Origin: Tribonema minus
Taxonomy: Eukaryota; Sar; Xanthophyceae; Tribonematales; Tribonemataceae
DNA: 64,000 nt
Direction: 5' to 3'
NCBI GenBank assembly: GCA_017506865.1
Contig: JAFCMP010000053.1
Span: forward strand, 248,001 to 312,000
Positions 1 through 64,000 of the stretch are shown here, piece by piece; position 1 is the stretch's first letter, and each line of letters begins with the position of its first letter. The notes below the pieces were generated by a model. That model saw only the letters and a program-made list of their open reading frames with translations, was not told the DNA's origin and searched no databases. Position numbers and translations under genes: made by a program.

Positions 1-3000
1 GATTTCAAGTACACGTCGCAGCCGCAGGGGCGCACGTTCACCCTGGACGAGGTATGTACGCATGCTGCTCAGTAACACATGGGAACGAATCAAAGAGTCG
101 TAGAGCTCTAAGTGACAAGGGATGGTCAGCCGCAAGTGCCTTCCACCAATAACCGTGGTCGCCGCTGCAGCAGTCATTGGGTATGTACGCCAGTTGGAGT
201 TCAAGTACACGTCGCAGCCGCAGGGGTGCGCGTTCACCCTGGACGACTCATACACGCATGCCGCGCGCAGTAATACATGCGGTATGTGCGCTAGCTGGAG
301 TTCAAGTACACGGCTGGGGCGCGTGGGAGCACGTGTGCGACGCCGTCATTGCTCAAAGTACCCGGAAGTTGACGTGCCCCCTGCCTGTGTGCCTTGCGCG
401 CCTGTGTGATAGCAGCATCACCTGCTGTGCCACGCGGTCATCCATGGCTGGGGGCGCGTGGGTACCACTTTTGTCAGGGTTAGGACCAATGCTGTAAACT
501 TTGCATGGCAGCAGCGCGGAAGTACCGAGAAGTTGACGTGCCCGGCAGTTGACGCACCAACCCTGTTCCCCCCGCCTGTGTGACAGGACCGTCACCTCCT
601 TTGTCACGCGGTCATCCACGGCTGGGGCGCGTGGGGGCGCGTGCGCGACGCCGTGCGCGACACATATTGTTAAGGTCGCTCCAATTTAACTCAAGGCTCA
701 GAAGTACCTAGAAGTTGACGTGCCTCCTGCCTGTGTGCTTGCGTGCGCGTGCGACAGGACCGCCACCTCCTATGTCACGCGGTCATCCACGGCTGGGGCG
801 CGTGGGGGCGCGTGCGCGACGCCGTGATGCGCACGCCGCGCCTGTCGCTGGACTGCCACCTGCGCAGCCTCTCCACGGAGGCGATAGGGCGCCGCTGTGA
901 GGCGCTCATGCGCGCCGCCGAGAAGGAGCTGCTGGTGAGCGCTGCCACACCATTTTGATAGATCACTTGAAATTCTAATCAAAAATCAAAATTAAAATGT
1001 ATCATAAAAACAGTACTTGGAAAGTATAATGGGGGCGCCAGTCGGCAGTTACGCAGGCTCGCCTGTGGCTGACCCTGACCCTGAGGCGCTCGTGCGCGCC
1101 GCCGAGAGGGAGCTGCTGGTGAGCACTGCCACATCACTGTTGAAGGTTTTTCTGAAAGGGGTGCTAGTTGGCAGTTGCGCGAGCTTGTTGCACACGCCTC
1201 GCACAGCCAGGCCGTTGTGGCTGACCCCAAGCATGCGCGCCGCCGAGAAGGAGCTGCTGGTGAGCGCTGCCACATCACTCAAGTGTCCTTCAATGTACAA
1301 TGGGGGGCACTAGTCGCCAGTTGTGCAGGCTTGTATTAAGCACATCGCGCAGCTTCACGTTGTGCTGACCCGAAGCATGCGCTACGCGAGAAGGAGCTGC
1401 TGTGAGCGCTGCCATGTCACTGTTGAAGTGTGTAGCAAATTGCGCACGCTTGTTGCGAGCACAGCCGCACCGCTGACTCTCTGGCTCCCTTCCTGACCCT
1501 CAGTTGGCATTTCCCCGACCCTGACCCTGTTCCTAACCTAACCCTGCTTGGCGACGCCGTTGCCCGCGCCCCTTGCAGGAGGGGGTGTCGCGGCGGCGCG
1601 CGGAGGCGGCCAGGCGCAACGACCGCCGCGCGGCGCGCGAGGAGGCGGCGCGCATCGAGGTCGCCGAGAAGTCCGCCAAGTGAGTCATCGAGTAGAGTCC
1701 TTGAGATTGAAGTTGGGGTCAAGTGGTGGTTAAAGTTGGGGTAAGTTTCGAGTGAGAGCGTCCGATGCGCCTCGCGCGAGGAGGCGGCTCGCATCGAGGT
1801 CGCCGAGAAGACCGCCAAGTGAGTCCTCAAGTAGAGTTTTAAGTAGAGGCTGAAGTTGTGGTAAGTGTTGAAGTTGGGGTAAGATTTGAGAGACCGGTGC
1901 GCCGCGCGCGAGGAGGCGGCGCGCATCGAGGTCGCCGAGAAGACCGCCAAGCGAGTCCTCCGGCAGAGCCCTCAAATTTGAAGTTGGGGTAAGCTGCGCG
2001 CAAGGACGTGGTGGCGCGCATCACAGTCGCCAATAAGACCGGCGCGGGACTGCTCGTGTAGGGAATGAGAGTTTGAAGTTTGCGCTGCAGCAGCAGGCGG
2101 AGCAGGGCAAGACTTTTCTTGTCTTCAGCGCAATCACCACTCTCTTCTTTGCCACTCTGCGTCACAGATTACGCTCAATTGAAAGCTGTCTGAAATGGTT
2201 GCGGCCCACAAGTTGATGAACATATAACTGCGCTGCTACTGTGTCCACTGCATCAGGCCTCACACGAGTTACGGAGACATGCACTCATGAGCAATCATTC
2301 ATCCGCAGCCATTTGCTCATAGCCGGTGAACTGATTTCTCCGATCATTAGACCTCGCATGAGTTGCGTACGTACCCACCCGACAACAATGAATCACTCGC
2401 AGCAGTTTGCTCATGACTGGTGAACTGATTTCTCTTACCGCCGCGCGCCGCTGCGCCGCAGGCTGGCGGAGGCGGCGCGTTGCGTAGTCATCCCAACAGC
2501 ACTCATGTATCCGCAGCAGTTTGCTGATAGCTGGTGAACTTAATTGTCTCTCCGCTGCGGCGCAGGCTGGCGGAAGCGGAGTCTGCGGCAGCGGAGGCGG
2601 CGCGCAAGGCGGCGGACGCCGCGCACCGGCGCTACCTCCTGGAGCAGCTGATGCAGGTGACGACTCTCCCTCCGTTCACACGATCTGTGGTGTTTGCGGG
2701 ACTCGCCCTCTACTCAGACTCTCTGTGGCAGTTGCGGGCATGTGTCCTAACCCTAACACTAACCCTAACCCATGTGTCGTACGTAGCCCTCACTCTCATT
2801 CCCAACTTGAGCTTTGACCACACCACGGCGGTACCTTCTCGAGCAGCTGATGCGGGCGACTCTCCCGCCATCTCACGCCTCGGACGCAAAACAGCTTGCA
2901 CACACAAGTCTTTTCGACTACATACTGTGGATATGGTGGGCACTGTTTGACTGGTGGCCAATGACTGCAGCACGGCGGCCACAGTCACTGGTGGAAGGCA

Positions 3001-6000
3001 TTCAATTTGACGGCTAACGACACCTTGTCACCTACCTAGAACTCTACGATTTTTTGACGCATTTTACATTCAGGCGCTCCGCAGTGCCCTGCGCACGTGT
3101 CCTTGCTCACGCCGCCGCTCCCCACGGTGGGTGCTCAGGGAACGCTAGGTTTGTGAGGTTGATGCTCTGCGCTCCCGCCGCTCGTTGCTCGGCGTTGTTG
3201 GGGGCATGCGCTGCCTGCTCGAGCGCAGCTGCAATGGCTGGCGAGGCGCGCAGCAGCAGCGACGTGCCGCAACCTGTCGATGCCGCGCCGCAGCAGGGGT
3301 AGGGTGTGTAGAACTGCTATGTACATGCTTCAAAGTACAAGCACACAGTTCATCCATTTTAAGTTATGTGGCGGTTCGAGCACAAGCTCGCATGCTGCGA
3401 CGACGCCTCACACATGCCACTATGTACGTAGCCGCAACCGCATGTGCCGCAATGTACGTAGCCGAGGCTTGCGTGTCATGTGCTGCAGTCTACGGTGCGC
3501 GCTCTGGCATGGACTCCCATCACCGATACCTATTCGCCGCTGACGCCGCGTGCCTCTCGCTTTTACGCCCTCCGCCAGGCCAGGGCGTCACGAGCGGCAT
3601 CATACACAACTCGTATGGAGCGATGCGCCATCGCTCGTCACCTGATCTCTGCTTTCTGTTGCCGCTGCTCCGCCCCTGGTCCGCAGCGGCAGCGCGCCGC
3701 TGCACGCGTCGTCGTGCATGTGTGTGCGGCATGTGCGGTAGGCTGTGCGCGCGCTAACAAGTACATACCTACCCATCGCTGCTGATGCCACGCATGCCCC
3801 TCTCGCTCCCGTGCCCTCTGCCGCACCAGGGCATCACACACCCGGAAGTTGCATGACACGTATCAGGCGTACTCTCGGGACTGTGCGTTTCTTAACGGTC
3901 ACATCTACTGCCTGACGGTTACATTCTGCTTTGTGTGTCTAGTAACGTCCACTTTCATAGGCCCAGCACCCACGGTCTGGCGATGCCTTCCAGCCTCCTC
4001 TGCTGCTTTCGCCAATGCGCGACGCCGCATTTCTTACCCCATCATCGACACCTACCCATTCGCCGCTGACGCCGTGTTTTTCTGGCTCCCATGCCCTCTG
4101 CCGCGCCAGGGCATCACAAACGGCGTCATCCACAACGTCAAGGTCCCCACGGAGGAGGTCCCCATCGCCCCCGCCCGCCCCCCCGCCACCCCCGCCCAGG
4201 CGGCCTCCGCCAAACCCGCCGGCAAGCGGGTGCGTAACCGGGCGACCTGCGCATGCCGTGACCCTTTCTTGACCACTCTGTGTTCCTATCATACAAATTT
4301 GTTGTTTCTTTGCTTGGGTTTTGTAATATGTGCAAGACGGTCGTTGCAAACCACACCACGTGACCGTTATAATGCCCATGGCTGCAGGCCTGTTGAGCGT
4401 GCATACCTTTTTACGCAAACCACACCAAATGACCTTTCTGGAGCCTTTCGAGTCTGCTCAGAGACCGTCTGAAAACACGGGACAGAGGAGACCGGCAGCG
4501 CATTGCATGATGCGCAGCATGCATGAGCGAGCTCAGGCGAAGAGCACGCATCGAATGCCGCCTGATGTGCTGTGCGCTGACGCACGCACCGTGCACCGAG
4601 GGCGGCAACGGTCGTTTCTGGCATGCTGAACACCAAGCTTGAACTGGCATGCTGAACACCAAGCTGCTGCCAGTTGCGTGTGCCGCAGTGAGGTGCTGCC
4701 ACCCGTGCGTGCTTGGCCGTGATCGGCATGCCCCTGAGCGCGAGCGCAAATCTGAGCTTCAAACTACTAATTAGCCAGTTTGTTAACGTCTTCGCATATG
4801 CGCTTCTTTCGTCCCAAGAAGAGATGGGCGCGGCGGCCAGGGTTAGGGTTAGCCCTGCTGAGCATCGCCTGTGTGGTACTTTGTTGCCTGTAGCCGCCAG
4901 TGCGTGCTTGGCTGAGGTGACACGTCTGCACGAACCTTCGGCGGTAGCACGAATCTACGCTGTTTAGCCGTGCCGCTATCGTCTTTGCGTATGTGCTGGT
5001 TACAGCAAAGCAATAGATGAGTGCTGCGGCTGTTGCTTTGCTGAGCATCGCTACGTGGTGATCCGTTGCCCGCAGCGGCGCCGATCGCGTGGCCGTGACC
5101 GCAGCTCTTTGCTGCAGCGCGCGTATCGACGTTTTAGAAGCAGAGCGCTGCTACAAGAGTCGTATGCTGAGCGTTGCGTGTATCATGCTGGTGCGAGGGC
5201 GTTAGTCACACGTGACCTTCTGGCTGCTGCGACCTTCACTGCTGTGCTCATGCTCCAGAGAATCAGAAATACTGATGACAAGGCACGTTATCAATAAACG
5301 ACCGCCATTGTCTGAGAGTCTCAAAAACTGATAAGGCACATGATCGATAAACGACCGCCATTGCCTGCATTGTTGCTGTCACTGCGGCGTACGCGTCGCA
5401 CTGACGCTGAGCACTGGAGCAAGTGTCGTTTGCTGACGTTGCGCGCGCACTGGCCGGTGCCTGCAGGGACGCCAGAAGAACGAGCTGCCTGCGCGCATGC
5501 TGCCGCGCCTCATGCGCATCGTCAACGACATGGGCATGCAGGTATGTATGTTTGTATGTATGTGCATACATTAATCTCAGAGTTTTCGGCATGTGCATGC
5601 TTCAGAAGTGTATGAAAAATACTGTGTATTGTAGATTTCCGAGACTCGTGATTGCGACAGAGGAGGCATTAGGAAGCGGCTCATGCGCATCGTCAACGAC
5701 ATGGGCATGCAGGTATGTGTGCGCATACATTAAATACCTACCCTATGCACGCATGCTTCAGAAGTCTATGACAAAGAAAATGTGGATTGTACGCGGCTCA
5801 TGCGCAGGGTCAACGACATGGGTGTGCAGGTATGTATGTATGCGCGTACATGAGTAACCTCTATGCTTGCTTCAGGAGTGCGTGCGAAAAAATGAATGAT
5901 GTGATGCACATGCCTGGAGGCGTGTAGCTGCAACAGTGAAGGCATTTAGGATCTTTTTGCCTCGTCGCACTCGAGCTGTCTCTTCACCTTGGATGATGGC

Positions 6001-9000
6001 GATGTTCAAGTGCCTTGGTTGATGGTGGTGATCAAGCGCGTTCACACACGCATCGTTGCGTGCCCTGCGTGCGATTGCCGCAGCTCAAGAACGCGATGGA
6101 AATGGTGTGGAGGCGTTCCGTGCGCACTATACGCCCTGCAGTATTTCTGGCCTCTGTTCCACTACCGCGGCTCACGTGTGCTCACACCAGTAACAGCGTT
6201 CTACCTACCTCTGTGTTGGGTGATGACGGCGGTGATCAATCGTTGTTTGTTCTGTACTGTATTTTTGTCGCCTCGGAACCCTTGCATGCGACTGCCGCCG
6301 CAGCTCAAGCACGAGCCAGAAATGGTGGAGGCGTTCCGCGCGCACCACCCTTCCTATGCTCACTCTATTCCTGACCGCTGTTCCCCTGCTGCGGCTCAGG
6401 AACGTGCTCACACAAAACAAGGGTTTGTCAAATCACCTACATCAAATCATGGTGGTGGAGTCTCAGAGCGTTCACACGTACGTCGTCGCGTGCGCTGCGT
6501 GCGGTATCCGCAGCCCAAGAACGTTGCGGAAGTGGCGGAGGCGTTCCGCGCGCACCGCCCGCCCTGCAGTAGTTCTGGCCTCTATTCCACTGCCGCGTCT
6601 CGTACGTGCTCACAACATTGTCTTCGTTCACGCTCCGTGTTGGATCGATGACTGCGGTGATCGAGCGTCTCTTCTTTCTGTCGTTGCCGTTGCAATCCTT
6701 GCGTGCAACTGCCACCGCAGCTCAAGAACGTGACGGAAATGGTGGAGGCGTTCCGCGCGCACCACCCGTCCTTTCAGTGGTTGTAGCCACTATTCCACTG
6801 TTGCGCTTCTCACGTGCCTAGACAGGTAGAGGCATTCCGACTCTGGGTTGAAATGATGACGATACAAATCAAGCGCGTTCACACAGTCGTCGTTGCATTC
6901 GCTGTGTGCCTCTGCGGCAGCTCAAGAACGTGACGGAAATGGTGGAGGCGTTCCGCGCGCACCACCCGTCCTGCTCGCAGCGGCTCGTCACGAGCACCAT
7001 CAAGAACATGTCCGACTTCCAGACGAGGTGAGCGCTGCCTCCACGCAGTCTTCTGAGCACTGACACCACACATAAATAGACAGTGTCCGGCTTCCAGACG
7101 AGGTGAGCGCTGCCTTCCCCTGTCCTCTGAGCACTGGCGCTTTGCAAATAGATCATGTCCGACTTCCAGACGAGGTGAGCGCTGCCTTTACGCAGTCCTG
7201 TGAGCACTGGCGCCTTGCAGAAATTGAGCACATGTGACCCAAAGCACATCCAACCTACCAGATGACTGAACGCTACCTTGCATAAAGTTATCTTGTCCGT
7301 CTTTCCGATAGGTCAGCGCAGGTGTCCACAATCTCCTGCGCCCTGGCACCTTGCAGAAGCAGACACATCCAACTGTTCACGCAGTCCTCTGAGCACACGG
7401 TGCCAGTGCGCAAATACCTGAACCGTCTGCCGCTGCCAGACAAGGTGAGCGCTGCTTTCCACAGCCTCGTGAGCACCAGCATCATGCACAAATAGGGCAT
7501 GTCCGCCTTCCAGATGCGGTGAGCGCTGCCTCCCGCAGCCTTCTGAGCTCTGGCGCTTGTAAGTAAATGTAGCAGATCTGGTTTCCGCATGATTGAGAGC
7601 TGCCTTGCACAAGACCGTGTCAGACTTGCGGTGGAGGCGAGAGTCGGTTTCCTTTGGTAAAAGAATACTCCCATGTGCCATCGATGCCGCCGTCTTCGGT
7701 GCTCACTCGCGACATGTGCGTCCTTTATGCCCGTTGGCATCCCTGAAGGCCGGCCAAACCCCGCTGCTGTCAATTCTTCATGCGAACCCCCCGCCCCCCC
7801 CCCCCCCCCCCCGCGGCATGCGTGCTTTCACATCGCGCACCCGCAGGGTGATGCTTTGCCCCGTGCGCAGCCGGACCTCACGTTTCACTTTGCAACGCAC
7901 ATTCCCTTTCTGACACGTATGGCACCGCTTCTCCTGACTGGTAGAAGGGTACTCCCATGTGCCATCGGGACTGTCGTAATTGGTGCGCACTTCAGACATG
8001 TACGTGCTTCCTGCCTTCCTTAACCCCCCTAGCAGCAGGACAAACCCCACTGTCAATCATTCACATAATTCGGACTCTCTGCCCCCGCGGCATGCGCGCT
8101 TCGTGCCGCGTGACCGCAGGGTGATGCTTCGCCTCGTGCGTAGCCGGACCTCACATTTCACTGCGCGACGCGCACTCCTCCTCTGACCGTAACCGCTGCT
8201 TGTTCTATCACTGTGTAACGCGCACTCCCCTCCTGACGTGCATCACCGCTTCTCCCACTCCCCCCGCGGCGTGCGCCTAACCCTAACCTCAATCCTGACC
8301 CTAACCCTAACCCAGACCCTAACCCTACCCCTGACCCTAACCATACCCCTGACCCTAACCCTACCCCTAACCCTACCCCTGACCCTAACCCTAACCCTAC
8401 CCCTAGGGAGATCCCCGGTGGACGCGGCCAGTCGCGCAAGCGCTGGTGGGTCAAGCCCGAGCACGAGCACTACCTCTTTGAGCCCGTGTGCACGGAGCCG
8501 GACACGCCGGACCGCAGCCCGCAGGCGGCGCCGCAGCAGCAGGTGAGATTGGGTGTCTGTTCTGCAGCATGCAGCGTGTAGTTCTCAGCAGTAGAGCACT
8601 GCTTTGGCGGAGCCTGTGTTGCTGGAGCCGGACGCGCCGGAAAAGAGCCCACCGCCGCCTCCCTCACACGCCGACTCGCTGCTGCTTGTTTCCCGTCCAT
8701 GGTCTGTCTACCTTTCGCCAGACAAATGGTCAGGCGCCCAGCGGCATTGCTCCGGTGCTGATGCTCAACGCGCACAAGTTGCAGCAGCGCCACCTGCGCC
8801 CCCCCCCTCCCCTCACACCCAACCCTCTGCCATCCGCGCTCCACTTTCTTCCAGACGAACGGCCAGGCGCCCAACGGCATTGCAGAATTCGCCGCGCAGG
8901 GCGACGCCCAAGCGTCCTTTGCCAAGCGGCCGTCGGTATCCACAACGCTCCCTGCTGCTGCTGCTGCGGCGACGGCGGCGGCGCCGGGGGAGGAGGGCGC

Positions 9001-12000
9001 AGCTGTTGGCGTCAAGCGCGAGAGCCCTGATGCCGCCGCGGCCGTGAACGGCGGCGGCGCGGCTGCAGGTACATATGTCGCTGCGCGCGCTGTGCATGCG
9101 ATGAAGTGCTGCGGCAGTTTTGCTTTGATGCGGGTTGGGAGATCTGCGCGGCTACATTGCTAGAGATGTGTCGGGAGGTCTGCAGCCTGTGTGTCTGTTT
9201 CTCGCGCAATGTGCCCTTGTCACTGTGTCACGGTCAGACAGCCGCTTTCGCCGCGTCCTCGTTCGATGCAAATAGCTTTGCGTCATCGCGCCAGCGGAAT
9301 TTTGCAGTGCTGACGTGCCCCCCCCCCCCATCCCTACCCCCCATGCTGCTGCCGCCCGCAGGCGCTGCCGCTGCGGAGCCGCCCGCGAAGAGGCGGCGCA
9401 AGCACATCGCGCTCACCGGCTACGTCCTGTACCAGCGCGCGACGCTCAAGGAGACCAGAGCCGAGCTGCCGCGCGGCACCGCGCCGGAGGTCGTGGAGGC
9501 GCGCTCGCAGTACAAGTGGGAGAGCCTGACGCAGGCGCAGCGCGACGCGTTTGAGGCGCAGGCGACGGCCACGCTCGAAGCCCGGAAGGCGGTACGTATG
9601 TGTGCTTGTGGGTAGAGTGTGTTGACGATCATTTCATGGCGCTGCATGTGTGGAGTATAATCAGGCGCGCTCGCAGTACAAGTGGGAGAGCCTGACGCAG
9701 GCGCAGCGCGACGCGTTTGAGGCGCAGGCGACGGCTGCGCTCGAGGCGCGGAAGGCGGTACGTATGCTTGCGGTAGGGTGTGCTGATGAGAATTTCATGG
9801 CGCTGCATGTGTGGAGTATAGTTAGGCGCGCTCGCAGACAAGTGGGAGGGACTGACGCAGGCGCAGCGTGACGCGTTCAAGGCGCAGGCGACGGCCACGC
9901 TGGAGGCGCGCAACCGGTACGTGTGCTCGCCTGTAGGGGGTAGCTGTGTGTATAAGAGGGATTGCGTGGCGCCGATAGTGTAGAGTACCACGAGGCGTCC
10001 TCTCAGTACAGGAGGGAGAGCCTGACGCAGGCGCAAAAGGATGCGTTTGAGGTGCAGGCAACGGCCACAGTCGAGGCGCGCAAGGCGGTGCGTACGTGTG
10101 CTTGCGGGCAGGGGGTAAGGGTGTGTCTGAGAGGGATTGCATGGCGCTGCAGATGTGTTTGAGGCGCAGCAACTGCCACGCTCAAGCCCACAAGGCGGTA
10201 TGTTTGCTTGCGGGCAGGGGGTGAGGGTGTTCTGAAGCGGAGGGCGCATAGGGATCGCATGGCAGTTGAAGTATAAGTTACAATTTAATTCGGTCCAGTG
10301 GAGTGAACGCCTTCGGAGGCGCACGCGACGGCCGCGCTTGAGGCGCTGAAGGCAGTACGTTTCCATGAGACAAGGAGCACGCTCGTGTCGCACTGCGGTA
10401 TGTTTGTGTGCCCAGCGTGGGGCTCTGTATTGAACTGGAGTGGCGGGGCAGGGGTGCGTTGGTGGGTGTGCCGTGCATGGCTTGAAGTACAAAGTCAACT
10501 TACTTGGGACGGCGCAGAGGGTGCCCGAGGCACAGGCCACCGCCTTGAGCCCGAGAATAGGTATACCTGCCTACAGTACTGGGTAGGGGTGCTATCTGCA
10601 TACGTGTCAACGCTCACGCATCACCTCGCTTGAATTACAAGCCTCCATCCAACCAGCAAGACTTTTTTCTAGAAGATTTGAGTGTCCAAGCCCTTGCGCC
10701 TTGAAGTGCAGCACTTGCTCTTCCTGTGCAACATGCATCTGCTACACTTATGTGTCAAACCTGTGCTTCGGTCTTCGTGTAACGAACTGTTGTTCTGTGT
10801 CTGTGCTGTCGGACATCCGGGCTTCATGTCCATGAAAATTGATGCTCACTCTGCGCGTTGCTTGAATTACAAGAACCCAAACTGAGAGACGTTGCTGAAG
10901 TGTCTGTTGCCTTGCGCTCTGGAATGCAAGCAAGCATCTGCCAACATGTGTCACACTTCACGAGTTATTCCTACATGTCTTCATAACTTTGTTATGTGTC
11001 TGTGCTGTCATGCGCGTGTAGACCCGCAGAGGCGCCGCATACTCTGCTCACCTGTGCATCGAGTATCTGCTGGTGTGTCACACTTCACGAGTCCTGCCTA
11101 CATTTTTTCACGCTTCTACTTGTTGTGTGTCTGTGCCGTCGTGCACGTGCAGGCCCGCAGCAAGACTCACCCTAACCCTAAGAGATTTGAGCGTCTACAT
11201 AAGCCCTTGCGCCTTGAAGTGCAGCGTTCGCTCTACCTGTGCAGCACGCATACACTAGACTCACGTGTCAATGCCTTCGTCACACGCTATCATTATGTGT
11301 CTGTGCTATCTTGCACGCGCAGGCCCGCAGAGGCGCCGCTGCCACGAAGGCTGCGGCCAGAGGCCATCACGGCGCCAATCCGGGCGCCGACGGCGATGGC
11401 CACATCCCGTTTGAGATGGACGAGTGAGTGCCACAGCACGTATAATACCCATTGAAGTAATCCGCTTAGAGTGGCCACTGTCCATGAGCATCAAGTCACC
11501 TGCTTGTCACGAGGTATGTGTAGATTTCTGGTGCAACGTCGACACTAGTCATATGGGCTATTTCCGTGCCCTTAATCGAAAACGCAGGTTACGACAACGA
11601 CTCGTTGCTTGCAGTCAGAAGCTAGGAGTAGTGACAAGCCTGGCATGAAAAGTGAGGCACGGGGCATGTCGATGAGTGCCAGGTGGGCGGAGTCTGGCCT
11701 CCACAGTGGCGCTAACCCTTACCCTAATCTAACCATAATCCTGCGCTGGTTTGAAAGGTGGGATCATGATGCCAATACGTGTGACGCAGCGGGGCTCTAT
11801 TACACTGGGGAGCGTGCCAGGGCACTGATCATGTGCTCCAAGAGCTTTGCGCATTCGAGATGCAGTTCTGTGAGGTCGACGAGGGCCACGGATTAGGTTT
11901 AGGGCTATTAATGCTAATTTTCACTGCAATACTTGCTAACCTGACCCCAACCCTGAGGCAAAGCCGCTGCGCAGGCTTGCCCTCAGGCCATCCACCGTCT

Positions 12001-12311
12001 GCTACCTATCTCATGTCAAGTTGAGTGAGAGTGCATCCAAGGATCTTGCCGGCGATCAGGAATGCTCGCAATGGTTTGCTGCCTCAGCTGCTCATGCAAC
12101 CGGGGTTGCATGTATGGATAGTGTACGGCTAAAGTGCACGTGTGTCATCGTGCCTGCATTGATCGGAAGCACTCGCAGAGAAGGTAAAAGTACACACCAT
12201 CCCTCGCTGTTTTTGCGCTGCCGCAGCTCCGCCTCTGACCATGAGCACCACTCCGACGGCGCCAACGGCGCGGAGAGCGAAGCCGACCAGATGGACACCG
12301 CCGCCACCTGA
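1..12311 (+). CDS. ISWI-like chromatin remodeller C-terminus with winged-helix-like and HMG-box-like segments (5' partial)
   Basis: Twelve exons whose phases close exactly: 1-51, 758-934, 1579-1679, 2566-2656, 4110-4229, 5467-5541, 6921-7027, 8407-8542, 8855-9068, 9362-9591, 11323-11423, 12227-12311 (TGA stop); 495 residues in the window. Exons 1-2 (residues 1-76) read FTLDE, then HGWGAWGRVRDAV and IGRRCEALMRAAEKE. This is the pattern of the SLIDE domain that follows SANT in ISWI ATPases and contacts linker DNA. Exons 3-4 encode an Arg/Glu/Ala helix. Exons 6-8 (LMRIVNDMGM, AFRAHHPSCSQRLVTSTIKN, KRWWVKPEHEHYL) resemble the C-terminal winged helix of the CAF-1 large subunit. Exon 10 is HMG-box-like (GYVLYQRATLKE ... 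WESLTQAQRDAFEAQA) after a basic KRRRK patch. The tail is acidic and Ser/Asp-rich. The ATPase domain must lie upstream of the window. SLIDE assignment is fairly sure; the winged-helix and HMG assignments are inference. Two adjacent genes cannot be excluded without transcripts. Confidence 0.72.
83..180 (-). repeat. Dispersed repeat family A, copy 1 (truncated)
   Basis: Inverted copy of an element also seen near 2941, 17708, 44027 and 57388. It contains the shared words GTAGAGCTCTA, GTGACAAGGGATGG, CTTCCACCAATAACCGTGG and CGCTGCAGCAGTCATTGG. It stops abruptly at 180, where longer copies continue, so it is a truncated copy. It lies in the first intron of the ISWI-like gene. Confidence 0.85.
360..655 (+). 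repeat. Decayed copies of the acceptor side of the SLIDE exon
   Basis: Two blocks (about 362-470 and 520-655) repeat the sequence just before and at the start of the exon at 758. Each has GAAGTTGACGTGCC, then CCTGCCTGTGTG, then CACGCGGTCATCCA followed by GGCTGGGGGCGCGTGGG or a close variant. Each copy ends inside the exon and has no donor-side sequence, so it can supply an acceptor but not a complete exon. Confidence 0.8.
1080..1435 (+). repeat. Decayed copies of the donor side of the SLIDE exon
   Basis: Three blocks, near 1083, 1230 and 1375, repeat the end of exon 758-934 plus the start of its intron (GCGCGCCGCCGAGA, GGAGCTGCTGGTGAGC, GCTGCCACATCAC). They keep the GTGAGC donor or a close variant. 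The third has lost bases. No acceptor accompanies them. Confidence 0.85.
1760..2040 (+). repeat. Decayed copies of the donor side of the basic-helix exon
   Basis: Three blocks, near 1768, 1900 and 1998, repeat the end of exon 1579-1679 (GAGGAGGCGGC, CGCATCGAGGTCGCCGAGAA, ACCGCCAAGTGAGTC). The first retains the GTGAGTCCTCAAGTAGAG intron start; the last is the most diverged. The intervening sequence also repeats (TTGAAGTTGGGGTAAG). Confidence 0.85.
2941..3068 (+). repeat. Dispersed repeat family A, copy 2
   Basis: Direct copy beginning CACTGTTTGACTGGTGGCC and ending near GAACTCTACGATTTTTTGACG. It lies in an intron of the ISWI-like gene. It is preceded by a TACTGTGGATATGGTGGGCA stretch that matches the 5' flank of copies 4 and 5, so the element extends slightly upstream. 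Confidence 0.85.
6075..6780 (+). repeat. Four decayed copies of the acceptor side of the winged-helix exon
   Basis: Blocks near 6078, 6299, 6509 and 6717 repeat CCGCAGCTCAAGAACGTGA, then GGAGGCGTTCCGCGCGCACC, from the start of exon 6921-7027 together with the preceding intron end. Unit spacing is about 210-220 bp. The copies differ by scattered substitutions and small deletions. Each stops before the exon end. Confidence 0.85.
7075..7525 (+). repeat. Decayed copies of the donor side of the winged-helix exon
   Basis: Blocks near 7080, 7147, 7408 and 7497 repeat the exon end and donor (CATGTCCGACTTCCAGACGAG followed by GTGAGCGCTGCC) and the intron start ending in CTGAGCACTGGCGC. Spacing is about 70-100 bp for the closest copies. 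The block at 7404-7445 looks exon-like (ending CCAGACAAG|GTGAGC), but its reading frame does not fit, so it is read as another decayed copy. Confidence 0.75.
7789..7811 (+). repeat. Poly-C tract
   Basis: An almost uninterrupted run of C between CGAACCCC and GCGGCATGCG, within an intron of the ISWI-like gene. Similar tracts recur in the window, often just upstream of an exon or an exon copy. Confidence 0.9.
8276..8406 (+). repeat. Degenerate CCCTAA telomere-like array ending in a 3' splice site
   Basis: About 130 bp of CCCTAACC-type units mixed with CCCTGACC and CCCTACCC variants. It abuts the exon starting at 8407 and ends in CCCCTAG|GGAG. The array therefore serves as the pyrimidine-rich tract and supplies the acceptor AG itself. 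It is interstitial rather than a chromosome end, since the gene continues on both sides. Confidence 0.9.
9660..10360 (+). repeat. Five decayed copies of the donor side of the HMG-box exon
   Basis: Blocks near 9666, 9827, 9990, 10155 and 10315 repeat the exon end (GAGAGCCTGACGCAGGCGCA, CGCGTTTGAGGCGCAGGCGA, GCGCGGAAGGCG followed by GTACGT) and the following intron. The first copy keeps an open reading frame. The second has a deletion that shifts frame. The later ones are progressively shorter, which suggests increasing age with distance. Confidence 0.9.
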
Positions 12312-15289
12312 GCGCTGCCACGCACCGCCGCCACCTGAGCTCCGCCACGCGACTGCGCTGCACCGTGTCGCCACCGCCGTGACAAGGGACACGGTGGTCA
12401 CCGCAGCGGCGGCAGGCGCTGCCAAGCTTTACATGCCATTGAGTCAAGAGCGCTGCATCTGTGCCTTTTTGTCAGAGCCGCAATGGTCATTGGGGCATGC
12501 TTGCGCTGCGGTAGAGCAGCGCGATGGGGAATGGCAGGTACTGATTGCGGCGTTGCACACGCGCGGGACGCTATCACAAGGCTGCATTGGCAAATGCAGG
12601 GCAGCAGCCCTCACTCCTCAGAAAATCGCCGCCCCTGTTGTTGCGCTTTGCGGAGCAGCAGCGACGCCGGTGTGACATAGCTCAGCAATGCGCTGTGTCC
12701 GCATCACACATTGCACAGCACAGTCATGCGTGTGACTTGCGCAGCGTGATTGGCGGGGCCCCTAGTCAATCACAACTCCTTCCGTGAGGCTGACTGTGAG
12801 TGTAATGTGTTTGTATCGCAATCTGCGGTGACTGCTGCCATAGTCTCTGTGTGCTGCTGGCTTGCTTTGTTCAGGTGCAACACGTTGCGATGTCGTGTAA
12901 GCTCAGCATGCTATGACCAAGGCTGGCTGCAGATGTGTTACTTGTGTGGCCGTGGTAGCGGCATACTTGCACCTGAGGTTTTCTGCAAGTGGTCAACACC
13001 CGCAGCTGCATCATTCGGGTATGCGATGTTGTTTTGTGACCACCATGTGCATGGCAAGATCAAGTGCTCAATGTGCGCTCAACGCTGCACAAAGAGCGCA
13101 CACACATGTGAAGTATGCATGCGCCATCAGAGCTCGTATGAACTTTCAAATTCTGCACAGGCAGCATCGTAACGCACCGCACCTAACAAAGCAACTCAAA
13201 CTATGGCTTGCATCACAAACTTAGCACGGCAAAGCTGGCGACAGGGTACCAGCAGCAGATTTGATTTCTCGGCTGAGCACTGATTTAGGCTGAACTTTAG
13301 GAAATATTAGCTCTTCTGAGGACGATTCCGTACAGCTTTGTTTCAATGTGGTCATGCTTGCACTGCGAGGCTGCCCTGCCTTCCTGTGCGACTGCAGACT
13401 TCAGCACTTCCTGACGGCTGTGTTTTCAATCCTGTCAATTTTGTACACGCCCCCCTGCCCCCTGCCCCCCCCCCACTGTAACCGCTCGTCTTCAAATCTT
13501 GTACAGCTTTGCTCCAGATTGATGATGCTTGCACCGCGGGCCTTCAGCGGGACCTGGTGCTGCTTGGATTGTGTGCATGCACAACTCTGCAATTGCACAG
13601 GTCGCAGTAGCAAAGGAGAAGAGGGGCCTTCTGCCCACACTGTCAGCATACCGGTTTGACCCCCCAGCAGGGGATAGACTTGAAATGCATTGGATAGATG
13701 GCTGTCCGCTTGTCATGTTGCGCTCTTGCTCAACAGCAACAGTTGTAGCAACATTATCCAATGCAGCGTTGTGAAGGTCAACGGTGCCAAGCTGTTGTTC
13801 ACCAAATGCTGACCAGTGATTATCGCCCATGGACGCAACTTTAAATGCAACAGGCGGAACTAGTGCTACCGCCGGAAACATGTGAAGGTCTACTTAGGGT
13901 TAGAGTTAGCTTTAGGCTAGGAATAGGTGAGGTCTGAGGGTTAGGTAAGTAGGTGTGCTTGGGCTTCCACACAACGACTGCTGTACCTGCAACATCAGCG
14001 AGACACTGTAGGACCACACCACTGTTGGACAGCATGATTCGTCAAGAACCTACGAAAGAGGTGGTGCCAAGTGTTGAAGCTTCATGTGTCGGGACGAATC
14101 TCTTGACAAAAGGTTAACATGTATGCATATGCGTCCATACCATAACGCAAGAGAATGCCGGTCTCCAAGAAGTGAAGTGCGCAGGCAGCACGCGCTTCCC
14201 CTCTTTCTGCTGGAGGGCCAAAACTCACCTACCGTATGCGCGTGATTGTTTGATGCGCTGCGTACGGTGCAGTGTTTCCATTATTTGGGAATGGCGCGCC
14301 AATTGTGAGGGAGGGGTGCATGAAAAATTTGAGGCAACTGGCTATCTGGTGTCGGATCATAAAGGCTGACCAGATAGGTAGTGCAAACGGCCACACTTGA
14401 GGTTTGAAGTACGCCGTGATACGTGCAAGGTTCGCGATGTATACTCTCTGAAGCATTACAATTTTGACAACGCTTAACGCTGGTGTCATGTCTCGATAGG
14501 TTGCGAGAGACAAAGTTTGTTTGAGAAAACTTGAGGTGATCCGGTAGGCAAGCCTTTGAAATGATTTAGATGAAATCATATAGATGCGTGACCTGGTCCG
14601 ACAGCTGGCAAGTACTTGGTAGTAATGAACGTGCAATTTTAATTCAATATGGCAAAACGGCAACTCACCCAGTGCTGCAACGACCTTCAACCCATTGTCT
14701 GCTGCACGCCAGCTTCCTTGTCTGTGAAGCGGGCATGCCAGGCAACGTAACAACAACATCATTGTGTGTTGCACGGTAAAAGGCAGCAACTGACCTTGCA
14801 TGCATACACTGACTCATGAACCCTGTCGCTCGTTTTTCTAACGTAAGCACAGTGAAGCCCATCACATGTACAAAGCGTCCTCACCGAGATTAATAAAAAG
14901 TACTCTAAAGCGGTGACCGCATCATGTCATCATCAGGCAATCCTGAGAGGCTCACATGCACGGGTGATACAAAAACGCAGCAACAGAGACTACGGTGCTG
15001 GAGGCTAGCATCTGATGGGGAGCATGGTAATCGTTGAAACAAATCAACCACAGCAGCTTGTCCGCTGTGATGACAAAAACACCGGGCGAATCGCTGCAGC
15101 ATGCTGATCAACAGCAAGTAATTTCGTGAGAGCGCGGTCTGCTTACTGGCCTTGGCACCTGACGGAGAGCATGGTACTCTCTGGCACAAAAAGTCAGCAA
15201 TAGCAGCCTGTCATGACAACAATACATTGGGCCAGTCACTGCTGATCAACAGCGAGTATTTTTGTGGGATTGCAGGTTGCTTACCAGCG
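12312..15289. other. Intergenic region, no confident gene
   Basis: Lies between the stop of the ISWI-like gene and the last exon of the minus-strand plastid gene. It holds a Cys/His-rich open frame at 12750-13172 on the plus strand (cysteine pairs such as CYLC, CSMC and CEVC plus CDHH). That could be a zinc-binding domain remnant, but no start or exon structure supports a gene. A C-rich run is at 13450-13474, and degenerate TTAGGG-like sequence at 13890-13950. Direct duplications at 14990-15180 resemble the flank of the gene at 15290. Confidence 0.5.
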
Positions 15290-16581
15290 TTAGGCATGCA
15301 CATCGCTCAGATCTATGGTGGCCTGCTGCAGCGGCGTCAGCGTAGCTGCACTAACGGCCAGGACGCGACCGTTCTGCTTCGCCATTGGCCTCTCAAACAC
15401 AAGTGCCTTGCCGGTTTCCAAGGTCGATGAACAGGATGACACCAGGGCTTCGCTGAAGACAGGCGTCCGAAGGATGGCGATGAAACAGATATAATGTCAG
15501 AGTCTAACTCATTCTGAACGGCTGAGAAGAAGTGAAGTATGCATGCATCAGAAAGTCATGCGCGCTGTTCGATGCTTGTAGCAAGTCCTGTGTCACGTTC
15601 AAATTTGGTGCGCAGCCAATTCAACGCCAAAAACAATCAAAGCACGGTGGTCAGCGAAGTCAAAGATCATCGCAGACTGAGAGACAGACGCCCTTCGTTG
15701 AGCAATGGCACCACATGATTGTCAATTTGTGATTTGAGAGAGTGCTTATGCCTCCCACGACAGACCAACAACGAAAGAGTGCAACAAAATTATGCATGGG
15801 CTGTCCCAAGACCAAGCAATGGCGTGCCATCACATGCACCACAAGCGTCAGATGCAACTACACAGCAAAGCAGTACTTGTATTATACAGTATATGGCACA
15901 GGGCAGCAATTGCTCAAGCAGCAGCAGGGCTCCACCAGCAACGATGCACACTGGCTTCACGATAGGTTGGCCAGCCAAAGAGCAGCAGCAGGTCCGCAGA
16001 GAGTATGGTATTTACTGATTCAAGCACCACCAGGCCGCAAAAACAAAAGCGCAACTTACATTTTAATTGTTTGTATCACCGTCAAGACCTGAACGGCAAA
16101 AATGCCCAGAAGTTTGAGGTCCATGGACCGTTGCTGGTTGGTCATGAAACCCTTGAGTCGCTTCTCCAGGCTCTCCAGCTCGTCTCTGAGGTCGTGTGGG
16201 TTCTTGTAGTGCGCCATTTTGAAGTACTCCCAGTCAGCCTTCTGCTTTCCGAGCTCCTTGAGTTCCTGCTCCCAGGTTCCTGCAGAACACCAGAAGTACA
16301 TCACAAGGGGCGTGTCGATAGTGCAACGAAGTGAGGCGGCTCCACACTCAGCAAATGCAAAGGGGACATCATGGGGACATTTGTCTGACGGCATAGACAC
16401 GACGCAACCTGCCAGTGGCCACACAATCATTCTAAATCACAACTTACTGTCAGTAGCGGGGGGACCGCACAGCCTGCACGCGGAAAAGCTGCGGCTTGTT
16501 GGGGCTCATGACGAATGCCTCGGTGCCCCGCAGCAGGAACGCACACGCCAGCACCGACAGCGTCCTGATAGCTGCAACCAT
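15290..16581 (-). CDS. Putative plastid-targeted small coiled-coil/membrane protein
   Basis: Three minus-strand exons: 16448-16581, 16060-16279, 15290-15452 (TAA stop). The product is about 171 residues. It starts MVAAIRTLSVLACAFLLRG, then TEAFVMSP: a hydrophobic signal peptide followed by an A|F junction, as in the ASAFAP-type bipartite presequences of diatoms and related algae. The mature part is charged and helical (WEQELKELGKQKADWEYFK, DELESLEKRLKGFM), then hydrophobic (LKLLGIFAVQVLTVIQTI), then a short Ser/Thr-rich tail. Exons 2 and 3 join in phase. Exon 1 runs into TGA two bases before its GTAAGT donor unless one base of the C6 run at 16458-16463 is removed; removal restores both the frame and the phase. 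The family is not recognised. Exon 3 is the least certain part, because exon 2 alone would end at TAA in the donor itself. Confidence 0.6.
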
Positions 16582-16738
16582 GTCTACAATTACAGGTTGC
16601 TGTTGCTGTTCTGTCTGTTTGTTTCTGGTTTATTCTGCTTTTTTCACAGCATGTGAACTTGAGGAAACTTCAGCGCGTGACTGTCCCATATTTGCGCTGT
16701 GTAACCCATCTACCAACGAGAGCAAACATCGCTTCATC
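16582..16738. promoter_or_regulatory. Probable bidirectional promoter between plastid-protein and ABCG genes
   Basis: Only about 157 bp separate the divergent start codons, so both core promoters and 5' leaders must fit here. It is relatively AT-rich (TGTTGCTGTTCTGTCTGTTTG, TTTATTCTGCTTTTTTCAC), in contrast to the GC-rich exons. No clear TATA box is visible. The call rests on spacing alone. Confidence 0.45.
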
Positions 16739-19700
16739 ATGGCGACGGCTGAAGCATCAGGTGAGGACGCCAGCCAATGCGTACTGAGGGCTGGGGAAGT
16801 GCTCAAGCAAGATAGCGAAGAGCACCAGCGCAAGCCTCCTAAGCACGTGCAGGGAGTGTAAGCAGATCATGACGAGGACACATCCTCCATTCAATCTCGC
16901 ACTGAGAACCCAGCAGTGGTGACGTTCAAGAACCTCGAGGTCGTCGCCAAGGCCCGCAAGCAGCTGCTGCTCAAGGGCATCAGCGGGCAGATCAGGGGTG
17001 GATTCTGGGCGTGCATGGGGCCCAGCGGTAAGATCTCAGAGCACATCGATTGTAGCCCAATTGCTGGTAGTGTAGGTCTCGCTTCGCTCGTGGGAGCTGC
17101 ATCGACTGTCGTATCACCAAGCTGTTCCTCATCCATCAGCAAGCAGAGTACAGTACTCTGTTGGCCTTGCAAGGAGTGCGAAAGCATATTTGGTGAGCAC
17201 GGCCCAGGCAGCTCCACTGCGTATTGTGCTCAGACATAAAAGCCCGTATGTTCAAAATTATACGTGTTGCTTAATATTTTCTGAGTTTTTTATGCATGCA
17301 GGGTAGCCACTAGTCATCACTAGCAAGCATCGCCAGCCAACAACAGTGATGGCCGCCTTTCTTGCCTTACCAGTAAAAGCTTGTACGACTGTACAACGAG
17401 GAGTGATGTAACCGACGTATCACATGGTATTTCTGCAATACCCAGCTCAACAAAGACACAGGCCCGGTGGACGTGAGCGTGAGCACCACATAAATCACTG
17501 CAGGATTTAGCACTGCTGGCACATCAGTGCTGTCAGCTGCCCGAAGCGCTGGTACTGCGGCCCAGACATGACACCACTGGCAGAGGTACCAACTGCAATG
17601 GCATAATCCTGTCCATGGCATTCTAAGGTACCCTATTGCATCATGCATACACTTACTACACACCTTACATAAGTGCTCAAAAGAGACCACTATGTGCCTG
17701 CTGTAATATGATGCCTGTGCGTATGATAGCACTGTTCGACTCGTGGCCAACGACTGCAGCAGCGGCGACCACGGTTATTTGTGGAAGGCACATGCGGCTC
17801 ACCACTCCTTGTCACCTAGAGCTCTACGATCTTTCAAAGAAAAAATAAGATTTATAAAGATAAAGCATAAAACAGAAACAATTACCGATAGGTAATATTG
17901 TTAAAATATACTGAAAGACAATCAAGGGAATACCTTATACCATCAGCACGTTCAACATTCTCGTCACTAAAAATTAAACCACCAACCCAACCACTTACTT
18001 TCCCCATGCGATCTCCGTTAAAATTATTTACATGATGCATGTGGGTGTGACCGTCGCTGCAGGGTCCGGCAAGAGCACGCTGCTCAACACGCTGGCGCTG
18101 CGCCTGGACCCCGGCGTCAAGGTGACGGGCGACCTGCGCCTCAACGGGCGGCCCTGCAGCAACGCTCAGCTCAAGCGCATGAGGTCAGGATTTAATATTT
18201 TGGGGCAGGTTTAGGGTTAGGTGGTCTGTGGGTATGCCTGACACATCTGGCTCAGGGAGGCCCCCCCAAAGCGCTCACCCTACAGCAACGCTCAGCTGAA
18301 GCGCATGAGGCCAATTTTTTGGGGGTAGGTTAGGATTAGGGTTAGGGTTAGGGTTAGGGTTGGGGTTAGGGTTAGGGCTAGGGTTAAGTGAGGTGAGCAC
18401 GGTCCGTGGGTATGCCAGACACTTGTAGCTCAGTGCGCCCCCCCCAAGCTGAAGCGCCGTGTATGCGTTTGTGTGTGTCCCAGGCGGCTCGCAAGTTCAG
18501 CAGCATGCCGGTTTTGACGGCGGCACAGCGGAGGGCGGAGTGGACATGGGTATACTCCAAGAGCCTGCCTGCATTGCTGCATTGGCGTGAGATGACATTC
18601 TTGTGAGGCGTGGCGATGTGACAAATCCAGGCACGCAGAAAACCGGCCTCGCAAACTTGGGTGGCACACCATGGCGGCGATGCATCGATGTTTTCTTGTC
18701 ACTGACTAAAATTCTTACAGTCAATAAACTACCTGAATATCTGTTGCCAGTCCAAATTCTTTACAATAAACGACGGTTCGATTTTTGGGAATTGGTGTCA
18801 AGATGAGAATCACACCACCTGTGGGCATCTCACAATTGCGCTGAGGGCTGGAGCAGACAATGAGCGCGTCCGTGTCGGCAAGGTGAGGTGGCTCTGTGTA
18901 TCAAATGTCTTTGGGGCATGCCCGGTGCCATTCCTGTGAGCATGCTCGCTGCCATCATTACTGCTGTGGTCTGCGCAGCGGTATCACTACTGCTGAGGTA
19001 TGCATGAGTGCTGATGAAAGGGACAGGTCGTAGCGAAGGCTGGCTGAGTATCCTTTTTTGCCTGCATGCACTGTACGTACATATGGTGTGGTTAGCATGA
19101 GCAACAGTGTGTTGCACCAGCGCTTTCGCTCCCATCAGCCGGGCGCTGCTGCTCACGGGCTTATGCGCGTGTGAAGCCATGCGTATGCCATGATTTTGCA
19201 AATGACAGCAATACATTCCATGATGTCACTAATGCTGTACTTGAGTGCTGGGAAGCTGCTCTGTGGGCTGACCACTTCATGTTTCTCCGCATATGCGAAA
19301 TCGCATGCTGGCAGCTGGGCAGAAATTCAAGTCTGAGTGGGAGAGGGTTCAAAAAGAGAATTCTCACTACCTGGCTCACAGGCTTGACATGCTTGACAGC
19401 AGTATGAAACGAGGACAAGCTGCCCATTGACGTAGCTAGACTGCAGGCAGGGGCTGCACTGGTGGGCGCCGTCATTGCGTCCGGACGCAATCATTCTTTC
19501 ATTCATTCATTCATTCATTCATTCATTTGTTCATTCATTCATTCATTCATTCATCGTACGGACGCAATCATTTTTCATTCATTCATGCGTTGCGTCCGGA
19601 TGCGATGACGGGCCCACCCGTGCACCTCTCGTCTGCTGTCTAGCTACACTGATGGCCAGCCTGTCCATCTTGTTTCACACTGCTGTCGAGCATGTCAAGC

Positions 19701-22700
19701 CTGTGAGCCAGGTAGTGACGATGGCTCCCTCTTGAAGCACAACTGGGCTTGGATATTACATCCTGTACTAGACTTTATGTATAACTGCACAGCTGCATGT
19801 CGTACCATGCTTCTGTGCATGCGCGTCCTGCTGAGAGCGCCTTACGCAGCAGCAGTGCGAGCAGACCGCACGCCGAATTTCATGATATGTGCCATCCCTA
19901 CCTCCCTGGGTATGACTAGCTTGGCCTGCACGGCAACATCATTGGTGCCAACTGCTTGTTCTTTCCACGCAGTCACCGCACCGAAGGTATTGCCGCATTG
20001 ACAATGACCCCAGTTGCAGTGACAACTGACAACGCCGGGTGACAACCCGCTGGATCCAAACATTTTAACGATATCTTACATCCAGCAGCTCCAAGAAGGT
20101 GGATCGTCACGAGTCATGGTCCCCACGAACCTAGATTGTGGTTATGCCGCCTAAGGACCATGTGCAACAAGCTGAATGATGTGCCTTCTGATAGACTTGT
20201 GCTATTATTGAAAATGCCACTTGTGGCTGTGGAAATGGCATGCTGTATGGTCGTTGGCCTTGTTTTCACTCTTAGATGTAGCAATCGAAGCTTGCACGCC
20301 ACACCCCGCCCCCTACTTAATATTTATACTTACATTTGTAGGCTCCATGCGGACGACCAGCAGTCTAGGCTGATCTGCGCCCTAAGAGCTCGGACACTGG
20401 TGCTACAACAGCACCCGGCATATGCATACTCATTCATGGACTTGTGTGTTCCACGTGAATGCGGCCCTCATTACCATTGCAGCGGATACGTGTACTCATT
20501 CATGGACTTGTGTGTTCCACTTGAATGCTGCACTCATTGCCATTGCAGCGGATACGTGTACTCATTCATGGACTTGTATGTTCTACATCAACGCTGCGCT
20601 CACTGCGCTCGCAGCGGGTACGTGATGCAGGACGACCTCTTCAACGGCAACCTCACCTGCGAGGAGCAGCTCACCTACACGGCGCGCCTGCGCTGCCCTC
20701 AGGACACATCCGCCGCGCAGCGCAAGGTGCGTCGGCTGACGTTACTGAACTCCCCTGGCAGTTGTGCGCCCAGGCGTTGTCGATGTAATGCAGCTCAGTA
20801 CCTGTTGTGCAACTGTGCGCTGCCCTCAGGACATGTCTGCCACGCAGGGCAAGGTGCGTCGGCTGACGTTACTGAACTCCCCTGGCAGTTGTGCGCCCAG
20901 GCGTTGTCGATGTAATGCAGCTCAGTACTTGTTGTGCGACTGTGCGCTGCCCTCAGGACATGTCTGCCGCGCAGGGCAAGGTGCGTCTGCTGATATAATT
21001 GACCCCCCCTGGCAGTTGTGCGCCCAGGCGGTGTCGATGTGACGCAGCTCAGCACCTGTTTTACGATTGCCTGAGGACAGTGCGCTGCCCCAGGACATGT
21101 CTGCCAAGCAGCGCAAGGTGCGTCCGCTGACGTAACCGAACCCCCCTGGCAGTTGTGCGCGAAGGCGTTGCCGATGCAGCGCACCAATACCTGTCGTACA
21201 ATCAGCTGACGACGAGTATACCACGGGTATGCATTGCTTGACAACACCTGGGCGCACACAGTTCCCAGGTTTCCGTCATGTTGAACGATTGCCCTTATTG
21301 TGCACTGGTTGCCATTTTGAAAGCGGCGACTGTCAACAGCCGCGGGGATATATCTGGCTCAATGGGTCCCGCTTCACTGTCGGCACTTTATACGCAAGCC
21401 GCTCATGTCAAAAACTGCAGTGGAGTACCACACATTCAAAAGTGGCTCTTCAAGGTAACAGATGATAACTACACAATCAACACAAGTGGCTCAAGGCGTG
21501 GCGGGCATGGCGTGGGGGGCAGGGGCGCCCTGCCACCACTACACCCGTCTCATGTTGAAACGCTGCTTGAGTGCATATGAATATATATACTTCAAATACA
21601 AAGTAAAATCATCGCGTCTGTCAGGCGTGCAGTGGGGCAGCGGACAGCAGCCAGCCACCGGCTATTAGCACTGACCAAGAAACCATACTTCAAGTAGTGG
21701 AGGAACATCATGCGACAGGTGACGTCCCTTGCCCAGTCAAATTTGCCGGGTCCTCTGAGCGCTGCCACCCCCCTCGCGCCCGCGCACAGGCGCGCGTCGA
21801 CGGTGTGCTGCGACAGATGGGCCTCGAACACGCGCGTCACACCAGCGTACAATTAGTCAGATTGGATTTTATTACGTACCTATGAGTAAACCGAGCGGTT
21901 CATCACGGCATGCATGCGCAGAAGCAAGGTCATCTCGAGTGCTACGCACCAGCACTAACAAAATGCATACCTCAAGTAGTAGCAGCACATCATGTCCCCA
22001 CTGACGTCCCTCGCCCAGTCCAATTTGCCTGGTCCTCTGAGCGCTGCCACGCAGGCGCGCGTCGACGGCGTGCTGCGGCAGGTGGGCCTCGAGCACGCGC
22101 GGCACACCAGTGTGGGCACGCCCCTCAAGAAGGGCATCTCCGGCGGCGAGAGGAAGCGGCTCGCCGTCGCGCAGGAGCTGCTCGTTGAGCCGCAGCTGCT
22201 CTTCCTGGGTAAGTGTGTGCGTCCAGGCGTATCGGTTCCTGTACGTATCGGCGCCTATACGACGTATATGTATATGTATATATATAATGTTCGACATACG
22301 TGGGGATGCCCCTCAAAAGGGGATCTCCGGCGCGGGCGGAAGCGCCTCGCCGTCGCGCAGGAGCTGCTGTTGGAGCCGCAACTTCTCTCCCTGGGTGAGT
22401 GTAGCGGGGGCGCAATGATATGTTCATTTCTGACCGTCCGGTGACTTCGTGGCATTGTTTTGCATGTGGCAGGGTGCTGACGGCGTGGTGCCCAGAGTCT
22501 CATGTGTGCTACAAAGACTCTGCGGTCCATGCCTGAGCATTGCCGCGGATTTGTGGCGGCCGGCTCTCCGAAGACTGGGTAACTCTGGTGCTGTGAGGGT
22601 GCAAGTACGCAACGCCCACTCTTTCCTTGCTTGACAGGCCAGTCACCTATAATCCCGCCACAGGATAATGTGAATCATCGGGACATGCACCGCATGTGTG

Positions 22701-25700
22701 GTTTTCGTTCAGCTCAGGAACAATCCTGTGCTTGAAAACATGCAAAGCTGCCGCTCTAGCATGCAGTCACGTGTCCGCCGTCGTGCAATCACGCCTCGAG
22801 CCCTTGCTGCCGTGTCTACCCATGCGCCGCTTCACATAAACCCAGAACTGGCCTGCCGACCCTGTAACAGCGCTGTTTTCATGCCACACATTCTGTGCCC
22901 AAACGAAACATGCGCCTCCAGCTCACTTTCTGTTCAAGATTCACCTCATGTGGCACACTTCAGTACAACATCCTCGGAGGTGCCACGTTCCACATTTTTT
23001 TGCGGGGCCAGTCACTGTGCTGTACGCCTCACCTCATCCATGTAATGCCTACGCATTGCTGCAGTGGATGAGCCAACAAATTGCCAATAAGGTTCCATGC
23101 TGCAACGGCGCTGTTGCGCTGCCATGTGCTGATCTGAATCAACGAGTCATGTGTGGTCGCGTCATTTGTGTGCTACCCTTCCTTGAAGCTGCCGGCTTCG
23201 TTTGCGCCCCATGGAAGCCACTGTCGTGCCATCAGGCCTCACCTGTGCCTCGGCGTGTCTGTCGACGCATTGGTGCAGGCGAGTCCTCAGCGGAGTTAGT
23301 GAATGTCCCTTGCCACCCTGCATTTCAATATACATCGTTGAGATGCGTGCCTCGAGCAGGGCTGCCCCCACCCCCCCGCCCCCCCGCCCCCCCCCCCCCC
23401 TGTCTGCCTGCTCGCTGAGCCACTGGCAGCGAGTGGACTGGGCTCCGTGACAGCGCTGTCACAATGTCGCACGCTGATGATGTGCACGCACATGCCTGAT
23501 TTGTGGCTACAGTCGCCTCATGGGGCAGTCCATTGCTGAGATACCATTGGAACTGCCATGTTTCACATTTGCACGCGGCCGCGTGTCGCAGGCTGTGCTG
23601 TACGCTTCGCCCCATTCATGTAATGCCTACGCTCCGGTGCAGACGCTCTTGTGCGACTGGGGGACTCATCCCCCCCGCCTCCCCCCTCCCCATCCCCCAC
23701 CGTTTTGTCGTCAGATGAGCCCACAACGGGACTGGACTCGGCGACGGCGCTGTCACGATTGCGCGCACTGATGATGTACACGCACACGCCTGATTTGTGG
23801 CTACAGTCGCCTTATGGGGCACTCCATTGCTGAAATACCATCGGAACTGCCACATTTCACATTTGCACGCCTCAGCCCATCAATGTAATGCCTATGCGTT
23901 GATACAGGCCCGTCCCCCCTCCCCCACCCCTTTCGTTGTCAGACGAGCCCACGACGGGACTGGACTCCGTGACAGCACTGTCGTTGTGCCACACGCTGCG
24001 CAAGATCAGCGACGCGTGCAGCGTCATCTGCACGATACACCAACCGCAGAGCAAGATCTTCGCGCTGTTCGACAACCTCATACTGCTCAAGGCGGGGGAC
24101 ATCGCGTACCAGGGGCCAGCAAAGTGAGAATGGCAGGGATATCTCAGCGGTGTTGTGCTGTCGTACTACACTTGCCATCATTCCACAGGGAGCACTGGCA
24201 GGTGCTGCAGCTTCGACATGCTGATATTGCTCGAGGCAGGGGACATCGCTTACCAGCGGCCGAAGATGTAAGCATACCTCTGTGCGACTGCATCGTCCAG
24301 TGGTGCGCAAGTGCTGCAGTTTCTGGCTAGCTATGATGGCACTGCTGCTGGCGCTGCTGCTGTGCGCATTCATCTGACAGGCGACTGACATAACACAGGA
24401 ACAACTGACACGCATCCTGTTCTTTTCTGTGTAAGTAGTACGGATGTAACGTAGGAAGGTATAACTGCTGCGCCAAGTGCATGAGTGCTGGATGCTGCTG
24501 GTGGTTGCCTCGCTTTTACGCACGCGTTTTTTTTTTGTGAGTGGCATTCACATTCACGCCCACAGGCCCGCAAACATAACCTGGCGTAAAAGCCGTTTCC
24601 TGCGTCGGTGCACGGCACCGCTTCACTGATTTTTCAATCTCAGCACGTGCACTGCGACATCCTGGTGGCAACTGCCAACCAGTTCATCCTCAAACATGGC
24701 CGTCGTGGAGCAGTTCGTTGGCGTAAACACGAGGGGGGGTGGGGGGGGGTGGAGGTGAGGGGGGGGGGGGACGAATAATGCTGGTGCATGTGTGTAACCG
24801 TGTGCATGTGCTGTTGGAGTATGCACTTGTGCAGCACAAGTACTACTAGTAGCTGCGGGCACCTTGGTTGCATGAAGGTGCAAGTAGCCACCGGGCCTTG
24901 TCTATACATCGTCAACCATTACTTCAAGAAGTACCCTGTTATGATTGTACGCTGCTGTGGCGCTCTATCGTGATGCTGAGAAACTTCACGAACCGCTTGC
25001 ACACGTGCATTCCTTGCCTGCGCGCACAGCAGGCAGGCGCTGCTGTTCTCTAACTGGAATGCTTTGAAGTACTTGCAGTATGGGCAACAGGTGCTCTCGC
25101 CGCATTTAACGACCGTTTGTTCGTGTGCTTCTTTTGCTTGTGCCCACTGCAGGCAGGCGCTGCCGTTCTTCGAGAGCACTGGACACCCCTGCCGTGGGTT
25201 GCTCACGCTGCCAGAGATTTGCCTGTGTCGTTACATTGTAACCGCTATTTCCTGTATGAGTTGCGCCTTCACGACTCTGCAAAGCTCAAGTGAACAATGT
25301 CGCCTGAAAGGTGCTGGTTGCGTTAGGACTGGGCAGTTGATGCTCCAGCAGCCGTCTCGCATGTCTTTCTGCAGAGGATCCACTGGTGATCTTGTTTTGT
25401 ATTTGTTCTAAGCAGAAGCACTGTGTATTGAGTATCGGCTATATAGTTTGTGCGGGCAGACGTACCTTCATGTCTGTTGCTGTGTTAAAATAGCTCAAAA
25501 TCATTGAACCAGACTGGGGTGTTGTGCTGCTTGTGAGACCCCTCATGAGCAATTTCCATAAAACGACTGCTATCGGACTACTGTAGTCACATCCAGCATG
25601 CCATAATCAGCGCCCGACAGGTCAATCATTACCATCAAAGCCCTTCTGTTGAGGCTATCACCATATTTGAGTACGTGTACAGGAAAAAACACCCACCCAC

Positions 25701-28700
25701 CACGCTGAACAGTTTCAGTCATGGGCAGCTTAACTTGAAGATGCGCATGGAAGGGCAGGAGCTGGACTTGCTGCCTCCTCCACGGAAGTTATTGACCAGT
25801 TGGTCAGTGCTTCACGTGTATTATGCCTGTTGACATACCAGTACACGTGCGTCTCATGCACATACACATGTACATGCATATGCACATGCCCCCCCCCCCC
25901 CCCACCCATGCGCTCACTGCAGGCCCCCTCACCAACCCGGCCGACCACTTGTTGGATGTGGTGTCGCTGATGCGCATACTTCAACATGCAACCCCCCCCC
26001 CCCCCCCCCCCCTTGCGCTCACTGCAGCCCCCCTCACCAACCGGCCGACCATCTGCCGGATGTGGTGCCGCTGATGAGCATACATGCATACCCTCCCCCC
26101 CCACACACACACACACGCGCTCACTGCAGCCCCCCTCACCAATCCCAGCCGACCGCGTGCTGGGCGTCGTGTCACTGACACGCATACATGCATACCCCCC
26201 CTCCCCCCCCGCCCCCCACGCGCTCACTGCAGCCCCCCTCAACAACCCAGCCACCACCTGCTGGACGTGGTGATGCTGACGCGCAAACATGTATACCCCC
26301 CCTTGCCCCACGCGCTCTTTATTTCGTTTTTTGAAAGAAGCTTGCATTCTTCTCTATATACTGCAGCCCCCCTCACCAACCCGGCCGACCACCTGCTGGA
26401 CGTGGTGTCGCTGACGCGCTCAGAGTCCAGCCACTCCTTGGCGGTGAGCACATTGCAGCGTTGAACGTTGCACAGCTGCAGCACTCAAATGGTCCAAGGC
26501 TTCTGCTTCTGTAAACATTGATGAGGTTTGACATGCGCGGCATATGGCTGGCTAAGTATCCCACTCCTTCAGCGGTCAGCTCGTCGCTCGTCACACCACG
26601 CCTCAGCACTCCACTGATCCAATGGTTTTTTTGGACTTGAAAACCATGATGTCACGCTTGCCATGCGCGGCGTGTAGCTGGGTAGCGTCGAACGCAAGTG
26701 TAGTTCAGCCCGCAGGCCTTTCCGGAGTTGGCTCTGTGGGCTCACCACGTGGGGGCTCCCTCCTCACCCCCCTGCGCCCATGCTCATGCACAGGATGTGG
26801 ACCTGGCCGCCGAGAGGGAGCTGCACCTGCGGTTCACGCGGCCCGAGATCGACCTGCTCCACGGCGCCGACAGGCCGCAGCTGCCGCTTCGGCAGACAAC
26901 ATCCTGGTTGCGGCAGTTCTCAGTCCTGCTGGATAGCTCCTTCAAGGAGCAGACCAGGAAGACGGGTATGATCGCTGCGCAGCTGATTCAGGTGAGATCG
27001 TCGGTCACGCACTTCATCTCGCGTTTGAAGCACTTCAAGTACGCGTTTGCGGCAGGATGAGAAAAATGGCAACGATCTCTTGATGGACACCGTTTTGCTT
27101 GAGCATCTTGCAGCCGCGGCTGATCCGGGTCAGATCGCTGGCCACGCAGCTCCTCTCGCTTTCGAGGTACTAGGGCGCATTGCGGCTTAGGCTGCTGCTG
27201 CTGCTGCGCAGGAGCAAATTTATGATTGCATGGGGCACCCGTCCCCCATTGGGGCCTTGATAAATACAAGTCCACAAGTGCTTCAAGTGTGCGCTTGCGG
27301 CAGGGCGTGTAATTATATGGCAATGCCGGAATGGTCGTATTGGGTGCTTCTGGCAGGACGGCACGTGCTGAGCATCCGCATATGCTGCTGCCATGACTCT
27401 CAGTGGACATTGTTTTGCTTGAGCATCTTGCAGTCGCGGCTGCGAAGGCATGAGGTGCTTTGAGTATCTGCTTAAGCTGCAGGTGCTTGCATGTCGAAAC
27501 AGCTGGCTCCAGTCCTTCATGTGCCCCATGGGTATCACTGTTTAAGCACATGGTTTGGCGGTTGTCCCCATGACTGTTTACCTGTACTTTCATTATAGGG
27601 AACCTAAATGGTGGTGGTTGCTTACCACGCATCAACACAGCTACCTGGGTCGCAGTTGTGTCAGCACGCCATGTCACATTCTTTTCTGCTTCGAAGTATA
27701 CACTTCGCTGTATTGATGTGTGCTTGACAAATGCCTTATCAAACACTCTGCTCTTTTATTCAAGTGCTCAACAGGCACACTACAGTACCTCAACATACAC
27801 TTTGCCGCTTTGACACGCTTGGCAGCCACGCAACGATCGACTCGTGCCTGCCGCGCACTCCACTTTGTCGCGCATACCTCCTTGCTGATGCACGCGTTTT
27901 CCCCGTGTTTATGTTTGTCATCGTCATCTCGCCTGTCAAATGGGCATCTGTGCGCATACCTACTTGCTGATGTACACTTTTTTCCCTGTGTCTTTCCTCT
28001 GATTGTCATGCCCCCTGTCAAATGGACAGATGCTCATCATGGCCATCCTCATCGGCTTTGCGTTCTTTCAAATTGGCACCGATCAGATGTCGGTGCAGCT
28101 GCGCAAGCCCGTCCTCTTCTTCTGCGTCATCAACCAGGTATTCATGAACTTGTTGTCTTCATTAATTCTTGTGTAGGGCGCAAAAAAGCCCAGATGGTAC
28201 ATAGATGCCCAGCTTATTGTCAGGATCTACACGTGTCTTGTGAAAGTCTGAAACAAATTCAATGTGCATTGGCGATCACTTCTAGACAACATCGCCAAAT
28301 GCCCCCCCCCCCCCCCCTCTACGTTCTCGTCCACCTGCCCCGGGCACTCTCTGGACTCCACCATGTGCTTGTGCTTTAAATAGAGGCCCCAGGGAGGCCG
28401 GGTATCCCGTGTTCTTCTGGGTTTTTGATTTTACTTGATCCTCTGCAGCAAGCTAGTTGGCACTGCGCCCCAAGAGATCGGACGCTGATGCGGCAACTCA
28501 GCCCAACATTCGCTCTCCTCTCAATAGGTACTTCAGGTTGGCAGCGCGTTAACGTGACTGCTTCAAGTACTTCAAGTTAATGGCATGAAGTGTCAAAGGG
28601 GGCACGCCCACCATTGCCTTGCAAGCAGATGCCGCTTGAATACTAACTGCAAAAGTTTGACTCAAATAATCATGACGACTGCGCAGCCGATCCATTGAGC

Positions 28701-31700
28701 CTCTGCGAGTATGGCGCAAGTTGAAGTCATGCTAGCACTGCCGATGTAGCTGGGGCTGTGTGAGGATGTTGCACCTTGAAACCCATCTGCTGCATGCATT
28801 GTGGTAACACGACATGTGCGTGTCAAGCAGGCAGCCAGTGAGCCAGCCGCCCACTGGGCAAGTGCAACTTGAAGTTTAGCACTTGCTTGGCGACTCCTGT
28901 AACCGCAGGGCCTCTTCAGCGCGCTGGCAGTGATCAACAGCTTCCCGGGCAAACGGATGCTGGCGCTGAGAGAACGCGCTGCGGGCACATACAAGAGTGA
29001 GTACTTCAAATATCTATGATATCGAGAAGGGGATGATGTTGCACAGTTGCAAGAAACAGTCAAAGCCATCTTGCCGTCATAGTACCTGAGGGAGTTCAAT
29101 GTGGCAGTTTTGTGCAGGGCGGTAAGTATCTCTACATTGACTTTTGGCTGTGGGCACAATCAAGACTGAGTGCGTCAGACGTCTTTTCGTGAACTTGAAA
29201 GAGAATGATGTTGCAAGAAAGAGTTGAGCCCATATTTTTTTGTTGTTACCTGAGGGAGTTCAAAGTGGCAGTTTTGTGCAGGCGATCAACATCTTCAAGA
29301 AATCTACATTGAATTTTGCGCGCACGGTGATGCCCGGTATGAGAGCAACTATTCTGTTCACAACTTCAACAAGGCACGTCATTGTCAAATACATTGCAGA
29401 GGTTGCATTGCATTGCAGAGGTTTGTGGGCCTTCTACAGCGGCAGAGAGCGTACCCGCTTGAAGTTTCGAGTGCCTGTGCCAACACCAGTTGAGAGCCTC
29501 ACACGCTACTGTAGCATCTGCATACGTAACACGCCCCATGTCTTTTCTTCAACCTCAAACTTCACAGTGTGACCCTCCCCCTCCCCCCCCCAGCGTCCAC
29601 GTACTTCACGGCCAAGATGCTCGCGGAGACTGCACTGCAGGTCATTCTGCCCATCATCTTCAGCTGCATAGTGTACTGGACAGTGGGCCTGCAGCCAGTG
29701 GCCAGCAAATTGTAAGTGCAAAGCAAGAGTCAAGTCTACTTTTAGCTCCAAGACTCTGCTTAAGGCGTATGTTGGTATCTCTGAGCTGCAGAGTACGTGG
29801 AAACTAGCGAGATGCCAGATGCTCTGGCACAGGATTGCAGCCAAGCGCTGGCAAATGGTACGTACCCCCAAAAACGCTTCCTGGATGATCTGCAACGCCC
29901 CCCATCACTGGCAGGTCAAGTGTGGTAGCAGTGCGCTTGAGACGTCAAATGCGTTCATGAGCTCAAATTTGCACCGCACGCTTACCAAATAATTTGAGAG
30001 GCGGCGCGCATTTTGTGAACAACATTGCGGCAAAAACATCGCTGACATTGCGACACCTTTGCCCTTGCACACGCGGCATCAGTTGTAGTGGCTCTCTCAA
30101 GAGTTGGCTGCCACTTGATTGCACGCAAAAATACATAGGTAGGGTTGCACAAAAACGTATTTGAAGTTTATTTCTGAGTTCAAGTGCCCCTTTTGTGGTG
30201 GAGTGTATGCTCCGAATCGAGCATACTCACCACATGTTCCACAAAAATGCTCTTCGTGCAGCATATGATCATGTTGAGGTTTGCTCAAATGTATTGCTGG
30301 TTGCCAAACAGGCCCCAAATACGCCGTACTTGTGTGGCCGAACACACTTTCATGCAACCCTATGCATAGGCGGCTCAGGGGTGAGCTTTGAGGGGATTAG
30401 GTAGATATGGGTGCCTTCTTGTACACGCGTGGTTTGCCCCAATTGCGGCAATGCTGCGCGGCTGCGGGTGCCTGTATGGCTCTTCAGAAGCAACGTGCGG
30501 GCTTTTGCACCTTAATGTAAGGGTCTACGGTTTGACGTTGCGCCAATCAGTATGTGTTCAGACTGAGCATCACCACGTAAAAAAGCACACTTGGAGTAGT
30601 GACGCTGGCGTGTGCCTGATCACGCAGCGGCAACAAATATGAGCGCTGACTGAGTCTTCAGAGACAACCCACTTTCCAGCCAGCGTTGCCCTTGTAGGGT
30701 TGTGACCGTCGTGTGATTGCATGTGCATGGCACCTCAATCGGACCTGCCCATGCACTGTAGTTACGACCGCAAATGGGCATATCGCATATTTTTGAAGTA
30801 GGTCATGTTTCTTATGATGAGTTCTGCAGGCTCGTGTTGCGTGAGGGCACGTTCTCAGAGCAGTCATATAGCTCACCCTCCACTGGGCGCTTCAAGTTGT
30901 TGCATGAGGCTGAGAGCAGTCGTGGTGACTCGGAGACACTCGCCGACGGCTGCCTGGCTGCCCCGTCACACGCGCAGACAATGTGCAAGTATACAGTTTT
31001 ACAACATTATTAATCTGCAACACGCGCTGATAGTCCATGTGCGCCCTGCAACTTTTTTTCGCATGTGTAGGAGGTCATGTCATGAGCGCGGTCGTTTTGC
31101 CCCCCCATTTTCCTCGTGCAAAGCAAAGGCCTGATGAATTGTCACAGCAAAAGCGTATGCACACGCAGCCTAAGCCATTCCGCCGCCGTGACGCTCCCCC
31201 CCCCCCCCCCTGCCCGCAGCTTTATCTTCACCGCCTTCATGATACTGTGCAGCCTGAGTGCACCTCACTCAACCTGCTGATCAGCGCGTTCGCGCACACG
31301 ACGTGTAAATCTCTTCCATAAAGTATGTAGGAGGGCTTGATGCCAGCGCAGGTGCCTGCCCCTCTGTGCAAAGCAAAGCGCCCGATATATAAAAATTAAT
31401 CAGCACAGAAGGAGCATGCTAATGTGCAGCTGAAGAAGCCATTCTGCCGCCGTGACGCCCCTCCCCCGGCTGCAGCTTCATCTTCACCGGCTTCATGATA
31501 CTGTGCAGCCTGAGCGCGATATCGCTGGCGCTGCTGATCAGCGCGTTCGCGCGCGCGACGGACCTGTCCGTCACCATGCTGCCGTTCATGCTGGAGACGT
31601 TCCGGCTGTTCATATATGTATGGAGGAGGGCCCCGGGCTTGATGTCAGCGCGGTCGTTTTGCCCCTCCGTTTGCCTCGTGCATAGGGAAGTGCCTGATAG

Positions 31701-34700
31701 ATCGTCACAGCAAAAGCACGTTCACACGCAGCTGAAGCCATTCCGCCGCCGTGACGCCCCTCCCACAGCTGCAGCTTCATCTTCACCGGCTTCATGATAC
31801 TGTGCAGCCTGAGCGCAACCTCGCTGGCGCTGCTCATCAGCGCGTTCGCGCGCACGACGGACCTGTCCGTCACCATGCTGCCCTCCATGCTGGAGACGTT
31901 CCGGCTATTTGGCGCGTTCTACATGCCCCCCGCCAGCACCCCCGCCTACTTTGTCTGGCTCAACGACATCTCGGTGAGCGCCGCAACCACCCGTCGTGAC
32001 AACGCCTCAGACTACCGTTTATGCTGTCTGATGAGGCTGACCGCGGAAGGCCGTCGCCGCACGAGACTGACAGCAGATTTTTCACGCCACAAGAGGCAAT
32101 GCTTTGGACCTATTCGACGTTCCGCCTCTTTGGCGCGTTTTATATGCCCCCTGCCAGCACCCCCGTGTACTTCGTCTGGCTCAACGACATCTCGGTGAGC
32201 GCCGCAGCTGCCAATCGTGTCAGTGCGTCACAGTATCGTTCATGAGACTTACTGCAGAAGCTCTTTGTGACATGAGACTCAAGGCAGATATGAACGTCAT
32301 GCAAAGCAGTACTTTGAAAGTTTAACCTGTTTGCCACTGATATTTACATGCACGCAGCTGGGACGGACAACCGCTGCCCTCCCCCCCACTTTCCAACTGC
32401 ACTTTTTACCAATTCTCGTTTAGGCCCAGATGTCAGAATGCATATGTGTCTCATAAATAAAATTAAATGTGTCTCAATACGAAACGACCATCACTGCTAA
32501 ACGACATTGCCAAATGACATCTCCCCCCCCTTCAAATCGTTGTCCGGCTGTACTTTGGCGATGCATTCATCTACTGCGTATCGAATATTATGCTGCCCCA
32601 GCAGCTGCGTCGTGTCCCCGTCGGTATCCGCAGTCAGGTCGCCGCCCCTGCTTCACGTGATTCCTGCGTGTATTGCAATGCCCGCCGGACAGCGGTCTGC
32701 GACAGAGCCCGCGGACGCGTCACTCCAGAGTATGTTGACTTGTCTCATCAGCTCTCAAGTCAGGGGGGGTGGCTAATGAATCACGCGTCTCAACAACAGC
32801 CTGCCATGCCGCAAGATGCCAGGGGGCGTAGCCAGAGCTGATGATTTGCACCATGTACCCCGCACGCTCGCTCAAGTTGATGCTGCCAGCACCTCGTCAG
32901 TGCTCAACCGACCCCCTGTTCAGAATAATCATTGATTATGATGACAGCGCACTCAGCATCACACGTTTTTTGCTGTGCGCGCTTTGGCAGTACGTCACCT
33001 ACAGCTACACGGGCGTGTCCATCAACGAGAACCGGGGGCTCAAGCTGACCTGCACGAGCGATGAGCTGGAGGACGTCAACGGCCAGCTCCAGTGCCCCAT
33101 ACCTGATGGCGATGTCATCCTGGAAGCGGACGGGCTTAACAAACTGTGAGTGCAAAATCAAGTACTTTATACAATGGGAAAGATGTGATTACAGTACCTT
33201 GGAGCGTTGACCTCTACAGTAGGTATGGGTATGTTGGTATGGAGTGGTGTTCGCGAGTGCGGTATTTTTGTTGTTGCAACTTGCCACAGCAAAGATCTTG
33301 TAAAAGGTGATGACATTTCTTTACCCGAACGCCAGCAGGACCCCCCAGAGGGGGGTGGGCTCGGGATCATCGGCGCATCCAGCTGCTCATTACAATGAAA
33401 TTGAATTGCTTTTATAAATCACTGCAAGCTGACCATGACATATCTTTGCAGTTGCGATTATGTTTCTAAATGTTCTTCATTGTCAGTCCAAAGATAAGGT
33501 GCGCTCAAAGCGGCATGTGCATACAGCACTCCACACTAGAATTCAAGTTAGTAGGATGCGCAGGGTAGTTTACTTGCGAAGCTCTCCCCCCCCGGGGGAT
33601 CGCTCGCAATAACAAAAAACACCATCAGAATCATCCGATTAGAACCAGCAACGCATGTATGCGGAAGGCTGTACTTAGTACTGCGCACGCTGTACAGCAG
33701 TCTACTTCAAGTGACACAGCGCTCAGCGTGTCAGCCCCCGTCAAACTGATTGAGGCATCGTTCTTGCCGGCCACCACTTGGGATGACGGCGGTACGGTAG
33801 CGGCCGTCGGCAACAGCAGCAGCGGTGTGCGGCTCCGACCATGGTGCACCAGCGCGCTCTGAGGTGCCTTGTGCAGCGGGCACGTGCTTACTTTTCTTAG
33901 CGTTCAGCGTTTCACAAGTTGAAGGCTACAGAGGCACACCATTGACCCGATGGCCCGAGAATAGGACCCCCCCTGCAAAATAATAATAAAATTTTTTACT
34001 ACTGCGGAAATACGCACGCATCACGATCTATGAGGCTTAAGACCACGGTCCCAGCGCCGACCTCCGGTCGGATGCTGGCCCCTCCGAGTCTCCCCTCGCC
34101 TATAAGTTTGTAAATTCTGAAGTGGAGGGGGCCTTTGGAGCACTTCGGTTATACCCACCATATCTTTCCATACCGAAAGATTTGGCAACAAATGCAGTTT
34201 GGCACCCGCTCGCAACGGCCTGCCCCTAGCAACAATCATCTTGCAGATAGCAGCTGCGGCCTACGTCTGAAGCCAGCGTGCTGCATCAGGGAAGCGGTGC
34301 CTGCAGCGGGCCGCACCGCTTGCATGCGCTCACTCCCTCGCTGCTGCTTGTGTGGCACCGTCCTGAGGGGCCCCAAGCTCTACTGCTACCTTGAATGTGT
34401 GCTGCTGCTGCGCGCGGCGCCAGCAATCCTGTGCGCGGTGACGCGTGGAGCCGGTGCGCGCAGCACTGCATGCACCGATCTTGCCTGGCGGTCTGTTCTT
34501 TGGTGCGCAAGTATCGTCGACAGGGCTGGAGCGACATGCGCTTGATGTGGTAGATAGGTTTCGTAGGCGTGCACACGTGGTAGCAGCATTGTTGACAGTT
34601 CAATGCTCTGTGTGATGCAGGGTACCCTGAGTGGCAGCTAGCGCTGTCAGTTGGCGGGGGGTGAACGAAAATAACACACTATTTTTTTATTCGAGTTGTT

Positions 34701-35412
34701 TTCTACATGCTTCCAAATCGCCATACTGCTGGATGGACGCATCGAGCTACTCAGCGCACGCTTCATGCGCGGCGCACAGCACCTCCTCCAGAACTCCACG
34801 CGCCGCTACCGCGGCATGCCTGCCGCACGCAGCGGTTCCGCGGTAGCGGCGCGTGTAGTTCTGCAGCAGGTGCTGTGCGCCGCGCACGAAGCGTGCGCTG
34901 AGTAGCTCGATGCGTCTGTCCAGCAGTATGGCGAAGCATATGGAAAACAACTCGAACAAAAGTTTTAGTGTGTATTTTTTGTTAGCCCGCCGTCAGCAGT
35001 GAGCATTACCCGCCACTCAGTGGTGCCCTCCATCTCCTCAGGCTGTGTCGTGCGTTGCAAAAAATAATTATTGTCGACAGCGCCTGCTACCACATGCACA
35101 CCTACAAAATTAATTGCGCGCATCAAGCGAATGTTGCTCCAGCCATGTTGGCGATACTTGCACACCAAACAACAGACCGGTCGTCAGGCAAGATCGGCAA
35201 ATGCAGTGCTGATTGCCGATGCACGCGGCGTCACCCCAGTGCTAGCACAGCTGTGACAAAACGCCGAATCATCAACAGTTGCTCAAATTGCTTTTTGCGT
35301 CCGCCTTGCCCGCGTTTGCAGGTCCATCGGCGAATGCGCAGGCATACTGGTCTTCTACATTGTGTTCGTGCGCTTCCTCGCGTACCTGGGCGTACGGTTC
35401 TTGAAGTGGTGA
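16739..35412 (+). CDS. ABCG-family (WBC) half-transporter
   Basis: Fifteen exons: 16739-16760 (start; first junction uncertain), 16914-17027, 18063-18183, 20615-20726, 22055-22208, 23943-24123, 25153-25193, 26367-26443, 26794-26991, 28030-28137, 28909-28996, 29594-29711, 31775-31973, 32991-33145, 35322-35412 (TGA). All phases from exon 3 onward close, giving about 592 residues, normal for a half-transporter. The N-terminal ATPase has Walker A MGPSG|SGKST split by an intron, Q-loop YVMQDD, signature ISGGERKR, Walker B LLFLDEPTTGLDS split by an intron, and H-loop IHQP. ESTGHPCPPLTNPADHLLDV is the ABCG linker. Six membrane segments follow (MAILIGFAFFQIG; VLFFCVINQGLFSALAVI; ILPIIFSCIVYWTVG; FTGFMILCSLSATSLALLI; MLETFRLFGAFYM; ILVFYIVFVRFLAYLG), with the usual Cys-containing loop (LTCTS, QLQCP, GECAG). 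It must dimerise to export a substrate, often lipid or hydrophobic, which cannot be named here. Confidence 0.93.
17708..17840 (+). repeat. Dispersed repeat family A, copy 3
   Basis: Direct copy in ABCG intron 2 (GCACTGTTCGACTCGTGGCC, GACTGCAGCAGCGGCGACCA, CTTGTCACCTAGAGCTCTAC). One frame is open across the unit, and similar short peptides (LFDSWP..AAAATTVI) can be read in copies 4 and 5. Confidence 0.88.
18325..18387 (+). repeat. Interstitial TTAGGG array
   Basis: About eight tandem GGGTTA units with few changes, in ABCG intron 3. It is flanked by a decayed copy of the preceding exon's end (AGCAACGCTCAGCTGAAGCG at about 18283). Confidence 0.92.
19364..19718. repeat. Inverted repeat with (TTCA)n microsatellite at its centre
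   Basis: Arms of about 130 bp: the left arm starts TCACTACCTGGCTCACAGGC and contains GCGTCCGGACGCAATCATT. The right arm is its reverse complement, ending GAGCCAGGTAGTGA, with scattered mismatches. Between them lie about 60 bp of TTCA tetranucleotides (19494-19553). It sits in ABCG intron 3. A fold-back transposon remnant or an inverted duplication are both possible. Confidence 0.85.
20418..20614 (+). repeat. Acceptor-side copies upstream of ABCG exon 4
   Basis: Two decayed copies plus the functional one of a roughly 67-bp unit: TACTCATTCATGGACTTGTG, then TTCCAC, then GCTGCACTCATTGCCATTGCAG, then CGGATACGTG. The last unit continues into the real exon as CAG|CGGGTACGTGATG. The copies keep the acceptor AG but break the exon start (GGATAC for GGGTAC). 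Confidence 0.9.
20795..21125 (+). repeat. Donor-side copies downstream of ABCG exon 4
   Basis: Three copies, near 20813, 20943 and 21081, of the exon end TGCGCTGCCCTCAGGACA, GCCGCGCAG, GCAAG|GTGCGTC, plus the following intron (GCTGACGTTACTGAACTCCC, GTTGTGCGCCCAGGCGTTGT). The unit is about 120-140 bp. All keep a GTGCGT donor. Confidence 0.92.
21680..21850 (+). repeat. Acceptor-side copy upstream of ABCG exon 5
   Basis: Repeats the intron end (ACGTCCCTTGCCCAGTC, TTTGCCGGGTCCTCTGAGCG) and the exon start up to the CACACCAGCGT triplets that match 22055-22115. A diverged donor-side copy of the same exon is at 22300-22400. Confidence 0.88.
23360..23780 (+). repeat. Two acceptor-side copies upstream of ABCG exon 6 (Walker B/H-loop exon)
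   Basis: Copies near 23425 and 23715 contain ACTGGACTC-like sequence after a poly-C tract. The second is still legible as DEPTTGLDSATALS before decaying. Each is followed by the same intron block (CGCACATGCCTGATTTGTGG, GAACTGCCA, CATTTGCACGC). A donor-side copy of the exon end lies downstream at 24190-24275. Confidence 0.88.
24723..24771 (+). repeat. Poly-G-rich tract
   Basis: Runs of G interrupted by T or AGGT in ABCG intron 6. It is the opposite strand bias to the poly-C tracts elsewhere in this gene. Confidence 0.85.
25886..26300 (+). repeat. Four poly-C-headed acceptor-side copies upstream of ABCG exon 8
   Basis: Copies near 25920, 26028, 26130 and 26230, about 100 bp apart. Each consists of a poly-C or CA-rich tract, GCGCTCACTGCAG, CCCCCCTCACCAA, then CCGGCCGACC and GGTGGTGTCGCTGA-like sequence. 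The intact exon begins at 26367 after a different tract (TTCTCTATATACTGCAG). The copies end inside the exon, before its GTGAGC donor. Confidence 0.93.
28163..28372 (+). repeat. Dispersed repeat family B, copy 1
   Basis: Begins near GGGCGCAAAAAAGCCCAGAT, continues ATCTACACGTGTCTTGTG, AAAGTCTGAAA and CGCCAAATG, then a poly-C tract, and ends at CTGGACTCCACCATGTG. It matches 53728-53925 along its whole length. It lies in ABCG intron 10. Confidence 0.8.
31195..31640 (+). repeat. Two acceptor-side copies upstream of ABCG exon 13
   Basis: The first copy (about 31215-31305) is decayed. The second (about 31476-31617) is nearly identical to exon 31775-31973 over about 140 bp and keeps its acceptor. 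It diverges after the triplets for FRLF, where the real exon continues into GAFYMPP. Both have the shared lead-in CATTCCGCCGCCGTGACGC. The second is the youngest-looking copy in the window. Confidence 0.92.
32100..32205 (+). repeat. Donor-side copy downstream of ABCG exon 13
   Basis: Repeats the exon end from ACGTTCCG through TTTGGCGCGTT, GCCCCCTGCCAGCACCCCCG, TTCGTCTGGCTCAACGACAT, CTCG|GTGAGCGCCGCA, with few changes. It has no acceptor at its start. Confidence 0.93.
32405..32560 (+). repeat. Dispersed repeat family B, copy 3 (diverged)
   Basis: Shares AATTCTCG, GGCCCAGATG, then AAACGACATTGCCAAATGAC, ATCTCCCCCCC in the same order as copies 1 and 2. The middle has diverged (an AT-rich stretch). 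It is in ABCG intron 13. Confidence 0.55.
34435..35235. repeat. Long near-perfect palindrome (fold-back) in the last ABCG intron
   Basis: Two arms of about 380-400 bp around a loop of about 23 bp (34815-34837). The inner arms are the most similar: 34736-34814 (ATCGAGCTACTCAGCGCACG ... CGCCGCTACCGCGG) mirrors 34838-34917. Outer blocks also pair, for example CGATCTTGCCTGGCGGTCTG on the left and its complement near 35175-35195. Both arms read the same short peptide on their own strand (RIELLSARF.RGAQHLLQN). The outer arms contain indels. Confidence 0.92.
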
Positions 35413-38400
35413 TGACAGCATTGGACTGCTTCTACTTCAACACTGCCAGTGTCACCACCCCGCCCTTTTTGTGGTGTACAGACGCCTGTGGCGCCTGCAT
35501 GTAAGTAGTTCACAGGGTGTATCCACACAGGGCATTTCCGGTGAACCCGCCTCCAAGACCCTTGGTCATTATATAGCCCTGTGTATGTTGACACGAACTC
35601 CAAGTCTGACTCATCAGCAGAGTTCAGTAGGCCAGTGGCACAACTGTGCTATGTTCTGCCATCTGCACAAGTGCCAAGAGCAGGAGTGTGCTGATTTTGC
35701 ACCCGCCGTGGTGAGGCTGGTCAGGCTACATGTAGCTGCACGACACTCCACACCGCCCCCCCCTTGCACATGTGCATGCCATTGGCAATGTTTCGTACAT
35801 CCCTGTCAGATACACAAGTACACAAGGCTGAGCTCGTTGTGGACAAGTTTCATGCACTGCGAGCGCCAACAAGGAGCTCGCGCTCATGAGGCCGAGGTGG
35901 GCCCCCCCACCACGTGCAAAGTGTACCTTTGGTACCATTGGCTCAGCGCGCGAGATCTCGCGAGATATATAGCACCCTCACACATGCATACATGCATGGT
36001 CACATTACATGGGCACTGGCTCTGCAGCGACATCATGATGAGTCAGCAGCTGCAAGCAGCAACGCACGTCAGCTGCGCTGACTTCACGCGTGTGCACAAC
36101 GCAGGCGCTTGGCGCCTGATGCCAGTCGATCAAAGGCTCGTTGCTATACAAACGGCAGCACAACACAGAAATAAATGACACACGGCATGCATTGACACTT
36201 TGAGTGTGCTGACCAGACCCTGTGGCACTGCGGCTGTGTGCTCATCATCAACAAATATTGTTATGTTTGCCGCTTGCCATCCTGTATGCATGGGGCACCT
36301 CAAGTGGTATAATGCGTTTGCAGGAACCTGCGTTGAATGCTGTCAGGCGTTCACAACAGCCAGTTTCTGACCCTGCGCTGCTGTGGGCTGTGGTGCTTCA
36401 CATGCGCGTCGCAGCCGAAGCCTGGCCTGCTGGTAGGTTTGGGCGAAGCTACTAGGAAGGAACGGCCTGGACCTTCATGATGCAGACGTGTGCCTATGCG
36501 CGTCTAGTGCTATTGCAGGTACTGTAGAACCATGATGCGGATATGCGACACTTGCACAGGGCGTCGCGATTGATGAACCCATGGCGCGCCACGGCGTGCC
36601 GTCGTGGGCGCGGCTGCGCTCAGCCGCGCTTCGCTGTCGCCCCATCGGCTCGCCGGATGCGGCTGATCAGGCCACTTGTAGCTGCGTGACACTCCACAGC
36701 TCTCGGAGGCTCCTCCGCTAAGCTTGCACACGTGCACACCATTGGCGACGTTCCGTACATTCTTCAGATACACGTAGTACATGCAGCATGATGTGCATGT
36801 GGACATGGTCCATGCACTGCGAGCGCCAAAGAGCAGCTGCAGTGAAGTCGATCCAGGTCCTCCAGCACGTCCAAAGCAAACTATTGGCTCAGGGCACAGG
36901 GTACAGCACCCTCACACATGCACACATATGTGCATGGTCCCAATGACATATGCACTGACTTTGCGAATGACACGTGGCAGCAGCTGCAAGCAGCAGCATG
37001 CCTCAGCTGCACTAACTTCACGTACATGCACAACGCACGTGTTCAGCACCTGATGCTTGTCGGTCAATGGCTCTGTCGCTACAAATATATATACACGGCA
37101 CACAAAATAAATACACGCTAATAAATGACAGCATGCATATGCATGCATGCACTTGACTCCTGAGTGTGCTGACCAGAGAATGTGGCACTGCGCATGTAAG
37201 CTCATCATCAACACAGAGTGTTCTATCCTCGAGTGCAAACACCATGTGTCTCTTTGTTCCTCACTGCTCGTGACGAGATCTCCTTGCACACATGACTGCC
37301 CAGAGCTTCCTGACCGCTGCATTGTCGTCCATTGTGCATGAGGGCCCTTAAATGGTACAATGCGTTTGCAAGGAAGCGCGTAAATGCTGCCTGGCATCCT
37401 CATTGGCCAGAGTCTGGAGCTCCCTGCTGCTGTGGGCTGTGTATGCTTCACATACATGCAAAGGGGTAGAATGTGCGTCGCACCTGCTGGTAGTTTGCAG
37501 CTGAGAGACCCCAACAGTCTGGACCTTCATTTAAACAGGCATATATGTCTGTGCCCGTCAGATGTCCAGTGCCATTGCAGGTACCGAGCATCATGGTACC
37601 TATCTTGCGGATATGCAGGCACTGAAGCAGTGCCTCAGGGAGCTTGGCCACCTTTGGTCAGTACGTCATTGCGATTTGTCATTGCCTGCATCGTATCCAG
37701 GGACTGATGCATTGCTGGTTCATTCTCGTATGTTCAGTGCATGGCACGGCATACAGCTGCAGCAAGGCGTGCTGGTGGTGAGAGGAGGGTAGCCTGGCTC
37801 TGCACGAAGGCGGCACCATGGTACAGGTGCGCACCTTCACCACATTGTATCATGATGTAGTCTACACATGTGCGCAGTGGCCAGTACCTATGGCTGACAT
37901 TATCTTTTATCTTTCGTTGGGACTTTCACAGGTGTGTGCACCACCATCATCCTCAGTGACAGCGCTACTCAAATTGGACTTCATACATGGTGTGCACATC
38001 AATATGAGTTTAGGCAGACACCATTAGTTTTGTGGTATGCTGTGTCAGGCGCATGGAGCTTTGATTGCAAGCTCACCAAACCCCCCTTTCACACACACAC
38101 ACACCCCCCCCTCCCCCACCCAGGCACATGGAAGACCGCCGATGTGAGTCAGTCTGCAGGATTGCATTGCACTCAAGGCCACCTTCTCGCCACACGCCAC
38201 ATAGGTCTGACGACCAGGGATGCGGTGGCGCCGCTGGCAGTAGAGTTGTGTCCCGCGACAGCAGGGTTTGCGTTTTCAGACTTATGTTTGTGTCATTGCT
38301 GAGCACTGCTACCACGGTTCCAGCGCTCATCAGCACACATTGCTGCATGTGGCGACAGCGCATCGCGACAAGGGTGGGCCTTCAAGTTGATGATCGGTCG

Positions 38401-38890
38401 GAGCTACTTTGCACTTAGTGAACAGAGGAGGTCAGTCAAGCACTCGCAAGAGAGTGTGTAGGCAGCAGCAACGGGATGTGGAAAAAGGGAGAGATCGGCA
38501 AGTGTTGCTCCTCAGTCATGCCGACACAAGCAGTATGGACTCAAAATTTAATGTGGTTTGGCAGGCAGGCAGGCCAGGCAGCAGCGCTCAACAATGCACC
38601 TCACTGCTGTACGCACATCACGCACATTTGAAAAATGAGAGATTTTGGTGATTGCTTGAAGCATCACGTGGCAACTGGACGCAATATGGTTAGCTGTCAC
38701 TACGGGATGGTGCACATGTTGCATGCTACGCAGACACTTGCGCGATTGACGAACCCATAGGCGTGCCATGGCGTGCCGTCGTGGGCTACACGCCATTGCC
38801 TGTGGCCGCGCTTCGCTGTCGCCAGCATGTATTGATGCGCGCGTACATGCACTGCTTTTGGCCCCATCATCATCCCCATAATCCCCAGGT
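35413..38890. repeat. Intergenic region containing a ~960-bp tandem duplication
   Basis: A unit at about 35700-36660 is repeated at about 36665-37620 with moderate divergence. Shared landmarks about 960 bp apart include GGTCAGGCTACATGTAGCTG versus GATCAGGCCACTTGTAGCTG, TTTCATGCACTGCGAGCGCC versus GTCCATGCACTGCGAGCGCC, and CTGAGTGTGCTGACCAGA. No coding exon was recognised. Long open frames (for example 36912-37514, minus) have no recognisable domain. A CA-rich/poly-C tract lies at 38091-38120. Confidence 0.7.
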
Positions 38891-38899
38891 AAGTCACAC

Positions 38900-39215
38900 T
38901 TGAACCGCGCCGTTGAGGTTGCTAATTTTCGTGTGCACAACATGGAAGCTGCTGCGCGGCAGCTAATGTCCTCATTCCCGCAGCAATTGCAATGCAGTAA
39001 GGAGCAGGGTGATCGAAGGGGCAGCGCAGGAGCGCCGCGACCGGATGAGCTGGGGAGGCCAACAGCATGCTATAAGTTCGATGAAAGCGATGATTACAAC
39101 TGGCCTGCTGTGTGTAAGATGGACGAGGCTGCGAGGAGGAGAGTGCAAGTACGCAGGCTGCTGGAGCTTGCACGTGATGCCCAGAAGTCTGGGCAGCTGT
39201 CCTCTGTGAGCGTGA
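38900..39215 (+). other. Possible upstream exon of the DOT1-like gene
   Basis: An open frame that reads protein-like over about 100 residues: DELGRPTACYKFDESDDYN, WPAVCKMDEAARRRV, LLELARDAQKSGQLSS, followed by a good GTGAGC donor at 39207. No conserved domain was recognised. The phase at this donor does not match the next candidate exon (39686), so an intervening exon, another donor or a separate gene is needed. Confidence 0.35.
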
Positions 39216-39685
39216 GCTTTCTGAAAGGCAAGTTTCACTGCAACCACCTTCAAATTGGACACTTTTCCAGAGGACAGCGTGATGTGCCTTTGCGTCGCAG
39301 CTTGTGCTTGATTTGCCCTCTACTCAGCCGCATTTATAAACTGCGGAATGGCCAGCTTTGCGGCTGTATTCTGTGCTAGTCGATGAAACCATTACAACAC
39401 AATCGCATTTTGTGCACATCTGTGCAGAGGTTGTACTTCAAGTAGTAGTTGTAGACGGTAGTCCATGGCGCACTGTGCTGTCAATCACAACATTACTGGC
39501 TCTAGGAGTCATTTAGCTTGTTGCTCACTGAGCCATACACAGTCATGTCATGAATGAGTGTCGCGACGCCCTTCTGCTGCTGCCAGAGTGGTCGTCCACC
39601 TGATAATTCCACATGTTTTCGCAGTTTCAGCAATAGCAGCATATACTGTTGAGGCCCGATAGGGAACAACATGCATCTTTGCCAG

Positions 39686-42600
39686 GAGTAGTTGTTTGCA
39701 ACTTCTTGAACAAGGCCGTGCGTGCTGCACTGGAAACGCTGGACGCGCTGTGGCACGGAGCGGGGAAATTTGCTGGGGTATGTAACGTATGGCGCGCTTG
39801 CGGCGTAGTGGCAGGCAGCGCACTGGTGAGACAACCATCGCCTGCAACGGCTTCGGCTTTTGATGAAAAGATGCATACAATATATATATATATATATATA
39901 TGCCGTTGCTTCCAGTGTTTCGAGCAAGCGCAGGTATCAAGCCCGAGTGTGCAGACACCTATAGATGGCTCATACACTGACTTAGTGGCTGCAGTGTCCG
40001 GGTTTCAACGGCTACGTGAATGTGTGAATGCGTACGGTGTCTCAAGCAAGCGAAGGTTACAAGCCTGGACGTGCGCATGTGCATGAAGATGGCTTGTGCA
40101 CCAACTCCTTGGCTGCGGAACTCTCTTCACCATCTGACAATCTGTACCTGTGGCCCCGTGCGCGCAGAATTAGTGGTCAACCAAAACGAGGACCTATTGG
40201 GCGCGGACTTGTCGGATGCTGAAGCAGCGCTGAACGCACTGAAGCCTTTGATAAGTGAGTTGATGTACTTCAAGAAGTATTGAGTTGTGGCGCGCTCGCG
40301 TTGTACGCTCGTAGGGCGTTGTAACAACAAGCCCCAGTGGGTGAGGCATTGCGCCACATTGTGTGGTAATGCGAAGGCAGGTGTGGCGTATATGTGCCGC
40401 GGATTTTGCCAGGGTTTGCAAACACACGCGTGGAGCCTTTGATTATGTAACGCCTCTATTGATACCATTTCTGTGAACTGCCGAGCGCTCCCTGTTCATT
40501 CGGTCTGTGTTTTGCTGAGCACCATGCAGGCAGGACCAAGCGGTTCATTGAGGAGGTCATCAGCACGTGCTCCGGTAGTGATATATGGTCGCGGAAGGTT
40601 TTGGGCATTTCGTTTTTGCCTGTCTGCATTTGCTGAGTGGACCGGGCGAATCTGTCTTTTGAGGAGGTCATCCACGCATGCTCCTCTGCTCATACTTTGA
40701 CTTGTAGGACTCTGAGCGTGTGTCCCTGCATTGTGCTGAGCAATGGGCAGGGCGAAGCAGTCCTCTGAGTACGCCATCAGCTCATGCTCCTGAACATAGT
40801 GATGATTCCGTGAAATCTTCAATTGGTAAATTATACTATACTGGTTTTGTGGAATGACTACTAGTAGGTAGCGCTTCTTGTTCAGTCGGGTCTGTGTGTT
40901 TCTGTCCGTGATTTGCTGAGCAATGAGCAGGGCGAAGCGCTCCTTTGAGGAGGTCATCAGCACATGCTCATCAATTGATTCAGATACTGCGGAACCTCTC
41001 GTGCGTGACATCATGAGCGTTTCCTGTCTCTTCTATCCGTGTTCAACATGAGCAGTGGGCAGGGCGAAGCAGTCCTTTGAGGAGGTAATCAGCACGTGAT
41101 CCCCTGGATTGCTTGTTAGGACACTGAGCGTTTCCAACACGTGCTCCTATCCTCTGCAAATACATTGACTTGTAGGATGCTGAGCATTTCATGTTCTGTG
41201 CATTGTGCGGAGCAGTGGGCAGGGTGAAGCGCTCTTTTGAGGAGGTAATCAGCACAAGCCCATTGAATAATATTGATATTGCGGAACCTCTCGTCGTGAG
41301 ATTCATAGCGTTTTCTGTCCCTTCTATCCGTGTTCAACATGAACAGTGGGCAGGGCGAAGCGCTCCTTTGAGGAGGTCATCAGCACGTGCTCCCTGGAGC
41401 GCGCCCACATGCTTGCAACCAACGACGCGCGGAGCATGCCCGCCGGCACCGACATCAAGGTAAGCCAGCATGCGAATTCGCGCTGTGCTGATCGAGTATG
41501 GCGTTGAAGTATGAACTTGAATTAGAGGTGTGTCAGGGAGCGGGTGCGCCAATGATGCGCGCAGCATGCCCTCCGGCATCGATGTCAAGGTATGTACGCA
41601 TACAACTCGAGCTGTGCTGATTAAGGATGTTGTTGAAGTATGCACTTGAAGTAGATGTGTGCTGGGGGGAGCACGTGTGCGTGCTCGCCGCCAATGACGC
41701 GCGGAGCATGCCCGCCGGCACAGACGTCAAGGTAAGCAAGCATGCGAATTCGCGCTGCGCTGATCGAGGATGGCGTTGAAGTATGAACTTGAAGTAGAGG
41801 TGTGTCAGGGAGCGGGTGCGTGTTGTAGCCACCAACGACGCACGCAGCATGCCTGCCGGCATCGACGTCAAAGTATACAAGCATACGAATCGGCGCTTAG
41901 CTGAAAGAAAATGGCGTTGAAGTACGCACTTGAAGTAGAGGTGTGTCGGGGGTGCGTGCGCACCAACGATGCGCGGAGCATGCCCGCCGGCACCGACGTC
42001 AAGGTATGTGCGCATACCAATTACGCTGTGCTGATCGAGATGGTGTTGAAGTATGCACTTGAAGTGGAGGTGTGTCGGGGGCAGTGCGCGCTTCCTCGCC
42101 ACCAACGATGCGCAGTGCATGCCCACTGGCTCCTACGCAGGCATACGGACACATGCTGATGATAATGGTGTTAAGGTTTCTACGTTTAAGTAGATAATTG
42201 GTGGGGAGACTAAGTGTCTGTCAACACCATTGCTCGTTGAACATGATCCGGCTGGAGGTGGAAGCCCCTGTGCTCTGCGTGTGACTATCTCAGAGGGCAG
42301 ATTGTATGCTACCCCCTAAGTACATGCTTGTTTGTTATTATATGCAAGTTGCCTGTTGCCGCGCCGCCGCCCGCGCATAGGCGCTCTCGCGTACCACGAT
42401 ACGCTGAGACCGGGATCTGTTCAGCTTCATGTTCAATGTCTGTGTCCACATATCCTTCGTGTGTAACGTCCGGGTCTACATGCCTTTTTTTGCGCTGCCG
42501 CCCGCGCGCAGTCGCTCCTGTACGGCGATATCGACACAGGTCGTATCGTATACCCTACATACCCTTCGTTGCATATACATCCTGCGGCCGCGTCACCGCC

Positions 42601-45600
42601 CCGCGTGCGCAGTCGCTCGTGTACGGTGAGATCGACAGAGGTTGTATCGTATACCCTACATACCCTTCATTGCCCATACACACCTACATGCTGCCGCACC
42701 GCCGCAGTCGCGCGGGCGGCGAGATCGTTGGAGACCATTCCATACATGGTATACCCTACATACTCTACGTACCCATGCGCACACCTACCTGCCTGCGTTG
42801 CCATGCCGCCGTCCACGCGCGCAGACAATCGTGTACGGCAAGATCAATAGAAATCATACTTTTGAGAAAAGTGTTGTATACCCTATATGCCCTTCATTGC
42901 CTGCAAATACCTACCTGTGCGCAGTCGCTCGTGTACGGCGAGATCGACTTTGTGAGCTATTACGAGGTGATGCAGCAAGATCAATAGAGACCATAGCGTA
43001 TACCCTGCATACCCTACGTACCCACGGCGTATACCTACCTGCCTGTTGCCCCTGCGCGCAGTCGCTCGTGTACGGCGAGATCGACAGAGTTTGCATTGTA
43101 TACCCTGCATACCCTACGTACCCACGGCGTATACCTGCCTGCCTGTTGCCCCCGCGCGCAGTCGCTCGTGTAGGGCGAGATCGACAGAGTTTGCATCGTA
43201 TACCCTGCATACCCTACGTACCCACGGCGTATACCCACCTGCCTGTTGCCCGCGCGCGCAGTCGCTCGTGTACGGCGAGATCGACTTTGTGAGCTTCTAC
43301 GAGGTGATGCAGCTCGCGGCGCAGGGCCACCGCCCGCGCAGCCGCCGCGGCGCCAAGTTCTACGACCTGGGGAGCGGCTCAGGTGAGAGTCCACGTCTGC
43401 GCTTTGGTGTGTACCCAATCAATAATGTGTGCCTGGGCTAGGGTTAGGTTAGGGTGAGGATTAGGGTTACAATGCGCAGGGCCACCGCCCGCGCAGCGGT
43501 CAAGTTCTATGACTTGGGTAGCGGCTCCGGTGAGAGTTGATGTTTGCGCTTCGGCTCGTACTCAGAGTTTTCGACAATTTCGGTACAAAGGTGGGGCCAA
43601 AAACCAGGAGCCAGCAAGGGGCACCCATCAATAATATGTGCATGAACTAGGGTTGGGGTTACAATTCATCTAGGGTTGGTATTATGGTGTGTTTGTTGTA
43701 AGCCGCAGGGCCACCGCCCGCGCAGCCAAGTTCTGCGACCTGGGCAGCGGCTCTGGTGAGAGACTCTGCGTCTGCTCTTTGGTTTGTGCCCAATCTATAC
43801 TCTGCACTTGGTTTGGGATCAGGACTGGGGTCACAATTAGATTAGGGTTGAAGCTATGGTGAGGTTTACGGTTACAAGGCGCAGAGGCTCCGCCCGCGCA
43901 GCCGCCGCAGCGTCAAGTTCTATGAGTTGGGCAGCAGCTCAGGTGAGAGCCTGTGTTGCTCTTTTCAAGTTGTTTTTAAAATCGCTTTTGGAACTCACAA
44001 GGGTTGGCAATGTGAATTTGATGTGAATGAAAAACGAATCAAAAGATCGTAGAGCTCTAGGTGACAAGGGATGGTTAGCCGCAAGTGCCTTCCACCAATA
44101 ACCGTGGTCGCCGCTGCTGCAGTCATTGGCCACGAGTCAAACAGTGCCACCATAACCACAGTAGGCAAAATGACTTCTGTGTGCAGGTTTTTTAGCGTTC
44201 GAGGCATGGGTGTTCAGTATGGACAGGTCTCACGTGTTCGGTAGGCCAGCTCCAGCCGGCAGCCCAACACAGAGGTTCAGCAGCTAGTGACAGCGCTCTT
44301 GAATGCGCGTAGTGCTGAAGGTGATGAGCGGGTTTTGAACCAATCCATGCGGCGACATGGAGGCTCCAGGTTGTTTATATTGTGAAGTTGTAAGGCTCCA
44401 GGTTGTTTATATTGTGAAGTTGTATCTTACAATGCATTTATATGGCATGCCGTTGATCACACTCCGCGCAGAGGCGGGGATGTATTTTCAAGCACTTGGA
44501 CGTGCGCATGTGTTCAATTGGATGGTAGATTCATGATCACACGCGTTGCAGAAGCACAAAATCACACTTCAAATACTTGAAGGTGTAGGTGTGCATATGC
44601 ATGTACACTATCAAAAGGGTGGGCGCATGAAATGAGAGTTCCATGTGCGAGCTACTGCTTTGAAGTATGTTTTGAAATAAGCCTGAGCGTACGTGCCGCG
44701 CCTGTGAACCGCAGGATCCGCCATATTTGCAGCGTGCCTGGCAGTGGATCTGCGCTACGCCATTGGCGTGGAACTGCTGGAGTCAGTGCACAAGGTGAGA
44801 GAAAATAGTACTTCGATCTGGATTCTTTGCACAAGGTTAACGCTCGACCCTTAGTGTAAGACTCTGAGATCCATACAATCATGTACTTCGAAGTATACAA
44901 GTTTATTATATAACCTTCCTGTACTCATGTTATATCTGGAGTCGGTGCACAAGGTGACAGGCTCTGAGAGCCATACAAAACTATAATCTTATCGTACTCC
45001 AAATGTTCACATCATTCATGATGCATACGATCTGCGCTACGCCATCGGCGTGGAGCTGCTTGAGTCAGTGCACAAGGTGACAGACTCTGAGAGCCTTCAA
45101 TATATATACATGTACTTCAAGTAAGTATACGACAGAGAGTGTTGATTTCGGAGTGACCAGTGCCAGTCAGTGCACAAGGCGATAGACTCTGAGAGCTTTG
45201 AGTATATGTACACGTATACGACAGCGTGTGTTGATTCAGAGTGACCGTCGCGTATCTCGCATGCCAGCCATACTGGATTAAGGGCCCGAAATCCACATCA
45301 GACATATCAGACACACTTCAAAGTATCATAATTATGAACTATATGCATACTTGCATGTACCTGCAAAATACGATGCTAAGATTTTGAGTACACTCAATCA
45401 ATCGTGATGGCCATGTCTTCAACTCCAGAGCACACCTACATCCACTGCCCTGGATATCGCCAGTGCTTGGGGCTGGTGTTGGTCTGCGCGCTGTCAGTGC
45501 CCGGAGGGGGCACATCCTGCGTCGGCACCGCTGCTACACCCAGGGCTTGCGCACCGCCGCAGTGCATGCCGCCTTCAATCGCCTGTCCTTTAGCATACGG

Positions 45601-47873
45601 CGACCAAGCCTTTTCTGCTGCTGTGCTGCGCTTGTGTGTGTTGTTGGTGCCTGCGCAGGTGTCGCTGGAGGCGCTGCAGTCCTTCGCCGCGATGGCCGCG
45701 CCGTACCTCACATAGCCAATCCATGCCTCTGCCACCCCTAGACTAATCATCTCTTCTTGTACACGCGTTGACCAGCTTGTACGTCGGTGCCTGCGCAGGT
45801 GTCGCTGGAGGTGCTGCAGTTGAGTCACCGCGATGGCCGCGCCGTACCTCGCGTCGCCGCCGCTGCAGGGGTTTTCACCCTATCATCCCATCTCTTCTTG
45901 TACATGCAGTCAACGAGCGTTGCTGCTGCTGCGCTGCGCGCTGCTGCTCTGTACGCTGGTGCCGCGCAGGTGTCGCTGGAGGTGCTGCAGTCGTTCACCG
46001 CCATGGCCGCGCCGTACCTCGCGTCGCCGCCGCTCGTCAAGCTGTACCGCGGCGACTTCATGGCGGCCGAATTCGATTGGACGGACGCCGACCTCGTGTT
46101 TGCGCACAGCACGTGTTTTGAGGAAGACCTGTTGAGACGGATCTCCAGACGGGCCAAGCGCATGCGCCCAGGCACGTCTCCTTTGTTGGTTTTCATTCTT
46201 GAAGTTTGGCTCAATGTTGTTGATTTTCAAGTTTGGCTCAACGGACGCGGACATCGTTTTTGCGCACAACACGTGCTTTGAGGAAGACCCATTAAAGCGC
46301 AGCTCACGGAAGGCCAAGCGCTTGCGCCCAGGCACGTCTCCCTGGGTGAGGTCTTTTATGTTGACGTTCGACCAAGGCCAAGCACATGCGCCCAGGCACG
46401 TCTCGGTTGTCGAGGTTTCTATGTTGAAGTTTGTCTGGACGGACGCCGACCTCTTGTTTGCGCACAGCACGTGCTCCGAGGAAGACCTGTTGAGGCGGAT
46501 GTCACGGAAGGCCAAGCGCATGCGCCCAGGCACGTCTCGATTCGCTGAGGATTGTGTATTGCAGTTTGACTGGACGGATGCGGACCTTATATGCATGCAT
46601 ATGCAGGCAGCGAGTGCTTTGAGGAAGACATTTTGAAACAGATCTCCAGGAAGGCCAGGCGCAGCCGCACAGGCACGCCTCCGCTGTTGAGGTTTGCTCC
46701 ATGATGTTGCGGTTCATCGTTGCACGCAGTGCGTGCATCGCGCGCGTCGACGAGAATTCAACACATCAGGACTCCAAAAGCTTGGCGCACGCGCTCTGGC
46801 ACATCTCCGCATTGATGTTGAAGTTTTGTCTGCCGCCGCCGCTGGGCGTAGAAGCGCAGCATCGCACCTGCGCGACGCTCAGGGTGACACAGAAGGGGTG
46901 CCTGCTTTGCACAGGCGCACTCTCGTACATGCTCTGCTGTCGCGAATTGCACGGCAAAGAGTACGCAGCGCAGGCTGTGCGACGGGTGATGCTGTCAGTC
47001 ATCGCCTAACGCCCCGCTGTCGAATCGCGCACGGCACATGGCACTCCACCGCAGCACTGCAGAGGCTCAGTATACTTCTATCTGTTTGCTGGAGTCTCTG
47101 CTCTCGTGCACAGAGATTCTAGGCGCAAGGCGCCGTGCGCACTGGCAGGCCAGGTGACGCTCCATTTCGTTCACCACCATCGGAGCATATACGTCGCATG
47201 GCACTCCACCGCAGCGCTGTGCAGGCGCAGCGTGCGCGCGGCAAATCGGGGTGCTGCGCGGCGCGGTGCGTCTGCATTTAAACCGCACTGTGTCGCGCAG
47301 CCTTCGTGCAGCGCATCGTCCCAGGACGCGTGCCGATCACACCACGCCAGCACCGTGCGCGCTCGATCGACAGCTTTGACTTTGATGCCTCCAACTTCTC
47401 ACAACTTCAACTTGGCCTTATTTGTTCTCACACCTTTAACCTCGCACGCAACTGCGACACACTGCGCTACTGACGCATACATCCCCATACCCCCCCCCCT
47501 CCCACACGCCTCCCCACACGCCTTCCCTGCCCCCCCCCTCTCCCCACTCTGCGCTACTGACGCACACATCCCCCCCTCCCCCCCACCCCCCCACCACCCC
47601 TCCCCCCCAAACCCCCCTGCCCACGCAGGCTCCCGCTTCGTCACCTTCTCGCACCCTCTCCTCACGTCCGCCTTCCGCGTCATCCACCGCCGCCGCTACG
47701 ACATGGTCTGGGGCCCCGCGACGGTGTTCATCCACGAGCGCGCGCCGCGCCGGCCGCGGAGCGCTGCCGCCGCCGTCAGCAGCAGCGGTGACGCTCCACA
47801 GGGGGACGCAGCCCCCGCCCACGGCGTTGACGCGAGTGACGGCACTGATGCTGTTGATGGCGCCGGCAGCTGA
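39686..47873 (+). CDS. DOT1-like histone-lysine methyltransferase (5' end uncertain)
   Basis: Exons 39686-39777, 39934-40036, 40168-40254, 41347-41459, 43262-43382, 44715-44794, 45970-46171, 47629-47873 (TGA). All phases close, giving at least 346 residues. The catalytic half reads SLVYGEIDFVSFYEVM, KFYDLGSGSGSAIFAACLAV (AdoMet-binding motif I), YAIGVELLESVH (motif II acidic residue), DFMAAEFDWTDADLVFAHST, RAKRMRPGSRFVTFSHPL and WGPATVFIHER. This order is that of DOT1-type, non-SET lysine methyltransferases, whose classical substrate is histone H3 lysine 79 in the nucleus. The C-terminus is Ala/Asp-rich. The intron after 46171 uses a GC donor. The first three exons are supported only by phase and composition; the fourth may start at 41354 instead. 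The substrate is inferred from the family. Confidence 0.8.
39881..39901. repeat. (TA)n microsatellite
   Basis: About ten TA dinucleotides in the intron just before the exon at 39934. Confidence 0.9.
40530..41262 (+). repeat. Six acceptor-side copies upstream of the DOT1-like exon 4
   Basis: Copies near 40534, 40646, 40748, 40927, 41057 and 41219 of GGGCAGGGCGAAGCGCTCC, TTTGAGGAGGTCATCAGCAC, GTGCTC, separated by 100-180 bp of related intron sequence. The seventh, at 41347, continues into the full exon. Most copies keep the GGCAG acceptor; several have substitutions within the first ten codons. All stop at about the same point inside the exon. Confidence 0.93.
41540..42130 (+). repeat. Five donor-side copies downstream of the DOT1-like exon 4
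   Basis: Copies near 41550, 41690, 41830, 41962 and 42098 of GCCAACGACGCGCGGAGCAT, GCCCGCCGGCACCGAC, TCAAG|GTAAGC or GTATGT, with the same intron lead-out (GCATACGAATTCGCGCTG, GTTGAAGTATGCACTTGAAG). Spacing is about 135-140 bp. The last copy has lost its donor. Confidence 0.93.
42490..43190 (+). repeat. Seven acceptor-side copies upstream of the DOT1-like catalytic exon
   Basis: Copies near 42511, 42609, 42705, 42823, 42919, 43059 and 43160 of GCGCAGTCGCTCGTGTACGG, CGAGATCGAC, separated by a GTATACCCTACATACCCT spacer about 100 bp long. The copy at 42919 extends further into the exon (as far as GAGGTGATGCAG). The functional exon starts at 43262. Confidence 0.94.
43438..43470 (+). repeat. Short interstitial TTAGGG stretch
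   Basis: GGCTAGGGTTAGGTTAGGGT followed by GAGGATTAGGGTTAC in the intron after exon 43262-43382. Related degenerate GGGTT stretches recur at about 43650-43680 and 43820-43875, once per downstream exon-end copy. The telomere-like word is therefore part of the duplicated unit. Confidence 0.85.
43475..43945 (+). repeat. Three donor-side copies downstream of the DOT1-like catalytic exon
   Basis: Copies near 43479, 43708 and 43881 repeat GGGCCACCGCCCGCGCAGC, AAGTTCTATGACTTGGG, AGCGGCTC.GGTGAGAG from exon 43262-43382. They carry internal deletions that break the frame. Unit length is about 175-230 bp. Confidence 0.92.
44027..44165 (-). repeat. Dispersed repeat family A, copy 4 (most complete)
   Basis: Inverted copy running from AAAACGAATCAAAAGATCG to CCACCATAACCACAGTAGG, including both ends shared with other copies. 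It lies in an intron of the DOT1-like gene immediately after the array of exon copies. Confidence 0.88.
44935..45195 (+). repeat. Donor-side copies downstream of DOT1-like exon 6
   Basis: Copies near 44938, 45030 and 45165 of GAGTCAGTGCACAAG|GTGACAG plus ACTCTGAGAGCC. The middle copy retains 50 bp of exon (CTGCGCTACGCCATCGGCGT). Confidence 0.88.
45650..45870 (+). repeat. Two acceptor-side copies upstream of DOT1-like exon 7
   Basis: Copies near 45657 and 45798 of GCGCAG|GTGTCGCTGGAGG, GCTGCAGT, CCGCGATGGCCGCGCCGTAC. The second has an indel (CAGTTGAGTCACCGC) that shifts frame. The functional exon starts at 45970. Confidence 0.92.
46225..46685 (+). repeat. Donor-side copies of DOT1-like exon 7 with conserved GC donor
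   Basis: Copies near 46236, 46375 (short), 46437 and 46563 repeat TGGACGGACGCCGACCTC, GCACAGCACGTGCT, GAGGAAGACCTGTTGAGGCG and end in CCCAGGCACGTCTC. The CAG|GCACGT donor matches the functional exon at 46171; the last copy is changed to CACAGGCACGCC. Confidence 0.9.
47490..47620 (+). repeat. C-rich tract before the last DOT1-like exon
   Basis: About 130 bp almost entirely C with A/T interruptions, including a duplicated CTGCGCTACTGACGCA word (47461 and 47546). It leads into the acceptor CCCACGCAG|GC at 47629 and is an unusually long polypyrimidine tract. Confidence 0.85.
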
Positions 47874-47894
47874 CACAGCGGCGGTGGCGGCGGC

Positions 47895-48063
47895 GGTGCA
47901 TGACGGTGTTCATCCACGAGCGCGCGCCGCGCGGGCTGCGGAACGCTGCCGCCGTTTGCGGCAGCAGCGGTGACGCTCCACAGGGGGACGCAATCCCCGC
48001 CCACGGCGCTGACGCGAGTGACGGCACTGATGCTGTTGATGGCGCCGGCAGCTGACACCGCGG
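47895..48063 (+). repeat. Tandem copy of the DOT1-like terminal exon including its stop codon
   Basis: Repeats 47714-47880 with a period of about 182 bp: ACGGTGTTCATCCACGAGCG, GTGACGCTCCACAGGGGGAC, GCTGTTGATGGCGCCGGCAG, CTGACAC. It lies just after the functional TGA and is presumably in the 3' UTR or flank. Confidence 0.92.
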
Positions 48064-51004
48064 CGACAGCGGCAGCGGCGGCGCGCGGCAGTGACCGGCA
48101 CTGTGCTGTCTGGGCCCGGCGGCTCTGCGAGAGGCTTGGTCGTGCCATCGTTTGACGCTGTACAGAGCACATGGAAGAGGCGGCTGCAGCGCTGCTGCGC
48201 ACCGCCCCGCTCGCTGCGGTGGCTCATCCTGTGTCTGCGCCGATTGTTGCTGCGGCAGAGCGATCCAATTGCGCTTCGTACTGCTCTCTCTCGCACAAGG
48301 GACCAGTGGCCGGCGCTGCCACCGTTGAGAGCGCGACGTCAGCCACAGCACTGCGCAGGGTCAGAGACGAGAGCGCGTTGCTGCGGCGCCGGGCACGCGA
48401 ATGCCGCGAGCGGCGGCAGTGCTCCTCTGTGCATGACGCTGCGGCGGCCGCGCGCTGTTTGCTGCGATGTTGCGTTTGACAGCGGCGGCGGCGGCGCGAT
48501 CATCGCGCCAACATGGCGGCGCTCAGCAAGCGCTGGCGCACTGTGATGTGCTGGTGATTGCGCAGCGCGGTGCTGCATCGCTCGGCGGCAGCTCTGGCAC
48601 CCAATGAAGCGCAGTTTTGGAAGATTGCAGCGAGTGGCAGCACTCAACGAAATGCGCAGCGCAGTGCGTGCGCGGCAGCGGCGTCCGAACAGCGTGCGCG
48701 GCGCTGCGCTGCCCGAGCAACAACTGGCTTCGGGGACTGTGGTTTTGGGCTGCATTTGCGGCAGCGGCCGAGCGAGCTCGGGGGCAGCTGTGCTGGTGGC
48801 GCGCATGACTAGCATCCGTGTTATTGAGGATCGTTAGTGGCGATGCTCCGGCGGCCATCTCAGGCGGAACTCGTATGCGCGCAGACCCGGCAACACCAAT
48901 GCAGACGCCGCAGCTAGCTGACAATCATAAGGTTTCGAAGCCTGGAGCTGCTTTCGATGAAGTGCAAGTTCAACTCTGTCAGCACCAGCCCTGTGACTCA
49001 GTCCGCTGAGAGCGGGGCAGCACGAAAGCCGGTGGCAAGCTGTGGCCCTCAATCATCTCACAAGTGCGTTGAGTTTCGGGAGTCCAGCACGTAGAAGGGG
49101 GGTGGGCGCGTGGCACAACACTCTGAGGTGTAAAAGGGGCGCATTGTGAGGCGTCGACCCCTTGCCTTGAACCCATGCGCAGAGCAGCTTCGCAGACAGC
49201 GGAGCGGTCAGTCCCGAGTGATAGTCACTGGCTGTAGAGTTGTTCAGCAAAAGTTGCATTGGGTGGGCATCGAAGCGCCCCGGGCGGCACGACGTGCGCA
49301 GCGGTGGCTGCGCGACGATATGATTGGACGGTGCACGCGTGCCGCATTATGTTTTGATGTCGTTAATTGATATATTTTCATTGAAAACAGGAAGGTAACT
49401 GGCGCGACACATCTTATGCTTCTCTTGCAGTGGCGACTGCTGCTTTGTCTCTCAGCTTTTGGGGACTGCCCACGCTGTAACTGCCATGGGATGCAGCGTG
49501 CTCTCAATGCAGCAACACACCCTGATGATCGTGCCCCCAGCCCCTCCCCTCCACCCCCTTAGCCGTATGGAGGGGGGATGTGGAGGGGGTGCCAGGGGGT
49601 GCAACCCTGAGTGCAAGTCACGTCGCCGCACTTGCAATCAATGACCCGCTTCAGTGCAGTGCATGTTGACAGCGCAGCATGGGTTGCGCATGTGGAGTCT
49701 GCTTGCCTCAATGCCATCAAAAAATTGCATCATGGTTACAGCCCGTAAAACGCTTGAATATGCTGCATGCAGCGCCTCTCGATTGACTATAGTGTCACCG
49801 AATCCGTGCGTCGCAAGTGTGCCTCGCAACGTGCGCTGCGACTCAGTTGCGCCAAGGCTGTTGACGCGTCTGGCGACTGTTCATCTCCATTCACAACACT
49901 TCATGTTGCTGCATGCATGGGTGCCCCAGCATTGATGCATTCTCTCTATAGATGAACAATTTGTATGTGTACCTCCAGTCAATTTGGAGGAGCAGTCGCT
50001 GGTCGCTGCTTCATGCATGCTTTATTTTGTGGAGCAGGCACTGAGGTGTCGCCAATCATGGACGTGTCGCAGACGGGAGAAGCTCAGGCATTGTGGCGCA
50101 GCATGATAGTTGGAGCTTAGATGCTCTCAGCACCAGTGCCAGATGCCACAGTGGTCAGCATGGTCCTCTGTTCTGGGCGCTGTCGAAGGTGGCCCAGGCC
50201 TGCACTCTTGCAGAGACGACTCTGTGTGTGCCTCGCGGTTGGGCAGCCCTAGAGATTGGTCGTGGATCTTCGTGGTAAATACACCTTTTGTCGCGGTTGA
50301 CTCAGAGTCTCTCTTTGAAGAATAAAGAGCACGTGAAATCCGGGATGTTCCCTTTCACACCCATAGCGGAACAAACAAAGAAGACTACATACGCACTGCA
50401 TGCACTGAGTGAGTTGATGTGGTGTCACTAAGCTACAGGACGCGTGCGGCAGCAGCGACGGGATGGAGCTGCTGTTTCATGCATGCATTTTGCAATGGCA
50501 CAATTACAGCGCACGCAATCCACCTGACAATGTAGCTGTGCTGTTGTGTCCTTCCAGGTATGCCCGCGGTAGGCGCGCATATCATACTGAGAGACCGTCC
50601 TACATGCTTTGCTATGCGAGGCAGCTCGTTCCATGGAAGCGGCTTCCTTGAAGGTCGGGAGGCACCGTCAAAGTGCAACTCAAAAAACCCTTGACTTACA
50701 GTGGCCGAGGGGTTGTGGTTGCTTGCGTGGCGCACCGTTGCGATGTGTGCGTCCAGGTGTTGTCGACACATGTGCCATGCACGTGTCTCGGTACCTGTAC
50801 GACAACACCTGGACGCACAGATGCGATACGTGTGCGTGCGCTTCAAACCCAGGCGCTTGCGAGCTTGCGCCCACAAGCCGCCAGCCTGGAATTTGATGTG
50901 GGACTCCTCCATGCGCCCAGGGCGCTGCGCTCCCAGCACGACCAAATGACTCACAGCAGCTGTGTGTGTTGTGCATGTTCCAGGATGGGCACCGCCGCAG
51001 CACA
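48064..51004. other. Intergenic region, no confident gene
   Basis: GC-rich on the left (48064-48820), with overlapping open frames on both strands and no recognised domain. A pyrimidine-rich tract and a GGAGGG palindrome are near 49540-49600. A short plus frame around 49860-49945 reads TTLHVAACMGAPALM, faintly ankyrin-like but isolated. A short inverted repeat is at 50733-50828. Confidence 0.5.
50733..50828. repeat. Short inverted repeat (about 30-bp arms)
   Basis: GCGATGTGTGCGTCCAGGTG TTGTCGAC on the left pairs with GTACGACAACACC then TGGACGCACAGATGCG on the right, around about 35 bp. The core word GCGYCCAGGYGTTGTCGA also occurs in ABCG intron 4 near 20768, 20895 and 21020, and inverted near 21238. 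This may be a small dispersed hairpin element. Confidence 0.7.
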
Positions 51005-52948
51005 CTACAGGCGCCTGTCGGTGACGCGCGTGCCCGGCAGCGGCGGCAGCGCGTGCGCGTAGCTGCGGCCGACGTGCAGCTCCGCGAGCGACAGCGCCGC
51101 CGACAAGTCTAGCCAGTGCGTGTAACCATCGCCTATGTCCAGCACCTGCAGCGCCGGCGGCAGCGGCGCCAGCGGCGCGTCCGAGCGGCCGCCCATGCGC
51201 AGCTCGCGCAGCGCGCGCGGCAGCGCCGCGCCGAACCCCGACCCCAGCGCCAGCACCTCGAGCCGCGTGGGGAGCCGCGGCAGCGGCTGGTCGAACGCGC
51301 AGCCGAGGCGCAGCTCGCGCAGCGCGTCCGGCAGGCGGCCGAGCGCGCGGTTGAACGCCGCGCACGCCGCGAGGTCGAGCGCGCGCAGCGCCGCCGGCAG
51401 CGGCCCGAGGGCGTGCCGGAACCAGCAGCAGCGGCCGGCGCTGCTGTACGCGCGCAGCTCTTCCAGGCCCTGCGGCAGCAGCCCCAGGCGGTGGGTGAAG
51501 TCCTCGCCGATGTGCAGCAACGTGAGGGTTTCGGGCAGCTGCGCGGGCGCCGCCTCCGCCGCCAGCGCCGCCAGCGCCGCCGCCGCCGCCGCCGCCACCG
51601 CATCGAGCGCTGCCTCCTGTCGCGGCGCGGCCGGCGGCGGCGCGGCGCGCTGCGGCGCTGCTGCCAGCGGCCAGTTGTAGGCGGCGCCGAGGCGCAGCTC
51701 GCGCAGCGCGTGCGGCAGGCGCCCCAGCGGGCTATTGAAAACCGAGCACTGCTGCAGGTCGAGGACGCGCAGCGCGGGCGGGAGGGCGCCCAGGGGGCGG
51801 TCGAAGGCGCAGTCGCCGCTCTCGCTGCGGCTGCGAATGCGCAGGTCCGTCAGGCCGGCCGGGAGTGGTACGAGTGCGTGGTTGAACTTCGCGCCCAGGC
51901 TCAGGCTGGTGAGGCTCGCGGGCAGCCGGCCCAGGGCGTTGTTGAAGTTGTCGTAATGGGACAGGTCGAGCGTTCTGAGGCTCCGCGGGAGCGCGCCAAG
52001 CATGATGTGGGGCGTGTCGTGACACGATGACAGCGTGGGCGTTTGCAGGCTCGGAGGCAGGTCTGTCAGGGCTGCGCCCCCCCCGCCCAGAAACTGAAGG
52101 TGGGGGATTCCATAGTGGATGAACAAGTCTGTGAGACAGTTGGGCAGCTGCTCCACCCTCCAGGTCAGCGGCAGGTCCGACAGCCGCAGGCGGCAGAGGC
52201 TGGGGCTCGCAACAGCAATGCACGCATCGCTGAAGGTGTCGACACGGCATGACGTCTCAACAAGGCTGGCTTCCTCCGCTGATGCCGGCAGATGCAGGGG
52301 AGCGTTCAGAGCGCACGATTCCAGTGTGATGCTGGTAAGGGAGGCAGGCAGTGCGGACAGCGCAGCCGGCGCTTTCAGGCGCTTCAGCCCCAGTGTTTGC
52401 AGGCCAGCTGGCAGCGCGATGTCTGCGAGGTTTGCCTCGCACCAGTTGGCATCGATGCTGAGGTTGCGCAGAGTCTCCGGCAGTAAGCTGAGGCATGCCG
52501 CTGCGTGCTCGCTGTCCATTCCGTATGGCAGCTCAAGCGTCAGGGAGCGCAGGTGCTGCGGCATGACGCTCATCCTGCGGCGAACCCCATGCAGCTCCAG
52601 AGCGTCGACTGTGTTGGGCATGACGTGCGACCGCGGCAGTGCAGCGTGGATTATCATACGTTTTACTATCTTGGTGTTCAGTATCGCCCGAAAAGTGGTA
52701 GCGGTCAGCTCTCTGCGGACCACAACCTTCGCCACCGGCTTCAACTCGCGCTGCAGCTGCCTGTTGAGGCCCCAGGCGCATTTGGGCAGCAGAGATACGG
52801 AAGCTAAGACTTGAAACACCCCCGCCACGGCAGCTTTTGCATCCTGCAGCGGTGTCTCTCGGCTGCTCCTGTGCCCGCGCCGTCTTGTGGTGCCCACCAA
52901 CGGGGGCTCTCTGGCACTCCATGGATCCAAATTAAGATCCAACTTCAC
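51005..52948 (-). CDS. FNIP/LRR-like repeat protein, intronless
   Basis: One uninterrupted frame of 647 residues, starting at the first in-frame ATG. The N-terminal ~110 residues are basic and unassigned (TTFRAILNTKIVKRMIIHA). The rest is built of roughly 22-26-residue repeats of the form LP.sL..L.L...FN.pLg, e.g. LGALPRSLRTLDLSHYDNFN, LGRLPASLTSLSLGAKFNHA, LGRLPDALRELRLGCAFDQP. This matches FNIP-type leucine-rich repeats, which form a curved solenoid used for protein-protein binding. A poly-Ala stretch (AVAAAAAAALAALAAEA) interrupts the array about two-thirds along. There is no signal peptide and no catalytic domain. It is the only gene here without introns, so recent origin by retroposition or transfer is possible. 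The exact function is unknown. Confidence 0.85.
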   Translation of the reverse strand: MKLDLNLDPWSAREPPLVGTTRRRGHRSSRETPLQDAKAAVAGVFQVLASVSLLPKCAWGLNRQLQRELKPVAKVVVRRELTATTFRAILNTKIVKRMIIHAALPRSHVMPNTVDALELHGVRRRMSVMPQHLRSLTLELPYGMDSEHAAACLSLLPETLRNLSIDANWCEANLADIALPAGLQTLGLKRLKAPAALSALPASLTSITLESCALNAPLHLPASAEEASLVETSCRVDTFSDACIAVASPSLCRLRLSDLPLTWRVEQLPNCLTDLFIHYGIPHLQFLGGGGAALTDLPPSLQTPTLSSCHDTPHIMLGALPRSLRTLDLSHYDNFNNALGRLPASLTSLSLGAKFNHALVPLPAGLTDLRIRSRSESGDCAFDRPLGALPPALRVLDLQQCSVFNSPLGRLPHALRELRLGAAYNWPLAAAPQRAAPPPAAPRQEAALDAVAAAAAAALAALAAEAAPAQLPETLTLLHIGEDFTHRLGLLPQGLEELRAYSSAGRCCWFRHALGPLPAALRALDLAACAAFNRALGRLPDALRELRLGCAFDQPLPRLPTRLEVLALGSGFGAALPRALRELRMGGRSDAPLAPLPPALQVLDIGDGYTHWLDLSAALSLAELHVGRSYAHALPPLPGTRVTDRRL

Positions 52949-54698
52949 TTCTTCAAGATGTTTGGAACTTCAAGCGGGGGGCGGTGGGGGGAGCCTTTCC
53001 CCATCAGGCCACGAGGGGTGGTAATACAATCCAACTGACGGCTTGCTTGAAAGCTTGAGCAAAGGTCGAGGTCCACAATGAACATTGACTTGTCCGCCAA
53101 ACAAATCAGCGCGATGCACGCACGCAAAGGGTAGATGCGAATATGTGATGACCCAGGTAACCCACATGCGTGCCTCCACTCTACTACCTCCTGGCGTGCG
53201 CGCCCTGATTGGTTTTGTTCGTTTCGTTCTGTGTGTGACACAGCATGGCCACGGCTATCAACATGAGTACACCGACACGTGAGAAGGCCTGCGTACATCC
53301 AGTGCACCTGTTCGTCAGTGCATCTGTTCAAAGGTTGTACGGACAGCATGCTGGCATTCATGTGACTCGGAGCATCCCACTTGCCATTGAGCATGCAGCG
53401 GGAACGGCCCGGGGGGTCATGACCGAACAGAGAACCAAATCTGTGAACAAACGCTGGCAGCAGCACAAACTTTGGAAGTATGCGAGAGTTGACCTCTGAG
53501 TGTGCATTGTGCATATGCTCAAGACTCTTTTGCCTCCAGCAGCTGCATGCTTGATGCCGCTGAGGCGCTTGCAGCCGGCTCTCATCTCCACAAACCTGAG
53601 CACTGACACAGCCCTGAGCACTGCTGCCCGCAGAGTGCCCACCAGTCCTGCAGGCCGGTCAACACCGCCTCTGCCGCACCGCGCGTTTGCAGCAGCAGCG
53701 GAGCACTGAGCCAAGCGCACGTACTTTTTATTAATTCTCGCTCAGGGCGCGAAAAAGCCCAGATGATTGGCATCTAGCTGTAAGGAATCTACATGTCGTA
53801 TGACAGTCTGAAAGTGTCGCAACGACAACCACTCAAACGCCGCCGCCGCCAAATGGCATCTCGGGGTCCTCCCCTACGTCCTCCTCCATGTGCCCCCCCC
53901 CCCTGGATTCTGCCATGTGTGTCATGACACGGCCAGAGTACGCCATGTGGAGCGCTGCCGACAGTGCCGAGCGTAAGCGCGCCAGGGCGATGCCCTTGAG
54001 AGCTTTAGGGCGCGCTCCTCCGGGCACTGACATCCTGCTGGCATACTCCGTCGCCACAGCCTCCGAAACGTACTTGACACACCATGTTGCTGAGAGTTGC
54101 GTCTCTGCGCGCTGGCCATGCACAGCCCGGGCAGACAACATCAGCGCCACAGCAGGAAGCACATGTCGCCGATGCTGCCGTTGAACCCAGGCGCCGATTC
54201 ACTGCCAGCATGAGGGGCCTGCCTGCGGTGACAGTTCATTGCAGCCTCCAAGGCGCGATCGCGAGCACTGATGCGCCACACGTACCGGGGCGGATGCGCC
54301 TGGCGGGTGCGCCTGGCTGCTGCCGTCTGTCACGCACCCCGGCCATGCAGGTAGCTGCTTGCTGACGTGCGCTTGACTGTTGTGATGCCTTGGCCATGCG
54401 GCGCTGCACACTGCGCACAGTTCTGCACTCAAACTGCGTGCGGGTGCAGTTGAAGCTGAAGTTGCCCCCCACGCTGAGTGCAATGGCTGACGCCGCTGCC
54501 AGTGCCGCCAGCGCCTTGCTAGCCGCGCGAGCCTGCTGATGTGGCCATTCAGTGCGGCAGCAGCGGCCGCAGCGGCGCACGCCACCGGTATGGCCTTGCG
54601 CGCTGGCCGTAAGCCCGAGCACCGAGCTTGCAGCACACGAATGGAGATGCAGCAGTAGCACCCGCTACCAGAACGCCCCCATGCTCTCACTGCAGCAT
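52949..54698. other. Intergenic region, no confident gene
   Basis: Lies between the start of the LRR-like gene and the end of the SDR-like gene. It contains a family B repeat at 53728-53925. A minus-strand open frame at 53833-54162 reads protein-like in part (WCVKYVSEAVATEYASRM, ALKGIALARLRSALS), but it overlaps the repeat and has no domain assignment. No other signal was found. Confidence 0.5.
53728..53925 (+). repeat. Dispersed repeat family B, copy 2
   Basis: Starts AATTCTCGCTCAGGGCGCG then AAAAAGCCCAGATG and runs through AATCTACATGTCGTATGACA, GTCTGAAAGTG, GCCAAATGGCATCT and a poly-C tract to CTGGATTCTGCCATGTG. It parallels 28163-28372. Confidence 0.8.
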
Positions 54699-57600
54699 TC
54701 AGCTGGCGCCGCTGCTGCCGGCGCCGTCTGCGGAGGCCGCAGCAGCAGCGGCTACGGCCGCTGCAGCGCGGAACCTCATAATTGCTTCGTCCACCGCTGT
54801 GTCCGCAGCAGCTGCAGCGGTCTCAGTGGCTGCGGCAGCGGCGGCGGCATTGGCAGCAGCAGCAGCAGCTGATGGCACGGGCGCGGCAGCAGCGGCGGCA
54901 ACAGGCTCAGCGGCGGCGGGCTCGGAGGCAGCAGCAGCAGCAGCAGCCATGCCTGAAGCAGCAGCTTCGCCGCTGCCACGAGGAAGTGCAGGGCTTTCAA
55001 CATGTGCCGATGCCCCGGTAGCAGCATCATATGCCCCGGTGTCAGCATCATATGCTGTTGGCGGCGACATCGGCGGCACGGCGGAGGCGGCGGCGGCAGC
55101 GCTGTCAGCGTCGGCTTTGGCGGCAGCGGCAGACACGGCCGCTTGCACGCAGGCTTCCGCCGCCGCCGCTGCAGCGACCGCACCGGCAAAGGCATCGGTG
55201 GGGGAAACTGGCAGCACCGCCGCTGTGCTTGCAGCCTCGGCGCTGTCAGCTGGCGGCGAGGGCAAGCCGGTGATGACGGCAGCAGCGGCAGAAGCGGCGG
55301 GCGGCAGCGGCGGCTCGGCGGCGGCGGCAGCGGCAACTGATTCTCGCCGCGCAGCTTGCGCCACGGCGATGGCGGCGGCGACGGCGGACGACGGCTGCCG
55401 CGTTGCATCGTACTCAAAGGCAGCAGCGTCGGCATAGTCGTCGGCAGCGGCGGCGCTGGAGGCGGCAGCGCGCAGCGGCGCTGCGTGCGCGGTTGCTGTG
55501 TCCAGCGGCGCAGCCTGCGCCGCTGCAACGGCGTGCGCGGCGGCGGCGGATCGCTGCTGTCCCTGCTCACCGCTGCTGCCAGCCCGCACAGCATCCGCGG
55601 CGACTGCGGCACTTGAGGCAGCAGCTGGCGGCGGCGACTGACGCGCAGCAGTGCTGACAGCGTCTGGCCACTCGGGCTGCGCTGCTGCGGTGGTACCTGC
55701 GCCGTTTGAGCCAAGTGCGTGCTCCTCCTCGTAGCTGCTGTCCTGACAAGCACCGGCATGGGTACTGCCGCTGGCGGCAGCAGCTGGCAGCGGCGGCGTG
55801 GCATCGGGCATGGCACCAGCAGCAGCTGCACCAACGGCGCCCGTCGCGGCAGCAGCAGGAGCTGCATCAACGCCAGCGGCAGCGCCAGCGCCGCCAACTG
55901 CATCGCCGCCGCCAGCGACGGCGGGAGCAGCGGAGCTGTCAGCAGCAGCGGCGGCGGCGGCGGCAGCGCGGAAGGCGCGCTCGGGCGCGAGCACGCGCAG
56001 CAGCGCGAGCCAGCGCCACTGCGGCTGCATGACCACCACCTCCGCGCGGCGCCGCGCGACGCCCTGCAGCAGGCGGCGCGCCACGTACTCCGCGCTCATT
56101 GGGCCGCCGAACCACTCCGCCAGGGCCCCCCGCCCCCCCCCCGCGCCGCCGCCGCCGCCGCCGGCAGAAGCATCCCCCGCCGCCGCTGCTGCCGCCGCGC
56201 CGCCGCTGCCGCGCTGCCGCGACAGGCGCGCGGGCGTGCCGTCGCCCATGAGCGCATTCGCGCCGAGGTTCGTCGCGGTGAGGCCGGGGTAGACGACCGT
56301 AACCGTGACGCCGTGCGCCGCCACCTCCGCGCGCAGCGCGTCGAAGTAGCCGCGCACCGCGTGCTTGGCGGCGGCGTTGGAGGCGCGCCGCGCCGGCGCC
56401 GCGACGCCGTGCGCGCCGCTCACCGCCGCCACCGCGCCGCCGCCGCGCCGCAGCATCGCCGGCAGCGCCGCGCGCGTGAGCGCGGCGGCGCCGAGGAAGC
56501 TCGCGTCCATGACCTCGCGGTCGGTTGAAGTTGAGGTTTCGAGGACGGGCGCGCGGCTCGAGACGCCCGCGCAGTGTATGAGGACGTCGATGGGGCGGCC
56601 GAGGCGCTCCTCCGCCGCCTGCGCGAGGTCACGGACAGCGGGGGGGACTGTGAGCTAGGACACTTGAGCGTGGTGACGTTGCGAAAGCCCGGCGTGAGCT
56701 GCGAAGGCGAAGCACTCACACAGCACTGCATCGTCACATGCGCCGGTCGTGAAAATCATTCGTCTTGCGCGTGCAACGCGGCGCGGTGCTGCGCGCGCGC
56801 GCGCGTGCAGTGCGGTCATACTCGAAGTAACCACTTCACAACCGAAACACGGCGACTCACCTCCATGGACACGTACGCCATGCGCTCATGCGTTGGGAGC
56901 ATGTGGCAGTGACATGCTCATTGCCGTTAGCACGCTTGACGGTTACGGCAGCTACAGTTGCCGGTACACAGACCACAATACATTCGCTTCTACAGTAGCA
57001 GCACACGACCGACATCGGTCTTCTGCTGCATTGGTCACCTTCATGTCTACCTCTGTTGGTGTGGAGCAACAGGCTAGTGCACAGCAGCTCTCAACATTGC
57101 AACAATGTTTGAATACCGCTGCCCGCGCCGCGACCCGGCGCTGATGTTGTTGCGCTGCGCACAAGACTTGAAAGCCCACATTTACGGGACCAGCGACGAT
57201 GCTGGTTGAGAGCATGCGTTCTTCGTACCCAATCTTGTCTATGTTTTGGGATCATGAGACAAATGGTCTACATATCTTGCACGGTACTGCAATAATGAAC
57301 CGTTCTGCAGCTTATATGGTGTACTTCAAAGTACATGTCTTGGAAAAGAATTGGGGAGAATCAAGGTTGCACGCAGAAGTCTTTTTGATACTGTGGGTAT
57401 GATGGTACTGTTTGACTCGTGGCCAATTGCTGCAGCAGCGGCGACCACGGTCATTGGTGGAAGGCATTCAATCTGACAGCTAAGCACACCTTACTACCTG
57501 GAGCTCTACAATCTTTTGATTCGTTTTCATTTCACTTCGATCGACCGTTGTGCAAACGCAGCAAGCGCGCTGCGGGTGAGAGCGTGCGGCGCGGCAGCTG

Positions 57601-59197
57601 ACCTTGACGGCTTCGGGCGCAAACTCCGTGTCCCTCACGTCCATCGGGAACAGGTACGCCACCTGCGGGCGACAAGGGCGGAGCGCACGTATGCATCGGC
57701 GCTTGTACCATGCTTGAACTGTGCTTGCACTGATCTTGACCCATTCATGTACTGCACAGAAATCGAGGGGGGGCGGCCAGCGGGGCGTATACTGCCCGCA
57801 CGCCGGGCACAGAACTCCGTATTACAGCGCAGCGACGCGACAGTTTCAGGGCGTTCGTGTAAAAGCCGTTGTGTGCGTGCACGCTTTGCCAGCTGACAGA
57901 GCGAAGACAGGCGCACGCAGCGGCGCCGTACTGCGGCGCAGCGATTTGTGCTTACTTGAGTGCAGCACATGACGCTTGTCCACGCATGGCCAGCCTACAG
58001 CGTGACCACCACCGCATGCCGCTCGCGGAATCACTGTGCTGCAGCAGCCCCGCAGTGGTCCTGCACAGCTGCCAGGCACCGACAGGCACTGGCAGTTACA
58101 CAGGGGTTGCGCAACTGCCAGACGCACGTCAGCAGCAGCCAGCCCCTCAACAACAGAGCCCTATAGGCTATTTCAACACGGAGTGATGGCGGTGGCAGCG
58201 CGCATGCATGCACCCAAAACACAAAGCGCGAGCGGCCATGCATGGTACAGTATGTCGACCTCAAATGCTTGGTCTACCAGCAGTGACCGCGAAAATCTGA
58301 CAGCGGTACTCATGTACCGTCCAACCGCATCCACGCCCTGAAAAAGCCTGCCACTTGAGCCAACCACCATCATATGCTCACACATGAATCGATGCATGCC
58401 TAGCCTCCAATTCAAATGTTGAAATTATCATTGAAGTTACCCACCTCGGCGGGGCGCCAGCCCTCCAGGAACGCTCGCGCGCGCGTGTACCGCCGCGCGC
58501 GCTTCCACGCCGCCACGCACGCCCTCTGCACGCGCGCCAGCTCCTCCAGGTTCCTGCCGGTTAGCAGCACGTGCGCACCCGCAGCTGCCGCCTGTATCGC
58601 AACCTGCTTCCCTATCCCCGAGCTCGCGCCTGTTACCCATACTGCTGTGTCGTCGAATGCGCGCCGCACGGCGCGCGGCGGGCCTCGCGTCGGCAGCGGA
58701 GTCTCATCGAAGGTTTTATAGTCGATTCTGCGCGTCTGCGAGACCGTGAGCTTGCCGTCAGGGGAGATAAATGTGGGATCTGTGATGGAATCCTCGTCCT
58801 CGTCGCCGAAGTAGTCGTCGTCGAGCATGCCAGCAGCGAGCATGGAGTTGACGGCATCAGCGATGGTTCCAGTAGCAGCAGAGGCGTCTTCCTGGGAAGC
58901 TCGCCGCTGCATGTTAATCAAGATCTGCTCCAGCGCAGCAAAGTCGCCAGTGTCGGAGTCATCGGCGTCATCAGATGGCATGGCATGCAAACTGCTTGCG
59001 ACGGCAGATTGCCGCACGCTCTGGTCGTAGCAGCAGCAGCGCCCTACATATACACGCGTCGCGCAATGCCATTGGGCACGGTGGAGCGAGGGCAGCAGCG
59101 CTGGCCGGAGCCCTTCCGCACAATACAACGCTGCTGCCCAGGTGGTGCATGCCAAAATTCTTCGTCTGGGGACGAGCCCAGTCGCGTGCATCCTCAT
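54699..59197 (-). CDS. SDR-fold protein with degenerate catalytic residues and Ala-rich C-terminal tail
   Basis: Exons 58445-59197, 57603-57662, 54699-56618, joined at phase 0; about 910 residues. The N-terminal ~185 residues hold a Cys/Arg-rich leader and an acidic region (DDDYFGDEDEDS). The Rossmann nucleotide-binding motif TGASSGIG is near residue 189, then LLTGRN, then FPMDVRD, then VLIHCAG (NNAG position), as in short-chain dehydrogenase/reductases. At the catalytic positions the protein has DASFLG (Asn to Ser), VSGAHG (second Ser to Gly) and SNAAAKHA (Tyr to Asn); only Lys remains. After YPGLTATNLG and LALLRVLAPERAF (about residue 482), some 425 residues are almost pure Ala/Pro/Ser with acidic residues. 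Cofactor binding is plausible but normal SDR catalysis is not. The tail may be genuine, or an intron may remove it. Confidence 0.8.
57388..57535 (+). repeat. Dispersed repeat family A, copy 5
   Basis: Direct copy from TACTGTGGGTATGATGG to GATTCGTTTTCATTTC, in the second intron of the SDR-like gene (opposite strand to that gene). Shared words include TGACTCGTGGCCAATTGCTG and GCAGCGGCGACCACGGTCAT. Confidence 0.88.
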
Positions 59198-59452
59198 GGA
59201 AAGTTTTCAAGGTAAAGGAAGCAACACGTTCCACTTCTTCAACATCAAACTTCAAGACCCCGAGAATCGCGCTTTGAGGTTGCATACATCAGTGAAACAG
59301 TCTAGTCGCGGTGTGCCTGACCTGCCGCGAGGACGGTGCTCGTGGTGGTCAGGATGACGAGACGGCGATAGCAGTGCTCCAGAATAGGCGCGATCAGCAC
59401 TGGTCAACCGTGCCGCTGAGCGTACTTTGACAGAAACTTACACTCAGGGCCG
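59198..59452. promoter_or_regulatory. Probable bidirectional promoter between SDR-like and ankyrin genes
   Basis: 255 bp between divergent start codons. It contains an inverted TTCAAGGTAAAG/CTTCAAGACC-type motif but no obvious TATA box. The assignment rests on gene arrangement. Confidence 0.4.
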
Positions 59453-60454
59453 ATGATGATGGAAGCCGGCGAGTCAAATGGTTACGACGCCTTCTCCGAG
59501 GTAGACAATTTCAATTTGGGAGCGTTCATGGGAGGCCATGACGTTGCTGTCAACGGCGCTGATGCGGGTGGCGCAGGCGCTTTGCCATTTGGAGGTCAGT
59601 CAAAACGTCGCATCACTGCCTGGCAAGTTCTGTTGCACCTTTCTAGCGCCGACCCCTGATGTGCCTCAGCGCGATTCAGCTGCAGCATGAGGCGCTTGCT
59701 ACTTTTGTCTGCGGCAACGCGCTCTGCCGCAAGTGTTGACAGGTCTTGTCAACCGGCACCGCACATCGCGAAATGCATTCTAAATTCTGGTTTCGCAGGT
59801 TTTCGTGCGCATCGTTGCGCGCTTGGTACATGGAAGTTGACAATGACGGCAGCATCAATGCCGATGGCTGTCTTCCAAAGCCGCTTGTGTAAAACCACGC
59901 TGCGCCTGCGTGTGTCGCTTTTGAACGTCAGTGAACTTCAACTTCAGTGTCCGGTCTGTGCATCTCCGATGAGGAAATCGGCACCTGGCCATGCTCCAAA
60001 CTACTCCCACCATGCTTGTCACCATCTTGACTATGCATGGGTGCTCAGATCAGCTGGTGGCGCGCCTACATGGCTGGGAAAGCCCCCAAACTCAATTCCC
60101 GCCCAACCCCCCTATTTCGCCTGTGGCTGTGCAGAAAACAGCATGCAAGCGCTGCTCTCGGATGGCTTCCAGGTCCTCAGTAGTGTCACATTTGGCGCCA
60201 CGGGCGAGATCATCAGCGAGCGTGGCACCGCCCACCACGGCAGCAGCAACGGCGCCGGCGGCGGCGGCGGCGCAGCGGCGGCGGCGGCAGCGGCGGGCAA
60301 GGGCAGCCGACCCCCAAGCGGTTGCACTGCCGCCGCCCACCCACGCAGGGCATCTCATTCATCGCCGCCGCTGCCGCCTGACAACAGCTCAGGACTGGTG
60401 ATAGGCATGCGGCACAGCGCGTCGGTGCCGCACCTGCACCTGCCGCCGACCGCA

Positions 60455-60488
<34 letters not shown>

Positions 60489-63400
60489 AAGCGGCGGCGG
60501 CGGCGGCAGGGGGCCGCGGTACAAGCCCCGCGCTGAATGGGCTCGGCGGCGGCGGCGTGGAGCGCAGGGCAGCGGAGAGCGCAGATGTGGCGGCGCAGAT
60601 GCGGCGCTGCACGACGGCGCCCGGCGCGCTGCACCACGAGACGGACGCGCTGCCGCCGCAGCAGCACAAGCGACGCCGCTCAAGCGACGGCAGCGACGCG
60701 GACGCCGCGGGCTCTCTCATTCTCATGGGCAATGGGGGTGGCGCTGCCGCCGCCGCCGCGCGCGGCGGCATGGGCTGCGCCGGCGGCAGCAGCGGCAGCC
60801 TCAGCAGCAGCGGCGGCATGATGGATGCGCCGTCGCCCCTGCACGGCGCGATGCCGCCGCCACAGTCGACCATGCCGTCCCCGGGTCTGTACCCGCAGCA
60901 CGGCCCCGGGGGGAGCAGAGTTGCAGGCCAGCGGCCCATACGCCCACGCATCAGCCTGCGCGTTGCGTCGGGGACGGCCGGCGGCGGCAGTGGCGGAGCA
61001 GCAGCAGCAGCAGCGGCGGCGAATGCGGCGCCGAAGCTGCTGCCCGCGCAGCAGCAGGCGCAGAAACCCGCGGTGACGGTGGCAGTGGGGGGTGCGATGA
61101 ACGGCGTGCAGCACTCGCAGTCGCAGCAGCTGCAGCCGCCGCTCTTCAAGCGGCCCACGATCTCGCTCAGCGTGCGCAGGCACGGCGGCGGCAGCAACGG
61201 CAGCACCCCTAGCAGTACCAGCAGCGGGCGGAGCTCCTCTAACGGCTTCGGGAACAGCGGCGGTGGCGGCGGCGCTGCGCAGTGCAGCGCGACCAGCTGG
61301 AGCCCGCCGCGCTCGCGTCCGTCGCCCGCTGGCAGCAGCAGCGGCGGCGGCGCGGCGGCGGCGGTGCTGGCGGACGCGGCGCTCGTGGCGCGGCTGGCGG
61401 CATTCCAGGACGGCGCGCCACGCGTCGCCATCGCGGCGAACGCCGCGGCGCTGGCGGCGGCTGGCCACGCGTCGCTCGTGCGCGACCGCTGCGCGCACGG
61501 CGAGCGCGTGGCGCCGAGCCGCGCGGCGCTGCCGCTGGCGGCGCTCGGCGGCGGCGGCAGCGGCGGCGGCGGCGTGGCGCTGCTGGACGCGCTGTACGAC
61601 GCGGCGGGCGCGCGCGGCGGGAGCGGCGTGCTGACACTGCAGGCGGCGGTGGCGCGCGGCGACGTCGCGGCGGCGCGCTGGGCACTAGAGCGCTGCGACC
61701 GCGCGGCGGCGGCGGCGGCAGGCGTCGGGTGCGTGATCGCGGCCGCGGCGCGCGGCGACGGCGCCATGCTGCAGGTGCGTGCGCGGCGCAGCAGGGGCGT
61801 GTCGAGATGCCGCTGGCATGTCTAAGGCGGTGTTGCGGGTGACAGCGGCCCCCGAAACGCGAACGACATGCATCCTTGTTTCAACAGTACCTCTGTAGAA
61901 GTACCAGACCCGACGGCTCACATGCGCTGGTCTCTACCGCGCGACAGCAAGGTGCTGACTCACTCACGCCCGCCTTCGCTGTATTTAGCGCGCTCCCAGC
62001 GCTGCCTGCACCGCTCACTATCACATCCGCACAGCTCACCGCCGCGCTATCTTCACAGGCTCAGCTAAACCGCGCCCCACCTACTTTTTACCGCACGCGG
62101 CTGCTGCCCTGCAGCGGCCCGCGTCCGCCTGCGTGCGTCCGCGCTGCTCACTGCCACCGTTTGCGCGGCTCCGCACTGAGTTGCTGCTTGCTGCCACGCG
62201 CTGTGCTGATGGCTGCTGCTGCGCGCGCAGTGGCTCGCATCATCCGGCGTGAGCACGCCCGCGGTGCCCAGGGCGCTGGAGGAGGCTGCGAAGGGCGGGC
62301 ACGTCGCCGCGGTGCACTGGCTGGTCACGCAGGTACGTACAGTAGGTATGATGCTTCAATAGTCGGAGCTGGTGATGCTCAGGTCGCGCAGGGGACAGGC
62401 ACGTCGCCGCGGTGCACTGGCTGGTCTCGCAGGTGCGCACGTACAGTAGGTATGATGCCTCAATATTTGGAGCTGATGATGCTCAGCTCGCGAAGGTGGC
62501 GGGCACGTCGCCGCGGTGCACTGGCTGGTCACGCAGGTGCGCAAGGTATTGTGCCGCAGCAGTCGGAGTCAGTGATGCTCAATTCGTGAAGGGCGGGCAC
62601 GTCGCTGCTGTGCACTGGCTGGTCACACAGGTATGTACGGTATTGTGCTGCAGCAGTCGGAGTCGGTGATGCGCAGCTCGGCGCACTGGCTGGTCACGCA
62701 GGTGCGGTATTGTGCTGCAGCAGTCGGAGTCGGTGATGCTCAGCTTGTGAAGGGCGGGCACGTCGCCGCGGCAGTACGTATGATGAGGTATGTACAGTAG
62801 GTACGATGCCTCAGCAGTCTGGTGTCAGCGTGTCAGCCCGTGGCCTGTATTGGCCTGGCAGTGCAGGGGGGGGGGGGGGGGGGGGGGACGATCAACAGGT
62901 ATCAGGTATGGCACGGCAGGAGGGCCGACGAGCGTTTTTATCAGCGCTCAGCGACCTGCAGCTTCCCGCCAGTGCGACAGCGCAGCGGCGCGCAGCAAGG
63001 CGTGCCCCTGCACCCCCTCTGACTGCAATGCCAGGGGTTTGAGCGCCTCTGCCCGCCCATACCCTTTGCTCACCGCCCAGATCGTCACGCATCCCGCTCG
63101 CCACATGGGCACGCCAACAGCACAGCGCCACCGCTCACGTGCCCCCCCCCCCCCCCCCCCTCAACCTCCCGCACGTCTGCGCAATCCTCACCTTATCCCC
63201 CCTGCTCCTCTGATCCCTCATGTCTCGTCCCCTTGTCACCCTCTCACTCGCCTTCTAATCCACCCCCCTCTCACTCCCCTTCCAATCCCTCCCCGTCGCC
63301 CCGCCCCCCCCCATGCCCCCAATCGCAGGGCTGCATCCCCGACGCCGCCGCCATCAGCGCCGCCGCCGCCGCCGGCCACACAGCCGTTGTCCACAAGCTG

Positions 63401-63613
63401 CTGCTGCTCGCGGGCCCCACAGCAGCGCTCTCCCTCGGCAGCGCGGCGCTCGCGGCGGCGTGCGGCGCAGGGCAGCTGGAGCTCGCGCGCTGGCTGTGGG
63501 GCGTCGGCGGCGCGGCGCTGGATGCTGCGTCAGCTCTCAATGCCGCGCTCGGCCGCGGCCAGTGGGAGGCCGCGCGGTTCCTGCTGCTGCGCGCGGGGGA
63601 GGCGCTGGCGTAG
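59453..63613 (+). CDS. Ala/Gly/Ser-rich protein with C-terminal ankyrin repeats
   Basis: Exons 59453-59594, 60135-61774, 62231-62332, 63329-63613 (TAG); phases close, 722 residues. The N-terminus is acidic (AGESNGYDAFSEVDNFNLG). Residues ~75-500 are low-complexity Ala/Gly/Ser/Gln with a KRRRSS basic patch that could be a nuclear localisation signal. The last ~150 residues form ankyrin-like helices: LQAAVARGDVAAARWALE, ALEEAAKGGHVAAVHWLVTQ, ISAAAAAGHTAVVHKLLLLA, ALAAACGAGQLELARWLWG, ALNAALGRGQWEAARFLLLR. Ankyrin repeats bind partner proteins; the partner is unknown. The first ATG of three adjacent Met codons was taken as start. Copies of the last unit continue downstream, so the true 3' end could be later if the TAG were spliced out, but there is no evidence for that. 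Confidence 0.8.
60455..60510 (+). repeat. GCG-rich trinucleotide repeat coding poly-Ala
   Basis: GCGGCGGCGGCGGCG units within exon 2 of the ankyrin gene, encoding about 13 Ala, GAA, then 6 more Ala. It is probably prone to length variation. Confidence 0.85.
62390..62770 (+). repeat. Donor-side copies of an ankyrin exon
   Basis: Copies near 62398, 62500, 62592 and 62683, plus a fragment near 62752, of GGGCACGTCGCCGCGGTGCA, CTGGCTGGTCACGCAG|GT, with the intron lead-out (AGTAGGTATGATGCCTCA, GGAGTCGGTGATGCTCAG). Spacing is about 85-105 bp. Most keep a GT donor after CAG. Confidence 0.93.
62867..62887 (+). repeat. Poly-G tract
   Basis: A run of about 20 G in the last intron of the ankyrin gene. 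A long poly-C run is nearby at 63140-63160. Confidence 0.9.
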
Positions 63614-64000
63614 CGCAGCGGGGGGCGGCGGCGGCGGAGGCGGCGAGGCGCGGCGGCAGCAGTGCTCGATGTTGCGTCAGCGCTCAGCGCTGCGCTCCGC
63701 CGCGGCCAGTGGGAGGCCGCGCGCTTCCTGCTGCTACGCGCGAGGAGGCGCTGGCGTAGTGCAGTGGGGGCGGCGGCGGCGGAGGCGCACAACGCGGTAG
63801 CAGCAGTGCTCAACGCCGTGTCAGCGCTCAACGCCGCGCTCGACCGCGGCCAGCGGGAGGCCGCGCGCTTCCTGTTGCTGCGCGGACGGGAGGCGCTGGC
63901 GTAGCGCAGCGGGGGCGGCGGCGGCAGAGGCGCGGAACGCGGTGGCAGCAGTGCTCGACGCTGCGGCAGGGCTCAGCAACGCGTGTGCTGCTGCGCGCGA
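63614..64000 (+). repeat. Tandem copies of the terminal ankyrin unit with stop codons
   Basis: Units of about 145-150 bp: CGTCAGCGCTCA, GCGCTCCGCCGCGGCCAGTG, GGAGGCCGCGCGCTTCCTGC, GAGGCGCTGGCGTAG. The first two downstream copies end in the same GGCGTAG as the functional exon at 63613; the third is cut by the window edge. The copies are in different frames relative to one another. Confidence 0.92.

Follow-up and report, generated by a model that had tools for sequence, protein, structure and literature searches.

Partial exon copies in Tribonema minus introns keep acceptors upstream and donors downstream of their intact parent exons

Introns in a 64,000-nucleotide window of the genome of the yellow-green alga Tribonema minus (Xanthophyceae; the window is the whole stretch of DNA analysed here) contain partial copies of the exons that they adjoin, and these copies follow a two-sided rule, in that copies upstream of an exon carry an acceptor only and copies downstream carry a donor only. 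By comparing each exon of an ABCG transporter gene and a DOT1-like methyltransferase gene, together with 80 bases of flank, with its two adjoining introns, we found 49 same-strand exon-derived copies. Upstream copies comprised 22 with the acceptor only and 3 with neither site, and downstream copies 21 with the donor only and 3 with neither site, one of which, a 17-base match at DOT1 exon 1, was judged to be chance. A splice junction thus lies on the expected side, beside the parent exon, in 43/49 copies (neither in 6/49), and among the 49 no upstream copy held a donor, no downstream copy held an acceptor and none was inverted. The most probable explanation is neutral tandem duplication at exon edges that has been filtered by selection, with splice sites being chosen by their context.

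Gene models and exon-edge arrays

The exons of the main census were defined from protein homology and splice sites. For the ABCG gene, the exon chain was derived from the Trinity-derived proteins P0003 and P0005 together with splice sites, and its last 601 residues are present unchanged within the published T. minus model P0130; the difference between the two is confined to the part before residue DHDED, where P0130 has a short intron. The gene and its copies are as follows.

16739-35412, + strand: ABCG transporter gene, 14 exon pieces from homology and splice sites
16739-17027, + strand: E1, with an in-frame TAA that P0130 avoids with the short intron
18063-18183, 20615-20726, 22055-22208, + strand: E2, E3, E4
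23943-24123, 25153-25193, 26367-26443, + strand: E5, E6, E7
26794-26991, 28030-28137, 28909-28996, + strand: E8, E9, E10
29594-29711, 31775-31973, 32991-33145, 35322-35412, + strand: E11, E12, E13, E14
18278-18340, + strand: downstream copy of the 3' end of E2 with the donor region, donor reading GC
20427-20614, + strand: upstream array of E3, acceptor and 10 exon bases, 66-base unit
20816-21201, + strand: downstream array of E3, 3' part and donor, 127-base unit, 3 copies
21693-21848, + strand: upstream copy of E4, acceptor and 59 exon bases
22300-22402, + strand: downstream copy of E4, 97 exon bases and donor
23435-23754, + strand: two upstream copies of the E5 5' part, one scored with acceptor
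24212-24261, + strand: downstream copy of the E5 3' part, alignment ending just before the donor
25014-25049, + strand: upstream copy of E6 (41 bases), acceptor and 17 exon bases
25916-26284, + strand: four upstream copies of E7 (77 bases), acceptor and 48-53 exon bases
29147-29215, + strand: downstream copy of the 3' end of E10 with the donor region, donor reading CT
31132-31610, + strand: two upstream copies of E12, acceptor and 85 and 135 exon bases
32116-32244, + strand: downstream copy of E12, 79 exon bases and donor

In the DOT1-like gene, the translation of exons 1-4 is exactly the first 164 residues of the published T. minus protein P0121. Both borders of exon 5 were inferred from array units; the last 124 residues of P0121 align to 45907-46278 at 99%, and the published exon 5 begins farther upstream, overruns the inferred donor and terminates within the downstream array.

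40077-46175, + strand: DOT1-like methyltransferase gene (Pfam PF08123, E 2.5e-10, and P0121)
40077-40254, 41347-41459, 43262-43382, 44715-44794, 45970-46175, + strand: DOT1-like exons 1-5
40529-41255, + strand: six upstream copies of exon 2, four with acceptor and two with neither site
41549-42136, + strand: five downstream copies of exon 2, four scored with donor
42503-43085, + strand: six scored upstream acceptor copies of exon 3, with more TRF units up to 43285
43474-43949, + strand: three downstream donor copies of exon 3
44936-45186, + strand: three downstream donor copies of exon 4
45612-45864, + strand: two upstream acceptor copies of exon 5
46241-46689, + strand: four downstream donor copies of exon 5

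For ten further exons, whose borders were inferred purely from the sequence, copies were tallied separately from the two genes; Pfam support among them is limited to the SLIDE and HMG exons. The exon at 62231-62332 had been called ankyrin in the preliminary description, a name that stays unconfirmed (the open reading frame at 59687-61825 had no Pfam match), while the downstream set described for this exon is indeed present.

758-934, + strand: SLIDE-domain exon (Pfam PF09111, E 1.8e-9), borders inferred from splice sites and set at 756-932 in copy scoring
351-462, 578-655, + strand: upstream SLIDE copies with acceptor; 309-349, + strand, with neither site
1082-1136, 1232-1277, 1376-1414, + strand: downstream SLIDE donor copies
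1579-1679, + strand: exon, borders inferred; downstream donor copies at 1759-1893, 1892-1990, 1993-2080
4110-4229, + strand: exon, borders inferred; upstream acceptor copies at 3516-3610, 3767-3841
5467-5541, + strand: exon, borders inferred; downstream donor copies at 5676-5721, 5792-5842
6921-7027, + strand: exon, borders inferred; 5 upstream acceptor copies (6031-6772), 3 scored downstream donor copies (7150-7552)
9362-9591, + strand: HMG-box exon (Pfam PF09011, E 1.3e-4, 23.1 bits, cut-off 22.4)
reaching 10360, + strand: downstream donor array of the HMG exon, unit of about 166, 3 copies scored
11323-11423, + strand: exon, borders inferred; upstream acceptor copies at 10992-11038, 11123-11160
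62231-62332, + strand: exon, borders inferred; downstream donor copies scored at 62490-62819

The two-sided rule in the wider set

Including the ten exons with inferred borders, the set grew to 95 matches (34 upstream with acceptor, 41 downstream with donor, 14 with neither site and 6 inverted), and again no wrong-side match was found among the 95. Five of the inverted matches lie at a GC-rich exon at 63329 and one near the HMG exon. The preliminary description had put forward the two-sided rule and held that frequent donors in upstream copies would speak against it; classification of the exon copies found none, and the rule stands. Sets on both sides occur at ABCG E3, E4, E5 and E12, at DOT1 exons 2, 3 and 5, at the SLIDE exon and at exon 6921-7027. 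Two of the exon groups that had been described as two-sided are so only in part: at the HMG exon the downstream set is convincing, but the single 24-base upstream match (counted within the 34) was judged low-complexity, and of four DOT1-like exons, exons 2, 3 and 5 have both sets, whereas exon 4 has the downstream set only. ABCG E1, E8, E9, E11, E13 and E14 had zero copies at the census threshold.

The exon parts of the copies are 88.3% identical to their parent and the intron parts 83.6%, as is expected of unconstrained copies of a constrained parent. The repeats are also local, with only 5/143 direct pairs within the window being separated by >5 kb. Arrays do not occur everywhere, since local direct repeats cover only 0-5% of the GC-rich stretch 48001-60000, which holds an FNIP-repeat open reading frame and a short-chain dehydrogenase open reading frame on the minus strand.

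Splice-site strength and predicted cost of misuse

Splice-site profiles drew on 25 donors and 25 acceptors within the window; eight of each are at inferred borders, and one of these acceptors (SLIDE) was placed two bases early, without AG. Median donor scores were 8.05 for real sites, 7.3 for copies and -1.05 for intron GT (real versus copy p = 0.11), and median acceptor scores were 6.95, 7.09 and -1.57 for intron AG (real versus copy p = 0.52), with the intron GT/AG background including the arrays themselves. Despite medians like those of real sites, a quarter of the copy sites are weak (lower quartiles of 0.87 for copy versus 7.19 for real donors, and 1.9 versus 3.86 for acceptors). For most copies, strength alone therefore does not separate the true site from the copy, and the cell has to rely on context when it selects among them. 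If a copy site were used and the intervening DNA retained, a stop or frameshift is predicted in 39/44 copies, and the remaining 5/44 are predicted to be harmless.

The AG is kept in 23/24 copy acceptors, which could point to arrays that are selected for a function in intron length, splicing timing or regulation. We consider such selection very unlikely: the GT is kept in 17/21 copy donors but lost in 4/21, and the intron parts are 16% diverged, both of which fit drift. Protein-level matches to the C544 paralogue of the ABCG gene also place some of its extra partial repeats at exons different from those that bear them in the window gene, which again speaks against a selected function and suggests that the repeats may have had independent origins.

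Copies in published models, transcripts and other loci

The published ABCG model P0130 joins intact exons only and leaves out every ABCG copy, and the published DOT1 model P0121 is likewise free of copies in its exons 2-4. In P0003, from a close relative, E3 is joined directly to E4 and E4 to E5, and the frame switches at E7-E8. The published model P0132, which we assigned to the C544 paralogue by protein identity, has two inserts, of 32 and 18 residues, that consist of exon-edge copies. These inserts, along with the often strong copy sites and the few copies that would be harmless if used, favor the idea that copies are spliced in as mini-exons or alternative sites and yield protein variants. 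We regard this as improbable. Both inserts are missing from four Trinity isoforms that belong to a single transcript gene (P0131, P0133, P0134 and P0005), with P0131 being 635/639 identical to P0132 outside them; P0130 is also free of such inserts, most copies would break the frame if used, and P0132 is perhaps a prediction error. The P0132 inserts could result from a model error, from occasional use of the copies, or from strain differences in the arrays.

Gene predictors may be misled by such copies, as with P0121, which overruns the inferred exon 5 donor, and P0132 with its two exon-edge inserts.

Of four DOT1-family loci from elsewhere in the genome that were compared (L001-L004), two have a copy on the side that the rule predicts. 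At L002, the matched exon has an acceptor-type copy upstream of it. At L004, a donor-type copy derives from a different exon end, whose parent exon was judged by eye, and there is also a repeat within a coding frame; no repeats were seen at L001. Tandem arrays are difficult to assemble, and an assembly or sequencing artefact might therefore be suspected, but we find this scarcely credible: the 49 copies differ from their parent by 3-29%, mostly far beyond read error, and form ordered partial units, and two loci on another contig have like copies.

Excess of repeats at splice junctions

Repeat families cross splice junctions more often than random placement predicts, in tests that cover two genes with good annotation from a single window, itself selected for its repeats. 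When units of the observed lengths were placed at random, exactly one junction was crossed by 16% (ABCG) and 13% (DOT1) of them, and 76% and 83%, respectively, were wholly intronic. The observed families crossing one junction were 10/16 in ABCG and 7/7 in DOT1 (11/17 and 7/7 crossing a junction without the low-complexity filter), and rotating all repeats along the gene gave p = 0.0006 for ABCG (0.003 at E 1e-6) and p = 0.005-0.007 for DOT1. Counted by junctions touched, ABCG has 10/26 (p = 0.014-0.018; 9/26 with p = 0.04 at E 1e-6) and DOT1 7/9 (p = 0.16-0.19), an excess that is weaker than by families.

Copies of a constrained parent exon stay detectable for longer, which biases detection towards exon edges. 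With exons masked during family detection, 15/19 families were related to a junction (ABCG 8/11, binomial p = 9e-5; DOT1 7/8, p = 6e-6) versus 13-18% expected, and 14/20 without the low-complexity filter (ABCG 7/12, p = 0.002; DOT1 7/8, p = 6e-6). A stricter rotation of the masked repeats gave 5/11 touching an exon site in ABCG versus ~2.1 expected (p = 0.02, or 0.05 with wider tolerance) and 4/8 in DOT1 versus ~2.3 expected (p = 0.12, or 0.19 with wider tolerance); restricted to pairs of at least 85% identity, this rotation gave nothing significant. TRF lists eight arrays of period at least 30 within the two genes, six of them assigned to a junction. Family detection overlooked one or more intron-only pairs listed by TRF, including that at 44361-44424, a perfect 32-base tandem pair lying entirely within an intron; its perfect identity indicates that recent intron-only duplication occurs too. 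Overall, the junction excess in the two genes is likely to be genuine, and such abundance at exon edges would be unusual.

What caused the excess may be read in two ways, either as a trace of duplications that selection has filtered or as a property of the edges themselves. Duplications could be actively born at exon edges, which would be fragile or recombination-prone and perhaps coupled to transcription or splicing, and from which new copies would be pushed into the intron as on a conveyor belt. The exon-masked families homologous to a junction, with and without the filter, and the six junction-assigned TRF arrays point in this direction, as do copies closer to the exon being more parent-like (65 versus 43 pairs in 23 arrays, permutation p = 0.05) and the observation that no scored family holds >69% of its exon (P = 0.002 in a post hoc test). 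Against it, the identity gradient is weak at that p value, as is the masked rotation test, and intron-only duplications such as 44361-44424 exist. A further duplication in the window lies at 47720-48093, where a 182-base unit is repeated in tandem at ~88-92% identity. Its first copy contains the end of the open reading frame 47106-47873, by eye like the DOT1 C-terminal part, and its second copy lies past the stop; this duplication is thus at an apparent stop-codon edge, not a splice edge, as a mere selection filter would permit. On balance, we think it unlikely that active birthplaces explain the arrays. The broader proposition, that edges are preferred birthplaces, that introns are ordered fossils of their flanking exons and that the spliceosome routinely ignores equally strong decoys, is one that we would advance only tentatively and with some doubt.

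A proposed model of tandem duplication at exon edges

Neutral duplication filtered by selection, which we prefer, would operate through local tandem duplications with units of ~60-300 bases that repeatedly span splice junctions and that, we infer, arise through slippage or unequal exchange. A duplication across an acceptor would yield the intron end and exon start twice in succession, with only the second running on through the remaining exon; a duplication across a donor would yield the mirror image, in which the downstream copy consists of the exon end and the donor. The intact exon would retain the junction that continues into the remaining exon, while the copies would remain in the intron, drift neutrally and make it longer. 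The side rule is then a geometric outcome of tandem duplication across one junction and of the survival of the intact exon. The preliminary description had tied the rule to no named system; the rule itself holds, but the geometry of ordinary tandem duplication suffices for it. Whole-exon copies are expected to be only 11% of junction-touching units, and their presence in 0/19 families (P = 0.10) is therefore unsurprising.

Because the message is unchanged when the exon's own sites are used, copies may persist within the intron. Splice choice would be made by context, with an acceptor being paired at exon distance with its own donor, as in exon definition. Exon definition was put forward in the preliminary description as the way in which the copies could be ignored, and it would fit short exons in long introns. 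Indirect support comes from the similar medians of copy and real sites, from the predicted frame damage in 39/44 copies and from the intact exon chain of P0130.

Relation to known repeat and intron systems

Minisatellite or VNTR arrays in introns are built of head-to-tail repeats, each tens to hundreds of bases long, whose identity decays. The Tribonema units are likewise head-to-tail and in one orientation, with no inverted copies among the 49, but differ from minisatellites in that they take in the edge of an exon, frequently along with a good splice site. Introners are dispersed repetitive intron copies across many genes; the likeness lies in repetitive sequence making up intron DNA, whereas, within the window, the Tribonema repeats are local to one exon, as the small number of distant pairs illustrates. 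Whole-exon tandem duplication, as in mutually exclusive exons, needs an acceptor and a donor in each copy, a combination found in 0/49 of the Tribonema copies.

Beyond one potato case, no like arrays in Tribonema or elsewhere were found in the literature searched, which excluded most subscription papers. In the potato RdRp gene, a tandem duplication spanning an intron-exon boundary gave rise to a new intron and an exon segment (PMC4974935), and this is the nearest precedent. The potato case is one event in one gene that made a new intron; the Tribonema arrays are many, involve both exon ends and, as far as seen, remain within existing introns, which they make longer. In the AGGT tandem genomic duplication model, the duplication of exon sequence gives rise to a new intron (PMC3443670). 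The unit in that model is wholly exonic, with the new intron placed between its two copies. The resemblance is that local tandem duplication remodels introns with the message unaltered, and the difference is that the Tribonema copies lie within existing introns, that 43/49 carry intron sequence past the junction and that no new intron is needed.

If the pattern is genome-wide, it would constitute a route for intron lengthening that leaves the message untouched. It would also provide a natural experiment on splice-site choice, in which true exons have beside them many good acceptors that lack a donor and donors that lack an acceptor.

Breakpoints and short motifs

Breakpoints of the two arrays of one exon were compared by eye, and any coincidence between them was not convincing. 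The 7-mer TTGAAGT/ACTTCAA occurs 55 times in the window and was considered as a breakpoint signal; it is enriched in the window, yet only 21/55 occurrences fall within local repeats (26% of the window), and it was rejected as such a signal. TACTTCAA, counted on either strand, has 28 occurrences in the window versus 1.03 expected. Telomere-like (CCCTAA)n tracts occur outside the set exons at 2747, 4843, 8277-8405, 11172, 13894, 18211 and 18336-18386, and are possible traces of break repair.
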